Source of the DNA: Liolophura sinensis
Taxonomy: Eukaryota > Mollusca > Polyplacophora > Chitonida > Chitonidae
Direction: 5' to 3'
NCBI RefSeq assembly: GCF_032854445.1
Contig: NC_088305.1
Span: 315,001-379,000 of the forward strand
DNA: 64,000 bases
The position numbers and the translations under genes are program-made. How positions within the stretch are numbered: the first letter of the stretch is position 1; each line of letters begins with the position of its first letter. Below are positions 1-64,000 of the stretch, piece after piece. Below the pieces are notes generated by a model. The model ran no database searches. It was not told the origin of the DNA and saw only the letters and a program-made list of their open reading frames with translations.

Positions 1-24
1 TTCCTGTTTATGTGTAGGATTTTT

Positions 25-205
25 GCCCACATGTGCCTGCCCTCATGGCTTCCTGTATTTACACAGAATCCACATCCGTTACTTCTTCAGTTACCTCCCC
101 TGATGGATTTCTATATTTACACTGAATCCACGCCTGGTATGTCTTCAGTTGCATCCCCTGATGGCTTCTTATATTTACAAAGAATCAACACCCAGTGCCA
201 CTCGA
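25..205. repeat. Diverged left remnant of the 58-bp METTL2-exon minisatellite
   Basis: About three degenerate units of the repeat that dominates 610-2140, recognisable from the recurring core tatttacactgaatccac and ttcagttgcct. They are separated from the main array by about 400 bases of unrelated sequence and are more diverged, so they are probably an older edge of the same array. The array may continue to the left of the window. Confidence 0.75.
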
Positions 206-609
206 GATTACCCACCTTTCTACGTGATCCTACGGAACCGAGACAAGGCTCATGTACAAATGGGGGAAAATTTGGGGATAACAGTTAATGGTGGATTATC
301 AGATACTTGATGAGTATTTTCAGATTCCTTGAGTCTAAATCTGTAACAATGGCATGAAATTCAAGCACCTACCTGTATCTGACTTAATCAAGAACATCCA
401 AAATAAAAATGAACTATTTACTCACGTATTAGCTAATGACTATTGAGTTATTCAACATGGCAGGGCCTACGAAAGAAAGCATGAAAAGAGAGTTCGAAAA
501 AGTAATCCCGTATGCCAAGGTAAGCGGTGAAGTAGACATACAGTTGAAGGCAAAGCAGGTCATTGCTCTTCGTGTGGCAAATGAGGAAAAAGATATCACT
601 GCAGTCTTA
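206..609. other. Unassigned spacer interrupting the minisatellite
   Basis: Non-repetitive sequence between two blocks of the 58-bp array. A plus-strand open stretch from the ATG at 436 reads a lysine- and glutamate-rich peptide (TKESMKREFEKVIPYAK, then a GTAAGC that could be a donor), but it runs straight into the array and I recognise no family. It could be an exon fragment of another gene or a chance open frame. The METTL2 3' UTR should cross this stretch on the minus strand. Confidence 0.4.
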
Positions 610-2140
610 ATCGACACCTTCAGTTGCCTGCCCTCATGGTTTCCTGTATTTACACTGAATCCACACCTGGTACACCTTCAGTTGCCTGCCCTCATGGCTT
701 CCTGTATTTACACTGAATCCACACCTGGTACACCTTCAGTTGCCTGCCCTCATGGCTTCCTGTATTTACACTGAATCCACACCTGGTGCACCTTCAGTTG
801 CCTGCCCTCATGGCTTCCTGTATTTACACTGAATCCACCTCCGGTACACCTTCAGTTGCCTGCCCTCATGGCTTCCTGTATTTACACTGAATCCACACCT
901 GGTGCACCTTCAGTTGCCTGCCCTCATGGCTTCCTGTATTTACACTGAATCCACCTCCGGTACACCTTCAGTTGCCTGCCCTCATGGCTTCCTGTATTTA
1001 CACTGAATCCACCTTCGGTACACTTTCAGTTGCCTGCTCTGACAGGTTCCTGCATTTACACTGAATCCACACCTGGTACACATTTAGTTGCCTGCGCTCA
1101 TAGCTTCCTGCATTTACACTGAATCCACACCTGGTACACCTTCAGTTGCCTGCCTTCATGGCTTCCTGTATTTACACTGAATCCACACCTGGTACACCTT
1201 CAGTGGCCTGCCCTCATGGCTTCCTGTATTTACACTGAATCCACACCTGGTGCACCTTCAGTTGCCTGCCCTCATGGCTTCCTGTATTTACACTGAATCC
1301 ACACTTGGTACACATTTAGTTGCCTGCCCTCATGGCTTCCTGTATTTACACTGAATCCACACTTGGTACACATTTAGTTGCCTGCCCTCATGGCTTCCTG
1401 TATTTACACTGAATCCACACTTGGTACACATTTAGTTGCCTGCCCTCATGGCTTCCTGTATTTACACTGAATCCACTTCCGGTACATCTTCAGTTGCCTG
1501 CCCTCATGGCTTCCTGTATTTACACTGAATCCACACCTGGTGCACCTTCAGTTGCCTGCCCTTATGGCTTCCTGTATTTACACCGAATCCACCTCCAGTA
1601 CACCTTCAGTTGCCTGCCCTCATGGCTTCCTGCATTTACACTGAATCCACCTCCGGTACACCTTCAGTTGCCTGCGCTCATGGCTTCCTGCATTTACACT
1701 GAATCCACACCTGGTACACCTTCAGTTGCCTGCGCTCATAGCTTCCTGCATTTACACTGAATCCACACCTGGTACACCTTCAGTTGCCTGCCTTCATGGC
1801 TTCCTGTATTTACACTGAATCCACACCTGGTGCACCTTCAGTTGCCTGCCCTCATGGCTTCCTGTATTTACACTGAATCCACCTTCGGTACACTTTCAGT
1901 TGCCTGCTCTGACAGGTTCCTGCATTTACACTGAATCCACACCTGGTACACCTTCAGTTGCCTGCCTTCATGGCTTCCTGTATTTACACTGAATCCACAC
2001 CTGGTACACCTTCAGTTGCCTGCCTTCATAGCTTCTTGTATTTACACTGAATCCACTTCCGGTACATCTTCAGTTGCCTGCCCTAATGGTTTCCTGTATT
2101 TACATTGGATCCACACCCGGTACATCTTTAGTTGCCGCCC
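610..2140. repeat. 58-bp minisatellite (about 26 units) derived from the METTL2 last exon
   Basis: Head-to-tail units of 58 bp. Read on the minus strand, each unit matches the end of METTL2 coding exon 9: the codons for [18 protein letters not shown] correspond to ggcaactgaagatgtaccgg, then gtggattcagtgtaaatac, then aggaagcc. The copy nearest the gene is the coding exon itself. Units differ by a few substitutions. Since 58 is not a multiple of 3, later copies are read in another frame and the second copy supplies the METTL2 stop. I found no AATAAA or ATTAAA on the minus strand between this stop and the window edge. Confidence 0.9.
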
Positions 2141-2220
2141 CCTGTTCACCTGCAGACGTCTGTCAACACTGTTCTGTTCCTCAAGAAGACCAGCTTTTGT
2201 AAACAAACTGCGGAGTTCAT
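2042..2220 (-). CDS. METTL2: METTL2 exon 9 (last coding exon) with array-derived C-terminus
   Basis: Encodes (D)[37 protein letters not shown] and QCKYRKP, then a tail [14 protein letters not shown] and TAA. The conserved protein normally stops a few residues after KYxKP. The tail is a second copy of the 58-bp unit read in the next frame, so the adjoining minisatellite provides the stop. Acceptor aaattttag|AT GAA. Confidence 0.92.
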
Positions 2221-5200
2221 CTAAAATTTTAAAAAAGCTCCCATGACACCTCACCATCAAGTTTTTATCTTTGCTTTTGCAAATACAACCCGCAAAGTAT
2301 CGCAAAAATGCTCCACCGTCTGCATTAATATTTAATAAAAGGTCATAATTTCAACTATTCCTAGAAAATACAAAAAAGCTGATTTGATTAACGAATATGG
2401 ATTTCCTGCCAAATAGCCAAACTTAATATTTAAACTTGAAACTCAATATTGAAATTTGAATTTACATGTTATTTTAATAGTTTTCATCTATACAATGGCT
2501 GTCAGATATATGGTGGAGGAAACCAGAATGCCTGGGATAAACCACCCACCTTTGGTATATTACTGACAAACCTTCCCAAATGTGTTATGTACATTTTCCA
2601 CATCATACTGGTGGAAGAGAAGGGGTCTACAACGACACAAACGCACCCACATGCTACTTCAACTATATATTGTCATAAAGGCCCAGAAAATTACGGGGAG
2701 TCACTGCCCAAGGTCACAAATGAACCTGCACATTACATGAAAGCATTTGGGGGTAGCACACCTTTGAAATATCCTATTCCCCAGGCAGATTTTTGAAAAG
2801 CCACCAGCAATTCAGCTGTAAATGGGAAGAATCCTGTCCAAAGAATACACAACCCTCTGAGAACATGTACATAATCATTGTAGTTTTACCCAATAGTCAG
2901 TTTGGACAGAAAAGGCTACTCATTATACAACATTTAATGTCATAAAGGCTAAACATTAAGCAACTTTCCATGTCATGATGCCTTACCTTGCGTGAAGAAA
3001 TAAACCCTTGTTCCATCCCCTCGTACATAGAAGTTCTCCGACAGACATCTACCTACAGGTACAAGTTCCAGATGAGCGAACAAGCACTTATGTAAGAGCT
3101 GATATAGAACTATGGCCACACACAACACAAAGGGTTAGGGTTAGGGTTAACCCTAACACAACACAAAGCAGTCAGGTGTGGGATTATACCACATGACTAG
3201 TAGTCACATGGTCTGCCTTGCTGGGAAAATGGGGATGGGAGCACTAATCTGCTACATCCATGTCAGGGAGCGCTAATCTGCTACATCCACGTCAGGGAGC
3301 ACTAATCTGCTTCATCCATGTCAGGGAGCACCAATCTGCTTCATCCATGTCAGGGAGCACTAATCTGCTCCATGTCAGGGAGCACCAATCTGCTTCATCC
3401 ATGTCAGGGAGCACTAATCTGCTTCATCCATGTCAGGGAGCACTAATCTGCTTCATCCATGTCATCATTTCCAAAATTTCCGACGATTATAAAAAAATGT
3501 GTAAAATACAGGTATAGAAAATAAATACACATCAAATATGAAAAAAAAAATTTGGAAGAACTTTCTTTATTTTCCTTAAAATTTAAATCTTGATTTTAAA
3601 GTTCCTTTTCATGTATCCTACACCAGATCAAAATGTAGTTATTTCTCAGCAAATGTGATTCCCTTGAGAAAGTTCTTAATTTAGTAAAATGGAGTTTAAT
3701 ACATTATTCAATAATTTTATGCTTAAAACATTGTGGTTAGGTTTATGGGAGGGAAAAATTTTGATTCTCAAAGATTTCAGTCCCGAGGCTGGGACTGAAC
3801 CCTCACTTTGTGTTTCCTGGTGACTAATAATACAAAAAATATACCACGCAGAAGGCCAATGTGTGTACCGGTCTTAAATTGTATGGCTATGTTACTCAGC
3901 AGTGAAGCCACGTAGGAAATTTCATTGAAACTGGCTCAGGACATGTAGGTCTGGAGATCTGCAAAAATGATTCTTCCTGGAGGAAAAATTCCTAAAACTC
4001 ATAAAAAAAAAAATGATTTGGTTCTCAAGAACCCATGGACAGAAGTAGCTGACTATAACAACTTGGGTAAAATCTCTGATCTACCTTATAGCAGGTTTCG
4101 CCCAGGCATATTGCTTTGTGTTTGGTTGTGCCGAAAAATAGAATCTGGAATGATCTGAAGACATGTTTCTCATGAAGGATTTTTAGCTGTCGTACCTTTT
4201 TTAAAGCGGAGCTGCGCCATGTCATATCTGCCATAGTCTCTAAACAGAATGACACCTCCTGGTTTGAGATGTTCAGCCAATCGTGTGACAGCCTGCTGCA
4301 TCCTGGGTGACACAAGACATTGGAATTTAATGACACATTAATGACACATTAACCAGTATTATTTCAATGATAAATCAATCCTGTCATTTCATGATGTTTT
4401 TATTTATGTATTTGCACTTATTTGATCAGTGTTTTGTGCCGTTTTCAAGAGTTTTTCACTTCTACGATGACAGCCAGCATTATGGTTGGAGGAAACTAGG
4501 CAAACCCATGACCATCTGCAGGCTGCAAGCACATCTTCCCACAAATAACTGGAGAGAAAGTGGTTGGTCAGTTACAGCAAATTAACATTAACCGAAGGTT
4601 AATTATGACGACAGGACAAACAAAGAGTGACGGGGAAAAGAGTGACAGGACAAAAAAAGAGTGACAGGACAAACAACGAGTGACAGGACAAACAGAGAAG
4701 GACAGGACAAACAAAGAGGGACAGGAAATACAAAGAGTTACAGGACAGAGCAAGAGTGACAGGACATACAAAGAGTGACAGGACAAACAAAGAGTGACAG
4801 GACATACAAACAGTGACAGGACAAAGAGTGACAGGACGGACAACGAGTGACAGGATGAAACAAAGAGTGACAGGACATACAAACAGTGACAGGACATATA
4901 AAGAGTGACAGGACATACAAACAGTGACAGGACAGACCAAGAGTGACAGGACACACAAAGAGTGACAGGACAAACAAAGAGTGACAGGACTTACAAACAG
5001 TGACAAAACAAAGAGTGACAGGACAAACACAGACTGACTGGACAAACAAAGAGTGTCAGGACAAAGACTGACAGGACATACAAAGAGTGACAGGACAAAG
5101 AGTGTCAGGACAAAGAGTGACAGGACATACAAACACTGACAGGACATACAAAGAGGGAGAGGACATACAAAGAGTGACAGGACAAAAAAAAGTGACAGGA

Positions 5201-8200
5201 CAAAGAGTGACAGGACAAACAAAGAGTGACAGGACATACAAAGAGTGACAGGACATACAAAGAGTGACAGGACAGGCCAAGAGTGACAGGACAAAGAGTG
5301 ACAGGACATACAAAGAGTGACAGGACATACAAAGACTGACAGGACATACAAAGAGTGACAGGACTAGAAAACAAGGGACTGGGTGTACCTCCCATCCATC
5401 ATTTCTTTTCCATATATATAACTATATGTAACCATATATATATAAAACAGAAGTATATGTATATATACAATGGAAATACATCATAAGATATAAGAAAAAA
5501 GTGTAAAATTACACTTACATATATTTATTTCCTTATTTATTTGATTGGTGGTTTACACCACATTCAAAAATATTTCACTTATATGGAGGTAGCCAGCATA
5601 ATGGTGGGAGGAAACTGGGCAACCTGGCAGAGCCAGGGGAAACCCACCACCATCCGCAGGTTGCTGACAGACCTTCCTATGTACATTCATGTACAGAGTA
5701 TATATATATATCATTTGTGTTAAGAAAAAGTTTGGTTAATGTAAAAATGTACTGGACTAGATTATTACACTTGCACAGAAAATAACACTGAAATCGACAG
5801 AAGGATCAATGATAATTTTGTTTCTGGTCAATGGTGACAGCACACCAACTTAGTAAAATAATATGTGCAAGCCAAACTGAGCACACAAAAAGAACCACTA
5901 ACAAGATGCACAGATATCTACTCACATACTTACTTATCTGGGCTAATTGCTGATAAGACAAAGATGAGAGTGATGACATCAAGCGAATTGTGAGGGAATG
6001 GTAGTGGCCAGTCTGACGTGATGTCATAGACGAAGGCATGACACCTGCAGACATCGTAATCAACGTGCTCCTGTAAAACGACACAGAAAGATAATCCACC
6101 ACCTGATTGCTGCTTAATGAAACATGGAATGCCTTCACTGGTTAAATGGGCTAATGCATTAGATTTTTCCAAAGTCAATCAAAATCAACTTCTGACCAAT
6201 GAAGTTGCAGGCTCAAATCAGACTTTAAGACAGGAGACTTACTAGGTAAGTTACCTCGTACAGGTCAAAGGTTAGTGGTTTACTCTTTGCTTCCTTCACT
6301 CATGAACTGAATCACTTTCAGAGAAGTGTTAAATTCCTTAGCATTGAATGTCAATCAAGTAAAGAAATAAGTAAATAAATACGCATGACATGAAAATTTT
6401 AGAAATCTTTGGAACTTTGTTCGCGATTTTAAATCCCAACTTGTGCACGAAAGAGACTGATATTTTCAGGTAATTACTCATGCTCTTCTACATTAATAGG
6501 AAATATTTGATTGGATATGCACTTGTGACAGCCGATTACAGGTTCTCATGTCATAGCACATAGGAAAGTACGGAGAGAAGACACCATAAAGTTTCCTGAG
6601 CGAGTACTGTACCCTGAGAGATACACAATTTCACACACGTGCTCACTCTTGGTCTCCCGCTCTTACTGTTGCAGTTGTCAATACAAGGAAATACGTAGTT
6701 CTGTATTTAATACATGGAACAAGATGGATTAACGTCATCACAGCATTGATCCAGTTTTTCTTTAATACTAAAATGTTTATCATTTATTGGTTTGTGACAA
6801 GGGAGACAACTTACAGGGGCAAGTCTGTATTTATTTATTTTATTTGACTGGTGTTTTATGTTATACTTAAGAATATTTCACTTACACGGTGGCAGCCAGC
6901 ATTATGGTGGGAGGAAACCGGGCAAAGCCTGAGGGAAAACCACAACCATCTGCAGGTTGCTCTAATTCTAACAGAATCTAATTCTGTGTATTTTAGGGTG
7001 TAAAATCTTTTTTTGCTGCCTGCATGCCGTTTTTGGTGTACAGGTGCATGCTTGGTATCAAATTAATGGAAATTGTCTAAGCTTTTGGCAGGTGTGAGTT
7101 TTATTGATGAAAATTTGAAATTCTGGGCGATAGGACAGGTGATGATGAGGCTGCGAGTGACGTCCTCTTGGCGTTGCTAGGCACCTCTCCCAGCTGCCGG
7201 CATAGAAAGGTCCAGATTTTGATGGTCAACCTATGTCAAGGCTTTTGTGATTTCTTTCTCACAGGCTGGGTCAGGTATGCACCAAAGCTTACTGGCCACG
7301 GAATGTTTGGGGCTGAGCTACAGCTCTAAACCTTAACATTGTCACTTATGGAAAATTAATGGGGTCAATATGCAGAGGTAGAACTGTACAACAAAGTGTG
7401 TCATTCTGCCAGTACAATATCACATGTACCAATTCTTACCCTGACTATCTGAATGGCAGTTGATGAGAAATCACAGCAGTACACCATTAGACTGGATCAC
7501 TGAAAAACATGACAATGTGCACAGTCTGAAAAAAGGGGAGCTCTGGGATCATTGAAAAACATGACAATGTTCACAGTCTGATTATAGGTGAGCTCTGGGA
7601 CCACTGAAAAACATGACAATGTTCACAGTCTGATTATAGGTGAGCTCTGGGATCACTGAAAAACATGACAATGTTCAATCTGATTATAGGTGAGCTCTGG
7701 GACCACTGAAAAACATGACAATGTTCAAAGTCTGATTATAGGTGAGCTCTGGGATCACTGAAAAACATGACAATGTTCACAGTCTGATTATAGGTGAGCT
7801 CTGGGACCACTGAAAAACATGACAATGTTCAATCTGATTATAGGTGAACTCTGGGATCACTGAAAAACATGACAGTGTTCACAGTCTGATTATAGGTGAG
7901 CTCTGGGACCACTGAAAAACATGACAACGTTCAGTCTGATCATAGGTGAACTCTGGGATCACTGAAAAACACGACAATGTTCACAGTCTGATCATAGGTG
8001 AACTCTGGGACCACTGAAAAACATGACAATGTTCAATCTGATTATAGGTGAGCTCTGGGACCACTGAAAAACATGACAGTGTTCACAGTCTGATTATAGG
8101 GTGAACTTTGGGATCACTGAAAAACATGACAATGTTCAATCTGATTATAGGTGAGCTCTGGGACCACTGAAAGACATGACAATGTTCAATCTGATCATAG

Positions 8201-11200
8201 GTGAGCTCTGGGATCACTGAAAAACATGACAGTGTTCACAGTCTGATTATAGGTGAGCTCTGGGACCACTGAAAAACATGACAATGTTCAGTCTGATCAT
8301 AGGTGAACTCTGGGATCACTGAAAAACATGACAATGTTCACAGTCTGATTATAGGGTGAACTCTGGGATCACTGAAAAACATGACAATGTTCACAGCCTG
8401 ATTATAAGTGAGCTCTGAGATCACTGAAAAACATGACAATGTTCACAGTCTGATTATAGGTGAGCCTTGGGATCACTGAAAACATGACAATGTTCACAGT
8501 CTGATTATAGGTGAGCTCTGGGACCACTGAAAAACATGACAATGTTCACAGTCTGATTATAGGTGAGCTCTGGGATCACTGAAAAAAATGACAATGTTCA
8601 CAGTCTGATTATAGGTGAGCCCTGGGACCACTGAAAAACATGACAATGTTCACAGTCTGATTATAGGTGAGCTCTGGGATCACTGAAAAACATGACAATG
8701 TTCACAGTCTGATTATAAGAGAGCTCTGGGATCACTGAAAAACATGACAATGTTCACAGTCTGATTATAGGTGAGCTCTGGGACCACTGAAAAACATGAC
8801 AATGTTCACAGTCTGATTATAGGTGAGCTCTGGGACCACTGAAAAACATGACAGTGTTCACAGTTTGACTATAGGTGAGCTCTGGGACCACTGAAAAACA
8901 TGACAATGTTCACAGTCTGATTATAGGTGAGCTCTGGGACCACTGAAAAACATGACAATGTTCACAGTCTGATTATAGGGTGAACTCTAGGATCACTGAA
9001 AACATGACAATGTTCACAGTCTGATTATAGGTGAGCTCTGGGACCACTGAAAAACATGATAATGTTCACAGTCTGATTATAGGTGAGCTCTGGGATCACT
9101 GAAAAACATGACAATGTTCATAGTCTGATTATAGGTGAGCTCTGGGATCACTGAAAAACATGACAATGTTCACAGTCTGATTATAGGTGAGCTCTGGGAT
9201 CACTGAAAAACATGACAATGTTCAATCTGATTATAGGTGAGCTCTGGGATCACTGAAAAACATGACAATGTTCACAGTCTGATTATAGGTCAGCTCTGGG
9301 ACCACTGAAAAACATGACAATGTTCACAGTCTGATCATAGGTGAACTCTGGGATCACTGAAAAACATGACAATGTTCGCAGTCTGATTATAGGTCAGCTC
9401 TGGGACCACTGAAAAACATGACAATGTTCACAGTCTGATTATAGGTGAGCTCTGGGATCACTGAAAAACATGACAATGTTCACAGTCTGATTATAGGGTG
9501 AACTCTGGGACCACTGAAAAACATGACAATGTTCACAGTCTGATTATAGGTGAGCCCTGGGATCACTGAAAAACATGACAATGTTCACAGTCTGATTATA
9601 GGTGAGCTCTGGGACCACTGAAAAACATGACAATGTTCACAGTCTGATTATAGGTGAGCTCTGGGATCACTGAAAAACATGACAATGTTCACAGTCTGAT
9701 TATAGGTGAGCTCTGGGACCACTGAAAAACATGACAATGTTCACAGTCTGATCATAGGTGAACTCTGGGATCACTGAAAAACATGACAATGTTCACAGTC
9801 TGATCATAGGTGAACTCTGGGATCACTGAAAAACATGACAATGTTCACAGTCTGATTATAGGTGAACTCTGAGACCACTGAAAAACATGACAATGTTCAC
9901 AGTCTGATTATAGGTGAGCTCTGAGATCACTGAAAAACATGACAATGTTCACAGTCTGATTATAGGTGAGCTCTGGGATCACTGAAAAACATGACAATGT
10001 TCACAGTCTGATTATAGGTGAGCTCTGGGACCACTGAAAAACATGACAATGTTCACAGTCTGATTATAGGGTGAACTCTGAGGTTACTGAAAGACATGAC
10101 AATGTTCACAGTCTGATTATAGGTGAGCTCTGGGATCACTGAAAAACATGACAATGTTCACAGTCTGATTATAGGTAAGCTCTGGGACCACTGAAAAACA
10201 TGACAATGTTCACAGTCTGATTATAGGGTGAACTCTGAGGTTACTGAAAGACATGACAATGTTCACAGTCTGATTATAGGTGAGCTCTGGGATCACTGAA
10301 AAACATGACAATGTTCACAGTCTGATTATAGGTGAGCTCTGGGACCACTGAAAAACATGACAATGTTCACAGTCTGATCATAGGTGAACTCTGGGATCAC
10401 TGAAAAACATGACAATGTTCACAGTCTGATCATAGGTGAACTCTGGGATCACTGAAAAACATGACAATGTTCACAGTCTGATTATAGGGTGAACTCTGAG
10501 GTTACTGAAAGACATGACAATGTTCACAGTCTGATTATAGGTGAGCTCTAGGACCACTGAAAAACATGACAATGTTCACAGTCTGATTATAGGTGAGCTC
10601 TGGCATAACTGAAAACATGACATGTTCACAGTCTGATTATAGGTGAGCTCTGACATAACTGAAAACATGACATGTTCACAGTCTGATTATAGGTGAACTC
10701 TGGACCACTGAAAAACATGACAATGTTCACAGTCTGATCATAGGTGAACTCTGGCATAACTGAAAAACATGACAATGTTCACAGTCTGATTATAGGTGAG
10801 CTCTGGGACCACTGAAAAACATGACAATGTTCACAGTCTGATTATAGGGTGAACTCTGATGTCACTGAAAAACATGACAATGTTCACAGTCTGATTATAG
10901 GTGAGCTCTGAGACCACTGAAAAACATGACAATGTTCACAGTCTGGTTATAGGTGAGCTCTGGGATCACTGAAAAACATGACAATGTTCACAGTCTGATT
11001 ATAGGGTGAACTCTGAGGTCACTGAAAAACATTACAATGTTCACAGTCTGATTATAGGTGAGCTCTGGGATCACTGAAAAACATGACAATGTTCACAGTC
11101 TGATTATAGGTGAGCTCTGGGACCACTGAAAATCACGACATGCTTCATCTACAGAGAAATCTTAGAGCCAATGATCTTCCACTTACTTTAAAGAGAAATC

Positions 11201-14029
11201 TTATGGCAAAACATCTTCCACTTCATTTACAGAGAAATTTTAGAGCCAATCACCTTCCATTTCATCTACAGAGAAATCTTATGGCCAATGATCTTCCAGT
11301 TCATTTACAGAGAAATCTTATGGCAAAATATCTTCCACTTCATTTACAGAGAAATTTTAGAGCCAATCACCTTCCACTTCCTTTATAGAGAAATCTTTTG
11401 GCAAAACATCTTCCACTTCATTTACAGAGAAATCTTATGGCCAATGATCTTCCAGTTCATTTACAGAGAAATCTTATGGCAAAATAGCTTCCACTTCATT
11501 TACAGAGAACTCTCATGGCCAATTATCTTCCATTTCTTCTACAGACAAATCTTTACAGAGCTAATCATCTTCTATTTCATTTATAGAGAAATGTTTGAGC
11601 CAGTCATCTCTCCAATATACTTAAGAGAAACCTTAAGCAAATAACTGTTCAATTCATTCTATACAGAGGACAATATCAAGATCTTGATCTTCCCATTTCA
11701 TTAATGCAAAAAGCCAGATTTCTTTTTTCCAGTTCATTTGGAAACAAGAAGCAGAAAAAAAGAACACAAAAACACATTTCATAAATGTTTATGTTGTAAA
11801 TATTTTGACTTGAGATTTCACATTATGTCTACGGATGCTAAATCAAATGAGTATATTTACTTACTTGTTTGTTTGTAGCACTGGGAAAACTGTGTTGCCA
11901 ACACCACAACCAACCTTAAATATACAAACAAAACCTGTGATGTAATATGATTCAGGTAGAAATTAGAAATCCATTTATTCATCTATTTGTTCGGTGTTTT
12001 ACACCAGACTCAAGAATATTTCACTCATGTCAAGATGGCCAGCTTTATGGTGAAAGAAAACCATGCAGAATCCAGGTGAATGTCCAGTCACAGGCTGCAG
12101 GCACACCATCCCACATACGGAGAGGAAGTCAGCATGCGCTGGACAATTATATCTGAACAAATCACAAATCAACAATTACATTTTGCAATATCCCATACAT
12201 CACAAACAACAACAACGACACTCTACATGTACACGGAGTAACACACAACCTTGCATACACATGTTCCATACACAACGACGAACATTTTGTTATTACAAAC
12301 ACTGAATAAATTATAAAAAGAACAGGAAAAGTCTTCCTCAGTCAACAAAAATGACCTTTTTGTCGTGATGACATGAATGGGTTTCAAACTGAAAGTTTTG
12401 ATAAAAGATAAACAATGAAATCAAGTTTGATTTGAATATCCTCAGCCCAAATTACCACTTACTTCAAGAATTCGAAATTTTGCATTTTCCCCAGGATATG
12501 ATTCACTTGTACTCAATTCATTTTCACTTATGTCAACTTTAGCTTCTTCCATTTGATTACTGGAATCTGTAGAGTTATCTTTCTTGTTTCCATGACAATT
12601 TGCAGTAGCTAACTCTGGAAATTCTGTAAAGAGCCAATGTCTGTCTTTGAAAAATCTATTTTGATGTTGTCCATAAAAACTGTTCCAGTACTCTCCTGCT
12701 TCCGTTTCATATTTTTCTGAAAAAGAAAAAAACTCAGTATATGACATCAATTAAACTAAAAGAATGTCAGCCAAAAGAAATGACCAACTGATTTCCATGT
12801 ATTTCTCATATTAACAAGCCAAAACACATAATAGCTGCATCTAGGATTTCACATCAGCACTCAGGCAAAATTTTACAAGAAAATGAGTTTTTTTAAAAAC
12901 AGCGTGGCTAAACTAGACGATGGTCAGAGTAGGTACCTTTTGTGTTTGCATCCAATCGGTGTTTAATTTGCTCCTCTGTCACCTGCCTGGCCTCTGTTTC
13001 TTGATCCTCACCCCACACGACATCATCCCTAGGGATGTAAACATAAACAACATTATCCCTGGTGAGGTAAACACACACAGCATTATCCCTGATAAGGTTA
13101 ACACACACAGCACTATCCCTTGGGAATATAAACACACACGGCATTACCCCTTGGGAATGTAAACGCAAACAGCATTATCCCTGGGGGATAAACACACACA
13201 TCATAATCCCTGATGAGGTAAATACACATCGACATGCCTCAGTGATTTGGGAGATACAATGATAATCCAAATATGAATCGTGACTAAAGAATGTAATGCA
13301 GTGATTAGCAAGGCCATCATTAAAAACATATTCACTGGGGTAACCTGATCAACTTTCCAAAAAAAGGGCCCCTACTGTAAAACTTATTTTGGGCTTTGAC
13401 CACCTTTCTCAAACTAAAATGTGCGCGTGTGCGTGTGTGTGTTAAACTTTACTATATCCCTTGAAGAGAAAGGGATTACTGATGAACTTAAAGCTTTGCA
13501 CTTTATCAAACCACCCAGGCATAAATGTGCTGCTTACCAGTTATTAAAGCTAAACACATCATTTGGATCTGTCAATTGTCGAGACCCACCCTGTGGCCGC
13601 TTTCTGTGTCGAGTATGCTCATGGCAGAGTCGTCTTGCATCATGGGTCAAAATGGGCCGAAACTTGGTCAAAAACCCTAAAAGGCTATGTGTTAGCTTTA
13701 TTCCAGTCATCTGCCAATATAGATTAAAGAAGGCAGTCATTTTTGATTCAGAAAACAGATTTGTTCATATACCGATATGGATAAAGACTTTTGCATATCG
13801 TCACGAAAAACAGAGTATCTGCAATTCCAAAGAGGGGCTAGTTTTCGACACGCAATATAGACCATTGTCTTGTTATTAATCGAGTTAAATAGCTGTTAAC
13901 CCTTTACCATGCGTTGTGTTCGAAGACATTTTGTGGATTGGTCAGAAATCTGTTTCCAAATTGTGGGCGTTTGTCGTCAGAATTGGTCGATTTAACGGAA
14001 CACGTGTTTTTCTCTTCTGAGCTGGCCAT
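2042..14029 (-). CDS. METTL2: tRNA N3-methylcytidine (m3C32) methyltransferase, METTL2/METTL8 family, 9 exons
   Basis: SAM-dependent methyltransferase that makes 3-methylcytidine at position 32 of the anticodon loop (in animals, METTL2 acts on cytosolic tRNA-Thr and tRNA-Arg; METTL8 on mitochondrial tRNAs). Exons on the minus strand: 14029-13908, 13028-12937, 12716-12463, 11914-11865, 7499-7440, 6070-5934, 4302-4196, 3052-2987, 2220-2042. All junctions are GT-AG and in phase. The product is about 355 residues (human METTL2A about 378). Diagnostic blocks are [40 protein letters not shown] motif [70 protein letters not shown] and [10 protein letters not shown]. Exon 5 lacks one base. A homologous alternative first exon lies at 13740-13538. 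Tandem arrays formed from exons 2, 5 and 9 flank those exons. The start at 14029 was chosen over 14107 because it gives the usual short N-terminus. Family identity is very secure. Confidence 0.95.
2462..2640 (-). repeat. SINE-like fragment, related second family
   Basis: Resembles the body gccagatatatggtggaggaaacc followed by gggataaaccacccacc. It has the same architecture as the common SINE of this window but a distinct sequence; other copies are at 35640-35790, 36465-36680 and, as a short fragment, near 58600-58640. It lies in METTL2 intron 8. Confidence 0.6.
2987..3052 (-). CDS. METTL2: METTL2 exon 8
   Basis: A 66-nt exon encoding (G)[19 protein letters not shown] plus TQ, the conserved [14 protein letters not shown] block. 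Acceptor acctgtag|GTAGATG, donor CGCAAG|GTAAGG. Confidence 0.93.
3132..3157. repeat. Interstitial telomeric repeat with head-to-head junction
   Basis: Three GGGTTA units running directly into CCCTAAC, that is TTAGGG-type repeats meeting their inverse, within METTL2 intron 8. TTAGGG is the usual animal telomere repeat. Only 26 bases long, so it is a repair scar or chance rather than a telomere. Confidence 0.7.
3250..3466. repeat. 29-bp minisatellite, about 8 units
   Basis: Tandem units of the form gtcagggagcactaatctgc + ttcatccat in METTL2 intron 8. No match to a neighbouring exon was found. It ends where a low-complexity AT-rich stretch begins. Confidence 0.85.
4196..4302 (-). CDS. METTL2: METTL2 exon 7
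   Basis: Encodes [20 protein letters not shown], then [15 protein letters not shown], the most conserved block of the family. Acceptor cacccag|G ATG, donor AAAAAAG|GTACGA, 107 nt, in phase with its neighbours. Confidence 0.95.
4395..4560 (-). repeat. SINE fragment (common family)
   Basis: Diverged body: gatcagtgttttgtgccg, gccagcattatggttggagg, then gcaggctgc and cttcccac. Reverse orientation, no tRNA-like head left. METTL2 intron 6. Confidence 0.7.
4605..5362. repeat. 19-bp minisatellite, about 40 units
   Basis: Tandem gtgacaggacaaacaaaga-type units with 11-bp short variants (gtgacaggaca aag). Located in METTL2 intron 6. Long open frames on the minus strand (repeating [10 protein letters not shown]) are an effect of the repeat and are not genes. 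The unit is polypyrimidine-rich in the gene's sense. Confidence 0.9.
5519..5692 (-). repeat. SINE fragment (common family)
   Basis: Reads gattggtggtttacacc, cacttatatggaggtagcc, agcataatggtgggaggaaa, ccatccgcaggttgctgaca, preceded by tttatttattt (the SINE 3' tail on this strand). The tRNA-like head is missing. METTL2 intron 6, close to exon 6. Confidence 0.85.
5934..6070 (-). CDS. METTL2: METTL2 exon 6
   Basis: Encodes [20 protein letters not shown] through [17 protein letters not shown], the methyltransferase core after motif II. Acceptor gttttacag|GAGCAC, donor GATAA|GTAAGT, 137 nt, phase 2. Confidence 0.93.
6825..6965 (-). repeat. SINE fragment (common family)
   Basis: Tail and body of the same family: tttatttgactggtgttt, ggcagccagcattatggtgg, catctgcaggttgc. 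Truncated before the head. METTL2 intron 5. Confidence 0.85.
7440..7499 (-). CDS. METTL2: METTL2 exon 5, one base short
   Basis: Encodes [21 protein letters not shown] (motif II, acidic residue of YCCDFS) when read as conserved protein. The exon is 60 nt where 61 are needed. It reads GATCCAGTC, while the repeat units copied from it read GATCCCAG, so one C has been lost (7494-7495 on the plus strand). Uncorrected, a TAA follows two codons later. Acceptor tttttcag|TGATCC, donor CAGG|GTAAGA. Confidence 0.85.
7490..11135. repeat. 52-bp minisatellite (about 70 units) spanning the METTL2 exon 5 splice acceptor
   Basis: About 3.6 kb of head-to-tail 50-53 bp units (plus strand: gggatcactgaaaaacatga, caatgttcacagtctgatta, taggtgagctct). 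On the minus strand each unit reads gtcatgtttttcag|TGATCCCAG, which is the polypyrimidine tract, AG and first exon bases of METTL2 exon 5. The genuine exon (7499-7440) continues from the last unit at the downstream end. Units alternate between GGATC and GGACC variants, suggesting higher-order amplification. Sits wholly in METTL2 intron 4. Confidence 0.92.
11140..11640. repeat. 39-bp minisatellite, about 13 units
   Basis: Units such as ttccacttcatttacagaga + aatcttatggccaatgatc. A 39-bp period is 13 codons, so frames stay open ([13 protein letters not shown] and similar); this is a repeat effect. It abuts the 52-bp array in METTL2 intron 4 and does not resemble exon 4. Confidence 0.88.
11865..11914 (-). 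CDS. METTL2: METTL2 exon 4 (SAM motif I)
   Basis: A 50-nt exon encoding [16 protein letters not shown], the glycine-rich SAM-binding loop. Acceptor tttaag|GTTGG, donor AACAA|GTAAGT, phase 2. Too short for ordinary ORF detection; found by looking for the missing motif between exons 3 and 5. Confidence 0.92.
11965..12140 (-). repeat. SINE fragment (common family)
   Basis: Reads tcggtgttttacaccagact, caagaatatttcactcat, gccagctttatggtgaaa, then cacaggctgcaggcaca and cggagaggaagtcagcatgc, so it retains part of the region next to the head. METTL2 intron 3. Confidence 0.75.
12463..12716 (-). CDS. METTL2: METTL2 exon 3
   Basis: Encodes [19 protein letters not shown], then the hallmark [17 protein letters not shown], a low-complexity acidic Ser/Asn linker, and KFRILE just before SAM motif I. 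Acceptor after a long T-rich tract, donor GAA|GTAAGT. Length 254 nt, 85 codons including the split first Glu. Confidence 0.93.
12937..13028 (-). CDS. METTL2: METTL2 exon 2
   Basis: Encodes (W)[20 protein letters not shown] and so on to ANTK, matching the WDNVEWSEEQ region of METTL2. Acceptor ccctag|GGATGATG, donor AAAG|GTACCT. Length 92 nt. The acceptor and the first exon bases are the seed of the 30-bp array immediately upstream (13029-13230). Confidence 0.9.
13021..13230. repeat. 30-bp minisatellite (about 7 units) spanning the METTL2 exon 2 splice acceptor
   Basis: Units of 29-31 bp, plus strand cattatccctggtgaggtaa + acacacacag. On the minus strand each keeps (C/A)AG|GGATnATG, the acceptor and first bases of METTL2 exon 2, preceded by a T- and GT-rich stretch. 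The exon boundary at 13028/13029 lies inside the first unit and the exon continues from there. Every unit I inspected retains AG before GG. Confidence 0.82.
13538..13740 (-). CDS. METTL2: METTL2 alternative first exon 1b, candidate mitochondrial isoform
   Basis: Minus-strand open frame of 67 codons plus 2 nt, ending in ...NN and TG before a perfect GTAAGC donor, so it joins exon 2 (TG|G GAT) in exactly the same phase as exon 1a. Its last 22 residues, from [13 protein letters not shown] on, match exon 1a at 13 of 22 positions, and GSRxLTDPxxVFxxNxW is closer to METTL8 than to METTL2 as I remember them. The leader ([20 protein letters not shown]..., then [20 protein letters not shown]) is rich in Arg, Lys and hydrophobic residues with no Glu or Asp before the Asp in THDARR, as in a mitochondrial presequence. 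A second ATG is at 13710. Transcription from it is not demonstrated. Confidence 0.65.
13908..14029 (-). CDS. METTL2: METTL2 exon 1a (cytosolic-type first exon)
   Basis: Encodes the start [12 protein letters not shown] and the family block [17 protein letters not shown], ending in TG of the split Trp codon before GTAAAG. Length 122 nt, phase 2. An upstream in-frame ATG at 14107 would add 26 residues; I prefer 14029 because human METTL2 has a similarly short leader. Confidence 0.88.
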
Positions 14030-14490
14030 TATTGACAGTTCTACTTTCTGACCCAGGTGATAGAAGAGCTCTCTATCAGGGGCAGTAAATGTGTTTTCAA
14101 CCTTCATGATATTTTGTTTTCACACGTTGTAGACCTATCGTGTTGGATTGTAATCTGTCTACATAATGGAATGTATTCGATGCGCAAGTATCGGGCATCC
14201 AAGAACGAGGCAAAGTTTCTGTCCTCTGATTGTTCTGGAATGACAGAACGCATTTCATGTGATTCCAAATAGGCCTACTGCATAGCCCACTGTTCGTCCG
14301 TGCGGAGGCTTTATCTCCCTGCGACGGATGCTAGCAGACAAAAAGAGGCGAAAAGATACACGTAACTGAGGAACAACTGTTTATTTTCTTAGAAGTATAC
14401 CTGGCAATAAAGAGAATTTTAGTATGCTAGACCTCAGAAAAGTCTGTTCAGCCTACTATAGGCCTATATTTAAAGGATACATGAAACGTA
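14030..14490. other. METTL2 upstream region
   Basis: Non-repetitive sequence upstream of exon 1a, expected to hold its promoter and 5' UTR. I see no TATA box or other convincing core element. The 167 bases between exon 1b and exon 1a (13741-13907) are the only space for a separate exon 1b promoter, unless that promoter overlaps exon 1a. Confidence 0.4.
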
Positions 14491-14493
14491 TTT

Positions 14494-14494
<1 letters not shown>

Positions 14495-14531
<37 letters not shown>

Positions 14532-14551
14532 TGCGTGTGTGTGTGTGTGTG

Positions 14552-14590
<39 letters not shown>

Positions 14591-14622
14591 GTGTGCGTGT
14601 GTGTGTATGTATGTATGGAGTT
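14495..14622. repeat. (GT)n microsatellite
   Basis: About 128 bases of GT dinucleotides with a few C or T interruptions. Open frames of CVCVCV or THTHTH across it are not genes. Confidence 0.97.
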
Positions 14623-14629
14623 TAACGTA

Positions 14630-14948
14630 GTAGTTAACAATTTTTCTGTCCTATGACGACGAGGAGTCATTAGTTGTGTCTTTTTGTGGCAGGGCGAGTC
14701 CATACCGCTGAAGTGCTGCCGCCACTGAAGTATCATGCCGAAAACACCACACATGACACCTTACCCAGTGACATTATGCTGACACTGGGCCAACCAGTCA
14801 TGTTTCCTTGATTTAACACCTCAGTGCTAAGCACCACACAAGGCAGCAACCAGTACCATTTTTAAAGTCTTTTATCACCTGACCCCGATTTGGCCCAGGG
14901 TGTCCCGACTGCGAGGCGGACACTCTAACCATTAGGCCACCGAAGCGG
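14630..14948 (-). repeat. tRNA-headed SINE, second type, near full length
   Basis: On the minus strand it begins ggtggcctaatggttagagt (tRNA-like box A) with a box B-like region, continues through ctgggccaaatcggggtcag and a body with actggttggcccagtgtca, and ends near gactcctcgtcgtcatagg. The body from about 14640 to 14810 recurs in the opposite orientation at 56495-56720, which supports a dispersed element. It separates METTL2 from the SPRY exon. Confidence 0.75.
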
Positions 14949-15727
14949 TTATTAAGTTTATGTCTTCGCGGTATATCATCTGGTATACAATAATTCTAAT
15001 ACTATCAGTATCCAAATCAAACTACCGTGAGGATCAGCGGATAGAAGTAATATCCACAGTCAGTTTCACGGGGAGAAAGTGCATTATTACTGAAAATAAT
15101 TTGCACCATAACACGATGTCTGAAGCCAGTCGGTTATTACACCAGCTTCATATTGCTGACAAAATATATCAGCACACTGGATGGCTGGAGTGTACGGAAG
15201 TGATGAAGACAGTTGAATTGTGGCAAAGAAAGTCACATCGGGTTGGCAAGTTATGTGCGGCGAGTTACCTCCCTTACTGGACAGATGGCTTCGGTAGCTT
15301 GTTACCCAACGAATAGCAACAGGCCTACTACAGCTTCATAGTGAATTGTGTGTTCAAATGTGCCATAACTGACGACTAAAACCATGTGCCGGATAGAGGA
15401 AGGTATTGTTCTTGCCGTAGGTGATAAGTTTCAAACAAATTAGAGCGCTAAAAGTCTGAATTTTAGCACAGTACTTGGTCTATGTCGTACCCGTCATTTA
15501 GTGATGGATCCAGTTCTTGTCGGAGCTTACCTCTTTTTCAAACTGGCTGAAAATGACTGAGATCTGCGTATAAATTACATTCGTGTCAGCAGTATTTGTC
15601 ATTTTATTCCAAGAGATTGTGTTGAGTAAGTAAAACCACAGTATGTGTACACGTATTTACACCTCAGTATTACAGCGTGTGTTTATGGTTTGCTGTTGTT
15701 TATGCTGCTACTGTTGTGTTTTTGCAG

Positions 15728-16291
15728 AGCCGACGCTGAGATTCACAGAGACAGACGACAGGAAGCTGAGAATTACTGACAGCGGCTCTGTGGTAGGGGG
15801 TAAGGGCTTGTACTGGGGGAGGTGTTGGAGAGCTGTGACAGACGGGCGTTACCAGACGGGCAGGTACTACTGGGAGGCACACATCACCTGTTTACCTGAC
15901 TGTGACTACTGTTATGTAGGAGTTACACACGACAGCTGCTATGTGACAAACCCTGGCCGTAACACCTGATACATTGTGATGGTGTACCGTGATGATGAGG
16001 TCAGGTGTTATAGTCCCTGTGGTGGTGAGATCAAACCTGACTATCTACAGTACAGACGTTACACACGACATCATCACCTGGGTGTGTACCTGGACTGTGA
16101 TGAGCACACACTGACAGTCCTGGACTGTGACAACAACCAGGTAATGTACACTGTCAGTGATGTTGTCGTCACAGAGCCTCTTGTGCCACGGGTTGAGTTT
16201 CTCTGGACCTGTGTCTGTGTCTGCTCGTCTGGTAACGGGTGACTCTGCAACTCTGCCTCAAGTTCTCTGTGATATGATAAGCACTTCCTGA
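15728..16291 (+). pseudogene. B30.2/SPRY-domain exon, interrupted by stop and frameshift
   Basis: The translation has the B30.2/SPRY landmarks: GRYYWEAHI, YCYVGVTHDSCYV, MVYRDDEVRCYSP, HHLGVYLDCDEHTLTVLDCD, and a closing GPVSVSARLVTGDS with a stop at 16289. Such domains end TRIM and related proteins as protein-binding modules. The frame is broken twice: TGA at 15967-15969, where the family usually has Trp (NT-W-YIV), and an extra base in the T run at 16198-16200. A good acceptor (gtgtttttgcag) precedes position 15728, so this looks like a terminal exon, but no upstream RING, B-box or other exon is recognised. Alternatively the ATG at 15643 gives a Cys-rich hydrophobic leader. It is either a decayed copy or an error-containing assembly. 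Confidence 0.7.
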
Positions 16292-16753
16292 CCATCGGGT
16301 AATTATTCATTACATCTTTTCCATCATATTATAATTTATTGGAATGGACTGTTTAATTAGGTTTTTTTAAAAACAAATTGATCAATTTGCGTATAGATGT
16401 TTTAGTTAATGTCAGCAGTGGGGCTAATTCAGTATGTATAGCTTTTTCTGCAAAGTGGTCAGTGATCTGTCACATGATTACAGCTTGGTGTAGTTATACA
16501 CAGTCTGTCTGACTTGTCCTGAACATCATTGTCAGTTTTCTTCCTGACAAAATACATGTAGATCATGACTGGGTAGTTTTATTTTTAGTAATGTGACTTG
16601 TTAGAGACTTGTAAATCAGCATAACCAGGAGTGTCACTGAGCAAAACCGGTAACAGTTTATACATGACAATACATAATATAGTCAACATGGTACATGTAG
16701 TAATATTGTAGATGTTGTACGTGTAGCATTGATTTTCCTTAATAATTATGTAA
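16292..16753. other. Non-coding sequence downstream of the SPRY exon
   Basis: AT-rich sequence with no convincing ORF, repeat or signal visible to me. Confidence 0.4.
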
Positions 16754-17150
16754 TAAATCTTCAATCTAAAATATATATGCCCTAACTTTCGCATGGTACC
16801 TTGTCATACCTCCATATGTACAATGTAGCTTGCACTTTTGTCTACAACATTCTCAGCTACCTTTTTTTTCTTTTTAGCTGTAGTGGCTGAAAGTGAAGTC
16901 ATAACATTGTCTTACCTTGGTAACCTCCAAGGGAGGTGGATAATAACACTGGGGTAAAAGTTTTCTGTTCTATTCAAAACAAATAAAATTTGGATGTTAG
17001 GCAGAATGTAGCACAGCAGAAATTTATAGTGTATGAATAGCTTAAATTCCTCTGTGTCAGCTTTATCCAAGCAGTCCTCCGACTTTAGTTCCGACGCAAA
17101 TCTTGGACCCAATTTCCCGAATTGCGCATATGTAACCTATAAAGAGGACA
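16754..17150. repeat. Direct repeat copy 1 (about 400 bp)
   Basis: Homologous to 17922-18302. Shared landmarks are aaatatatat, tgcacttttgtctacaacat, gaagtgaagtcataacat, caaaacaaataaaatt and cttggacccaatttcccgaa, followed by ttgcgcat and gtaacctataa. The two copies are about 70-80 percent alike by eye and spaced about 1.2 kb apart. No conserved reading frame is apparent. Confidence 0.8.
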
Positions 17151-17921
17151 AAGTTTTAATTTTTTGTTAGTAATATCTTTAAATGAATTTGGTACTATAA
17201 CCAAAATCTTACATGACTTATGGCAAAATCAAATTTCAGGGCTGTAGGTAGTGGCCCACCTGGGTTGATATTCTACAGGTAGGTGTCTGGGATAGGATGT
17301 TTTGTGGAGAACAGGGTTTAAATTTCTTTTTCTGACAAAAAGAAAATCTGCAGAAATGAACATTTAAACTGTATTTCCTTAAAATGCACACTTGTTGTCC
17401 TTAGATGCTAAAATTTTACCACTTCTTTTAGAAATGAATTAAAAAACTAAACAGATTTTTATTATTACTGTTGCACAGAAAGCACATTTAATCAAATTTC
17501 ATCAAAGATGAGAAGCAGATCAACTTTTAGACCTATTTTGAAACACAGCATTAGCATATTTAATGTTGTAAAGTCACTTTGCATATAACAAAATTGCAAT
17601 GCATAACTGTGCATTGCCATACTAAGTGTCATACATGTATGTGATGAAAATAACTTAGTACGTCTCTCTTTATACATCCTGAAACAGTTCTGGTTAAAAA
17701 AAATGTAATCTTACACTCACCTGTATAAATGAAATTTGGAAGTACAAGCCTTATAAGTGTGAGAGGGGAATTTTGCATAAATAGCTAAGATAAATAGATA
17801 AGATAAGACACTCACAACTTGACCTTAACACAATAAAGGTGATCTGGCTAAACTGGGTTTTTCAAATTTTTTTTTCTTTGATTTTCCTGTACTATTTATG
17901 CAGTAAATTTGTTAAATTCAA

Positions 17922-18302
17922 CCTGAAAATATATATACTAAACTTTCATGTGGCAACATGCCATACCTGTACATGCAGGTTGCACTTTTCTCTACAACAT
18001 ATCTAAAATCAGCCTATCATTACTGCCATTTTTTTGAGCTGTGGTTGCTGGAAGTGAAGTCATAACATCTTTTTACCTCGGGAAGCTTCACGTGGGTAAT
18101 AATATTGGTCAGAAGGTTTTTAGTTCTATCCAAAACAAATAAAATTCTGATATAATTTAACTGGATGCAAGCTAGCAGTGCAGAAATTTATGGTGTGTCT
18201 TTGTGAGAGTTTTATCCAGTTTTTCAGTGCTCGTTCACACTTCAGTTTGAAAGAAATCTTGGACCCAATTGCCCGAATTGCGCATGTGTAACCTATAAGG
18301 TG
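17922..18302. repeat. Direct repeat copy 2 (about 380 bp)
   Basis: Second copy of the segment at 16754-17150, ending at the same cttggacccaattgcccgaa, ttgcgcatgtgtaacc. The intervening 17151-17921 shows no gene. The pair may be a local segmental duplication or two insertions of one element. Confidence 0.8.
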
Positions 18303-19290
18303 TACTGGAGGTATCCTTGAGGTACATCTGAGGTGTACCATTGAGGTGTAGTATATCTAATGGTGTGTCTGAGGTATACATGTACTTGGTGGTGTAAGCC
18401 TACATCTATGTGAGGTGTATTGAAGGTGAACCTGAGGTACTGTGGATGGTGAAAAGATGATGCCTGAAGGGCATCTGAGATACAGGTGGAGGTACAGTTC
18501 AGGTATAAACTATTTGCAAGGTGTTTTCACTTTTGGCAGAAAACAGTCTCAAAACACTAAGCTAATGGCTGCATAAATTATAGATAAATTTAAGTTGTAA
18601 GTAATTTAGTTTCTAACTGCATGCAGTTCTTTGTTTACAGTATCTGTAATTTGCAGCTAATTTACATCAACAACAGTGATTTACATTTACATCAGGTGCT
18701 TGAACAAAATTTAGTGCTGCTCTTTTTTTAGATGTTTGTATGCCCTCACACTTTATAAATTCAGCCCCAGAAAGTATCAATCAGTGAATAATTGGGTTCT
18801 TTTCCCACAACCTGGAATATGTACATTGTTAACAGCAGGCATCTTTGAATAATCAGGAACAAATATACATGTGGCCTCGCTCTGTGTTTTGTGAAAATGG
18901 ATTTGCACACTAAATGGCAAGTGTTTATTGGGTGAGACAAAGGCTTATATTTATTTTATAAAAAAATTTTTTGACAAAGAAAAAAAAAACATTTGTAATT
19001 TTGTAGTCATCATTTTGTTTGAAGTCCAATGCCTGAATCTGATCTCTTATTTTATAGCTTTAAAAAAGTGGCTAAGGTGTACCCTAGGTACATGATCACT
19101 TAATTATTTTTCAAAAACTTTCAAAGTTTCTGAGGTGAACTTTATGTACATCGTCTAACATGTCTAAGCGTTGATATTTTTCAAAGTTGCTAAGGTGTAT
19201 TTGAGATATATTTTCTCGTAATATACTGTTCTATGTTCTTTAGTTATATCTGAGGTATAGACATATGACTGGTGTGAACTTGAGGTACAG
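18290..19290. repeat. Degenerate gaggtgtacc-rich low-copy repeats
   Basis: Scattered variants of tgaggtgtacc, tgaggtatac and ctaaggtgtacc, in two clusters (18298-18510 and 19068-19290) with AT-rich sequence between. An old, decayed tandem repeat; no gene seen. Confidence 0.6.
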
Positions 19291-19519
19291 TACACCTCAG
19301 ACAATATAGATGGGGTGTGCCAGTTCGGCGCAATGTTCCCGGAGCCTCTCACTAATGCAGTTGATATGCAGCTCATGAATCCAACCGTTTAATATGTTGC
19401 CACGTGTGACTTTGACAGGGTCCTTTGCTTCAAAACACACAACAACGTGTCCGTCTAAAATCAGTTGGAAAATCATCTTTGATTTCTGAACTTCGCAAAT
19501 GTGAAAAACTGGCTTTAAG

Positions 19520-19760
19520 TAATTCTAGACCAGTGACGTCTATTACATTGCAATTAACATCACCGCATTTTTTTACCCAGTTCTGCTTAAGCCATGATGT
19601 TGAGAGGGCGTGTAACTTGCTACTGTTTATGCATTTACATGAAGAGTTGGAATAAAACCCTGACTGAGGTAAATTGACAAGAGGCCATATTTCGCCGGTT
19701 ACGTGTGACCATTTGCCAGCTATCATAATGTTGTCGCTGCGATGGTTTTGCTCTCTATGC
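19520..19760. repeat. Dispersed repeat, paralogous empty site of the 29.7-kb element
   Basis: taattctagaccagt, then ttgcaattaacatcaccgca, then gaggtaaattgacaagagg and ggttacgtgtgaccatttgc. The same order recurs split around the insertion at 29748-32890 (left flank ends at 29747, right flank 32891-33110). The two loci therefore define where that element inserted. Confidence 0.7.
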
Positions 19761-20109
19761 TTACCGTCTTTAAATATATTGTACCTGATTTACGTCATCA
19801 CTAGTGCTGTAGCTATGATAACCTGTGGTCATGATTATGAGGTCATCTATTAGAGCATTGCGCCATGGCATCTGCTTGCTGTTATTTTGATGTCAGTTGT
19901 ATTTGTATTCTTCTACATGTATGATTCAGTGATATTTTGCCATTTTCTGTCCTTTGTGTTCCAACTTCTGAGAAATATGCTAAATAAAAAGGAATGATTG
20001 TGAGTTAGTGTCATTGAAATGTAGTAATACACACGTAAAATCATGAACCGTATGTAGTATTGTTACACGATTTTTTAATGTATACGAACTTCATATTCAA
20101 CACATTCAT

Positions 20110-21180
20110 TTTACCTGACGGGTATCCTATCAGCAGTGCTGGGTTTCTTTTCAAATACCGGTGGAGTCGTCACATTATCCGATGAGTATCTTCTCAGGAG
20201 AGCTGGTTTTCCTGTCTCTAATACCGGGTCCACACATTAGCTGATGTATAATTTCTCAGGAGAGCTGGTTTTCCTGTCTCTGTAGTACCGGGTCCACACA
20301 TTAGCTGATGTATAACTTCTCAGGAGAGCTGGTTTTCCTGTCTCTGTAGTACCGGGTCCACACATTAGCTGATGTATAATTTCTCAGGAGAGCTGGTTTT
20401 CCTGTCTCTGTAGTACCGGGTCCACACATTAGCTGATGTATAATTTCTCAGGAGAGATGGTTTTCCTCTCTCTGTAGTACCGGGTCCACACATTAGCTGA
20501 TGTATAACTTCTCAGGAGAGATGGTTTTCCTGTCTCTGTAATACCGGGTCCACACATTAGCTGATGTATAATTTCTCAGGAGAGATGGTTTTCCTCTCTC
20601 TGTAGTACCGGGTCCACACATTAGCTGATGTATAACTTCTCAGGAGAGCTGGTTTTCCTGTCTCTGTAGTACCGGGTCCACACATTAGCTGATGTATAAC
20701 TTCTCAGGAGGGCTGGTTTTCCTGTCTCTGTAATGCCGGGTCCACACATTAGCTGATGTATAATTTCTCAGGAGAGATGGTTTTCCTCTCTCTGTAGTAC
20801 CGGGTCCACACATTAGCTGATGTATAACTTCTCAGGAGAGCTGGTTTTCCTGTCTCTGTAGTACCGGGTCCACACATTAGCTGATGTATAACTTCTCAGG
20901 AGGGCTGGTTTCCCTGTCTCTGTAATACCGGGTCCACACTTTACCTGATGTATAACTTCTCAGGAGGGCTGGTTCCCCTCTCTCTCTAATACCGGGTCCA
21001 CACATTACCTGATGTATAATTTCTCAGGAGAGATGGTTTTCCTCTCTCTAATGCCGGGTTCACACATCACCTGATGTATAACTTCTCAGGAGGGCTGGTT
21101 TCCCTCTCTCTCTAATACCGGGACCACACTTTACCTGATGTCTAACTTCTTAGTCGAGCTGGTTTTCCTCTCTTTCTAGA
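20110..21180. repeat. 64-bp minisatellite, about 17 units
   Basis: Units such as ccgggtccacacattagctg, atgtataacttctcaggaga, gctggttttcctgtctctgt, agta, with shorter and diverged units at both ends. On the plus strand each unit contains tttcctgtctctgtag, which has the form of a polypyrimidine tract plus AG. No exon continuing from the last unit was recognised, so an exon origin is not shown. Confidence 0.9.
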
Positions 21181-21424
21181 CATAATACGGGGTCTCCCAC
21201 ATGTGTATCTTTCCTCTCTCTCCGACACCTGTTCCATGTATTAGGCTACCTCATTTATATTTTCTCAAGTGTGGACAGTTTCGTTTCTTTCTGACTTTGG
21301 CCCACATGTTAAATGACTTGTATCTTCTCGGGTGTACTTGTTTCTTCTCCGTCTAATTCCTGGTCGTCCTATCTACTTTCTTGTGTGTACGTGGTTCAAA
21401 TTTTAATATAGGTTGTGAAAGAAG

Positions 21425-21617
21425 CTAGAGAGGAGACTCTGGCAAAAAGATGTAAACTATCTCATATAGCTTGTTGGCTTCCAGAAGATGGTCGTAGATA
21501 AGGGATGCAGATTGTCGTGGGTTTCTTTCGGGCCCTGCCCTGTTTCCTTCCATCATAATGCTGGCCGCCGTGAAACATTCTTGAGTGCGGCGTATAACAC
21601 CAACCAAATATATATAT
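21425..21617 (+). repeat. SINE fragment (common family)
   Basis: Plus orientation: gatgcagattgtcgtgggtt, ccttccatcataatgctggc, cgccgtgaaacattcttgag, ggcgtataacaccaacc, ending in atatatat. The tRNA-like head is lost. Confidence 0.8.
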
Positions 21618-22619
21618 TTAAGGAAGGCTTCTTATTAACTCCCCACCGGTGAGGCTTAAAAAGCGCCAGGACTGAGCGTCAAACTCTTGTGATCGGCGGG
21701 ATCCAACATTTTAACTCATTTTTTTCTTGTGGAGTCGTAACTAAGAGATCCACAGTGCATGTACTGCCTCGCTTCCTAAGTGCGGGAAAGTGATGAGTTT
21801 GGTTTAGCCGCGTCTTTGACCTGTGGATGATGATATGATTTATTGCTGAAAGGAAGCTGTGAAGTAACATGATGAGCGCGAGGTGTTGACGCTACAAAAT
21901 TAGCAAAAAGAAAGCTCGATACGTATTAATGTTGCACAGCCAGGCATCAAGGTATTAAGAGTTAAAGCATGAAAAATCAAATAAATATATCGCGCCTGGC
22001 GGTAGATGTATGTATATAAAAACACATCAAAATAGCTTGTAAAAATCATGACATTAGAAGTTTAATCAACTCACACAGCATTAAGAATTAACAAATTGTC
22101 ATTGGCATGAAATGAAGGACAGCTTTATGTTCTCCAGTCTTAAAACATACATGTAGCCGCCTGCCAACAATAGCTGGACAGTAGTGTATTACCGAGTGCC
22201 GGCAGAGGTACTAATTAAGGAAGGTGGAAGACGAAACACGTGTTTATAGAACTCATGTCATTTTTACCTAACTTACCAAAATACCATGATGTACCATGAT
22301 CAGATGTTTATAGACTACAATTGCACACACCTTAAAACGTTATTTAAATAGACTGGTGCATAATGCGGAGAAAACCAAATCACAAATTTGACGAGAACAC
22401 AGTCACTTTCGATTTCAACAAGAACATGAACGGCACTCATCAATAAATGTATCTTATACAAATTTTACATACTTTTGTGATATGAACACAACAGAAGTTT
22501 CATAGATGTTTAAAGTCAGCTCGCCCTGGAGGGGGAATCTGATGAGATTCGAGTCTGTGGCACGAAGGCTATGCTTTCCGTCTTCAAGGCTAAATGTCAG
22601 ATTTTGCTGCCAGTTGATT
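21618..22619. other. Non-coding stretch
   Basis: No convincing gene, repeat array or RNA gene seen. Short ORFs here lack recognisable motifs. Confidence 0.4.
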
Positions 22620-22909
22620 GACAAGAACATATCAAGGAATGGACGGTGGCGTCCAGTTTGGACCTAACGAAAGATGGATATAACGTTAGTAAAACAAATC
22701 ATATCCCTTAATATCGAAAGCCTTTAATATTGTCGTTGTGTGTTCAATGTGATGACCATGTTCCGGACCTTTTAACGTCTGAAACACCGTTCTGTCAGCA
22801 AGAGCGTCTCTTGGACGAGTAATTTGCAAGCTTTTAGCTCTAATGAGACGAACATGTTTTAAATTATCATTAGTAGGACAATGATTAAATCTGTGTACAG
22901 CAATTACCA
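22620..22909 (-). repeat. Duplicated segment A with decayed open frame
   Basis: Matches 23628-23850: acatatcaaggaatggacgg, agcttttagctctaat, taaattatcattagtaggac, aatgattaaa. The minus strand encodes similar peptides in both copies (FNHCPTNDNLKHVRLIRAKS here, FNHCPTNDNLEQVPLIRAKS in the other). This copy continues to PRDALADRTVFQTLKGPEHG and a stop. Conservation of the peptide suggests a mobile-element or multigene-family coding remnant; I do not recognise the family. Confidence 0.6.
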
Positions 22910-23627
22910 TCCTTTATGTCTTCACGGCAGTCGTTGTGTTAGGATATCCATTTGGATTTTCAGATTTGTCAACATTCTATGAGTAGTTGTTTCCGCTGCT
23001 GTTGGAATAATTACATTCAATGTTTACGAAGAACAGTCAAAACATCTCCAGATCTGAGATTTGTAACCTGCCTTTTTCCTTCAGCGCAATTTTCAGTACT
23101 TTTGTCTGAAGCAAAGGCTGTTTTAGACGCCGGGTTTTCTCTATTTGTTTCTCGTGAGAATCAAGAAAGCAGGCCAAAACTCCAACAAAACTTCATTTAT
23201 CTTTCTTTTAGCACCAAGTGAAGATGTAGGCTGAGAGTGAGGCACCATTAGTTGTAGGTACATCAGAAAAGGTAGAAGAATGAAAATTGGAAGACAACAT
23301 CACAAACAAATACAAGAATTCATAGCGTCGTGTTACTCACCCGCCACCGAGGGCCAACTACGGTGAACCCCTTCTGCGTGTAACCAACAGAAAGAGTAAC
23401 AAGAATTCCACGCCATCCTCGTGAAGATGGTTTTATCGCTCATACTCGGGAAGGCCAAATCTAAACAATAAGAATGAACCTACTCGACAGACTGTAAAGA
23501 ACCTCATCTGTAAAGATGTCAGTTCCAAAGCACTGTGTTGAGCGTTAGGGTCTGGTAAGACCAACCAGCCACCATCTCCCACGGAAGAGCGCATCCGCCG
23601 CCAATTTCCTGTAGTGATAATGTTCAC

Positions 23628-23850
23628 GACAAAGAACATATCAAGAAATAGACGGTGGCGCCCAGTTTAAACCTCAGAAAAGATCGATATAATGTTAGTA
23701 AGACCTTTTAACGTCATGTCTGAAACAACGTTCCGTCAGTAAGAGCCTCTCTTGGTCTTAAATAATCGGCAAGCTTTTAGCTCTAATAAGAGGGACCTGT
23801 TCTAAATTATCATTAGTAGGACAATGATTAAAACTGTGCACAGCATTCAC
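23628..23850 (-). repeat. Duplicated segment B with decayed open frame
   Basis: Second copy of the 22620-22909 segment. Its minus-strand frame continues upstream (N-terminal side) to 23994 but is cut shortly after RAKSLPII. The 23222-23627 spacer between the copies shows no recognisable gene. Confidence 0.6.
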
Positions 23851-24855
23851 GAGAAATGACTCCATATTGACATGGCCATTATGATGGAGATGACGCAGAA
23901 AGGCGAAATCTCTTGTGTCAGACGGAATGAAGCTTGTCGTTTGCGGAAGATACGTAAGTTGGAAAATGTTATAAAGTAACTGAATATGATTCATTTAATA
24001 TTAATACCTGAACCAGCTGTTTGTTGAAGAAAGGGATGTAATCGGTGTAATCACCGTAATATTTTATCATCATTTGAAGGGTGCTTTTATGACAGAAAAT
24101 AAAAAAGTCAATTAAATGGGTGAACAAAAGCAAGTTAATCTTAGTCTAAAAGTAAACTTAGATATCAAAAAAGTTTGAAAAGGAATATATCTTTCTGGTT
24201 GACACGTTTGTCAGTGGTTGATACTTCATATTTAACGACTTTTTGTGATTAGCTCATAACACTTGCGTACAAAATTATATTGACTGGCGGAAGCCTGTAC
24301 TGGAGACTGACTGAGTAACTAAGCACGTAATGTCCTTAGGTTGTTACAGGTGTTACATGATCACTTAAACACAAATGGTTTGTTATACATACATCTTGTA
24401 CATTTTGGGCTCTTTGTGGGTCTCGTACTTCCTGATTCATTTCGCGTTTCGCCCCTTCCTGGCTCATCCCCAGCCAGGCGTAGGCCTGTGGTTAAGACTG
24501 GCTATTTACTTAGTTGCACCCAGCAGGGTGAGACCTGCAGTTTGGACTGGCTGTTTAGCCAGTTGTTATATATTTTTTTGTCTCATTCTGACCAATTTAT
24601 TTGTATATATGTGTATATCTCGGTGTATGCTTGCGTGCATGCACGCATAGACACATTTTTGTAAAGCGATTTTGTAAAGTTGTTGACAGTTATCAAGGCT
24701 TGTCTTCTTGAACATTTTGTACTCGTTTGCGCGTGTGCGTGTTCTTTTGTTCTGTTTTATTTCTAAATGTGCAGTCAGGATAACTATGACTATGAAAAGA
24801 AAAGACAACAAATAATATAGCCCGAGCTGAGGAAGAGGGGCGGGACAAGACTTAA

Positions 24856-25425
24856 AGGAGAAGAAAACTTAACAACATGACACTATAGGCGAAAAAGAGC
24901 AAAGTTTTTCTATCTGGTGGTGCCTGCTGCATAATTTTGCGAGTTTTCCTCGCCATACACGTAAAGCCTGAAAACGGCAAAGCTGGCATAAATCGCTGAT
25001 TCCATCGCGTCCTCCACCTTTAACACCCCGTAATTTATGCTGGGGGTGTGTTGCCTTTCAGCCATTGAGATTCGTTAAAATTGCCGGCTTGTTCGTGTAG
25101 ACTCGGAACCTACGTCCAACATTCTGGTTTCCCGATTGTCAAGCGGAAAACGGACTGTACCGTTCGCTACCTTCTGGGAAGAAGAGTTCTACCCGACATG
25201 TACGAACTGCACTTCAGCGGTTTCCAACGGCCATTCTCCTCCTAAAACAGAAGACTTTATGACTAGTCTTAGGCAAAATGGAGTTGCCCACAGCGGATTT
25301 TGAGGCTAACTTTATTTATAATTTATCACCTTGAGGTACATATTAGAATTTTTATGGCATGCACCTTCGAGGAAAAGCATACTCTTTTCAATGGTATTTG
25401 ATTGATATTTAAATTTCCTTCTCCT
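24856..25425. mobile_element. 570-bp MITE with TTAA target duplication
   Basis: Flanked by TTAA at 24852-24855 and 25426-25429. The ends are inverted repeats: left AGGAGAAGAAAACTTAA, and the right end reverse-complemented reads AGGAGAAGGAAATTTAA (15 of 17 identical). TTAA duplications are characteristic of piggyBac-type elements; the piggyBac assignment is inference because there is no transposase. The interior has no ORF of note. Confidence 0.75.
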
Positions 25426-25429
25426 TTAA

Positions 25430-26420
25430 ATGACCACAGCCATTTCTTTTCCAATTTTTTTTTTTCAATAAAAAGGGTGCACCATATTTAACCAACCGGA
25501 AATACGTGTCTCGTCACCCGTGCACTTTAGGCAACAAATAATGCCACGTGAATTATTCAGGAAGCGGGGTGGAAACAAACCTAACTGGCCACAGTCATTT
25601 TCTTCTGATGGGCTTTGTAATTCAGTAAATCAGTTTTTTATCCTTGTTTCTTGCAAGGCTATGGAATGTGCCATATTGAACGAACGGGAAATATGCCTAC
25701 GTTGCGTCACTCGTACCCTTCGCACAGGTGGTTGAAAGGCAAACCAGAGTTCGGTGCCTTACGCGGAAACAGCCGAGTTCTATGGCTACACAGATAACTC
25801 GCGCCTGACTGATCAAAATAGATTACATGTTCTCAAAGTGGGCGATTTTGATCACTTTTAATTGCTAAATCACGGTTGGGCAACATCACAAATATAAAAA
25901 GTTATGCTTTTTAACCTTCATGAGGTCGATCGATGATTATATGCATTTAATCTGGTGTTGTTTTATTATTATTATTATTATTATTTTATGTTAAAGCACA
26001 GTTTTTGTAAGGTCTCGATCATCGGTCTGACGGGAAAATCAGTAGGCCTAACAGTGGTATGTAGATGGCGAATAAGGAGCTCCAAACTGGCCCTACGAGG
26101 CAGATACGTTGTGAATATCCTCTGCGGGATTTCCTTTCCGATCGTGACTGAAAATATGAATAAAATAGAGGGACAATTAACAGATATAAAATGTGATACA
26201 AAAATGAAAACTTTAAAAAAGGTTAAAATTAGCTGTATCTTTTAAACTGCGAACGTCAAAAAAGCCTTGTTTGGTTTTATGTCGGCTCCTAGTAGAGGGC
26301 GATATGACAACAGACAATCTCAATGTTTCTGTTCTGTTTGTTCTTGATTTCGAGTAGTCTAGAATGATATAGATCGAGGGCATACATATTCCATATCTCA
26401 GCATGTAAGAGGCCTATCCG
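25430..26420. other. Non-coding stretch with a weak direct repeat
   Basis: Two loosely similar blocks (caccatatttaaccaaccgg near 25480 and tgccatattgaacgaacggg near 25670, each followed by a cgtcac-containing stretch) suggest an old duplication. An (ATT)n tract lies at about 25965-25985. No gene seen. Confidence 0.4.
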
Positions 26421-26429
26421 TTATGACTT

Positions 26430-26720
26430 TGTTGAAACTGGGGGAAACGGCCATGGAAATGGAGGAAACGACCATGCAAATAAATGGAGGAAACGGTCAT
26501 GGGAATGGAGGAAAGGACCATCCAAAGAAATGGAGGAAAAGGTCATAGAATGAAGAAAAGTGTCATGGACATGGAGGAAATGACCATGCAAAGAAATAGA
26601 GGAAACGGTCATGGGAATGGAGGAAAGGACCATCAAAGAAATGCAGGAAAAGGTCATAGAATGAAGAAAAGTGTCATGGACATGAGGAAACGGCCATGGA
26701 AATTAAGGAAACTCTAACTT
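26430..26720. repeat. Purine-rich composite minisatellite
   Basis: Repeating blocks of aatggaggaaa followed by ggtcatgggaatggagga or ggtcatagaatgaagaaa, with a higher-order period of about 100 bp. Open frames through it (GNGGKDH-like) are repeat effects. Confidence 0.8.
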
Positions 26721-27272
26721 GGCTTTTAATTTGTCTCCGAGAGACCAAGCACCAAGTTTCAATTCAGAATAACCCACCGCTTTGAAAAAAGTCCCGAAAA
26801 CTGTTAATTCTTGAAGTCCATCAGAGGACAAACCTGTTATAATTTTGTTGAAAATGGACGAAACAGACCGAACTCGAACTTGATCTGTAACTTGTTTGGA
26901 GGAGCTATATAAAGTATACATAAACCAAGTGTCAATTCAACGCGATGAATCAATTAAAAAAAAAAGAAAGTCAGGAAAAATGTAAAACACAGAACAAAAC
27001 AGTCACAATTTGACAAAGTGAACATAACACAGAAACGTAACAGTAAATGTACAAAGAATGCCTTATTTGTCACATGCCCCGTGATATTACGTTCAGTAGG
27101 TATATTAGGTGATATAGATATACTATGTTTAGATGATTTGAATGTAAATTTTGGTGACTTTATGTTTAGGAGATTTATGTTCCCAGCAATATATAGTATG
27201 TATACTGCCAACGCCGTCCCATGCATGGTGCTTTCTCGATCTGCCCGCTCTCACTGCCGCTTTTGGGACCTC

Positions 27273-27318
27273 GATGACAGTATGGAGGTAGAATCTATTC
27301 TACCTCCATGATGACAGT
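27273..27318. repeat. 28-bp perfect palindrome flanked by 9-bp direct repeats
   Basis: gatgacagt (27273-27281), then ATGGAGGTAGAAT - CT - ATTCTACCTCCAT (27282-27309), then gatgacagt again (27310-27318). The direct repeats look like a target-site duplication, but the insert is only the palindrome, so a snap-back repair product is as likely. Confidence 0.85.
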
Positions 27319-27481
27319 AATCATGCGCCCGTAGATGCCCGTTCAACATCCTACAAGTCAACAATTCTTGAGTATAGCCTTAAGCAACAATCAAATAAAT
27401 AAATAAATTATGTTTGCACGATAAAAATGCCAGGACACGTAGTGAACCACTCTCCCACTAATTCATTCATGTCTTTACTTG

Positions 27482-27625
27482 TAGTTGATTGGTGAATACG
27501 CCAAGCTCAAGAATATTTCACTTATACGAAGGCGGCCAGCATTATGGGTGAGTAAATTGGGCGATGCCGGCGGATTCCATGCGTACACGACCAGGGTTGC
27601 AGGGTTGCTGACAGACCCCCACTAA
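27482..27625 (-). repeat. SINE fragment (common family)
   Basis: gttgattggtgaatacgcc, acttatacgaaggcggccag, cattatgggtgagt, then gcagggttgctgacagaccc. Reverse orientation, head missing. Confidence 0.8.
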
Positions 27626-27796
27626 TTCACGATACAGCGCAATAAGCGTACACATCTCTGAAATAGTGAACCTATACACATGTACCTTGTTTCAAGTGAA
27701 CAGGTCAAAGTCTCTGGTGGTCACGTACATATGTACTGCATGAACAGTCCCATGCATGGAAAGTCCTGTAACATTTGGCATCAGCGCGGCTTAATT

Positions 27797-27910
27797 TTTT
27801 TTTTTTCTGATTGGTGTTTTACGCGTACTCAAGAATATTTCACTTATACGACGGCAGCCAGCATTATGGTGAGTGGAAACCGGCCATAATGGCTGGCAGT
27901 CCTTCCCAAG
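27797..27910 (-). repeat. SINE fragment (common family)
   Basis: ctgattggtgttttacgcgt, cacttatacgacggcagcca, gcattatggtgagtggaaac. Short reverse-oriented copy 170 bp from another copy. Confidence 0.8.
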
Positions 27911-28368
27911 TATGACGGAGCGCGGTTTGATCATACATATATCTACTGTATGTATATAAGCCCATTCTTATGCATATATAATACACCGTTACACCTTATG
28001 CCAAAGGCCTTTCAACCTTTGTTCTAATCTGCCATCCACTGTTTATCTTTGTTATCCGCGTGAACAAAAAACACCGTGTGTTATGGGTTGTCACGTCCCC
28101 AGTGGTAGCTCTTTAGCCTATGGTGCAGACCACCACTGGTACAATATATGTAGGGACATCTTTTAAAATCTACACTGAGTATTGTCGGTATCAGGTGATA
28201 GTGTAATATATATGTAGATTCACTCGCTAAACGTGTTTGTGTGTGTGCGCGTGCGCGTGTGTATATACACGATGATAGTTTTAGTCATTTTCTCAGCTGA
28301 TGCCGACCTGATAGGTTCGTATTTTGTTCAGCCATCACGGAAACGCGTCCTACATGTTTTATACAGTT

Positions 28369-28640
28369 TATTTATTAATTTTTTTTATTAGACTGATTTC
28401 TTACGCCGTACTAAAGAATATTTCACTTGTCCGATTGCGGTTGGCATTTACTGTGGGAAGAACTTGGTAGGAGCCCGGGGGAGACCAACGACAATCCGCA
28501 GCCTGCTGGCAGGCCTTCCCACGTACGACTGGAGAGGAAGCCTACATGACGTGGACTTGTACTCACAGCGATCGCATAAGTGAGAGGCTCCTAGGTCAAG
28601 CTTCTGTGCTAGCACGCTAACCACTCGGCCACGGGGGCCC
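28369..28640 (-). repeat. SINE, near full length with tRNA-like head (common family)
   Basis: Reverse orientation: 3' tail tttatttattaattttttt at 28369, body through gaatatttcacttgtccga and gcagcctgctggcaggcctt, then the tRNA-like head ending at 28640. Read on the minus strand the head is gggcccccgtggccgagtgg, ttagcgtgctagcacag, with a degenerate box B. This copy and 60959-61204 define the family's ends. Confidence 0.85.
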
Positions 28641-29310
28641 AGTACAGACTGGGGGAAGACAGCTAGTGTTAGGGTAACGTTAGGTTACCCTAATGGCCAC
28701 TCGAGGTGATATACCACATGGAGCGACGTGGTCATCATTATAACTCCACACAAGTACACAGGTCTCCGCTTTGTGTTATAGTCAAGCACTCAAAGCACAG
28801 TTTGTTCACACTTGGTTTCAATGGTTTCATACTAAGACACTATTCTTCAAATGATGCTTGTGTTTCATTCGCTGGTAGACACGAGTGAATTCAAGCTCGA
28901 CCTTGGTCAGTGGAGTTTTATTGTTCCGCGGCTCTCTATGCTTTTAGGGGTCAATGATGGCTTGCTCGTCAATAACATGCCAAATGTTTGTGGTTTACGA
29001 CGGGCACTCCTGTTTACTCCATACACCCGTATAATTTGGTACCCTTGTCTATGTTGCTAAAATCTAACATTCTTTTCTATATTACCCAGAAACAAGTGGT
29101 AGAGTCTATTCACTAACATGCAAACGGTCACTTTGGTTTCCTCCAATAAAACTGACCGCCATCGTACACGTGAAAAATTGAGTATTGAAACAGTCACGTT
29201 TTTATCTTGAAGATGTCTGCGTGAGTACTTTCCTTGAACGGACTTGAGTTTTATGAATAGCGAGCATAAAGCGTTCATAGACAAGACACCACTGGGGCAA
29301 AATTCGCAAG
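28641..29310 (+). other. Region upstream of the GMC gene
   Basis: Probable promoter and 5' UTR of the gene starting at 29311; no core element is convincing. An imperfect inverted repeat ttagggtaac/ggttaccctaa lies at about 28671-28696. The start context cgcaagATGGCAG resembles a YY1-type initiator. Confidence 0.35.
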
Positions 29311-29371
29311 ATGGCAGAAAGAAACACTCAAACGTCATCACAGGTGAAGGATGAATACGACTTCGTTATAG
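29311..29371 (+). CDS. GMC exon 1
   Basis: Encodes [20 protein letters not shown] plus one base, ending ATAG|GTAAGT. It supplies the first strand of the FAD-binding fold; joining to exon 2 across the 4.9-kb intron 1 restores YDFVIVGAGTSG. Chosen as the start exon for that reason. Confidence 0.9.
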
Positions 29372-32300
29372 GTAAGTATTTAAAATCTCCATGAAACGTA
29401 CACACTGAAAATATATGTGTTCGTTTATAAACATATTTCTGTTGCATTTGATAAAGGTGTCCAGATATGTAAACATAGAGTGTATTTGGCAATTAAAGGA
29501 TATGAAGTGTTTACATGGTAATGCGGTGGATATTTTCTATAAGTAATGCGGTGGGTATTTTCAATAAACATAACTACAGTCTAGAAAATGATCTATGAGT
29601 TTGTGTTATTAAATGTAAGTGTTCACTATACGATGTTTTGTTGGTGGACGATTTAGTCAGTGTGGCTTTGTCTGTCTGAATTGTTTTATGAAAATGTTTA
29701 GTAATGTGATGACAACACAGCATTGTGAGTAATTCTGTAGACCAGTACACGCTTAAAAAAAGGGTGTTTCAAAGGTTCTCTGTGGTAGGTATGGTTCTTC
29801 AAAGAACCTCTTTATGAAAATAACGTTTTGGCTAGTACAAAGGTTCTTCGTCATAGCTGAAGGTTCTTCACAATGAATGAAAACCAGTCTCATTTGGTCA
29901 TGTGACTGTGTATGATAGTCTACAACGTAGCGAACCATTTCTGCTGAAGACAGCCGTTATCAAACGAAACATTTGAAACTCCGCGCGGCTTTTGCCTGCC
30001 TCATCTTTATTAGAAGACATTGGTGGCAGCTGATTATTTTCTGGTCGGTAAGTGTGATATAATTGTGCTACATCTTCACATACTTCGTGTTGATCTTTGT
30101 TTTAACTGCTACAATAACGTTGATAAGATCATCTTAGTGCTAAATATTCATCTCCGGATGGCTGTAGTGTACTGCAATAACCTGCGAATCAAATACTATG
30201 TGATTCAGCTTAAATTTGATGCGACCACATAGAAATGCATTTTGTACTGATGGTGAAAAAATAATTCTATCCTAAGAAAATTATTTCACAGTGTGGACGT
30301 ATCTGTGTGAATTTGTGCCTTACTTTAGTTACTTCCCCTGAGCTATTATCTCCCTTTATGCCTTTTGGGATGAAACACTTTTCAGGCATTTGCAGACCCA
30401 TTTCTTTAGGCTGTTTCCTCGGGTAAAAGTTTTCATGTAACTCTGCACTAAGTGGATAGTTCCACAACATTTGCTATTGTGATGACAATCTAATTTTTAT
30501 CCGGGGTCGATGACCCAAATATCTTACTTCAAAAATGAAATAGGATTTGCGGTCATAAAATGATTTTAATTGCCCCGAGTGGAGGGAGGATATCTTTATC
30601 TTTACAGTCGTCGTTTTATGGAAGTTGCTCACATAGTTAATGTAGTGCCAGCCATTGTACAAAATGAACAGTAACATAACAAATACCGTTTGATTTGTGA
30701 AGGAATGTTCAGTTTTTTGTTTGGACACGTAAACAGTTTTGGTTTTTGAGCAGTTGCGTTGACATTGGATTAAATATCCTTTTGCAGAGAACTGTAATTT
30801 AAGTATATGCATTTCAACACTAATTCTGTAATCTATTTTTACAGGTACCCGACAGAACAGGCAGGATGAGGCCTTACTCATATGATTGATGCCAATTTCA
30901 GGAGTTCCATATTATAAACTAAATCGGAATTAGGTGAACATTTCGGAAAATTTCTTGTATCTGCCATAAACACATGATCCAAGACAAAAAATGCCTCTGG
31001 GTTACTTTTTTTAATACTAAAAACTGCCACACAAATTTTAAAATTTGCATTTGAAAGAAATACATTTTTTCTGGTTATGCTTTTGCATTTTTTCTTTAGT
31101 TCTCTATTCTTGTTTGTTCTCTTTTTTAATTTGTGAAATAAATGTATTTCAATATTAATGCCTGAATCTATATTTCATACCTGTCTTGTATAATTTGTAA
31201 CTATTGCAAAAATTACTAGCCTGAAATGGAAATAGGTAAAACATTTGAGAGCTAATTTCCTCTGTCTTCCATAAGTTACATATAAAACTGTATGCCTTGA
31301 TGTGCAGCATTTGTATGTTCACACAAAGTCTCGCTGTATTTGTGGTTTCGGATCACAATTCAAATGCTGCTTCTTAAAATAAGTACATTACTTAAATCAA
31401 AACTGAATCCTGTATGAAGGCAGTTGCATTCTTAGTGATTGTCTAAACGAGATCCTTTATTTCACCATGCATTGTTCAACCATAGCCATTTACTATCAGT
31501 GTTTTGGCAACAAATCAGAATAAGGAATTTTCAATATTGAAAATTGTTACAGTGATCTAAACATAGTATGAAAAAAAATTTAGTGCAGTCATTCGAGCTT
31601 GGGCATGTTTTTAATTCAGTATTGCTCTCAGTCTTATTTTGTTGTACGAATCTAGATTGGCCTTTGAATACTACTAACCCGGTGTTTTGTGTTAAATACA
31701 TAGACGTATTGTTGGTATACTTACATATGTATTTTGGGGCTATATATATACATGTAGATGTATTCTTACAGTTGGTACTTTTGTGATATTTAATTTTTGC
31801 CTGTATCTTTTATTTTAGTATCTGTTAAGCCTGATCTGTTCTGGCCTGTGCCAAAGGACAAAAATGCTGTTATTGCATATTAGAGCGAACCTTGAGCACA
31901 GTAGTGAAATTTACTTCTATGAAGACATTCTGGACAAGTTTGATATACCAAAAACAAGACCTTGTCCAGCCTAATTACAGTGATATATAAGATATTAAAG
32001 ATTAAAGTGTAGTGAGCCATTCCTTTTAGTCTGCTCAAGCCTCATCGTCACGTAAAGTCTGTGAAGAACGTTTATGAGTAACCCTTTGTGGGGTCATCTC
32101 ACAACAGACTTATGCGACGAACCGTTCGATTATTGGCTAAACTGATTTGGCTACAGTAACATATACATGGGTGTTTTCTGCATGCAATTAAGTACAGAAT
32201 ACAAAAACAAAAATTCCGCAAAAAAATTTGTATTCGTAAAGTAATATTTCAGGTGAAATTTTGTTTTTAGCTTTTAAATAGTTTCAGAGCTTTAAATGAT

Positions 32301-35300
32301 ATTAGAACAATTTATCTTCTTAAAACACTGTGACTGCTTCATCTCACTGAGCAGAATCAATTTGTGTGTCGCATGAGGAATGTTTTAGATGCATTAGAGT
32401 CTGTTGTTTGTCCAGAACCTCCGAATTCCTCTACCCACAAAATGACTGCAGCAGATAAGTGCAGTGAATTGAACAACCTGGCATTTCCTAATACACCAGA
32501 GATAGAGGTCTACCATTCAGAAGGTACAACATTAAAACCGTGTAAGACGCTAGAATTACCTAAATGCTAATTTTCTTTATTTTTAAAAGTGATCGTTTAA
32601 AGTGCTACAAATAACTGTGAATGGTACATTAAGCGAAAGATAGTTCTTTGAAGAACAATTATCAATCTGTGTAAGGAAGAACTTTTAAATCTTTGAAGAA
32701 CCATTCCCATCTTTACAACAGGTTAATCAAAGAACCTTTACCGGTTTCTTATGTGGTGATGAACCATATGTTGAGGGTTCTTCAAGGAACCTTTTAGAAA
32801 AGGTAATTCAAAGACCCAAAAAAGGTTCTTTATTTGATCCACTCTGAAGAACCATTAAAGGTGCAAAATAGCACCATTTTTTTCTCAGTGTAACGTTGCA
32901 ATTAACATGACTGCATTTATTTTTGTCTAATTTTGCGTCAACTACGGTGATCGGGATATAAATTTGTGACTTTGTAAACATCTTTACTTGAACAGTATAG
33001 CTATAAAATAAAAACTCAGAGGTAAATTGAGAAGAGACCGTATTTCACCGGTTACGTGTGACCATTTGCCAGCCATCACACTGTGATCACTGCTCTAGTT
33101 TTACTTTCCATGATGTAGTCATTCGTACATATACAAAACATAGACAGATTAAGATCGAACTTAAGTTCACACTCAAGGGACTTTTATATGCGTGACAAAT
33201 ACGCATGTATAGGGCAATGACTGTTTTGTGTTGATTTTACAGTATATATCCATATGTCCCAATTACAGCTACTTCTGGAACATTGTGATATTCCATTACA
33301 ACATATACATGTACTTTTTGGAAGTTGAAGTAGGTTGATGTGAATAAAAAGTACAAGTTCAAGTTCATATAAACCAAAAGTTCACATAAACCAAAAGTTC
33401 ACGTAAAAAAAGTTCGAATTCCAGCCTCATATTAACTACTTTCTTTAGACAAATGGACGTGGGTGATTAATATTGTGTAATTACATACAATGGCGAGGGC
33501 ATTCTTAAAACCGTCACAGTGAAAACTTTATTAGACTAGTGAGGCTAGAAAGACTAGTGAGCGAAATCCAGGTAACGAGGGGGAGTAAGTAAGATTCATG
33601 AGAAAAATCAAGGTGAGGAGAGAAGTAAGAAAGATTTGTAAGCAAAATCCAGGTGAGGAGAGAAGTAAGAAAGATTTGTGAGCTAAATCCAGGTGAGGAG
33701 AGCAGTAAGAAAGATTTGTGAGCTAAATCCAGGTGAGGAGGGGGAGTAAATAAGTAAGATTAGGTCGTAAAAAATTCAACTGTTGTCGTATAGCGCCAAA
33801 AGAAATATCTGAAATGGTCGTTGTATCAGTGCAACGCCTAAACACATTTAATCCTGCAGTCCCGTTATATAGCCTGTACTGTACATTGAAAAAACCAACG
33901 GGCCGTATAAGCATGCATTTACAGTAGGCCTAATTGCCAAACCAAATTGCCTTTGTTTTTTCACGTATAGCCCAAGTTGTACATTCTAAAAAAGATTCAA
34001 ACGTCGTTTAGTACTAAGTAATTTTGTAATAAAATTTGTACTCTATAAGGATGCATAAAAAGAAACAAGCCACTCATAACAATTTTCTTACTGGTCTTGA
34101 CAAATATTGCCAGGCCATTTCAAGCGGTGAAAAAAAAACGGTGCAGAATCTCAGCGACGCAAATACTGTTGGTTGATAAGTGCAGTAACAATGATAAGAA
34201 AGTTCATTGGATCAAAGAATTCCTTCTGGGAATGTCAATATAACATCTGCTATGGATACATTTCAGTGGGCGCGGGCACGTCCGGCTGTGTGGTAGCTAA
34301 TCGTCTGTCGGAGGACTCGCAGCAGACAGTGCTCCTCCTGGAGGCAGGAGGAGACGACTCCGATTATCCGGACATCCAAATCCCGCTGTTTGCTCCACGC
34401 CTGCAGAAGACCACGGCTAACTGGAACTACAAGACGGTGCCACAGAAATATGCTTGCAAAGGGTTAAAGAACCACGTAAATACCTTAACGTTTTCTTCTA
34501 TTTTCTCTTAAAGCTGAAAAGTTATATATCCCTTTAATAATGTTGAGCCCAACATTTAGGAAGTAGGGAGGGTTGCTGGTTAGCCCCAGGAGTGAAAGCA
34601 TTGGTAATGTTACTTAATGTCTCGTTCTTGGAAATTTAAAATTTAACAAAATTTACGAAATTTTTGTAATTTACCAGTATCTTATGTAAAATTAACAATT
34701 TGGGGGGTTTTGTTCCGCATGTTAAATATCTTAAATAGCTACAGAACAAAGTCACATATACATTTACACGCACTAGCCACAGAACAAAGTCACATACATG
34801 TACCCGTACTTGCTACAAAACAAACTCACATACATGTATACGCACTAGCTACAGAACAAAGTCACATACATGTACCTGCACTAGCTACAGAACAAAGTCA
34901 CATACATGTACGCGCACTAGCTACAGAACAAAGTCAGATACATGTACCTGCACTGGCTACAGAACAAAGTCAGATACATGTACCCGCACTAGCTACAGAA
35001 CAAAGTCACATACATGTAACCGCACTAGCTACAGAACAAAGTCACATACATGTACACGCACCAGCTACAGATCAAAGTCAGATATACATGTACACATACT
35101 AGCTACAGAACAAAGTCACATACATGTACACGCACTAGCTACAGAACAAAGTCAGACATCATGTACGCGCACTAGCTACAGAACCAAAAAAGTAAAGAGG
35201 TGGGTATTGCTTGCATGTATTCCTTAGACGTAATTTGTTCTCCCGAATCTTTCGAAGTGAATTTTTGGACCCGCGTTCAGTGCACATTTAGAGCTATATA

Positions 35301-38300
35301 AGACAGCTGCGTGATGAACTGGACGGGCCTTCGCTCGGGTCATTCTGGTTACTCTGTTTCCTCCTCGGTTAACCGCCGTCGAGACAAAAAAAGCTTGAAT
35401 GAATGGTAAAGCCACTAGACCACTAGTTCCGTAGCTCGAATTTGAGTAACATTTCCACCGACCTGCAGACGGCCCTAGATATTTAGGGTAAAGGCAGATA
35501 GTTTCAGGGGTGTTTATTGTTGTTTGGTTGGAAAAGGACGCTCTTTGGTTTTGAAAAAGACAAACCAATTGTTTGGAATATTTTCGGTGGCTGAGAACAG
35601 AGGTGAGTACATATTTAGTTATCTATTTGTATAATTAAAAAGCACCTGCATCAACCCTCAAATCTTGACGTACGCTGTTAATGGTAGAGGAAACCCGGAG
35701 TGCCCAGGAAAAACCATCGACCGTTGTCAAATTCCTGACACGTTCCCACTGGTCTCGTGCAGATATGCACGCCCAAGTCGTGGAAAATTAGTGGTGAGCA
35801 GAAGCCGCATTTAAAAGTGGACGTCGTGTTTCAGTGTAGTGAAAGGCCCAAGCTGGAGAGTAGACAGTTTTAATCTAATATAACCGAGGGCCTTGACGTA
35901 AATGTATAGGGCCTACCCTCCCTATATGGGCATGGCCTGAAAAATGGCCTGCATGAAATCACCTGCGTGCATTACCCGATGTCATATGTTTTGTTACATG
36001 TAGCTGCTTGTATGTATCTGATTTTTCACACAGATGACTTTTAACACTTTTCGCGTTCTTTAGACTTCTTTGTGTAATTTACTAATTTTTCTCGTTCACA
36101 GCAAAGTAACTGGCCCAGGGGTAAAGTGCTAGGAGGTACAAGCTGTCTGAATCACATGCAGTATGTAAGAGGAAGTCGTCATGACTACGACTTGTGGGCG
36201 GAGCTAGGTTGTCAGGGGTGGAGCTATAGAGAGGTGTTGCCATACTTCATCAAATCGGAAAATAACACGAATAAAGAATACGTTGAATCAGGTCAGTCTA
36301 TCATTTGAACATCCCAAAAGAAAATGTACAGAATGACTAACAAAAAAAGACGCCGAGATATTCAGTAAAGATATTTTCATTTTCATTGACCCACTCAACA
36401 CCTGCAATCCTACACGAAATGTTCCTGCATGTTATTTTGGCCGGCTGTTTCCATTTAATTTATTTATTTCAGTACTTCTGGCCGCCATACTCCAGAATTT
36501 ACACGATGACGGTCGTTTATATGGGTGGTAAATACCGGAGTGTCTGAGGTAAACCCCCGATTTTTGGAAAATTACTCAAGAACTTTTCCAGGTGTAACAT
36601 ACAGATAGGCACAACATACTGGTGGAGGGCAAGTGGTCTTCACCTGCGGTTGGAATCTACTGACGTCATATGACAGCCGTCGACCGCTTTATTGTAACAA
36701 ACTAATAGAAAATCAGGGAGGAAAATGACCTTGCAATTTAAATAGTTGATAATTATATTATGGGATTAAGTTGACCGTGAAACCACATAGAAACTTTAAA
36801 TTGTATGTATATTTCAAGACCGTCTATATTTTTCTACAGTATTTCTATTCATAGAATCACTTATTGGGTTGTTTCATATTCATGAAAAGCCCTGTTCTCT
36901 GGTTATTAGCCAGTTGACTTCCCCCGGTTTCTAAGTCAGTTGAATTCCTCCAGGCTTATATATACAGTGCATCAGTTGACTTTTCCCAGACTTGGGTGTG
37001 CACATCAATTGACTTCCCTCAGGCATGTATGTGTACCTTAGTTGATTTGCCGCAGGCTATCACGGCAGCCCTGGCCTTATGGTTATATACCATGTCTTTC
37101 CGCAGGCTATCACGGCAGTACTGGCCCTATGATTACATCTCATGTCTTTCCGCTGGCTTTCACGGCAGCACTTTCCCTATGGTTACATCTCATGTCTCCG
37201 CAGGCTATCACGGGAGTACTAGCCCTATGGTTACATCTCATGTCTTTCCGCAGTCTATCACGACAATACTTGCCCTATGGTTACATCTCATGACTTTCCG
37301 CAGGCTATCACGGCAGTACTGGCCCTATGGTTACATTCCATGTCTTTCCACAGGCTATCACGGCAGTACTGGCCCTATGGTTACATCTCATGTCTTTCCG
37401 CAGGCTATCACGGCAGTACTTGCCCTATGGTTACATCCCATGTCTTCCCGCAGGCTATCACGGCAGTACTGGCCCTATGGTTACATCTCATGTCTTCCCG
37501 CAGGCTATCACGGCAGCACTAATCTTTTGGTTACATCTCATGTCTTTCCGCAGCCTATCACGGCAGTACTGGCCCTATGGTTACATCTTATGTCTTTCCA
37601 CAGGCTATCACGGCAGTACTAGCCCTATTGTTACATCTCATGTCTTTCCGCTGGCTATCACGACAGCCCTGGCCCTATGGTTACATCCCATGTCTTTCCA
37701 CGGGCTATCACGACAGTACTAGTCCTATGGTTATCACGACAGCCCTGGCCCTATGGTTATGTCTCATGTCTTTCCGCAGGCTATCACGGAAGTACTGGCC
37801 CTATACTTATATCTCATGTCTTTCCGCAGGCTATCGCGGCAGCACTTGCCCTATGGTTACATCTCATGTCTTTCCACAGGCTATCACGGCAGTACTGGCC
37901 CTATGATTACATCTCATGTCTTTCCGCAGGCTTTCACGGCAGCATTTTCTCTATGGTTACATCTCATGTCTCCGCAGGCTATCACGGGAGTACTAGCCCT
38001 ATGGTTACATCTCATGTCTTTCCGCTCGCTATCACGACAATACTTGCCCTATGGTTACATCTCATGACTTTCCGCAGGCTATCACGGCAGTACTGGCCCT
38101 ATGATTACATCTCCTGTCTTTCCGCTGGCTTTCACGGCAGCACTTTCCCTATGGTTACATCTCATGTCTCCGCAGGCTATCACGGCAGCACTTGCCCTAT
38201 GGTTACATCTCATGTCTTTCCGCAGGCTATCACGAAAATACTTGCCCTATGGTTACATCTCATGACTTTCCGCAGGCTATCACGGCAGTACTGGCCCTGT

Positions 38301-41300
38301 GGTTACATCTCATGTCTTTCCGCAGGCTATCGCGGCAGTACTAGCCCTATGGTTACATCTCATGTCTTTCCGCTCGCTATCACGACAATACTTGCCCTAT
38401 GGTTACATCTCATGACTTTCCGCAGGCTATCACGGCAGTACTGGCCCTATGGTTACATCTCATGTCTTTCCGCAGGCTATCGCCGCAGCGCTAGCCCTAT
38501 GGTTACATCTCATGTCTTTCCGCAGGCTATCGCGGCAGTACTAGCCCTATGATTATGTCTCATGTCTTTCCACAGGCTATCACGGCAGTACTGGCCCTAT
38601 GATTACATCTCCTGTCTTTCCGCTGGCTTTCACGGCAGCACTTTCCCTATGGTTACATCTCATGTCTCCGCGGGCTATCACGGCAGCACTTGCCCTATGG
38701 TTACATCTCATGTCTTTCCGCAGGCTATCACGACAATACTTGCCCTATGGTTACATCTCATGACTTTCCGCAGGCTATCACGGCAGTACTGGCCCTGTGG
38801 TTACATCTCATGTCTTTCCGCAGACTATCGCCGCAGTACTAGCCCTATGGTTACATCTCATGACTTTCCGCAGGCTATCACGGCAGTACTGGCCCTATGA
38901 TTACATCTCATGTCTCCGCAGGCTATCACGGCAGTACTAGCCCTATGGTTACATCTGATGTCTTCCCGCAGGCTATTAAGGCAGTACTAGCCGTATGGTT
39001 ATATCCCATGTATTTCCGCAGGCTATCACGGCAGTACTGGCCCTATACTTATATCTCATGTCTTTCCGCAGGTTATCACGGCAGTACTTGCCCTATGGTT
39101 TTATCTCATGTCTTTCCGCAGGCAATCACGGCAGTACTAGACCTATGGTTATATCTGATGTCTTTCCGCAGGCTATCACGGCAGCACTGGCCCTATGGTT
39201 ATATCTGATGTAGGCATCACACCGCTGTGTAGGACGTTTGTCCGTGCCGGCCAGGAGCTGGGGTACCAGGCGAGAGACTGCAATGGCCAGGAGCAAATAG
39301 GCAAGAGAGAATTATATCGGAACACAACCCTTGCTGTTAATATAAGCTGGTTGCTAGCTTATATTCATAACTCAAAATAGGAAATGGTTTTCTTGCAGGC
39401 TCGCATTAAATTAGAAAGCTTGCATTAAGTTAGAAAGCTTGCACTAAATTAGAAAGCTTGCATTAAGTCAGAAAGCTTGCAATAAGCTAGAAACCTTGCA
39501 TTAAGTTAGAAAGCTTGCATTAAGTTAGAAAGCTTGCATTAATTTAGAAAGTTTGCATTAAGTTAGAAACCTTGCATTAAGAATGTCTTGAAATTTTGAG
39601 TCTGATATCAGTCATAACAGAAAGGCCAAGATTTGGACATGAAGGGGTTTTGTGCAGTGTCAGCTTGAGGAATCTTATTACATTTAGGCACTAGATCTTT
39701 CTCCATTTTCCTTTCGTATTATGAGATAGTCTTTATTACCATACAGTGATATTTTAATTAAATATACATGTATATGCATTAAAATTCTTCCATCCAGGAC
39801 CTGAAAATAACACGCTCCTCACAACCCCAAAATCGGGCTATAGAACGGACGGTTGACGCAGTAATATATAACCATTTATCCTCATGAGTTGAAAGATTTG
39901 TCAAAAGTTTTTGTGAATAACAAACTTTGTTATGTGTATGTGTTATCAGGCTTTATGGTTTCGCAATGCAATGTCGGAGACGGGAAACGTACGAGCACAT
40001 CTGCGGCATTTCTGAAACCTGCAATGGCTCGCAAAAATCTACATGTGGTTACGCATGCGCATGCGGTGAAGGTACGCATCCTTTTTTCCCCTTGTTCCTA
40101 AACTTAACATTGAACATCGTTGTTAAATGATTAGGTCAGACTCGTGAACGATTGTAACTTTAATAGTTACGTATATGTATGTAAATTCAATACAAAACAG
40201 CGTCCGAAAGCTACAGTCTAAAAATTAATCTTTTACTTTTAAGACAAAGTCTGTTGCGTGAGTGATGCTAGAATGTATTCTGTTATTTTAACGCAATGTT
40301 CTGTCATATTCAACATAATATTCTGTTATAGTCCAATAGAACTAATATGATATGTGTGTTTTATGTCACAGAATAATCTGCTGCAATATATAGCAGAATA
40401 CATTCTAGATTCACCCGGATTATCTCTTAAACTTGACAGATTAATGTTTTGGGTGTATAGGAGAATAGAGAATGAGTGAATGACAGAATGAATGGTTATG
40501 TCCTAACGCCATTGCCGGCAATATTGCAGCAGTGTCGTGGCGAGAGAGTAGAGGAAGAAAGAGAACAGTGAATTTCTATCTACACATAACTTACCTTATA
40601 AAGATATAACTCATCTTCACAATGCACTCTTTTTTCAGATTGTTTTTGAGAAGGATACGGCTAATGGTATTGTGTTCAGACGAAATGGGAAACTCCAAAC
40701 GGTGCAGGCTAGGCGGGAAATTGTCCTCTGCCAAGGAGCTATCGGCACCCCACAGATCCTAATGCTCTCAGGAGTTGGGCCTCGTGATCATCTACAAAGT
40801 TTACAGGTAATCGTACTGTGATATGTTCACAATGACGTCAGTAAGGTAAGCTGAAAGTCACATGAGGTCCCGTTTTCAGTGCATGGCTCCTTCCACAGAA
40901 CAAGCCTAAAGCAGAAATTTTCCCGTATGATCATGCCCAGTTCCCATTGGTGACAATAACCGGTCGACATCGATTGTACAGAAAGTTTGAGAACAGAAAG
41001 TTTGATAGAGATCACATATTCCTTCCACCAAAGGATAGCAAAACATAAAAATGATCCCAAAAGCAGATGAAAGAGCTTCAGAACTTAATTGCAAACATGG
41101 TCTTTAATATTTCTTTGGATTTCCTTTTTCAGGAGAAAAGGGTACTTGAAAATATTTTCGTCTGATGGGTATTTGGAATTACCTTTTTGCTATTTATTAT
41201 TTGCATAATAATGTTCTAAATAAGGATGTGATTCATGTCAAAGAAATTTAATTTCATGTAAATTTGTTCTTTGGATCCAAACATAAGCATATAATTTGAA

Positions 41301-44300
41301 TTATGATAATATTTATGAATGCATTAAAATTAAACATATAATCAAAATCCAACTAACACACTTGTTTGCTGAAAGAACGAAATTCGAAATAAACATGTGT
41401 TATATCCTCATTTACAACGGTATTACACAAAGACTACATATACTAAAAGGAGGTCCCACATACCTACAATACCAACATTATTTTCGAATGTCTTTTTCTC
41501 TTTAAAAAGATAATGGAAAAAATATTGAAGACATTCACAACTAACTTTTCACATTCTTTCATCTGATCTTTATGTAATTATTGTCCCACCGCGCGTCCTT
41601 TTCAGCGATAATGCCACTTTACGCCCGATTCCCTTCCAAAGCAATGACGTCATAGAAAAATTAAACATTGCATAATGGGTGGGACCCCTGGTTGTCTCAT
41701 TTGTAGAAGACTTGTACATGACTGGTCAAACAGGTACCACGCTAGAAACTCCATAACGATCATGCCTAATGCAAGATTTTTGGTCGATTGGCGTAGTCCT
41801 GTATGTTTTCATCGTGCATTAGTAAATAGTTTTTAAGAGAAAAGCGCCTTGTGGAACAGGATATTTAACATAACATCATTTGAAAAATGAATTCAACTTC
41901 AGCTTAGGGTAATTCTCCTAAAATCCCTCCCATATCGATGTATATTTTGTCTGATTCTAAGAGTTCTTTATACCTTTGAAAGATATTTTGAGGTTTGTTT
42001 GGAAGACAAGATGATGTCGGACACAAAAAACATCAAAACCAATGCCTTTTTTAAATACATTTATTTGCCTGGAAAAATCCATTTTGTAGCAAAATTTTAC
42101 GTGCTTGTTTGTTATATCATATTCAAATAGATCCCGTTAGTTGCTGATCTCCCGGTGGGCGATCATCTTCAGGATCACGTGTTCGTGGACGGCATCGAAT
42201 TCGAGATCGATGATCCCATATCAATAACCGATCAACTTGTCAACTCTCTGAAAGCTAACGTAGACTATGAAGTCTTCAAGAAAGGTGTGTATTATATGAG
42301 TTTCTTGTGATACTCTTAAAAGTGGGTCAAACGACTCATTTTGCCCGAAGAATTTCTTTCAGTGTTGTGTTATTCTGAGAAACTTTCAACGAGTCACATT
42401 TTCTGATTAATTACACAGATGTATAGATATGTAGCAGAGTCTTCCCCTTTCCTTGAAGTGGAATGAAATGTACATGCATTACGGGCAGGCCGTTTGGTGG
42501 TTTTAAAATGATAACATCAAAATTGGATATGGCAAAGCAGATATTTATTTTTGTACTGAGTGCCAGAAATGGGGTCGGGCAGACATTACAAATATGTACC
42601 GTAACACAGTGTAGTACGACTGAGTTGTCCTGTTTAACCAATTAAACCAGTTAATATGCGACCGTCATCACCGAATGAAGTCATTATTAAGGAATATCAA
42701 GGAAACAAACAGATGATCATCTCATTGTCTCATTGTTTTACAAGTGGTGTAATGTATCACTTATGTAGGCCCATATACCAGCGCGGCTACAAACGAGGGC
42801 GTAGCTTTCATCAAACGGCTGCCCATGACCCACGTGACAAGTACCCGGATATTGAGCTACACTTATTGGCAGGACTCCGTGCGAGCGGACCCACATCTGA
42901 AACGAAAGCCAACTTTAATATGAAAGATGAGGTAACAGTATGAAAGTCATATCTGAAATCAACTTGGCCAATGTAACCTAATTAGCCTACATGATTGAAT
43001 GATTATGGCTAAACGTCACAGCAATTAGCCAATATAATCTCATCCCAGCGTATTGAGATATTTTGATACGGTCGGTGTCGTATAAGTGAAATATTCTTGA
43101 GTACTGCGTAAAACACCAGACAAATAAATAAATAAATAAAGCATCATTTGATGATTTTGTCACAAAATAGTAGTCGTATATGGACTAAATTCTTCTTGTA
43201 CGTATATGCTACAAAACGCACCCTCAAAATATCTACAGTTAGATCCTTTGCTTGCGTGATGACGGATTGAATTTTGTCAATCTGACAAATTTTTCCGTTC
43301 TGATTACGGGTTAACTTATTGTCAGAAACAGATATTTCCTTTATCAGAAACAGACTCATCCGTTAGATCGACGTCAATGCAATCCACCATCACACAGCGA
43401 ACGATCTGAGAGGAAGTTTTTTATTTATTTTTTTATTTTTGAGGTCATCCGTCAAGAGATATACAGGTGTAGTCACAACTCTGTGTTCACACAATAACTG
43501 ACTGTAGCCTGTACACCTGTGTCACGTCACATAGCAGAGTTGCTATGCATCAGCTGTAGTATAAGAACGAATCATGGGCGTGTGGATGTATGGCAGTGCA
43601 TATGAGAGTGGCTTAGCCCTGTTCTTGCTTTCAAATTACCAACCAAATGGAAAACACTCCGACAAAGCCAATTAAATAATCAGTCTGGTGCAACATAGGA
43701 AAAGTGTCGACGGCCACTGGTTATACTGCAGTGTTTATACGTGGCAGAACACCGTGTTTCACAACTGTCAGTGAAGTAAGAATTAACTTTAGCTCAAAAT
43801 AACAAGCACAACGAACAAATAAGAAGAGTTGGGATATAAATTCATAATCTTGGTTTCTGTTTTGTGTTTCACAATTTGAAGGTTTGGGAAGCTCTCCACG
43901 GCGGCATGATAAATAAACATGGCTTCAACATACACACAGTCTTAATGCACCCGAGAAGTGAGGGGCACAATACGCCTGCGCAGTGACAACCCAGACGATC
44001 ATCCAATCATCGACCCGAATTACCTATCTGACATCGCAGACGTCAACTCCTTAGTGGAAGGTAGGATAGCATTTAGAAGCATTTCCCGCGCACCGGCGAC
44101 TAGAGGCCAAGTAGGATTGATCACGGCGTGTTCTCTTACAATACATGCACGAGTTCCGAGTTTCTCCACGTATTGTCATCGAAAAGTAGAAATCAACAGA
44201 AGACAGGCCTGGTTTTTTCTGGTCTTGTGTAATTTTCGTTCCAATACAAGCGAGACTTTTTCCATTCATGAAATTTGCAGTCATCGTTTACACTAAAATT

Positions 44301-46700
44301 TTAAGTGAGCTTGAGTATCATACTAGCAGGTCAAAAAACACATGTTCATTATATTATAGGAATGATACGTCCAATTATTTGAATGTAATCGTGTGGTCCT
44401 TCCCAAATTGAAGGCCTTTGGTTTTAAAAATGTATTTCGAAAATATAAAGTCACAACTGGCTCTAATTTTCACTTAATGAACGAATTTTCCCATTTTCCT
44501 TGAAAAAAAAAAGAAACATTTATGTTTCGTGCGAAAAACAACTGGTGTATTCTGGAAACTTTAAAAGTGCAGAAAAACATGTTGAAAACAAAATTTTGAA
44601 AAGACTGACAGTTCTCACAAAATTCTGAAAATAATGAATTTTAAACGGTAAAAAAAATGTACTCAGTGCCGCTGTAAAATAATGCTGTCTTCAACATTAG
44701 ATCTCCAATTTGTTACAGGGATAAAATTTGCCTACAAACTCTGCTCAACGGATGCGTTCAAGCAACACGGGACTCGAGCCACGAATCGGCTGCTACCCAG
44801 ATCCTCTGACAATCATACCGTTCTCTGACGCATACTGGGAAAGCCTAGCACGCCACAACACGATGACGCTGTACCACCCAACAGGCACGTGCAAGATGGG
44901 TCACGCGGCGGACACCACCGCTGTTGTAGACCCCAAACTGCGGTAGGTATTTGATGTCATGATAGGTAATCTTGACAATAATGATGTATGTTTTCAATGT
45001 TTATGTTTGTTTTTGTTTTTTTTTCTCTTTCTCTCTCTCTTTTTTTTTTTTTTGCTCACCATTCCTGACAAAAAAGGCGGAAAACATAACTGGATTTATA
45101 TAACTAATAATATGGAGACAGGGCTCCCTTTTTATCTGACTTGACTTTGTGTTTTTTATTTATTGTCATCGTCGTGAGTGACGTGAAATTTTTTTAGTGT
45201 GAAGAAATTTGTTTGTTTAAACATGATTATAACGCAATTCTCAAGAATTGTTTACATACATTTGGGGTGAGTTTCATAGATGGAAGAATCGAATTCAACG
45301 AATAAACCATCAACATTTGTGAAGAGGATATTAACACAATGAAGAGGATATTAACAAGGAAGTGTTTAATAACTTTATACAATAGCCTCATTATATCTAC
45401 AATATACTATGGCGACATATTATATGATAACTGTAGTATTGCGCTTTCCCAAAAAGTGGAAAATGTTCAACGGCGCGCGGCTTTAGCTTTGTACAAATGG
45501 AATGCGTCGTACATCAGATAAAGTTCTGCTGAGTGAACATAATTGGACACCACTATATGTTCGGCGTAGACAACATAGGATTCTGCTGTTTTTTAAAATT
45601 GTAAATGGACTTTCCCCGCCTTACTACAGTCCTTATTATCAAGACGATCAACAGAGTATAATACATATAACTTAAGGTATAATGTAAAATCTACGTATAT
45701 TTAGATGCCGTCTCAGTATCTATAAATCTTCGTTCTTCCAGAAAACAATTAAGGACTGGAATAATTTACCTAAACATATTCGCTATTCTTCAATGAAAGA
45801 ACTTCAAAAATTTCTATTTCCATCAATTATTACTAAGTCTAGTGATTTAATATCGTTATATAATGACTTTAGCAACTTTTCATCTGGCCAGCACTGCAGA
45901 ATGAGAATGGGAATCAGCGCTCTTCGGGCAGGCTTTTTAAGTATGATATTATCGAAGATACTACTTGCCATTACTGTAATGATACATGTGAAGATACCTT
46001 TCATTATTTTTTTGTATTTGCTTTTTCAATGTGTGCATAAATTTATCAATGATAAAGAAAGGTTTAATGACCATGGTAATGGTAATAACGATGTTAACAT
46101 TGTAAATAATAATTAATTTATTTCAGCTTATATCTGAAATATGTATTCTCATATTTATATGTATGTACTTCGTTAATTATTATGTTGTTGTTGCTTTGAG
46201 AAGATCTCAGTAGTAGCCATTAGGCCGTGAGAAATCCTCGTTAAATAAATAAAGAATGAAATTTGGCAAGTTGCTGACCAACTTTCCCACCTGTGACGTT
46301 CAGACATGGTCTTCAATGAACGGAAAACTTTGCAAAGGGCCACATGAGTCTTTTAGGCCGATTATTTTCACCAAATTACCTCGAACTGTGAGAGCGGGAA
46401 TATGCACCAATTTCCGTACGTGGCTCTAAATCAGTAGATTTGTTAGGTACCGGCTTTCTTCCGGCCATAAAATTCTTGAGTAAGACGTTAAACATGAATC
46501 AGATAGATAAATTAATTGTTACATGTAAACCCATTCTGTCTTTTCACAGGGTTCGAGGGCTGAGGAACCTCCGGGTTGTTGATGCTTCCATCATGCCGGA
46601 AATCGTAACCGGAAACACCAACGCTCCCGTCATCATGATTGCGGAGAAGGCTTCCGATATCATCAAAGCCGACTGGATAAAGTCAGGCGCAAAACTTTAG
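29311..46700 (+). CDS. GMC-family FAD-dependent oxidoreductase (choline/glucose dehydrogenase-like), 11 exons
   Basis: Flavoenzyme of the glucose-methanol-choline family; substrate not predictable here. Exons: 29311-29371, 34267-34475, 36102-36291, 39172-39300, 39950-40071, 40639-40806, 42131-42284, 42769-42931, 43882-44060, 44719-44942, 46550-46700. The protein is about 582 residues, the usual family size. Landmarks in order: Rossmann FAD loop [31 protein letters not shown]; signature 1 [18 protein letters not shown]; signature 2 [26 protein letters not shown]; the catalytic-His segment [10 protein letters not shown]; and the C-terminal [20 protein letters not shown]. Exon 8 is one base short, and exons 9 and 10 each one base long, all in homopolymers. 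No signal peptide or presequence is seen before YDFVIVG. Intron 4 has a GC donor, and exon 4 is preceded by an array of about 43 copies of its own acceptor. Confidence 0.92.
29748..32890. mobile_element. 3.1-kb non-autonomous DNA element with AAAGGTTCTT-rich subterminal repeats
   Basis: Both ends carry many inverted copies of ggttcttcaaagaacc-type motifs (29768-29880 and 32640-32870). The terminal sequences are related: left cacgcttaaaaaaagggtg, right end reverse-complemented cactgagaaaaaaatggtg. A TA flanks each side (29746-29747, 32891-32892). The flanks are contiguous in a paralogous repeat at 19520-19760, fixing the insertion boundaries. No transposase ORF was recognised. It lies in GMC intron 1. 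Confidence 0.7.
32891..33110. repeat. Dispersed repeat, right flank of the inserted element
   Basis: cgttgcaattaacatgactg, gaggtaaattgagaagagac, ccggttacgtgtgaccattt, gccagccatcac; homologous to 19546-19760. Confidence 0.7.
33560..33760. repeat. 39-bp minisatellite, about 5 units
   Basis: Units like aagatttgtgagctaaatcc + aggtgaggagagaagtaag, in GMC intron 1. No relation to exon 2 seen. Confidence 0.8.
34267..34475 (+). CDS. GMC exon 2
   Basis: Encodes (V)[36 protein letters not shown] and NWNYKTVPQ up to GLKNH. Acceptor catttcag|TGGGCG, donor CCAC|GTAAAT. 209 nt; with exon 1 it makes exactly 90 codons. Confidence 0.93.
34735..35185. repeat. 36-bp minisatellite, about 12 units
   Basis: Units such as ctagctacagaacaaagtca + catacatgtacacgca in GMC intron 2. 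The 12-codon period keeps a spurious frame ([12 protein letters not shown]) open. Confidence 0.9.
35640..35790 (-). repeat. SINE-like fragment, second family
   Basis: ggtagaggaaacccggagtg, cccaggaaaaaccatcgacc, attcctgacacgttcccac; related to 2462-2640 and 36465-36680. GMC intron 2. Confidence 0.55.
36102..36291 (+). CDS. GMC exon 3 (signature 1)
   Basis: Encodes [51 protein letters not shown]. Acceptor tcgttcacag|CAAAGT, donor TCAG|GTCAGT, phase 1. Confidence 0.95.
36465..36680 (-). repeat. SINE-like fragment, second family
   Basis: Body with tatgggtggtaaataccgga, gtctgaggtaaacccccg, agataggcacaacatactgg, tggagggcaagtggtct. Preceded by tttatttattt as in the common family. GMC intron 3. Confidence 0.6.
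36896..37055. repeat. Degenerate 33-bp repeats leading into the exon 4 array
   Basis: Four to five units beginning with variants of cagttgacttccc, several followed by a pyrimidine-rich stretch and CAGG. The last ends in tgatttgccgcag, the acceptor-like start of the first 50-bp unit. This suggests a nested older repeat around the same splice site. Confidence 0.6.
37056..39171. repeat. 50-bp minisatellite (about 43 units) made of the GMC exon 4 acceptor and exon start
   Basis: Unit: gctatcacggcagtactggc, cctatggttacatctcatgt, ctttccgcag; some units are 46 bp (catgtctccgcag). Each unit carries a complete pyrimidine-rich acceptor followed by the first 34 bases of exon 4 (codons for YHGSTGPMV). 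The true exon is the last copy, at 39172. The 50-bp period leaves all three frames open for long stretches (up to about 290 codons), but none joins the real exon frame: a TGA at 39156-39158 blocks it. Confidence 0.95.
39172..39300 (+). CDS. GMC exon 4, terminal copy of an exon-edge array
   Basis: Encodes (G)[40 protein letters not shown] and QI, matching the family's YHGTxGPL...AGxELGY. The acceptor tctttccgcag and the first 34 bases are repeated about 43 times upstream. The donor is ATAG|GCAAGA, a GC-AG intron. Phases at both ends fit exons 3 and 5. Confidence 0.9.
39395..39580. repeat. 19-bp minisatellite, about 9 units
   Basis: Units aaagcttgcattaagttag with point variants, in GMC intron 4 just after exon 4. 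Confidence 0.9.
39950..40071 (+). CDS. GMC exon 5
   Basis: Encodes (G)[40 protein letters not shown]. Acceptor gtgttatcag|GCTTTA, donor GAAG|GTACGC, 122 nt, phase 0 out. Confidence 0.92.
40260..40408. repeat. Small inverted-repeat element
   Basis: ctagaatgtattctg (from about 40269) and its exact inverse cagaatacattctag (ending about 40408) bracket about 110 bases rich in tattctgtta. It may be a small MITE or a hairpin; no clear target duplication. GMC intron 5. Confidence 0.45.
40639..40806 (+). CDS. GMC exon 6 (signature 2)
   Basis: Encodes [18 protein letters not shown] and [31 protein letters not shown]; exactly 56 codons. Acceptor ctcttttttcag|ATTGTT, donor ACAG|GTAATC. Confidence 0.95.
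40807..42130 (+). other. GMC intron 6
   Basis: 1.3-kb intron. No repeat array, SINE or second gene recognised. Confidence 0.6.
42131..42284 (+). CDS. GMC exon 7
   Basis: Encodes [40 protein letters not shown] and [11 protein letters not shown]. Acceptor attcaaatag|ATCCCG, donor AAAG|GTGTGT, phase 1 out. Confidence 0.93.
42769..42931 (+). CDS. GMC exon 8, one-base deletion
   Basis: Starts in frame ([16 protein letters not shown]) after acceptor cttatgtag. The conserved continuation [18 protein letters not shown], up to FNMKDE, is in another frame. The shift falls at the A run 42813-42815 and is consistent with one missing A. Uncorrected, translation ends in a TGA near the exon end. Donor GATGAG|GTAACA. 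Confidence 0.82.
43060..43138 (+). repeat. SINE 3' fragment (common family)
   Basis: cggtgtcgtataagtgaaat, attcttgagtactgcgtaaa, acaccagacaaataaataaa. Only the 3' end of the element. GMC intron 8. Confidence 0.8.
43882..44060 (+). CDS. GMC exon 9, one-base insertion
   Basis: Encodes [28 protein letters not shown], then [31 protein letters not shown]. The change of frame falls at the G run 43962-43965, consistent with one extra G. The exon starts in phase 0 after cacaatttgaag and ends GGAAG|GTAGGA. Confidence 0.82.
44719..44942 (+). CDS. GMC exon 10, one-base insertion, catalytic His segment
   Basis: Encodes (G)[17 protein letters not shown] and, in another frame, [56 protein letters not shown]. 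The shift is at the G run 44769-44771, consistent with one extra G. Acceptor ttgttacag, donor CTGCG|GTAGGT. Confidence 0.85.
45310..46256 (+). mobile_element. 5'-truncated LINE (C-terminal reverse-transcriptase region)
   Basis: Frame-broken peptides typical of the end of CR1/Jockey-like ORF2: [87 protein letters not shown] and [16 protein letters not shown]. No catalytic FADD box remains. It ends with a taaataaataaagaatgaaa tail, as expected of a retroposed copy in the gene's orientation. GMC intron 10. Confidence 0.8.
46450..46515 (+). repeat. SINE 3' fragment (common family)
   Basis: tcttccggccataaaattct, tgagtaagacgttaaacat, gaatcagatagataaattaa. About 35 bases before the GMC exon 11 acceptor. 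Confidence 0.65.
46550..46700 (+). CDS. GMC exon 11 (C-terminus)
   Basis: Encodes (R)[40 protein letters not shown] and DWIKSGAKL, then TAG at 46698. It contains the conserved GNTNAP active-site segment. Acceptor cttttcacag|GGTTCG. Confidence 0.95.
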
Positions 46701-46875
46701 CTCATGCGCATTAAGATGCAATCAGAAAGCAGTATTCATCAGCGGCGTATGTGCGTTCGCCTAAGTCAAACACGTGAAATGTAATGATATATATGATGTG
46801 TAAAGCCTGATTAGGCAGATCTGTAGCAAATACAAGTCGTTATCTGAGGACAAATGTGATTCTATTTTACTCTCT

Positions 46876-46881
46876 AATAAA
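46876..46881 (+). terminator. Poly(A) signal of the GMC gene
   Basis: AATAAA 176 bases after the stop codon, followed by sequence of ordinary composition. It is the first canonical signal downstream of the GMC stop that I found. Confidence 0.6.
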
Positions 46882-47439
46882 GTTTACATCAAAGGAAAGG
46901 CCACCTAAAAAACTTTGCCTTCTTTTTTAAACGGATATTTCCAAGCTAGTTGTGATCTTTTACAATATCTGTTGCGGGCAAAGACTTTAGTGTGATTTCA
47001 AGTGACGTTTTCATGTCATTGGGTCTCTTTGGCACGGTCTTGAATCTTTATTTCAAGTATGTATATACATGCCGTGCGTGTTCTGACTGTAGTGTAACAA
47101 GCTACTGTGTACGTTCAAACAAAAACATTTTTATGACCTAACTTGGTTTCACATGAGAATTTATCACCGCAACCAGCAGCCATTGAATCCAACATTTTAA
47201 ATGTTTATAACTCACTCAGAAAAATTATTAAGATTAAAACCTGCTTTTTTGTGGAGAGTTTTTGGACCTTCCTTCTGATGTGGCTTTCATTTTTATTTAT
47301 ACTATTATTTTACGTCTTGATGGTGTATATGTCACGAAGTTTCCATGTATACATATGCTTTCAAACGTTGTCTATCTCAGTGAACTACTGCTCAATTCAA
47401 TGTCTTAATGCATCCCATGCCATTAGTTAAAACCGGCCA

Positions 47440-48425
47440 ATGGCCAAAGCAGGCAACAGATCAAATCAACCCATGCACTAACCAATGCAGTTCACTATCC
47501 AAAGCAGACGACAGGTCAAATTAGCCCAATGACCAAAGCAGTTTACAATCCAAAGCGGACAACTGGTCAAATTAGCCCACTAACCAAAGCAGTTCACTAT
47601 CCAAAGCAGACAACAGGTGAAATTAGCCCAATGACCAAAGCAGTTTACAATCCAAAGCAGACGACAGGTCAAATTAGCCCACTAACCAAAGCAGTTCACT
47701 ATCCAAAGGAGACAACAGGTCAAATTAGCCCAATGACCAAAGCAGTTTACAATCCAAAGTAGACAACAGGTCATATTAGCCCACTAACCAAAGCAGTTTA
47801 CAATCCAAAGCAGACAACAGGTGAAATTAGCCCACTAACCAAAGCAGTTCACTATCCCAAGCAGACAACAGGTCAAATTAGCCCAATGACCAAAGCAGTT
47901 TACAATCCAAAGCAGACAACAGGTCATATTAGCCCACTAACCAAAGCAGCCCACTGGTCAAAGCAGACAACAGGTCATATTAGCCCACTAACCAAAGCAG
48001 CCCACTGGCCAAAGCAGACAACAGGTCATATTAGCCCACTAACCAAAGCAGCCCACTGGCCAAAGCAGACAACAGGTCATATTAGCCCACTAACTAAAGC
48101 AGCCCACTGGCCAAAGCAGACAACAGGTCGTTTTAGCCCACTAACCAAAGTAGCCCACTGGCCAAAGCAGACAACAGGTCATATTAGCCCACTAACCAAA
48201 GCAGCCCACTGTCCAAAGCAGACAACAGGTCATATTAGCCCACTAACCAAAGCAGCCCACTGCCCAAAGCAACTCGTCAGCCAAAGCAACCAAGAGGTCC
48301 AATCAGCTCACGAACCAAGGCAGTCAAAGCAGGCCACTGACCAAAACAGCCCACTGGCCAAAGCAGGCCACTGACCAAAACAGCCCACTGGCCAAAGCAG
48401 GCCACTGGCTAAAACAGGCCACTGG
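47440..48425. repeat. 51-bp minisatellite, about 19 units
   Basis: Units such as ccaaagcagacaacaggtca, tattagcccactaaccaaag, cagcccactgg, with an alternate version ending cagtttacaat. The 17-codon period keeps a spurious frame (TKAAHWPKQTTGHISPL) open for over 160 codons. It lies between the GMC gene and the next gene and shows no match to GMC exon 11. Confidence 0.92.
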
Positions 48426-48433
48426 CCAAAAGG

Positions 48434-48600
48434 TTTATTTATTTATTTATTTATTTGATTGATGTTTTACGTCCTACTCAAGAATATTTCACTTATACGA
48501 CGACGGCCAGCATTATGGTGGGAGGAGACCGGGCAGAGCCCGAGGGAAACCCACGACCATCCGCAGGTTGCTGGCTGACCTTCCCACGGGCGGCCGGAGG
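48434..48600 (-). repeat. SINE fragment (common family), well conserved
   Basis: (ttta)n tail, then gattgatgttttacgtccta, cttatacgacgacggccagc, attatggtgggaggagaccg, ccatccgcaggttgctggct. Close to what appears to be the family consensus; truncated before the head. Confidence 0.9.
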
Positions 48601-49154
48601 CCCCCACTGGCCAAAAGAGGGCCAAAAGTTGTCAAACTGACGAGATAAAAGCGGCCATATCTGCAAAACTCCTGCTAAATTAGAAAAATAAATGATGTAG
48701 TCGGATTGTCAAGATTCTGTTGAAAATATACAAATCAAGTCCTTGCATATCCGATGAATGAAAAAGCTATGATTCAGTTTAATTATATTCTGGACGTTTA
48801 TTCTGTCGCAGAGATGTGTGTAGCCTTTATACGTCCGTACACCGTCGGCTAACTTGTCAACTACACTGGTGTAGTTTTGTCCGTGGGGTGGCATTTCTTC
48901 TGAAACCGGACGAAAGCGTAAGGAGATGCATAAAATATAGTCCATGCAGTACCTGGACCCTTGTTACCTCCCCTGTTCTTGTGTCATGTATAGTATAGAT
49001 ACTCATACTTTATACCGTACATATTTGTTAGTACTGAAATTAACGCCAAAGTAAGTTCTACATTTAACTTGCAAGACCAATGCACATCATGAATACTTTA
49101 TTCGTGTTGTTCGCATATATGTACATAAAGGCTGTTGAGATTTCTTTTTGTTCT

Positions 49155-49215
49155 GTACACATTGGCGAAAACTTCTGTACACATTGGCGGAAACTTCTGT
49201 ACACATTGGCGGAGA
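49155..49215. repeat. 21-bp triplet repeat
   Basis: Three copies of ctgtacacattggcggaaact in the region upstream of the next gene. Confidence 0.85.
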
Positions 49216-49799
49216 CTTGAATGATATTTTTATTTCGCTGATCTTACACATATTCCTACAAATATTCCTGTGTACTGCGGCTCATGTACCTAGCACACAC
49301 ACGGGAAGGGCAGGCCTGTGTACAACGTAAATACATCATAGAGACCACAGAAATGCGATGACGTAACGGTATCCGCTTCAAGACCTCTGTATTTACCACC
49401 GTTTGTAAAACGTAGCTGTTGTGACGTTGCCTAGCGCCAACGGCTTGAGTAAAGGGCAGTCATATCACAGTAAACTTTCGCCGGTAAATAGTTGTAGCTG
49501 TATGTGTAACGGAAGTCTTAGAAATGTGTGCTAATTTTCAAAAGAAAAGAAACATAAAAACAAACAAATGATGTTTTGATGAATGGGGAACTTGTGAAAT
49601 TCTTTCCCGTGTTTATCAAGACAGTCCAAAGCTGTAAAGCCATTTGTTCTTTCCTTTATTATGTCACAATTATTGGTGTATGTGTGCACATAAAACACGT
49701 GTGAAGTACACACGCACTGCAACGTCACAGAAGAAAACGATGTGTTCTACTGTCGTTTGGTGTCTAGGAATAATACAACACACAAGAAGGGCGCGTCAG

Positions 49800-49821
49800 T
49801 GACGTCACAAACACGACGTCA
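49800..49821 (+). promoter_or_regulatory. Two CRE-like sites
   Basis: A full palindromic TGACGTCA at 49800-49807 and CGACGTCA at 49814-49821, about 70-90 bases upstream of the ATG at 49891. CREB/ATF binding is inferred from the motif alone. Confidence 0.5.
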
Positions 49822-49890
49822 CTACTTGTGTAGCTTGTTTATCAAGTGAAATTTCATGTTGCGTACAGAATATGTTTATCTGACAGCATC

Positions 49891-50685
49891 ATGGGTTGTA
49901 AATCGTCCAAAGTAGCGACAACTGCAGAGGAAATTGTTACAAAGGGACGGGAAATCAGATTTGCCACAAAGTGGTTGAACAAAAAGTTCAAAGGACAAAA
50001 ACATAGTGATACCAGGAAGGACATGGTTCTGTTTGCAAGAACCCTGAGCGCCATGGGCGGAGACGAAACACCATTGTACTTCAGGACAGAAGACTCTCTG
50101 CTGGAAGTACAGAGCATTTCATCTTCTGAATGCCTGTCTAATGTACAAGTGGACAATTCTATCCCGGTAAACACACCCAGTACTCCTAGAAAAAGGCTTA
50201 AAACTTCGAGTCCCGAAGGGAGCAAAAGCACAGAAGGTGACTTATCCACGAATGACCTTGATGACGACGTAAGTCTGACTGATCATTGGTCCTCAATCGG
50301 TAGCCCGGTTCCTCTCACCAGAGCTCGTTCAACAGTGACAACTGAGAAGATGACTAAACCAAAGACCCTTCACAATGCCTGGAGTCATGAGTCCATGCAG
50401 AAAACGTCTTCACGGCCAGCAAGAAACAACATGAAAGTTTTGGACGCAAAACCACAAACGTTATTCCCAGGATATTTGGAAGAACCTGACGACGACAGCC
50501 TCATTCCTAACAGTCGACATCGGCCCAAGGCAGCAAAGGGTTGCCGCCAAGCGCCAGATCTAAGTCAGGTCTACCAGGCAGAATTGTCCATCCCCGGCAC
50601 ACCCATGGAGGACCCTAAACGTCAGCTGGAGAAGCGCTGCCTGGAAGCCTGGATGGAGAGGTGCCTGGGAGACTGTCCGAAGTAG
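49891..50685 (+). CDS. Unrecognised 264-residue protein with myristoylation/palmitoylation start
   Basis: Single uninterrupted exon. The ATG at 49846 is in frame, but the one at 49891 is preferred because it gives MGCKSSKVATTAEEIV, a classic N-myristoylation signal (Gly2, Ser at 5-6) with Cys3 for palmitoylation, which predicts inner-leaflet membrane attachment. The N-terminal 80 residues look folded (EIRFATKWLNKKFKG, DMVLFARTLSAMGGD). The middle is a low-complexity Ser/Thr/Pro-rich region with possible proline-directed phosphosites (NTPSTPRKR, SSPEG). The C-terminus is a charged helix (KRQLEKRCLEAWMERCLG). CRE-like sites lie upstream, and AATAAA is at 51370. I know no family for it. Confidence refers to it being a real gene. 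Confidence 0.8.
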   Translation: MGCKSSKVATTAEEIVTKGREIRFATKWLNKKFKGQKHSDTRKDMVLFARTLSAMGGDETPLYFRTEDSLLEVQSISSSECLSNVQVDNSIPVNTPSTPRKRLKTSSPEGSKSTEGDLSTNDLDDDVSLTDHWSSIGSPVPLTRARSTVTTEKMTKPKTLHNAWSHESMQKTSSRPARNNMKVLDAKPQTLFPGYLEEPDDDSLIPNSRHRPKAAKGCRQAPDLSQVYQAELSIPGTPMEDPKRQLEKRCLEAWMERCLGDCPK

Positions 50686-51395
50686 ATAATCCGACAGGAT
50701 GGCCACGGGTGGCCGGGAAAACCAAGGGTGTTAGAATTGCTGGTGACTCTATTCTAATTATTGTCTATCTTTTTTCTTGCTTTCTTTTTTTTGAGGGGGG
50801 GGGGGGGGGGTGTCCAAGCTGGTTTAACCAAACCAACATAATCATGTTGAGTTGGCAGGAATTCCATTGATCTCTACTTGACTTTTCAATGTATTATACA
50901 AAGAGGAAGTTGGCCTGACTGACATTCCAAAATGCCTACTATATCCACATGGACAACACAAGGGAAGTAACAAAGATTTCCGCGGAGCACAGTGAGAATG
51001 ACTCACACGAAGCAGACTGTTGCAGCGGAGAAGAACAAAAGTTTGGTTATTGCTTTACTACATAATTGTAGGATACAGTCTGGTAACAGTTGATCACGGA
51101 CAACTCATGTCTCGGCTCGAGTGGCGTTGTTTTGTGTTTGCACGTGCATATTGTGTTCTGAGATATCCGCAATATACGCTATATGTAGACGTATAAGGAT
51201 GGTAGAGCGCTAATACGAGAACATTGCCAACTTTAAGTGTTGTGTCAGGAGATACATAAGCAGATGTTTGCAAATATGTTTCACAGCTATTGTTTTCGTA
51301 AGGCAGGTCAATGTTATTTTACCTGCTGCATGGCTTTATATGCATATTTTTATAATATTTTGTTAATGAAATAAATGTCATGTTTTGCAGAAAGC
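50686..51395 (+). other. Probable 3' UTR of the MGCKSS gene
   Basis: AT-rich non-coding sequence with a run of 16 G (50795-50810) preceded by a pyrimidine tract, and a canonical AATAAA at 51370-51375. Confidence 0.5.
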
Positions 51396-51529
51396 AAGAC
51401 TAAAGCTGCCTTCATTCATATATTTTAGTGTATGTACATACATCTTCTGACATACATGTTGGGTAGCAGTTGCAGATTGGTATGATAAATTCGCTGATCA
51501 TATCTGGTTGTGGTCGAGTTGTTAGCCAG

Positions 51530-51753
51530 GTATCTAGAGCAGCGCGGAGACTCTCACCAATGCTGTTGCGGTGAGTTCAAGTCAAACTTATACTGACTTC
51601 CTCTTCGGTCGTACGTGACGTGGGAAGGTCTGTCATTAACCTGCGGATGGGTCGTGGGTTTCCTCCACCCTGGTTTCCTTCAACCGTATTAAGTGAAATT
51701 TTTATGAACATAAAATGTGAGAACGGCGTAAAACATCCAAGTAAATAAATAAA
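51530..51753 (+). repeat. SINE, most of the element (common family)
   Basis: Head-derived part (gttagccaggtatctagagc, tctcaccaatgctgttgcgg, tgagttcaagtcaaact) followed by the body ctgcggatgggtcgtgggtt and the tail ggcgtaaaacatccaagtaa ataaataaataaa. Plus orientation. Confidence 0.85.
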
Positions 51754-51759
51754 TAAATT

Positions 51760-53030
51760 GACATACCTGCTTGGACTGAAAATTTGTGTGATTGGAATGC
51801 GTTTAAAATGTCATTGTGTCATTGTGAATAATTTATCTTTCGAAAAGCCAGGACGTGCTTTACCAGGACTTTCGAATACCAAACTTGGCGGACGTTGGTT
51901 CAATTCAAACCAATTCAATTCAAACCGTCAAACGGCTGGATTCCTTGGAAAGATGGCTTACCGATGCTGCATGGCTTTGACATATTTACATTTCGGATGA
52001 CCCAGGGAATCGGTGCGTACCAAATAGTTTGAGCTGGGGTTTTATAGTTTATGATGTTGGTCTCGTGGGTCTAGGTTACACCGACATAAATACGCCCAGC
52101 TATCTTTCGGCCAATCATGAGGCACATGAAGTTTGGTTTCTATTCATCCTGGGCTTTGGCAGGGAATTAGTGCATTGCCCAGATCCTACTAGCTGTTTGT
52201 ACGGACTTTAGTGACAATATGCGATCGAGGGCGTTCATAGTTACACTTTTAATACGCACATTTATGTTCGTGACTGAACACCATTTGTGTCATATTGGCA
52301 GGATGACTTAATTCACTAAGATCATGAGGGCACTCCGGGATTAAAGCCGCGATCCGAAAAAGCAAGGAAAATGCATACTCTAAAGGACATTTAGTCCTTC
52401 ACTTGCATAGTTTCGTATTTTGACTGATGAGTTTATAGATGTTTCCATCGAGTCCATGCACAGCTTACGGTTTGGGCTTGGAGCGGGCAGACACTATCAG
52501 AACAACCTTAGCCGATGGCAGCGTGCTGAGCGACAGAAACATCGAAAATCGAAAATCCCTGAACTCAATCACATATGCTACAAAAACTAGTGTGTCAATT
52601 AAAGATATTCCATCAAACGCCTTCATTTTTTAAAATGTTCAATAAGCACAGTTCTTATGAAAGTAAATATGGATGGAATGTCCAAAATATATGACACGTA
52701 CTGTGCATCATAAGTATGCATAATTCTGCGTATACCAGGAATGAGGTCATCACGTGGGACATTATACATGTATGAGGACTTGCCTTCAAAGAGCGACTAA
52801 GAACTTTACATGTTTTCATTACCAGGACAAGGATGGCTAATTCTGCCGCATAGAACATTCCTTGCATCTTTCCGTCATAACTGAAACTCGTACAAACTGA
52901 GTCTTTGCATGCATTTCTTACTTCATAGAGGCTCGGATTAATACATCAGTATATTAGTCCAAGATGTAGGCTACATTATGCACTTTCTCAGTTCTTTGGT
53001 GGTAAACGTTTCGGAAACTGGTCCTAACAT
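51760..53030. other. Non-coding stretch
   Basis: No gene or repeat array that I can support. Short ORFs lack motifs. Confidence 0.4.
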
Positions 53031-53034
53031 TATT

Positions 53035-53175
53035 GACCTACGCCCACCTACTCTCAACCCTACGCCCACCTACTCTCAATACCAGCCCCATCCACTCTCA
53101 ACACTACGCCCACCCACTCTCAATCCCAGCCACGTCCACTCTCAATCCCAGCCACACCCACTCTCAACCCCATTA
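53035..53175. repeat. Pyrimidine-rich short tandem repeat
   Basis: About 7 units of cccacctactctcaacccta or cccactctcaatcccagcca type, followed by a C-rich, G-poor stretch to about 53350. Confidence 0.75.
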
Positions 53176-53752
53176 ACACCCCATCAGCCCCATCCCCACA
53201 CTACCTCATTATCCGCCTTCACTATTGGTCCTCTCTATCCCCTTCGATTTCTCGTCAACCTGCCCGTCTCCGTTCTAGATCTCTTAACTCCCTAGCTCTC
53301 ATCAACGTCCCGTAAACACCCCTCTGCCACCTTCGATCTCACCCCCATATTCACATTCTGATCCATTTTCATCCCATACCCTATGTGATAATTTCATGTC
53401 ACGAAAAAATCAATGTGATTCAAAAACATAATTAAACCGCTCTAACGAGCTATCCACGGGATCATTACCTACGCGTGTACAGGCTGTACGCCTATACAGG
53501 CCTAGATACATACACCACAATCTGAATAAATTTTATTCGAATCAAGATCGAGATAAGTTGTGTCGATATAGTTTATGTATTCATTTATTTTACACTTACT
53601 AGTATGCTGAATATCTTACATCAGTTTCTTTAATATTTTTAGTTTATGGCCATTATCTGATCCGAACGTTGCCAAAAGTAAACAAATTTACGGTAGTGAC
53701 ATACATTGTGGCCAGCTGTATGCAGAGTGCCGCTTCCCAGGATTGTGACAGC

Positions 53753-53785
53753 TGACGTCACGTGACCAGGTTAACAATATGGCGG
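53753..53785 (+). promoter_or_regulatory. CRE/CLEAR palindrome next to a YY1-like initiator
   Basis: TGACGTCA (53753-53760) overlaps the 10-bp palindrome GTCACGTGAC (53757-53766), which equals the CLEAR/E-box consensus for TFEB/MITF-type factors as I know it. Fifteen bases on, the start codon lies in caatATGGCGG, a YY1-type element common at short 5' leaders. A compact promoter is inferred. Confidence 0.5.
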
Positions 53786-53887
53786 TTCTCAGAATGCTAT
53801 ACCGCAGGCGGCGTGTATTGCTCATGTTGGTCTTCATGAGTTTGTTTTGGGTTGTGTTTTTATACCTGTCCATGCCGGCATCGTCAG
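53779..53887 (+). CDS. DUF4773-like gene exon 1 (signal anchor)
   Basis: 36 codons plus one base, MAVLRMLYRRRRVLLMLVF to MPASS, ending TCAG|GTCAGT. Joined to exon 2 it gives SSGYEKKKG. The ORF continues into the intron, so the boundary rests on the donor and phase. Confidence 0.8.
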
Positions 53888-56800
53888 GTCAGTTATATGC
53901 GCATGTATCTGTCGGATTAGCGATATTTCTGAGCTTCCATTCGAGAAAATTAGTTCTGAAATTTGCTGTTTCATTTTGTATGGCGTGTGATCCTGCGCAG
54001 ACGACAACAAATGTCAAAGTCAGCATCAATGAAGTACTGTATCTTTATTTGGTTGTCAAGGATTAGTGGGGGTATTAAATGGATTATATGATGCCCGGTA
54101 AGTCTTTGCTTCATGTGGGAGTAAAATGGCCTTGGATGCAATAGGAAAATTTTTCGCCCTCTAAGAAATTTGTTTTCTATTTAATTTTACTGACGTGGTA
54201 TATTGCGCACAGGGATAAGTATTTCCAGCTGATCAACTGATTTTAATGGAAACTAGGGTTTTTCTCATCTCTGACCACATTGACCAAAACTAATCTTTTT
54301 TCTTTTGTGAATACAAAACTGTGGGATTAGCTCTGTCTTCGTTAATCAATTAGCATTTTGTTGCCAGTACAAAAGTATAAACCAAGTGTTTTATGTATCC
54401 TTTAAACACCAGTGGGGTTTAAGACCAACAGTGAGGTTTAAAACCAACAGTGGGGTTTATAACCAACAGTGAGGCAGCACAATTTTTAATCCCGCGATTT
54501 TGAGCTAGGATGAGGCAAGGCCTCGAGGCATTGTTATGCCAAAAGTGGATTGTAGTGCAATGTCCACAGTGTTATAATGTTTTTTATATGATACCGGTAC
54601 TGTCTTTTATATGACGTCATCGTGATCAGCAGGGAAAGGAAGGTTTCATGTCAGTAAATTGATGTCAAGGTCCTGCTGTCAGGCATTGGACAGGTCTCCA
54701 TTAGTCAACCATTTCAAATTACATGAATGACACATGATGTAAACTGTGTTACCATAAAGTCATAAAATATACTGCAAAATGTCATTCGTCCGTGGGGCCA
54801 GTGCCCTTTGAGATCCCCCCAATCCTCCTCGGTTAAACAAAGGAAAACATGGTCAAACTGTTGTAATATTTATTTTCACCTAAATGTAAAGCCTCAAAAA
54901 GCGATATTGTCATTTCAGGATGCATGCCACTACACTCACCACAACAGAGCAGCCGTGATCAAATTACCCTAGCTATTTCTTCTGATTATGGGGGCACCTG
55001 GTCTGCTCTTTTTAGCCAGTAATTGTAGCAGGAGTATTGTTTTGTTTTGTTTTTTCACATGGTCAGACCATGTAATGAACAACGTACTCATATCTGTACT
55101 TTTCCAAAAGCTGGGAAAGAAATGTAATATTCTGCTTTTACCAGTACTAATATCTGTTCCAAATATTAGAAGAATTAGGGTAGCACCCAGTCACAGACAG
55201 TGGCCTTTTAAGTTTGAGGTTACATTTGCTTTTCATGGCCAATGAAACATTGTAAAGTAACACTTTCTTTGCATTTAGCATTTCAGTTTCTCCATTGTTT
55301 TTACTATAAGTTACTGCCAATGGGGACACACTTTCGCATGCAGAATTTCAGCGAAACAGATGTTTAGTGTAGTAGACATGCCTCTGTTAGGTTAAAGCAT
55401 GTGTGCTGTTTTGTGATAATTAGCACCCAACTCCTTTGTAATGCGATATCTTGCGACATTTCTGTTGAATATAGGCGGCCATCTGAAATGCGAAATTGAC
55501 TTATTGGAAATCATGTTTTATACGCAAACATTTGTTTATATATTGTATACCTGTAGGTAATGTCACTAGTAACTGAATAAAATATTGGCCAGTCAGATCA
55601 ATGCTTGTTTCACTGTGCAGATACAAAGACATCCCGCTGGTACTGTACCAGCAGAGCGGTGTGAATTCCAAGCCCTGATTTTATGGTGGAGTTACATGTA
55701 CATATAGCTAGTTTATACTGGGCCTGTGATAGCTTAATTTGTGGTACAGTGCCAGATCCTGAGTGCATATCTAGCCAGAAGGATACAAAGACATCTACAA
55801 ATATCAGGTACAGTAATTAAAGTCCTGTTGATCAAGTAAAAATAGAATACAGCCATTCCATCTACTATGTTGACTCAGCAGTTTTTTGACAGTACATACT
55901 TACATGTACATGCACATAGCAGTGTTAGCAGAGCATACATGTACCTAGCATTGCTCTAACAATACACGCAGGTCAAATCAGCAAAGAACTAGGGACTATG
56001 TTTTTGTAGTAGTTCTTGTTGTCTTGATTGCAAGTTTACATGTAGGTGTAACTTGAACAAGGTGTGAGCAGGACACTGATGGCCAGGCTGTCTAACGTGT
56101 TCCCTGAGAACACATTATGGCTTGTATGGGACAGTTTGTCACATACATAGTACGTTGAAGAGGAAGTATGGTGGTATTAGGCCCTAAAATCTGACCAGTC
56201 ACCATTGATCAGATGAAGTAAACACATGCCAGGCTTTGAATTAGAGGAATGCTACTGAACTTCAGTGCCTTCATAATCTGGTAACCGTCCACTTTGTAAC
56301 AACACAACCTGACGTGCAGTAATCAAGAGCCTGGGGAGTATGAATTTTGTTATGCAAATCACACTCCTAGTCTCCATTGTTTTTTTTTTGGTACCTGTCA
56401 TCACCCACCTGCTGAAAAACAAAGGGCTGTATGTGTACATGTATGCACTGGTTTGCGCACTTTGTACATGTTCTCGAAGTCGACAGACCTGTGATAGTAC
56501 TTGTTGCTAACTCGCTTGAGTCCTTGTTAGAGCAAGGAAACAGGACTGGCTGGCCCAGTGTCAGTATAATGTTACTGGGTGGGGTGTCATGTCTGGTGTC
56601 TTCGCCAGAGTACTTCAGTGGCTGCAGTGCTTTGGCGGCATGCACACGATGGCCCTGCCACAAGGAGACACAGTATATGAACCACATAACTAATGACTCC
56701 TCATCGTCATTTGACTAAAAACATGTTACATATGTCGTCAAACCGAAAGACATGTAGATGTTTATTATAAAACATCAACTGGTACATCTGTGATTTCCTT

Positions 56801-59800
56801 GTGAATGGTTTATTATAATACATGGAGTAATTTCATTTGGGTCAGATGGCATACTGTGCACTTACGGGATGTGGTCAGGTTTACATTGTCTGGAGGATAC
56901 CAGACAGAGCCAGGAGAACTGACATGTGCCATCACCTTTATCTGTTACCTGACAAACCTTCTGACTTAAAGCTCCTGCCATATTTGACCTGAAATCTTGT
57001 AGACAGATTGCTGCATATGTAAGTGTGTAAGTGTGTGATAAGCCAGCAGACTGAAGCTGCATATGTAAGTGTGTAAGTGTGTGATAAGCCAGCAGACTGA
57101 AGCTACATATGTAAGTGTGTAAGTGTGTGATAAGCCAGCAGACTGAAGCTACATATGTAAGTGTGTGATAAGCCAGCAGACTGAAGCTGCATATGTAAGT
57201 GTGTGATAAGCCAGCAGACTGAAGCTGCATATGTAAGTGTGTAAGTGCGTGATAAGCCAGCAGACTGAAGCTACATATGTAAGTGTGTAAGTGTGTGATA
57301 AGCCAGCAGACTGAAGCTACATATGTAAGTGTGTAAGTGTGTGATAAGCCAGCAGACTGAAGCTACATATGTAAGTGTGTAAGTGTGTGATAAGCCAGCA
57401 GACTGAAGCTGCATGTGTAAGTGTGTAAGTGTGTGATAAGCCAGCAGACTGAAGCTGCATGTGTAAGTGTGTGATAAGCAAGCAGACTGAAGCTGCATAT
57501 GTAAGTGTGTAAGTGTGTGATAAGCCAGCAGACTGAAGCTGCATGTGTAAGTGTGTAAGTGTGTGGTAAGCCAGCAGACTGAAGCTACATATGTAAGTGT
57601 GTAAGTGTGTGATAAGCCAGCAGACTGAAGCTGCATGTGTAAGTGTGTGATAAGCAAGCAGACTGAAGCTGCATATGTAAGTGTGTAAGTGTGTGATAAG
57701 CCAGCAGACTGAAGCTGCATGTGTAAGTGTGTGATAAGCAAGCAGACTGAAGCTGCATATGTAAGTGTGTAAGTGTGTGATAAGCCAGCAGACTGAAGCT
57801 GCATGTGTAAGTGTGTAAGTGTGTGATAAGCCAGCAGAACTACTTGTAGCTGACCAAAAGGAGTAGAGTTCACTATAACGCAGCTGTCACAGGGTTCCAC
57901 AGATTTGTAATTTACTACGGCAGTCAGGTGGAGAGTATAGGTTGAAAAAACTGGAACCTAACACTTAGGCAGGTACAGTTTACCTGCTGACACTTATGAT
58001 TTAAAGCAGCAGGTGAATGGTTAAGTAAATGACCTAGCGACCCTTCATGTACCATGAGCCCTGGCTATTATCATCTTCTGTACACGGGTACTGCCATTGG
58101 TTGCTGTAGCACTGTCTGTCAAACCATGGAGGAAATACTGCTGAAAACAACTTGACAACCTAAGTTAAACAAGCAGACAAATCTAAAAACATTATCAGGA
58201 AAAATCAGATTAAAATCTCTGACAGCTGGTGTCTCTCTCTGTTTTTTATATTTAACAAACACACCAGCTACATGTGGGCCACACTTGAAAAGACAGACCT
58301 GTACATGCATGTTTTAACATTGGGTGTAACACAACAAGTGGGAATAAATTGTGCCTACCTTAAAGCTTGTTGAGTAATGAAGGAGTGGATCGTGGGGAAG
58401 GGGTTTAAGGCGCTTGTCTTTTCACTCCTAAACTCACACTAGATACCGGTTCAGTCCCGGCTTTTGACAGGGAACTTGAACATTCTCACTTTTGCTGGAG
58501 CAATGGTGATAACACATGATAAGCCACACACATGGCTGTTTTTCCAGACTAAACACTTGTCTTTGACCAATATGGTGTGCAAATTTGTATGTCACTTATG
58601 GACAACTTCATGAGTAACTTGCCAAAGGTTGGTGGTTTACACTGGGTTATCTGAACACTATATACATGTAGTGTAAGTGAAAACTGTGTGGCATTACACA
58701 GCAAGTAAATCAAACAAAAATTGTCACTAATCTTAGTATACATTAAAGTAGGGTGTCTATTTTGAATATATATACACTTTATATATACTCTTTATATATA
58801 CACTTTATATATATACTTTTGCAGAGCTTCATATTTTTTTGGGTGTTATTTTTTTTTTTACCATTGTAATATACATATACATGTGATTTTGTTTTCAGAT
58901 TTCTGGTTTAGTTCTTTTTCCATGTTACAATCACCAAAAAAAAGTCATCATTGGAAAGTTTTTACCATTGTAATATACATATACATGGGATTTTGTTTTC
59001 AGATTTCTGGTTTAGTTCTTTTTCCATGTTACAATCACCAAAAAAAAGTCATCATTGGAAAGTTTTTACCATTGTAATATGCATATACATGTGATTTTCT
59101 TTTCAGATTTCTGGTTTAGTTCTTTTTCCATCTTACAATCACCAAAAAAGTCCTCATTGGAAAGTTTTTACCATTGTAATATATATGTGATTTTGTTTTC
59201 AGATTTGTGGTTTAGTTCTTTATCCATGTTACAATCACCGAAAAAAGTCATCATTGGAAAGCTATTAGCATTGTTTCATACTGAACTTGTTTTTTATTTA
59301 GCAGTTTAAGTTCTAAATGCCCCATTTAGCGACTATTTGAAAAAGATTGGTAGTTGTTTCCTCCTGTAATTCTGTACCGCTTTGTCCTGTTTCTAAGTGA
59401 CTGTGGATTTTGTTGGTGTGTTGCAGGTTATGAAAAGAAGAAAGGTGAAAGAGACAAGGTTTTACAGTCAAAGAAATCACCCCTCAAAGAGGCCACTCAA
59501 TTTCAACAAGAACATATACATGAATCAGAAAACAGAAATCAAATTGAAAAAGTGATTCGGGCAACTCAGAAAATTCACCAACCGGCAGCACCACTACAAG
59601 CCCCAAATATGCACATAGACTCTCCCATACATCACGATGTACATGTAAATATCAGCTCAAGGACTAGCTCAAACCATTCCAGTGGGGTCACCACTAAGTC
59701 CACAAAAAATGTTGGACAAGTTGACAAAATGATTGAGTTTGGTGCACAGATAAAAAACAAGACTTTTGAAGTTGGGGCTCAAGTGAAAAACAAAACACTT

Positions 59801-62720
59801 CAAAAACTGTCTGATTTGGGACTTATCGCCAAACCTAAGCCAGTCATAAAACAAATCGGCAAAACCTCGATATTAAATATAACAATGTCCAAGGAGGAGA
59901 TCATGTTCGTCATAAAGACTCTGATCATGGAAGCGGAGAAGAAATCCTCGGACAAAATAACGCACGCCAAAGTCTCCCCAGGGGGACACAACCACACAAA
60001 CTCTTCTGCTGGAGCGTCCGGGAACCTCTGTCATTGCATGAATGCTGACTGCACGTGCTGTGCTCAGCTACAGTTTATCAAGCTTCATGTTGTCAGGAAG
60101 GCCTGCGCTAATTTTAGCTTTATGCCAAAATCTCAGGTAAGGCCAGATAGCAAATGTTTCAGTGATTTCTAGTCTGTACATAGCTTTTGTCATACTTCGA
60201 GACCAAAGCCTGCGTTGAACAACATGGAAAACATTGCTAAGGTATATGTTGACGGTGGTGTCTCAAAATGTTCTGCATGCATTGAGCTCAGGTTTTGAAC
60301 ACAAGTAGAACACAATATCACTAGGGGTATATTCCATTGTTAATTTGGTGCATGCGTTTTAATTACCGGAAATTACAAAATTCACAACTTGATGTATTGT
60401 GTATACTTTCTTGACAACAATTTGAAAATTATCTGGGTCAAACTACAAGTATGTTTTGTTGTGTAGAAATACAGTATATGTGTTAAAGAAAACGTGGAGA
60501 TGTATATGTAAGTATTTTGTTTGTAGTGGGTATAAGTACATCCAATTACAAATGTAAAGCCAAAAATTGTTCATTCACCACAATGTTGGTGTGTGTGGGT
60601 AGTGTGGGGGAAGGGGGGAGAAAGAAACCAAATCATATACTCAGACAAAATTCTCCAAAATAAATTCTCCAGCATTCATCTAAAACTGGTTGTATCTTCT
60701 TTGTTTTTAGACTTTTTTGCCTTGATAAACTGCAGTTAAATGTTTCAATTCTATGTGGAAAATTCAAGCAAGTTTTAGTGGTTACAAAGTCAAACATGAG
60801 AATAGATGAAATTATTTTTATGAAGTGTTTAGTGGTTAATTTGAGGTTGAAAATGTATCATTTGGTATTGCTTATTCCACAGCCATTATCCTTGACACAC
60901 ATAATAATTTTCAAACTTACATGTACTTATTTATTGAATATTATATTAAAATATTAAGTGGCCCCTGTGGCCCTGAGGGTTAGCACGCCAGCATGGCGCA
61001 ATGATCCAGGACCCTACCACCAGTTCGGTCATTGTGAGTTTAAGTCCATCTCATGCTGGTTTCCTCTCCAGCCATACATGAAAACGTCCTCAGCAACTTG
61101 TGGATGGTCGTGAGTTGCCCAGTTTCCTTCCTCAGTAATGTTGGCTATCTTTAAAGTGAAATATTCTTAAGTATGGTGTAAAACACCAATCAAATAAATA
61201 AATTAATATTAAATATATTCCAAGAATTAAGGCATCCAACTTAAGGACCTGTTCATCGTTGTGTCACTCTCAATTTGATAGGAGATGTCATTTATGTTCC
61301 TGCTGGATGGGAAGACTCAGTTTACAGAGGTCATATCAGGTAAGTAACTGTATCTCCTGGATTGGAAGACTCAGTTTACAGAGGTCAAATCAGGTAAGTA
61401 ACTGTATCTCCTGGATTGGAAGACTCAGTTTACAGAGGTCATGTCATTCACAGACTATTGTTCTATCACTATATACTCAACAGTGATTGGCTGGCCTCAT
61501 CACCCACAGAGTATACACTCAGCAGTGATTGGCTGGTGAGATCATCCATAGACTATTGTCCTAACACCATATACTCAACAGTGATTGGCTGGTCAGATCA
61601 TCCATAGACTACTGTGCTAACACCATATACTCAACAGTGATTGGCTGGCCAGATCATCCACAGACTATTTTGCTCACACCATATAATCAACAGTGATTGG
61701 CTGGCCAGATCATCCACAGGCTGTTGTGCTCACACCATTTACTCAACAGTGATTGGCTGGTCAGATCATCCACAGAGTATAGTACAACATACACTCAACA
61801 GTGATTGGCTGGTCAGATCATCCGCAGACTATTGTACTAACACCATATGCTCAACAGTGATTGGCTGGTCAGATCATCCACAAACTATTGTGCTAACACC
61901 GTATACACAACAGATAAAAGAGAATGGAAGGGCCACTCATTTGCATATCTGCATTAAGCAACTTGCAAATATATAAAGCCAACGAATCCTTCTCAATGAT
62001 TTAGTGGTCGAGTGGTTAAAACACTGTCCTTCTAAGCGTGAGAACAAGATTCAGTCTTCTGTCTGGTCAAGCATGTGCATGCTGCGCTGACAAGACGACA
62101 AATTGACATCCTTTGCTCATCCTCTTCTGGCGCTCCACAGGACGGGTTAACTCCTCTGCCCGGTGTCTCTATACTGTGAATGGTGTTTCATGCAGAGCTT
62201 GCCAGTGATGCAGCACTGTAAATGTGACGACATTGGGACTTGCTGTCTACAATAAAACACTGTTGAAAGTCACTGTATACCCTAATCAAGCAAATATGAA
62301 TAATCCTAATGGTATTGTTTCATTTATTAATCACTTAAGTGATACAGTTTTGTTAGTATTACCTCCAGAGGTTTAGCGAGTAGGTGTCGCGTTCATTAGC
62401 GATCACTTCATCATTAATACCTTGATTAATGTATGTTATAAGCTATTATGTCACTTGTTTTTTTAGCTGAACACCCTCCAAAAATCTGCCTGGGCTCAAT
62501 GTCAAAAGACGTGGAGATATGTGTGGACTTCTTCAATATGGCTTTCACTGTTAATATGCACGAGGAACACAAAACACAGTTGAGTGGCTGTCTTGACTTT
62601 TGCTTCAATATCTACAACAGAACAATCAGTACTTTTCCACTGGGCTGTTTCCAGATCCCCAGTGATTCACACAAGGAAGACCATCCACAGATACCGTTAC
62701 TAGGCAACTGGGTTCCTTGA
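53779..62720 (+). CDS. Type II membrane protein with C-terminal DUF4773-like Cys-rich domain, 4 exons
   Basis: Exons 53779-53887, 59427-60136, 61282-61339, 62467-62720; all GT-AG and in phase; 376 residues. The N-terminus is a short basic stretch (MLYRRRR) followed by one hydrophobic segment (VLLMLVFMSLFWVVFLYLSM): an uncleaved signal anchor, so the rest should be lumenal or extracellular. Residues about 40-230 are polar and Asn/Lys/His/Ser-rich with a repeated FGAQIKNKTF/VGAQVKNKTL motif and several N-glycosylation sequons. The C-terminal 130 or so residues hold CHCMNADCTCC, KACANFSFMPKSQ, PPKICLG, VEICVDFFNMAF, SGCLDFCFNIYN and FPLGCFQIP, a spacing of Cys and hydrophobics that I associate with DUF4773 in insects and molluscs, whose function is unknown. 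Intron 1 (5.5 kb) holds two minisatellites. The domain call is from memory. Confidence 0.85.
54067..56490 (+). other. DUF4773-like gene intron 1, first part
   Basis: Intronic sequence. A small tandem of aaccaacagtggggttt-type units (about 4) lies at 54408-54475. Otherwise no array, SINE or second gene recognised. Confidence 0.5.
56495..56720 (+). repeat. SINE body fragment, second tRNA-headed type
   Basis: gactggctggcccagtgtca, gtataatgttactgggt, gtgtcatgtctggtgtcttc, ggccctgccacaaggagaca, taatgactcctcatcgtcat. Homologous to the reverse complement of about 14640-14810. DUF4773-like gene intron 1. Confidence 0.8.
57011..57836. repeat. 38/48-bp minisatellite rich in GTAAGTGTG, about 19 units
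   Basis: Units: gataagccagcagactgaag, ctgcatatgtaagtgtg, with an optional extra taagtgtgt, so short and long forms alternate. On the gene strand every unit contains one or two GTAAGT motifs, the ideal 5' splice-site hexamer. Open minus-strand frames (THLHMQLQSAGLSHTY) are repeat effects. Confidence 0.92.
58389..58475 (+). repeat. tRNA-like sequence, probable SINE head
   Basis: A box A-like gtttaaggcgcttgtc and a near-perfect box B GGTTCAGTCCC about 40 bases apart. Flanking arms do not close as a functional tRNA acceptor stem that I can see, so a SINE head is more likely than a gene. Confidence 0.5.
58860..59272. repeat. 104-bp tandem repeat, 4 units
   Basis: Each unit: accattgtaatatacatata, catgtgattttgttttcaga, tttctggtttagttcttttt, ccatgttacaatcacc, then an A run and gtcatcattggaaagttt. 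On the gene strand every unit contains gattttgttttcag, an acceptor-like tract. It ends about 155 bases before exon 2. Confidence 0.93.
59427..60136 (+). CDS. DUF4773-like gene exon 2
   Basis: 236 codons after the split Gly: polar linker, then CHCMNADCTCC and the start of the Cys-rich domain up to FSFMPKSQ. Acceptor ggtgtgttgcag|GTTATG, donor CTCAG|GTAAGG. Phase 0 out. Confidence 0.88.
60137..60958 (+). other. DUF4773-like gene intron 2, first part
   Basis: AT-rich intron sequence with no array or second gene recognised. Confidence 0.5.
60959..61204 (+). repeat. Full-length tRNA-headed SINE (common family)
   Basis: Head: tggcccctgtggccctgagg, gttagcacgccagcatggc (box A region) and tcattgtgagtttaagtcc (box B region). 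Body: cttgtggatggtcgtgagtt, ccttcctcagtaatgttggc, then gtgaaatattcttaagtatg and ggtgtaaaacaccaatcaa, and a (aaat)n tail. This copy shows the element's orientation and both ends. It sits in intron 2, 78 bases before exon 3. Confidence 0.9.
61282..61339 (+). CDS. DUF4773-like gene exon 3 (58 nt)
   Basis: Encodes EMSFMFLLDGKTQFTEVIS, a beta-hairpin-like piece of the domain. Acceptor caatttgatag|GAGATG, donor TCAG|GTAAGT. The exon end and donor are duplicated downstream, at 61356-61444. Confidence 0.87.
61310..61444 (+). repeat. 54-bp tandem duplication of the DUF4773-like exon 3 end and its donor
   Basis: Copy 1 is the exon end and the start of the intron (...gaagactcagtttacagagg, tcatatcag|gtaagtaactg). 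Copy 2 repeats it with an intact donor at 61394. Copy 3 is cut after gaggtcatgtc, without a donor. The period is 54 bp, so use of the second donor would add exactly 18 codons, in frame. Confidence 0.9.
61445..61915. repeat. 55-60-bp minisatellite, about 8 units
   Basis: Units: actcaacagtgattggctgg, tcagatcatccacagactat, tgtgctaacaccatat. It follows directly on the donor duplication, within intron 3 of the DUF4773-like gene. Confidence 0.9.
62001..62275 (+). repeat. SINE with tRNA-Ser/Leu-like head
   Basis: tttagtggtcgagtggttaa (box A) and gagaacaagattcagtcttc (degenerate box B), followed by an unrelated body and ending in ctacaataaaacactgttga. Intron 3 of the DUF4773-like gene. Confidence 0.6.
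62467..62720 (+). CDS. DUF4773-like gene exon 4 (C-terminus)
   Basis: Encodes (A)EHPPKICLGSMSKDVEICVD, FFNMAFTVNMHEEHKTQLSG, CLDFCFNIYNRTISTFPLGC and a short tail ending GNWVP, TGA. Acceptor tgtttttttag|CTGAAC, in phase with exon 3. Confidence 0.9.
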
Positions 62721-63540
62721 GTGGCCGTTTGTGTGACTAGGAATGAGTTTACAAAGTTGCCCAGCTAACAGTATCCAGCTTTGAACAGGGAATAAGTTGG
62801 AGAGTTTTGAACCAGATCCATTGCTGGGCAACTGCATGTGAATGTGCATTTTCCTTGGCACTGCCTATTCCACATTGTGTCACATGAAGACCCCCCAAAC
62901 ATGTAATTATTGTAAAACAATGGGGTTGCCTGAGTTTGTGTTTTGTACCATCCATCATCACCAAACAAACAGAGGTTAAGACGCTACTCATGACGCCAGT
63001 TCTGCAATGAACAGCCAAATCCTGTTCCTAGGCAGTGGCTTACTGTCAAACACTTTCAGTTTCCCTTATTTTTAGCTGCATCCACATGTAGTTCACAGGG
63101 ACAAGAGGTTTCCTTACTTTTGAGGAATTCCTCCTTTTATGGCTATCTTTGTTACATGTTGATAAAAGTTGTAGAGTTATGATGTATCTTCAACCTTTTC
63201 AATCACTGCAACACTTGTTTAACTGGAATTTATGTGTACAATTATTGTGAAAATGACACTGAAAATGATTTCTTTGTGTCATTAAGGATGCAAATTTCAT
63301 AAAACTGTGCAAATTATTTCTCCACACCCTATGGTTCGCTCAGAATGTTTCAGATACAGTGGTGGTTGAAAAGGTGGAAGAATGAGGGTAACTTAATAGA
63401 GGTGAAAAATTATAAGATGTGTCAGACGTGTCCTCTTTTCGTTTTTTCCACTGTCTGTCTCATCACCTAATCTCCATGTCCTCCTGTTTGACCATTCAGT
63501 TTAACATCAAATTTTATATACATTGTACAATGTACATATA
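62721..63540 (+). other. Sequence downstream of the DUF4773-like gene
   Basis: Probably 3' UTR and flank. I found no canonical AATAAA close to the stop; no other gene recognised. Confidence 0.4.
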
Positions 63541-63553
63541 GTTGCTAGGCAAC
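63541..63553. promoter_or_regulatory. X-box-like RFX motif
   Basis: GTTGCTAGGCAAC matches the two half-sites of an X-box. No downstream gene is visible in the window, so its relevance is unknown. Confidence 0.25.
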
Positions 63554-63764
63554 AAGTGTTTAATGTGTATATAAACCAGAATCATTCTCAATGCCAGTAT
63601 ACAGTGGATTGCAACAGTATGATGTAGTTTCCACCCAAACATTTTTTTATGGAATGATCTTTGTGATCGTTCAGTACGACGTTGATGCATCTACATGTAC
63701 TGGATTTTACACCTGCTGTGAGAAGTACACAGTGTATAGCCGTTGTGTGTGACATAAGTTCATC

Positions 63765-63935
63765 CAAAACTGTATGTGTACAATTGTTTGTGTACAGCTG
63801 TTTGTGTACAAGTGTGTTTGTACAACCGTGTGTGTACAACTGTTTGTGTACAATTGTTTGTGTACAGCTGTTTGTGTACAGCTGTGTGTGTACAACTGTG
63901 TTTGTACAACTGTTTGTGTACAACTGTTTGTATAC
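63765..63935. repeat. 14-15-bp minisatellite, about 11 units
   Basis: Units of tgtttgtgtacaact and tgtgtgtacaact. Minus-strand frames of VHKQLYTNSCT are repeat effects. Confidence 0.9.
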
Positions 63936-64000
63936 AGTTAAACAGACGTCATTTTTATGCAAAGCCGCAGTCTGGATTTCCCGTTTATTGTTTCTTCCAT

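Follow-up and report, generated by a model that had tools for sequence, protein, structure and literature searches.

Genes and tandem arrays of the window

The window, by which we mean the whole 64-kb stretch of Liolophura sinensis DNA that was analysed, contains three genes that could be rebuilt from the sequence. A METTL2/6-like gene lies on the minus strand, with nine mapped exons and an open frame of 352 codons (352 aa), and residues 148-339 of its predicted product match METTL6 structures (E 1e-56). A GMC oxidoreductase gene lies on the plus strand (PF05199 match; PF00732 matches were also found inside the window), with ten mapped exons, of which the later ones were joined without a frame-perfect fit. 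The third gene, also on the plus strand, carries DUF4773 (PF15998, E 5.9e-16). An open frame is obtained for METTL2 if one acceptor is shifted, for the DUF4773 gene, and for the stretch of GMC exons that flanks its array.

Tandem Repeats Finder (TRF) returned 53 rows for the window, which represent 33 separate arrays with a period of at least 10 and make up 23% of its bases; five of the 33 lie at gene edges. An earlier note on this DNA had claimed that five arrays are each built from an exon edge of their own gene. TRF finds all five, and comparison with the rebuilt genes confirmed that each consists of its own gene's edge, but only four of them span splice junctions, the array of the METTL2 last exon lying across the end of the coding region. 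Three of the four junctions are acceptors, belonging to METTL2 exons 2 and 5 and to the GMC exon, and the fourth is the donor of DUF4773 exon 3; all four are among 40 that were mapped in the three rebuilt genes. Under a null in which each array starts from one seed unit, 0.69 junctions would be expected inside arrays (P 0.006), a figure that is biased by the choice of a window picked for having such arrays. By base count, 4 of 40 junctions is not high, because arrays occupy 23% of the window bases.

In the METTL2-like gene, a 30-bp array (13014..13228, minus strand; 7.1 copies by TRF) lies at the acceptor of exon 2 (12937..13028; CCCTAG|GGATGATG). Its unit consists of approximately 15 nt of intron end and the first 15 nt of the exon, and AG is kept in 6/6 surplus units. 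At the acceptor of exon 5 (7440..7499, minus strand), a 52-bp array of 70.4 copies (TRF) extends over 7494..11140, and its unit includes just ~6 nt of the exon. Use of the acceptor that this array suggests (TTTTTCAG|TGATCC) would lead to an immediate in-frame stop; to read all 352 codons, splicing must instead use the following AG, with an acceptor at 7491/7492 (GATCCAG|TCTAATG) that lies 8 nt downstream of the array-like CAG. The motif CCCAG is present in 51 of 63 anchored copies of this array (the exon copy itself and an odd partial one being counted in), as compared with CCAG in the exon copy itself, and with CCC the exon would give the in-frame peptide NDPSLMVYCC. Because of this difference between the copies and the exon, it is the exon copy that appears to be altered, or the assembly to be in error. 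We infer that the array may preserve the older edge of exon 5, with a base then lost from the exon copy and its acceptor moved, if the assembly is correct at this point.

A 58-bp array (614..2140, minus strand; 26.3 copies by TRF) repeats the end of the METTL2-like coding sequence rather than a splice edge, and the TAA that closes the coding part of the last exon (2042..2220, minus strand) is in the second unit of the array. This second unit (2042-2099) encodes the C-terminal residues VPEVDSV, and array sequence has thus become coding. Beyond the main array, TRF reported a second block of 2.7 units at 36-193. Approximately 420 nt part this block from the main array, and they hold a plus-strand open frame (433-612, MAGPTKESMKREFEKVIPYAKV...) for which no Pfam match was found.

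In the GMC gene, a 50-bp array (37050..39211, plus strand), which TRF splits into rows of 13.7 and 29.8 copies (~43 units), lies at the acceptor (CCGCAG|GC) of the exon that encodes GYHGSTGPM...EQIG (39172..39300, plus strand). This exon, called exon 4 in the earlier note, is the third of the ten that were mapped, and the frame is open through it on both sides (e.g. EQIG|FMVSQ). A genome search with the exon gave 16 matches including the window's own, the weakest with an E of 0.33. The five paralogs examined all have the acceptor at the identical place with no array lying across it, although three of the five loci contain arrays elsewhere. Because the junction is array-free in these five paralogs, we regard the array as the younger of the two and as derived from the exon; the GMC intron probably predates the array. 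The donor of this exon (39299-39302) is GC (ATAG|GCAAGA), whereas GT is found there in all five paralogs, in three of them as ATAG|GT. Upstream of the first mapped GMC exon, a 40-bp array (33547-33740) has a donor-like unit, AATCCAG|GTGAGG.

In the DUF4773 gene, a 54-bp array (61303..61446, plus strand; 2.7 copies by TRF) lies at the donor (ATCAG|GTAAGT) of exon 3 (EMSFMFLLDGKTQFTEVIS, 61282..61339, plus strand), and its unit consists of 37 nt of exon and 17 nt of intron. The protein ends encoded within the units (GYHGSTGP, TEVIS of DUF4773 and the METTL2 end) are conserved. Acceptor arrays lie upstream of their exon and the donor array downstream, as had been claimed, but every duplication across a junction must have this orientation: only the last or the first copy, respectively, runs on into the rest of the exon, and the side taken by the array is therefore forced by geometry.

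The window also contains a 64-bp array (20171-21173) with an acceptor-like unit, CTGTCTCTGTAG|TACCGG, after which no exon was seen by eye; this array is possibly left from a lost or unrecognised exon, of the type called a mirage in amphioxus (see below). Several short interspersed elements with tails like AAAACACCAATCAAATAAATAA are present in introns of the window (e.g. 43080-43140 and 11970-12060), a kind of element known from molluscs.

Genome-wide search with array units

The genome (609,464,459 bases in 632 contigs) was searched, with a DNA search that skips very common words, for four of the five unit types of the window, those of 52, 50, 58 and 54 bp. These four gave 73 matches, all within the window. 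With pieces of ten further arrays, the search gave 10 first-look candidates and 173 matches, and among the matches listed, every one was at its own source locus. As the genome-wide matches of the four searched unit types were only in the window, these units arose in place.

Junction arrays in a sample of unselected genes

The earlier note had proposed that the arrays reflect a recurring mechanism and had asked for their overlap with splice junctions to be compared with a null. We made this comparison on loci picked by profile search, blind to arrays, with the myosin head (PF00063), kinesin (PF00225) and GMC profiles. The sample comprised 126 distinct exons from 58 gene clusters, spread over 12 contigs and totalling 234,727 bases, and contained 77 TRF arrays with a period of at least 10, covering 13.5% of locus bases, with overlapping stretches of loci counted twice in the base and array totals. 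A simple splice-site score, applied close to each profile match, served to call junctions; it placed 176 of the 252 exon edges and left the rest unscored. A junction was considered to be inside an array if at least 4 bp of array lay on either side of it.

Ten of the 176 called junctions, in 9 genes on 7 contigs, were inside arrays. These were 6 donors and 4 acceptors, and 0/7 of the GMC junctions of the sample were among them. When read by eye, the units repeat the splice site together with the exon edge, as in a kinesin gene (TTGTACAG|GAAGCCATGTCCATCAACAAGTC) and in another kinesin gene (TTTGGACAGAG|GTAAGA). Junction arrays recur across the genome, and junctions are not spared by them. The acceptor at locus L060 was retained among the ten and is less certain. 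The donor at L099, where the HMM match extends past the exon into intron sequence, was re-placed by hand, and its unit includes only 6 nt of exon. The period at L022 was taken as 267 (TRF) in the test for excess and as 140 in the reading by eye. Candidates at L018, L032 (two), L060 (a donor), L088 and L108 were dropped after inspection by eye, as the array adjoined the junction but did not extend across it, or as there was no junction to be seen. The 71-bp array at the L099 kinesin donor extends for ~3.3 kb (C9:757059-760324), past the piece examined.

The ten junctions compare with an expectation of 5.03 (P 0.033; locus-bootstrap ratio 1.06-3.4) under a null in which each array begins as one unit placed randomly in the array-collapsed non-coding part of its locus; locus L007 is inside the window, and without it the expectation is 4.99. 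Over twelve settings, P for the excess was 0.003-0.055, uncorrected for the choice of settings. Arrays were found at 5.7% of junctions versus 1.8% of control points placed further inside the collapsed introns (51/2803, autocorrelated). Counted by bases, junctions were instead under-covered (8 seen versus ~20 expected, for 147 junctions of the first 68 loci), which is to be expected if arrays cannot swallow exons. Arrays lie in slightly GC-richer sequence than their own introns (+2 points, P 0.008) and the 40-bp stretches at junctions are 4.5 GC points above introns, so that base composition could account for part of the excess. Junctions are perhaps favoured two- to threefold as array sites. 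The proposal of a recurring mechanism thus holds in that junction arrays recur outside the window, but the case for a mechanism directed at junctions is weak, with an excess of approximately twofold and 67 of the 77 arrays away from any called junction.

Splice dinucleotides in surplus units

In 14 arrays (four from the window and ten from the sample), AG or GT was kept in 240 of 273 surplus units. Retention was near-complete in several arrays (68/69 in the 52-bp METTL2 exon 5 array, and 17/17, 23/24 and 19/20) and lower in others (34/42 in the 50-bp GMC array, and 29/43, 8/11 and 5/7), with 29/43 the worst among the larger arrays. Among the 11 arrays of five or more units, the intactness of the splice dinucleotides did not differ significantly from that of other dinucleotides of the same units (0.88 versus 0.83, P 0.21). 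Selection against decoys was rejected as an explanation, as splice dinucleotides were no less intact than others. An apparent extra conservation of the splice dinucleotides relative to the exon copy (P 0.035) was gone when they were measured against the unit consensus and same-type dinucleotides.

The exon and intron parts of the units were equally divergent (P 0.58, with the GMC junction set 3 nt off in this comparison), and identity to the exon copy dropped weakly with distance from it, with a negative rank correlation in 9 of 11 arrays, three of them below -0.4. These observations are compatible with arrays whose units turn over neutrally and in which selection acts only on the copy that is used. 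As judged from the units, intact decoys are apparently tolerated, being neither purged nor demonstrably preserved. The claim that selection keeps one functional copy is consistent with this pattern, but the surplus splice signals show no sign of removal.

Comparison with known systems

The first mirage was reportedly described in Adh3 in 2002, and a paper is said to treat human introns derived from tandem arrays. Among the papers listed by our literature searches, none reported mirage-type arrays from a mollusc. The statement in the earlier note that no process of this kind has been described does not stand, as PMC3087553 and PMC3902484 describe amphioxus mirages in Adh3, the globins BflGb6 and BflGb9, troponin C and PGBD5; the last two are added by PMC3902484, which states that mirages leave splicing undisturbed. 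Like the chiton arrays, mirages are minisatellite-like tandem duplications of an intron/exon boundary (PMC3087553, PMC3902484), they affect both 5' and 3' boundaries, many of their units keep AG or GT, and their units, of 10 to about 160 bp, are a further likeness. Concerted evolution within the array, with diverging boundary copies, is given there as another trait of mirages. The four junction arrays of the window and the ten of the sample have a boundary-spanning unit, occur at both boundary types and mostly keep the surplus AG or GT, and by these traits they are mirages.

The chiton differs from amphioxus in being of another phylum, in having one array of ~3.3 kb, in that prevalence was estimated in unselected genes, and in copy number, which reaches ~70 (52-bp unit) as compared with 3 and 6 in two BflGb6 haplotypes (PMC3087553). 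Splicing of the mRNA and length polymorphism are reported for amphioxus mirages, whereas the chiton arrays are known here from one haploid assembly. In PMC2812944, variable internal tandem repeats in human genes likewise overlap exon-intron boundaries and alter gene structure, but these are in recently duplicated genes and are tied to novel introns, whereas the chiton GMC junction predates its array. The potato RdRp gene (PMC4974935) resembles the chiton case in a tandem duplication that carries splice signals, but there a new intron results.

Discussion

We consider it probable that these are mirage-type minisatellites, which arose through ordinary local tandem duplications that straddled junctions and in which selection keeps one working copy. 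A segment of 27-140 bp across an existing splice junction (in one case, across the end of the coding region) would have been duplicated in tandem, in place, and the array would then have expanded, presumably via slippage or unequal exchange. The surplus copies would have been taken into the adjoining intron or 3' flank, while the copy joined to the rest of the exon would remain the working one, as selection on the protein demands. Surplus splice signals would be tolerated, and we infer that splicing passes over them. Such an origin requires no junction-specific machinery, though a modest junction excess may accompany it; given the excess of approximately twofold, plain random seeding may be incomplete as an account.

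A preference of this kind would be explained if transcription, R-loops or splicing-linked breaks favoured duplication at exon edges, and the two- to threefold excess of arrays over both the seed-anywhere and the offset controls agrees with such targeting, as does the biased window figure. However, the numbers are small, the uncorrected P reaches 0.055 at some settings, most arrays lie elsewhere, GC could explain part of the excess, and acceptors and donors are both affected, so that we regard targeting as possible but rather unlikely. That the arrays instead created the introns, by intron gain through tandem duplication (the Rogers model), seems very unlikely to us, even though AG and GT within the repeated units offer the same raw material, amphioxus globins have been suggested to gain introns in this way (PMC3087553) and a case has been described in a potato gene (PMC4974935). 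For GMC this origin is contradicted by the five paralogs whose junction has no array across it, and the METTL2 and DUF4773 arrays lie on one side of a junction that has an ordinary, distant partner site. If the arrays were functional splicing elements under selection, either banks of alternative sites or enhancers, the high retention of AG and GT in surplus units would be expected, but other arrays keep fewer, intactness is not significantly above that of other dinucleotides, the five GMC paralogs examined have no such array, and a unit of 50, 52 or 58 bp would throw the reading frame out; such a function is very improbable.

In molluscs, tandem repeats can be spread by transposons, and the earlier note had named a match of exon to array through an unrelated transposon as an observation that would overturn its reading. 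We dropped a transposon or dispersed-repeat origin of the units, as none of the matches listed in the 609-Mb genome for the 52-, 50-, 58- and 54-bp units and the pieces of ten further arrays lay at an unrelated place, away from its source locus, and the exon portion of the unit codes for conserved protein sequence; the chance that an unrelated transposon or dispersed satellite links exons and arrays is close to negligible. An assembly artefact that inflated short repeats would account for the odd one-base difference in METTL2 exon 5, and repeats are hard to assemble, with a HiFi coverage of 14x here (PMC11068029). We nevertheless find an artefact extremely unlikely, since the units of the five window arrays differ mutually (77-95% matches by TRF) and since the HiFi reads, which average 8,347 bp (PMC11068029), can span the longest array (3.6 kb).

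The chiton arrays extend mirages to a distant phylum and to larger copy numbers, and this work adds an estimate of their prevalence in unselected genes, a first test of junction preference, and the finding that most decoy sites stay intact. Their presence at 10/176 junctions in a chiton makes mirages a broader feature of some animal genomes, beyond a few lancelet genes. The published repeat table for this genome (PMC11068029) gives simple repeats, microsatellites and RNA together as 0.08% of the genome, as compared with the 13.5% of TRF arrays (period at least 10) in our sampled loci. Junction arrays would confuse gene prediction, and they may preserve older exon edges, as for METTL2 exon 5, and could act as a local fossil record.

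The arrays also provide a natural test of splice-site choice, with one real site beside up to ~70 near-identical decoys. We can tentatively envisage, although we doubt it, that chiton splice junctions are preferred birthplaces of minisatellites through a genome-wide duplication process linked to transcription or splicing, with approximately one in twenty junctions carrying mostly intact decoys and with a robust choice of the exon-proximal site. If this were true, splicing in chitons must have a robust way of choosing the exon-proximal site.
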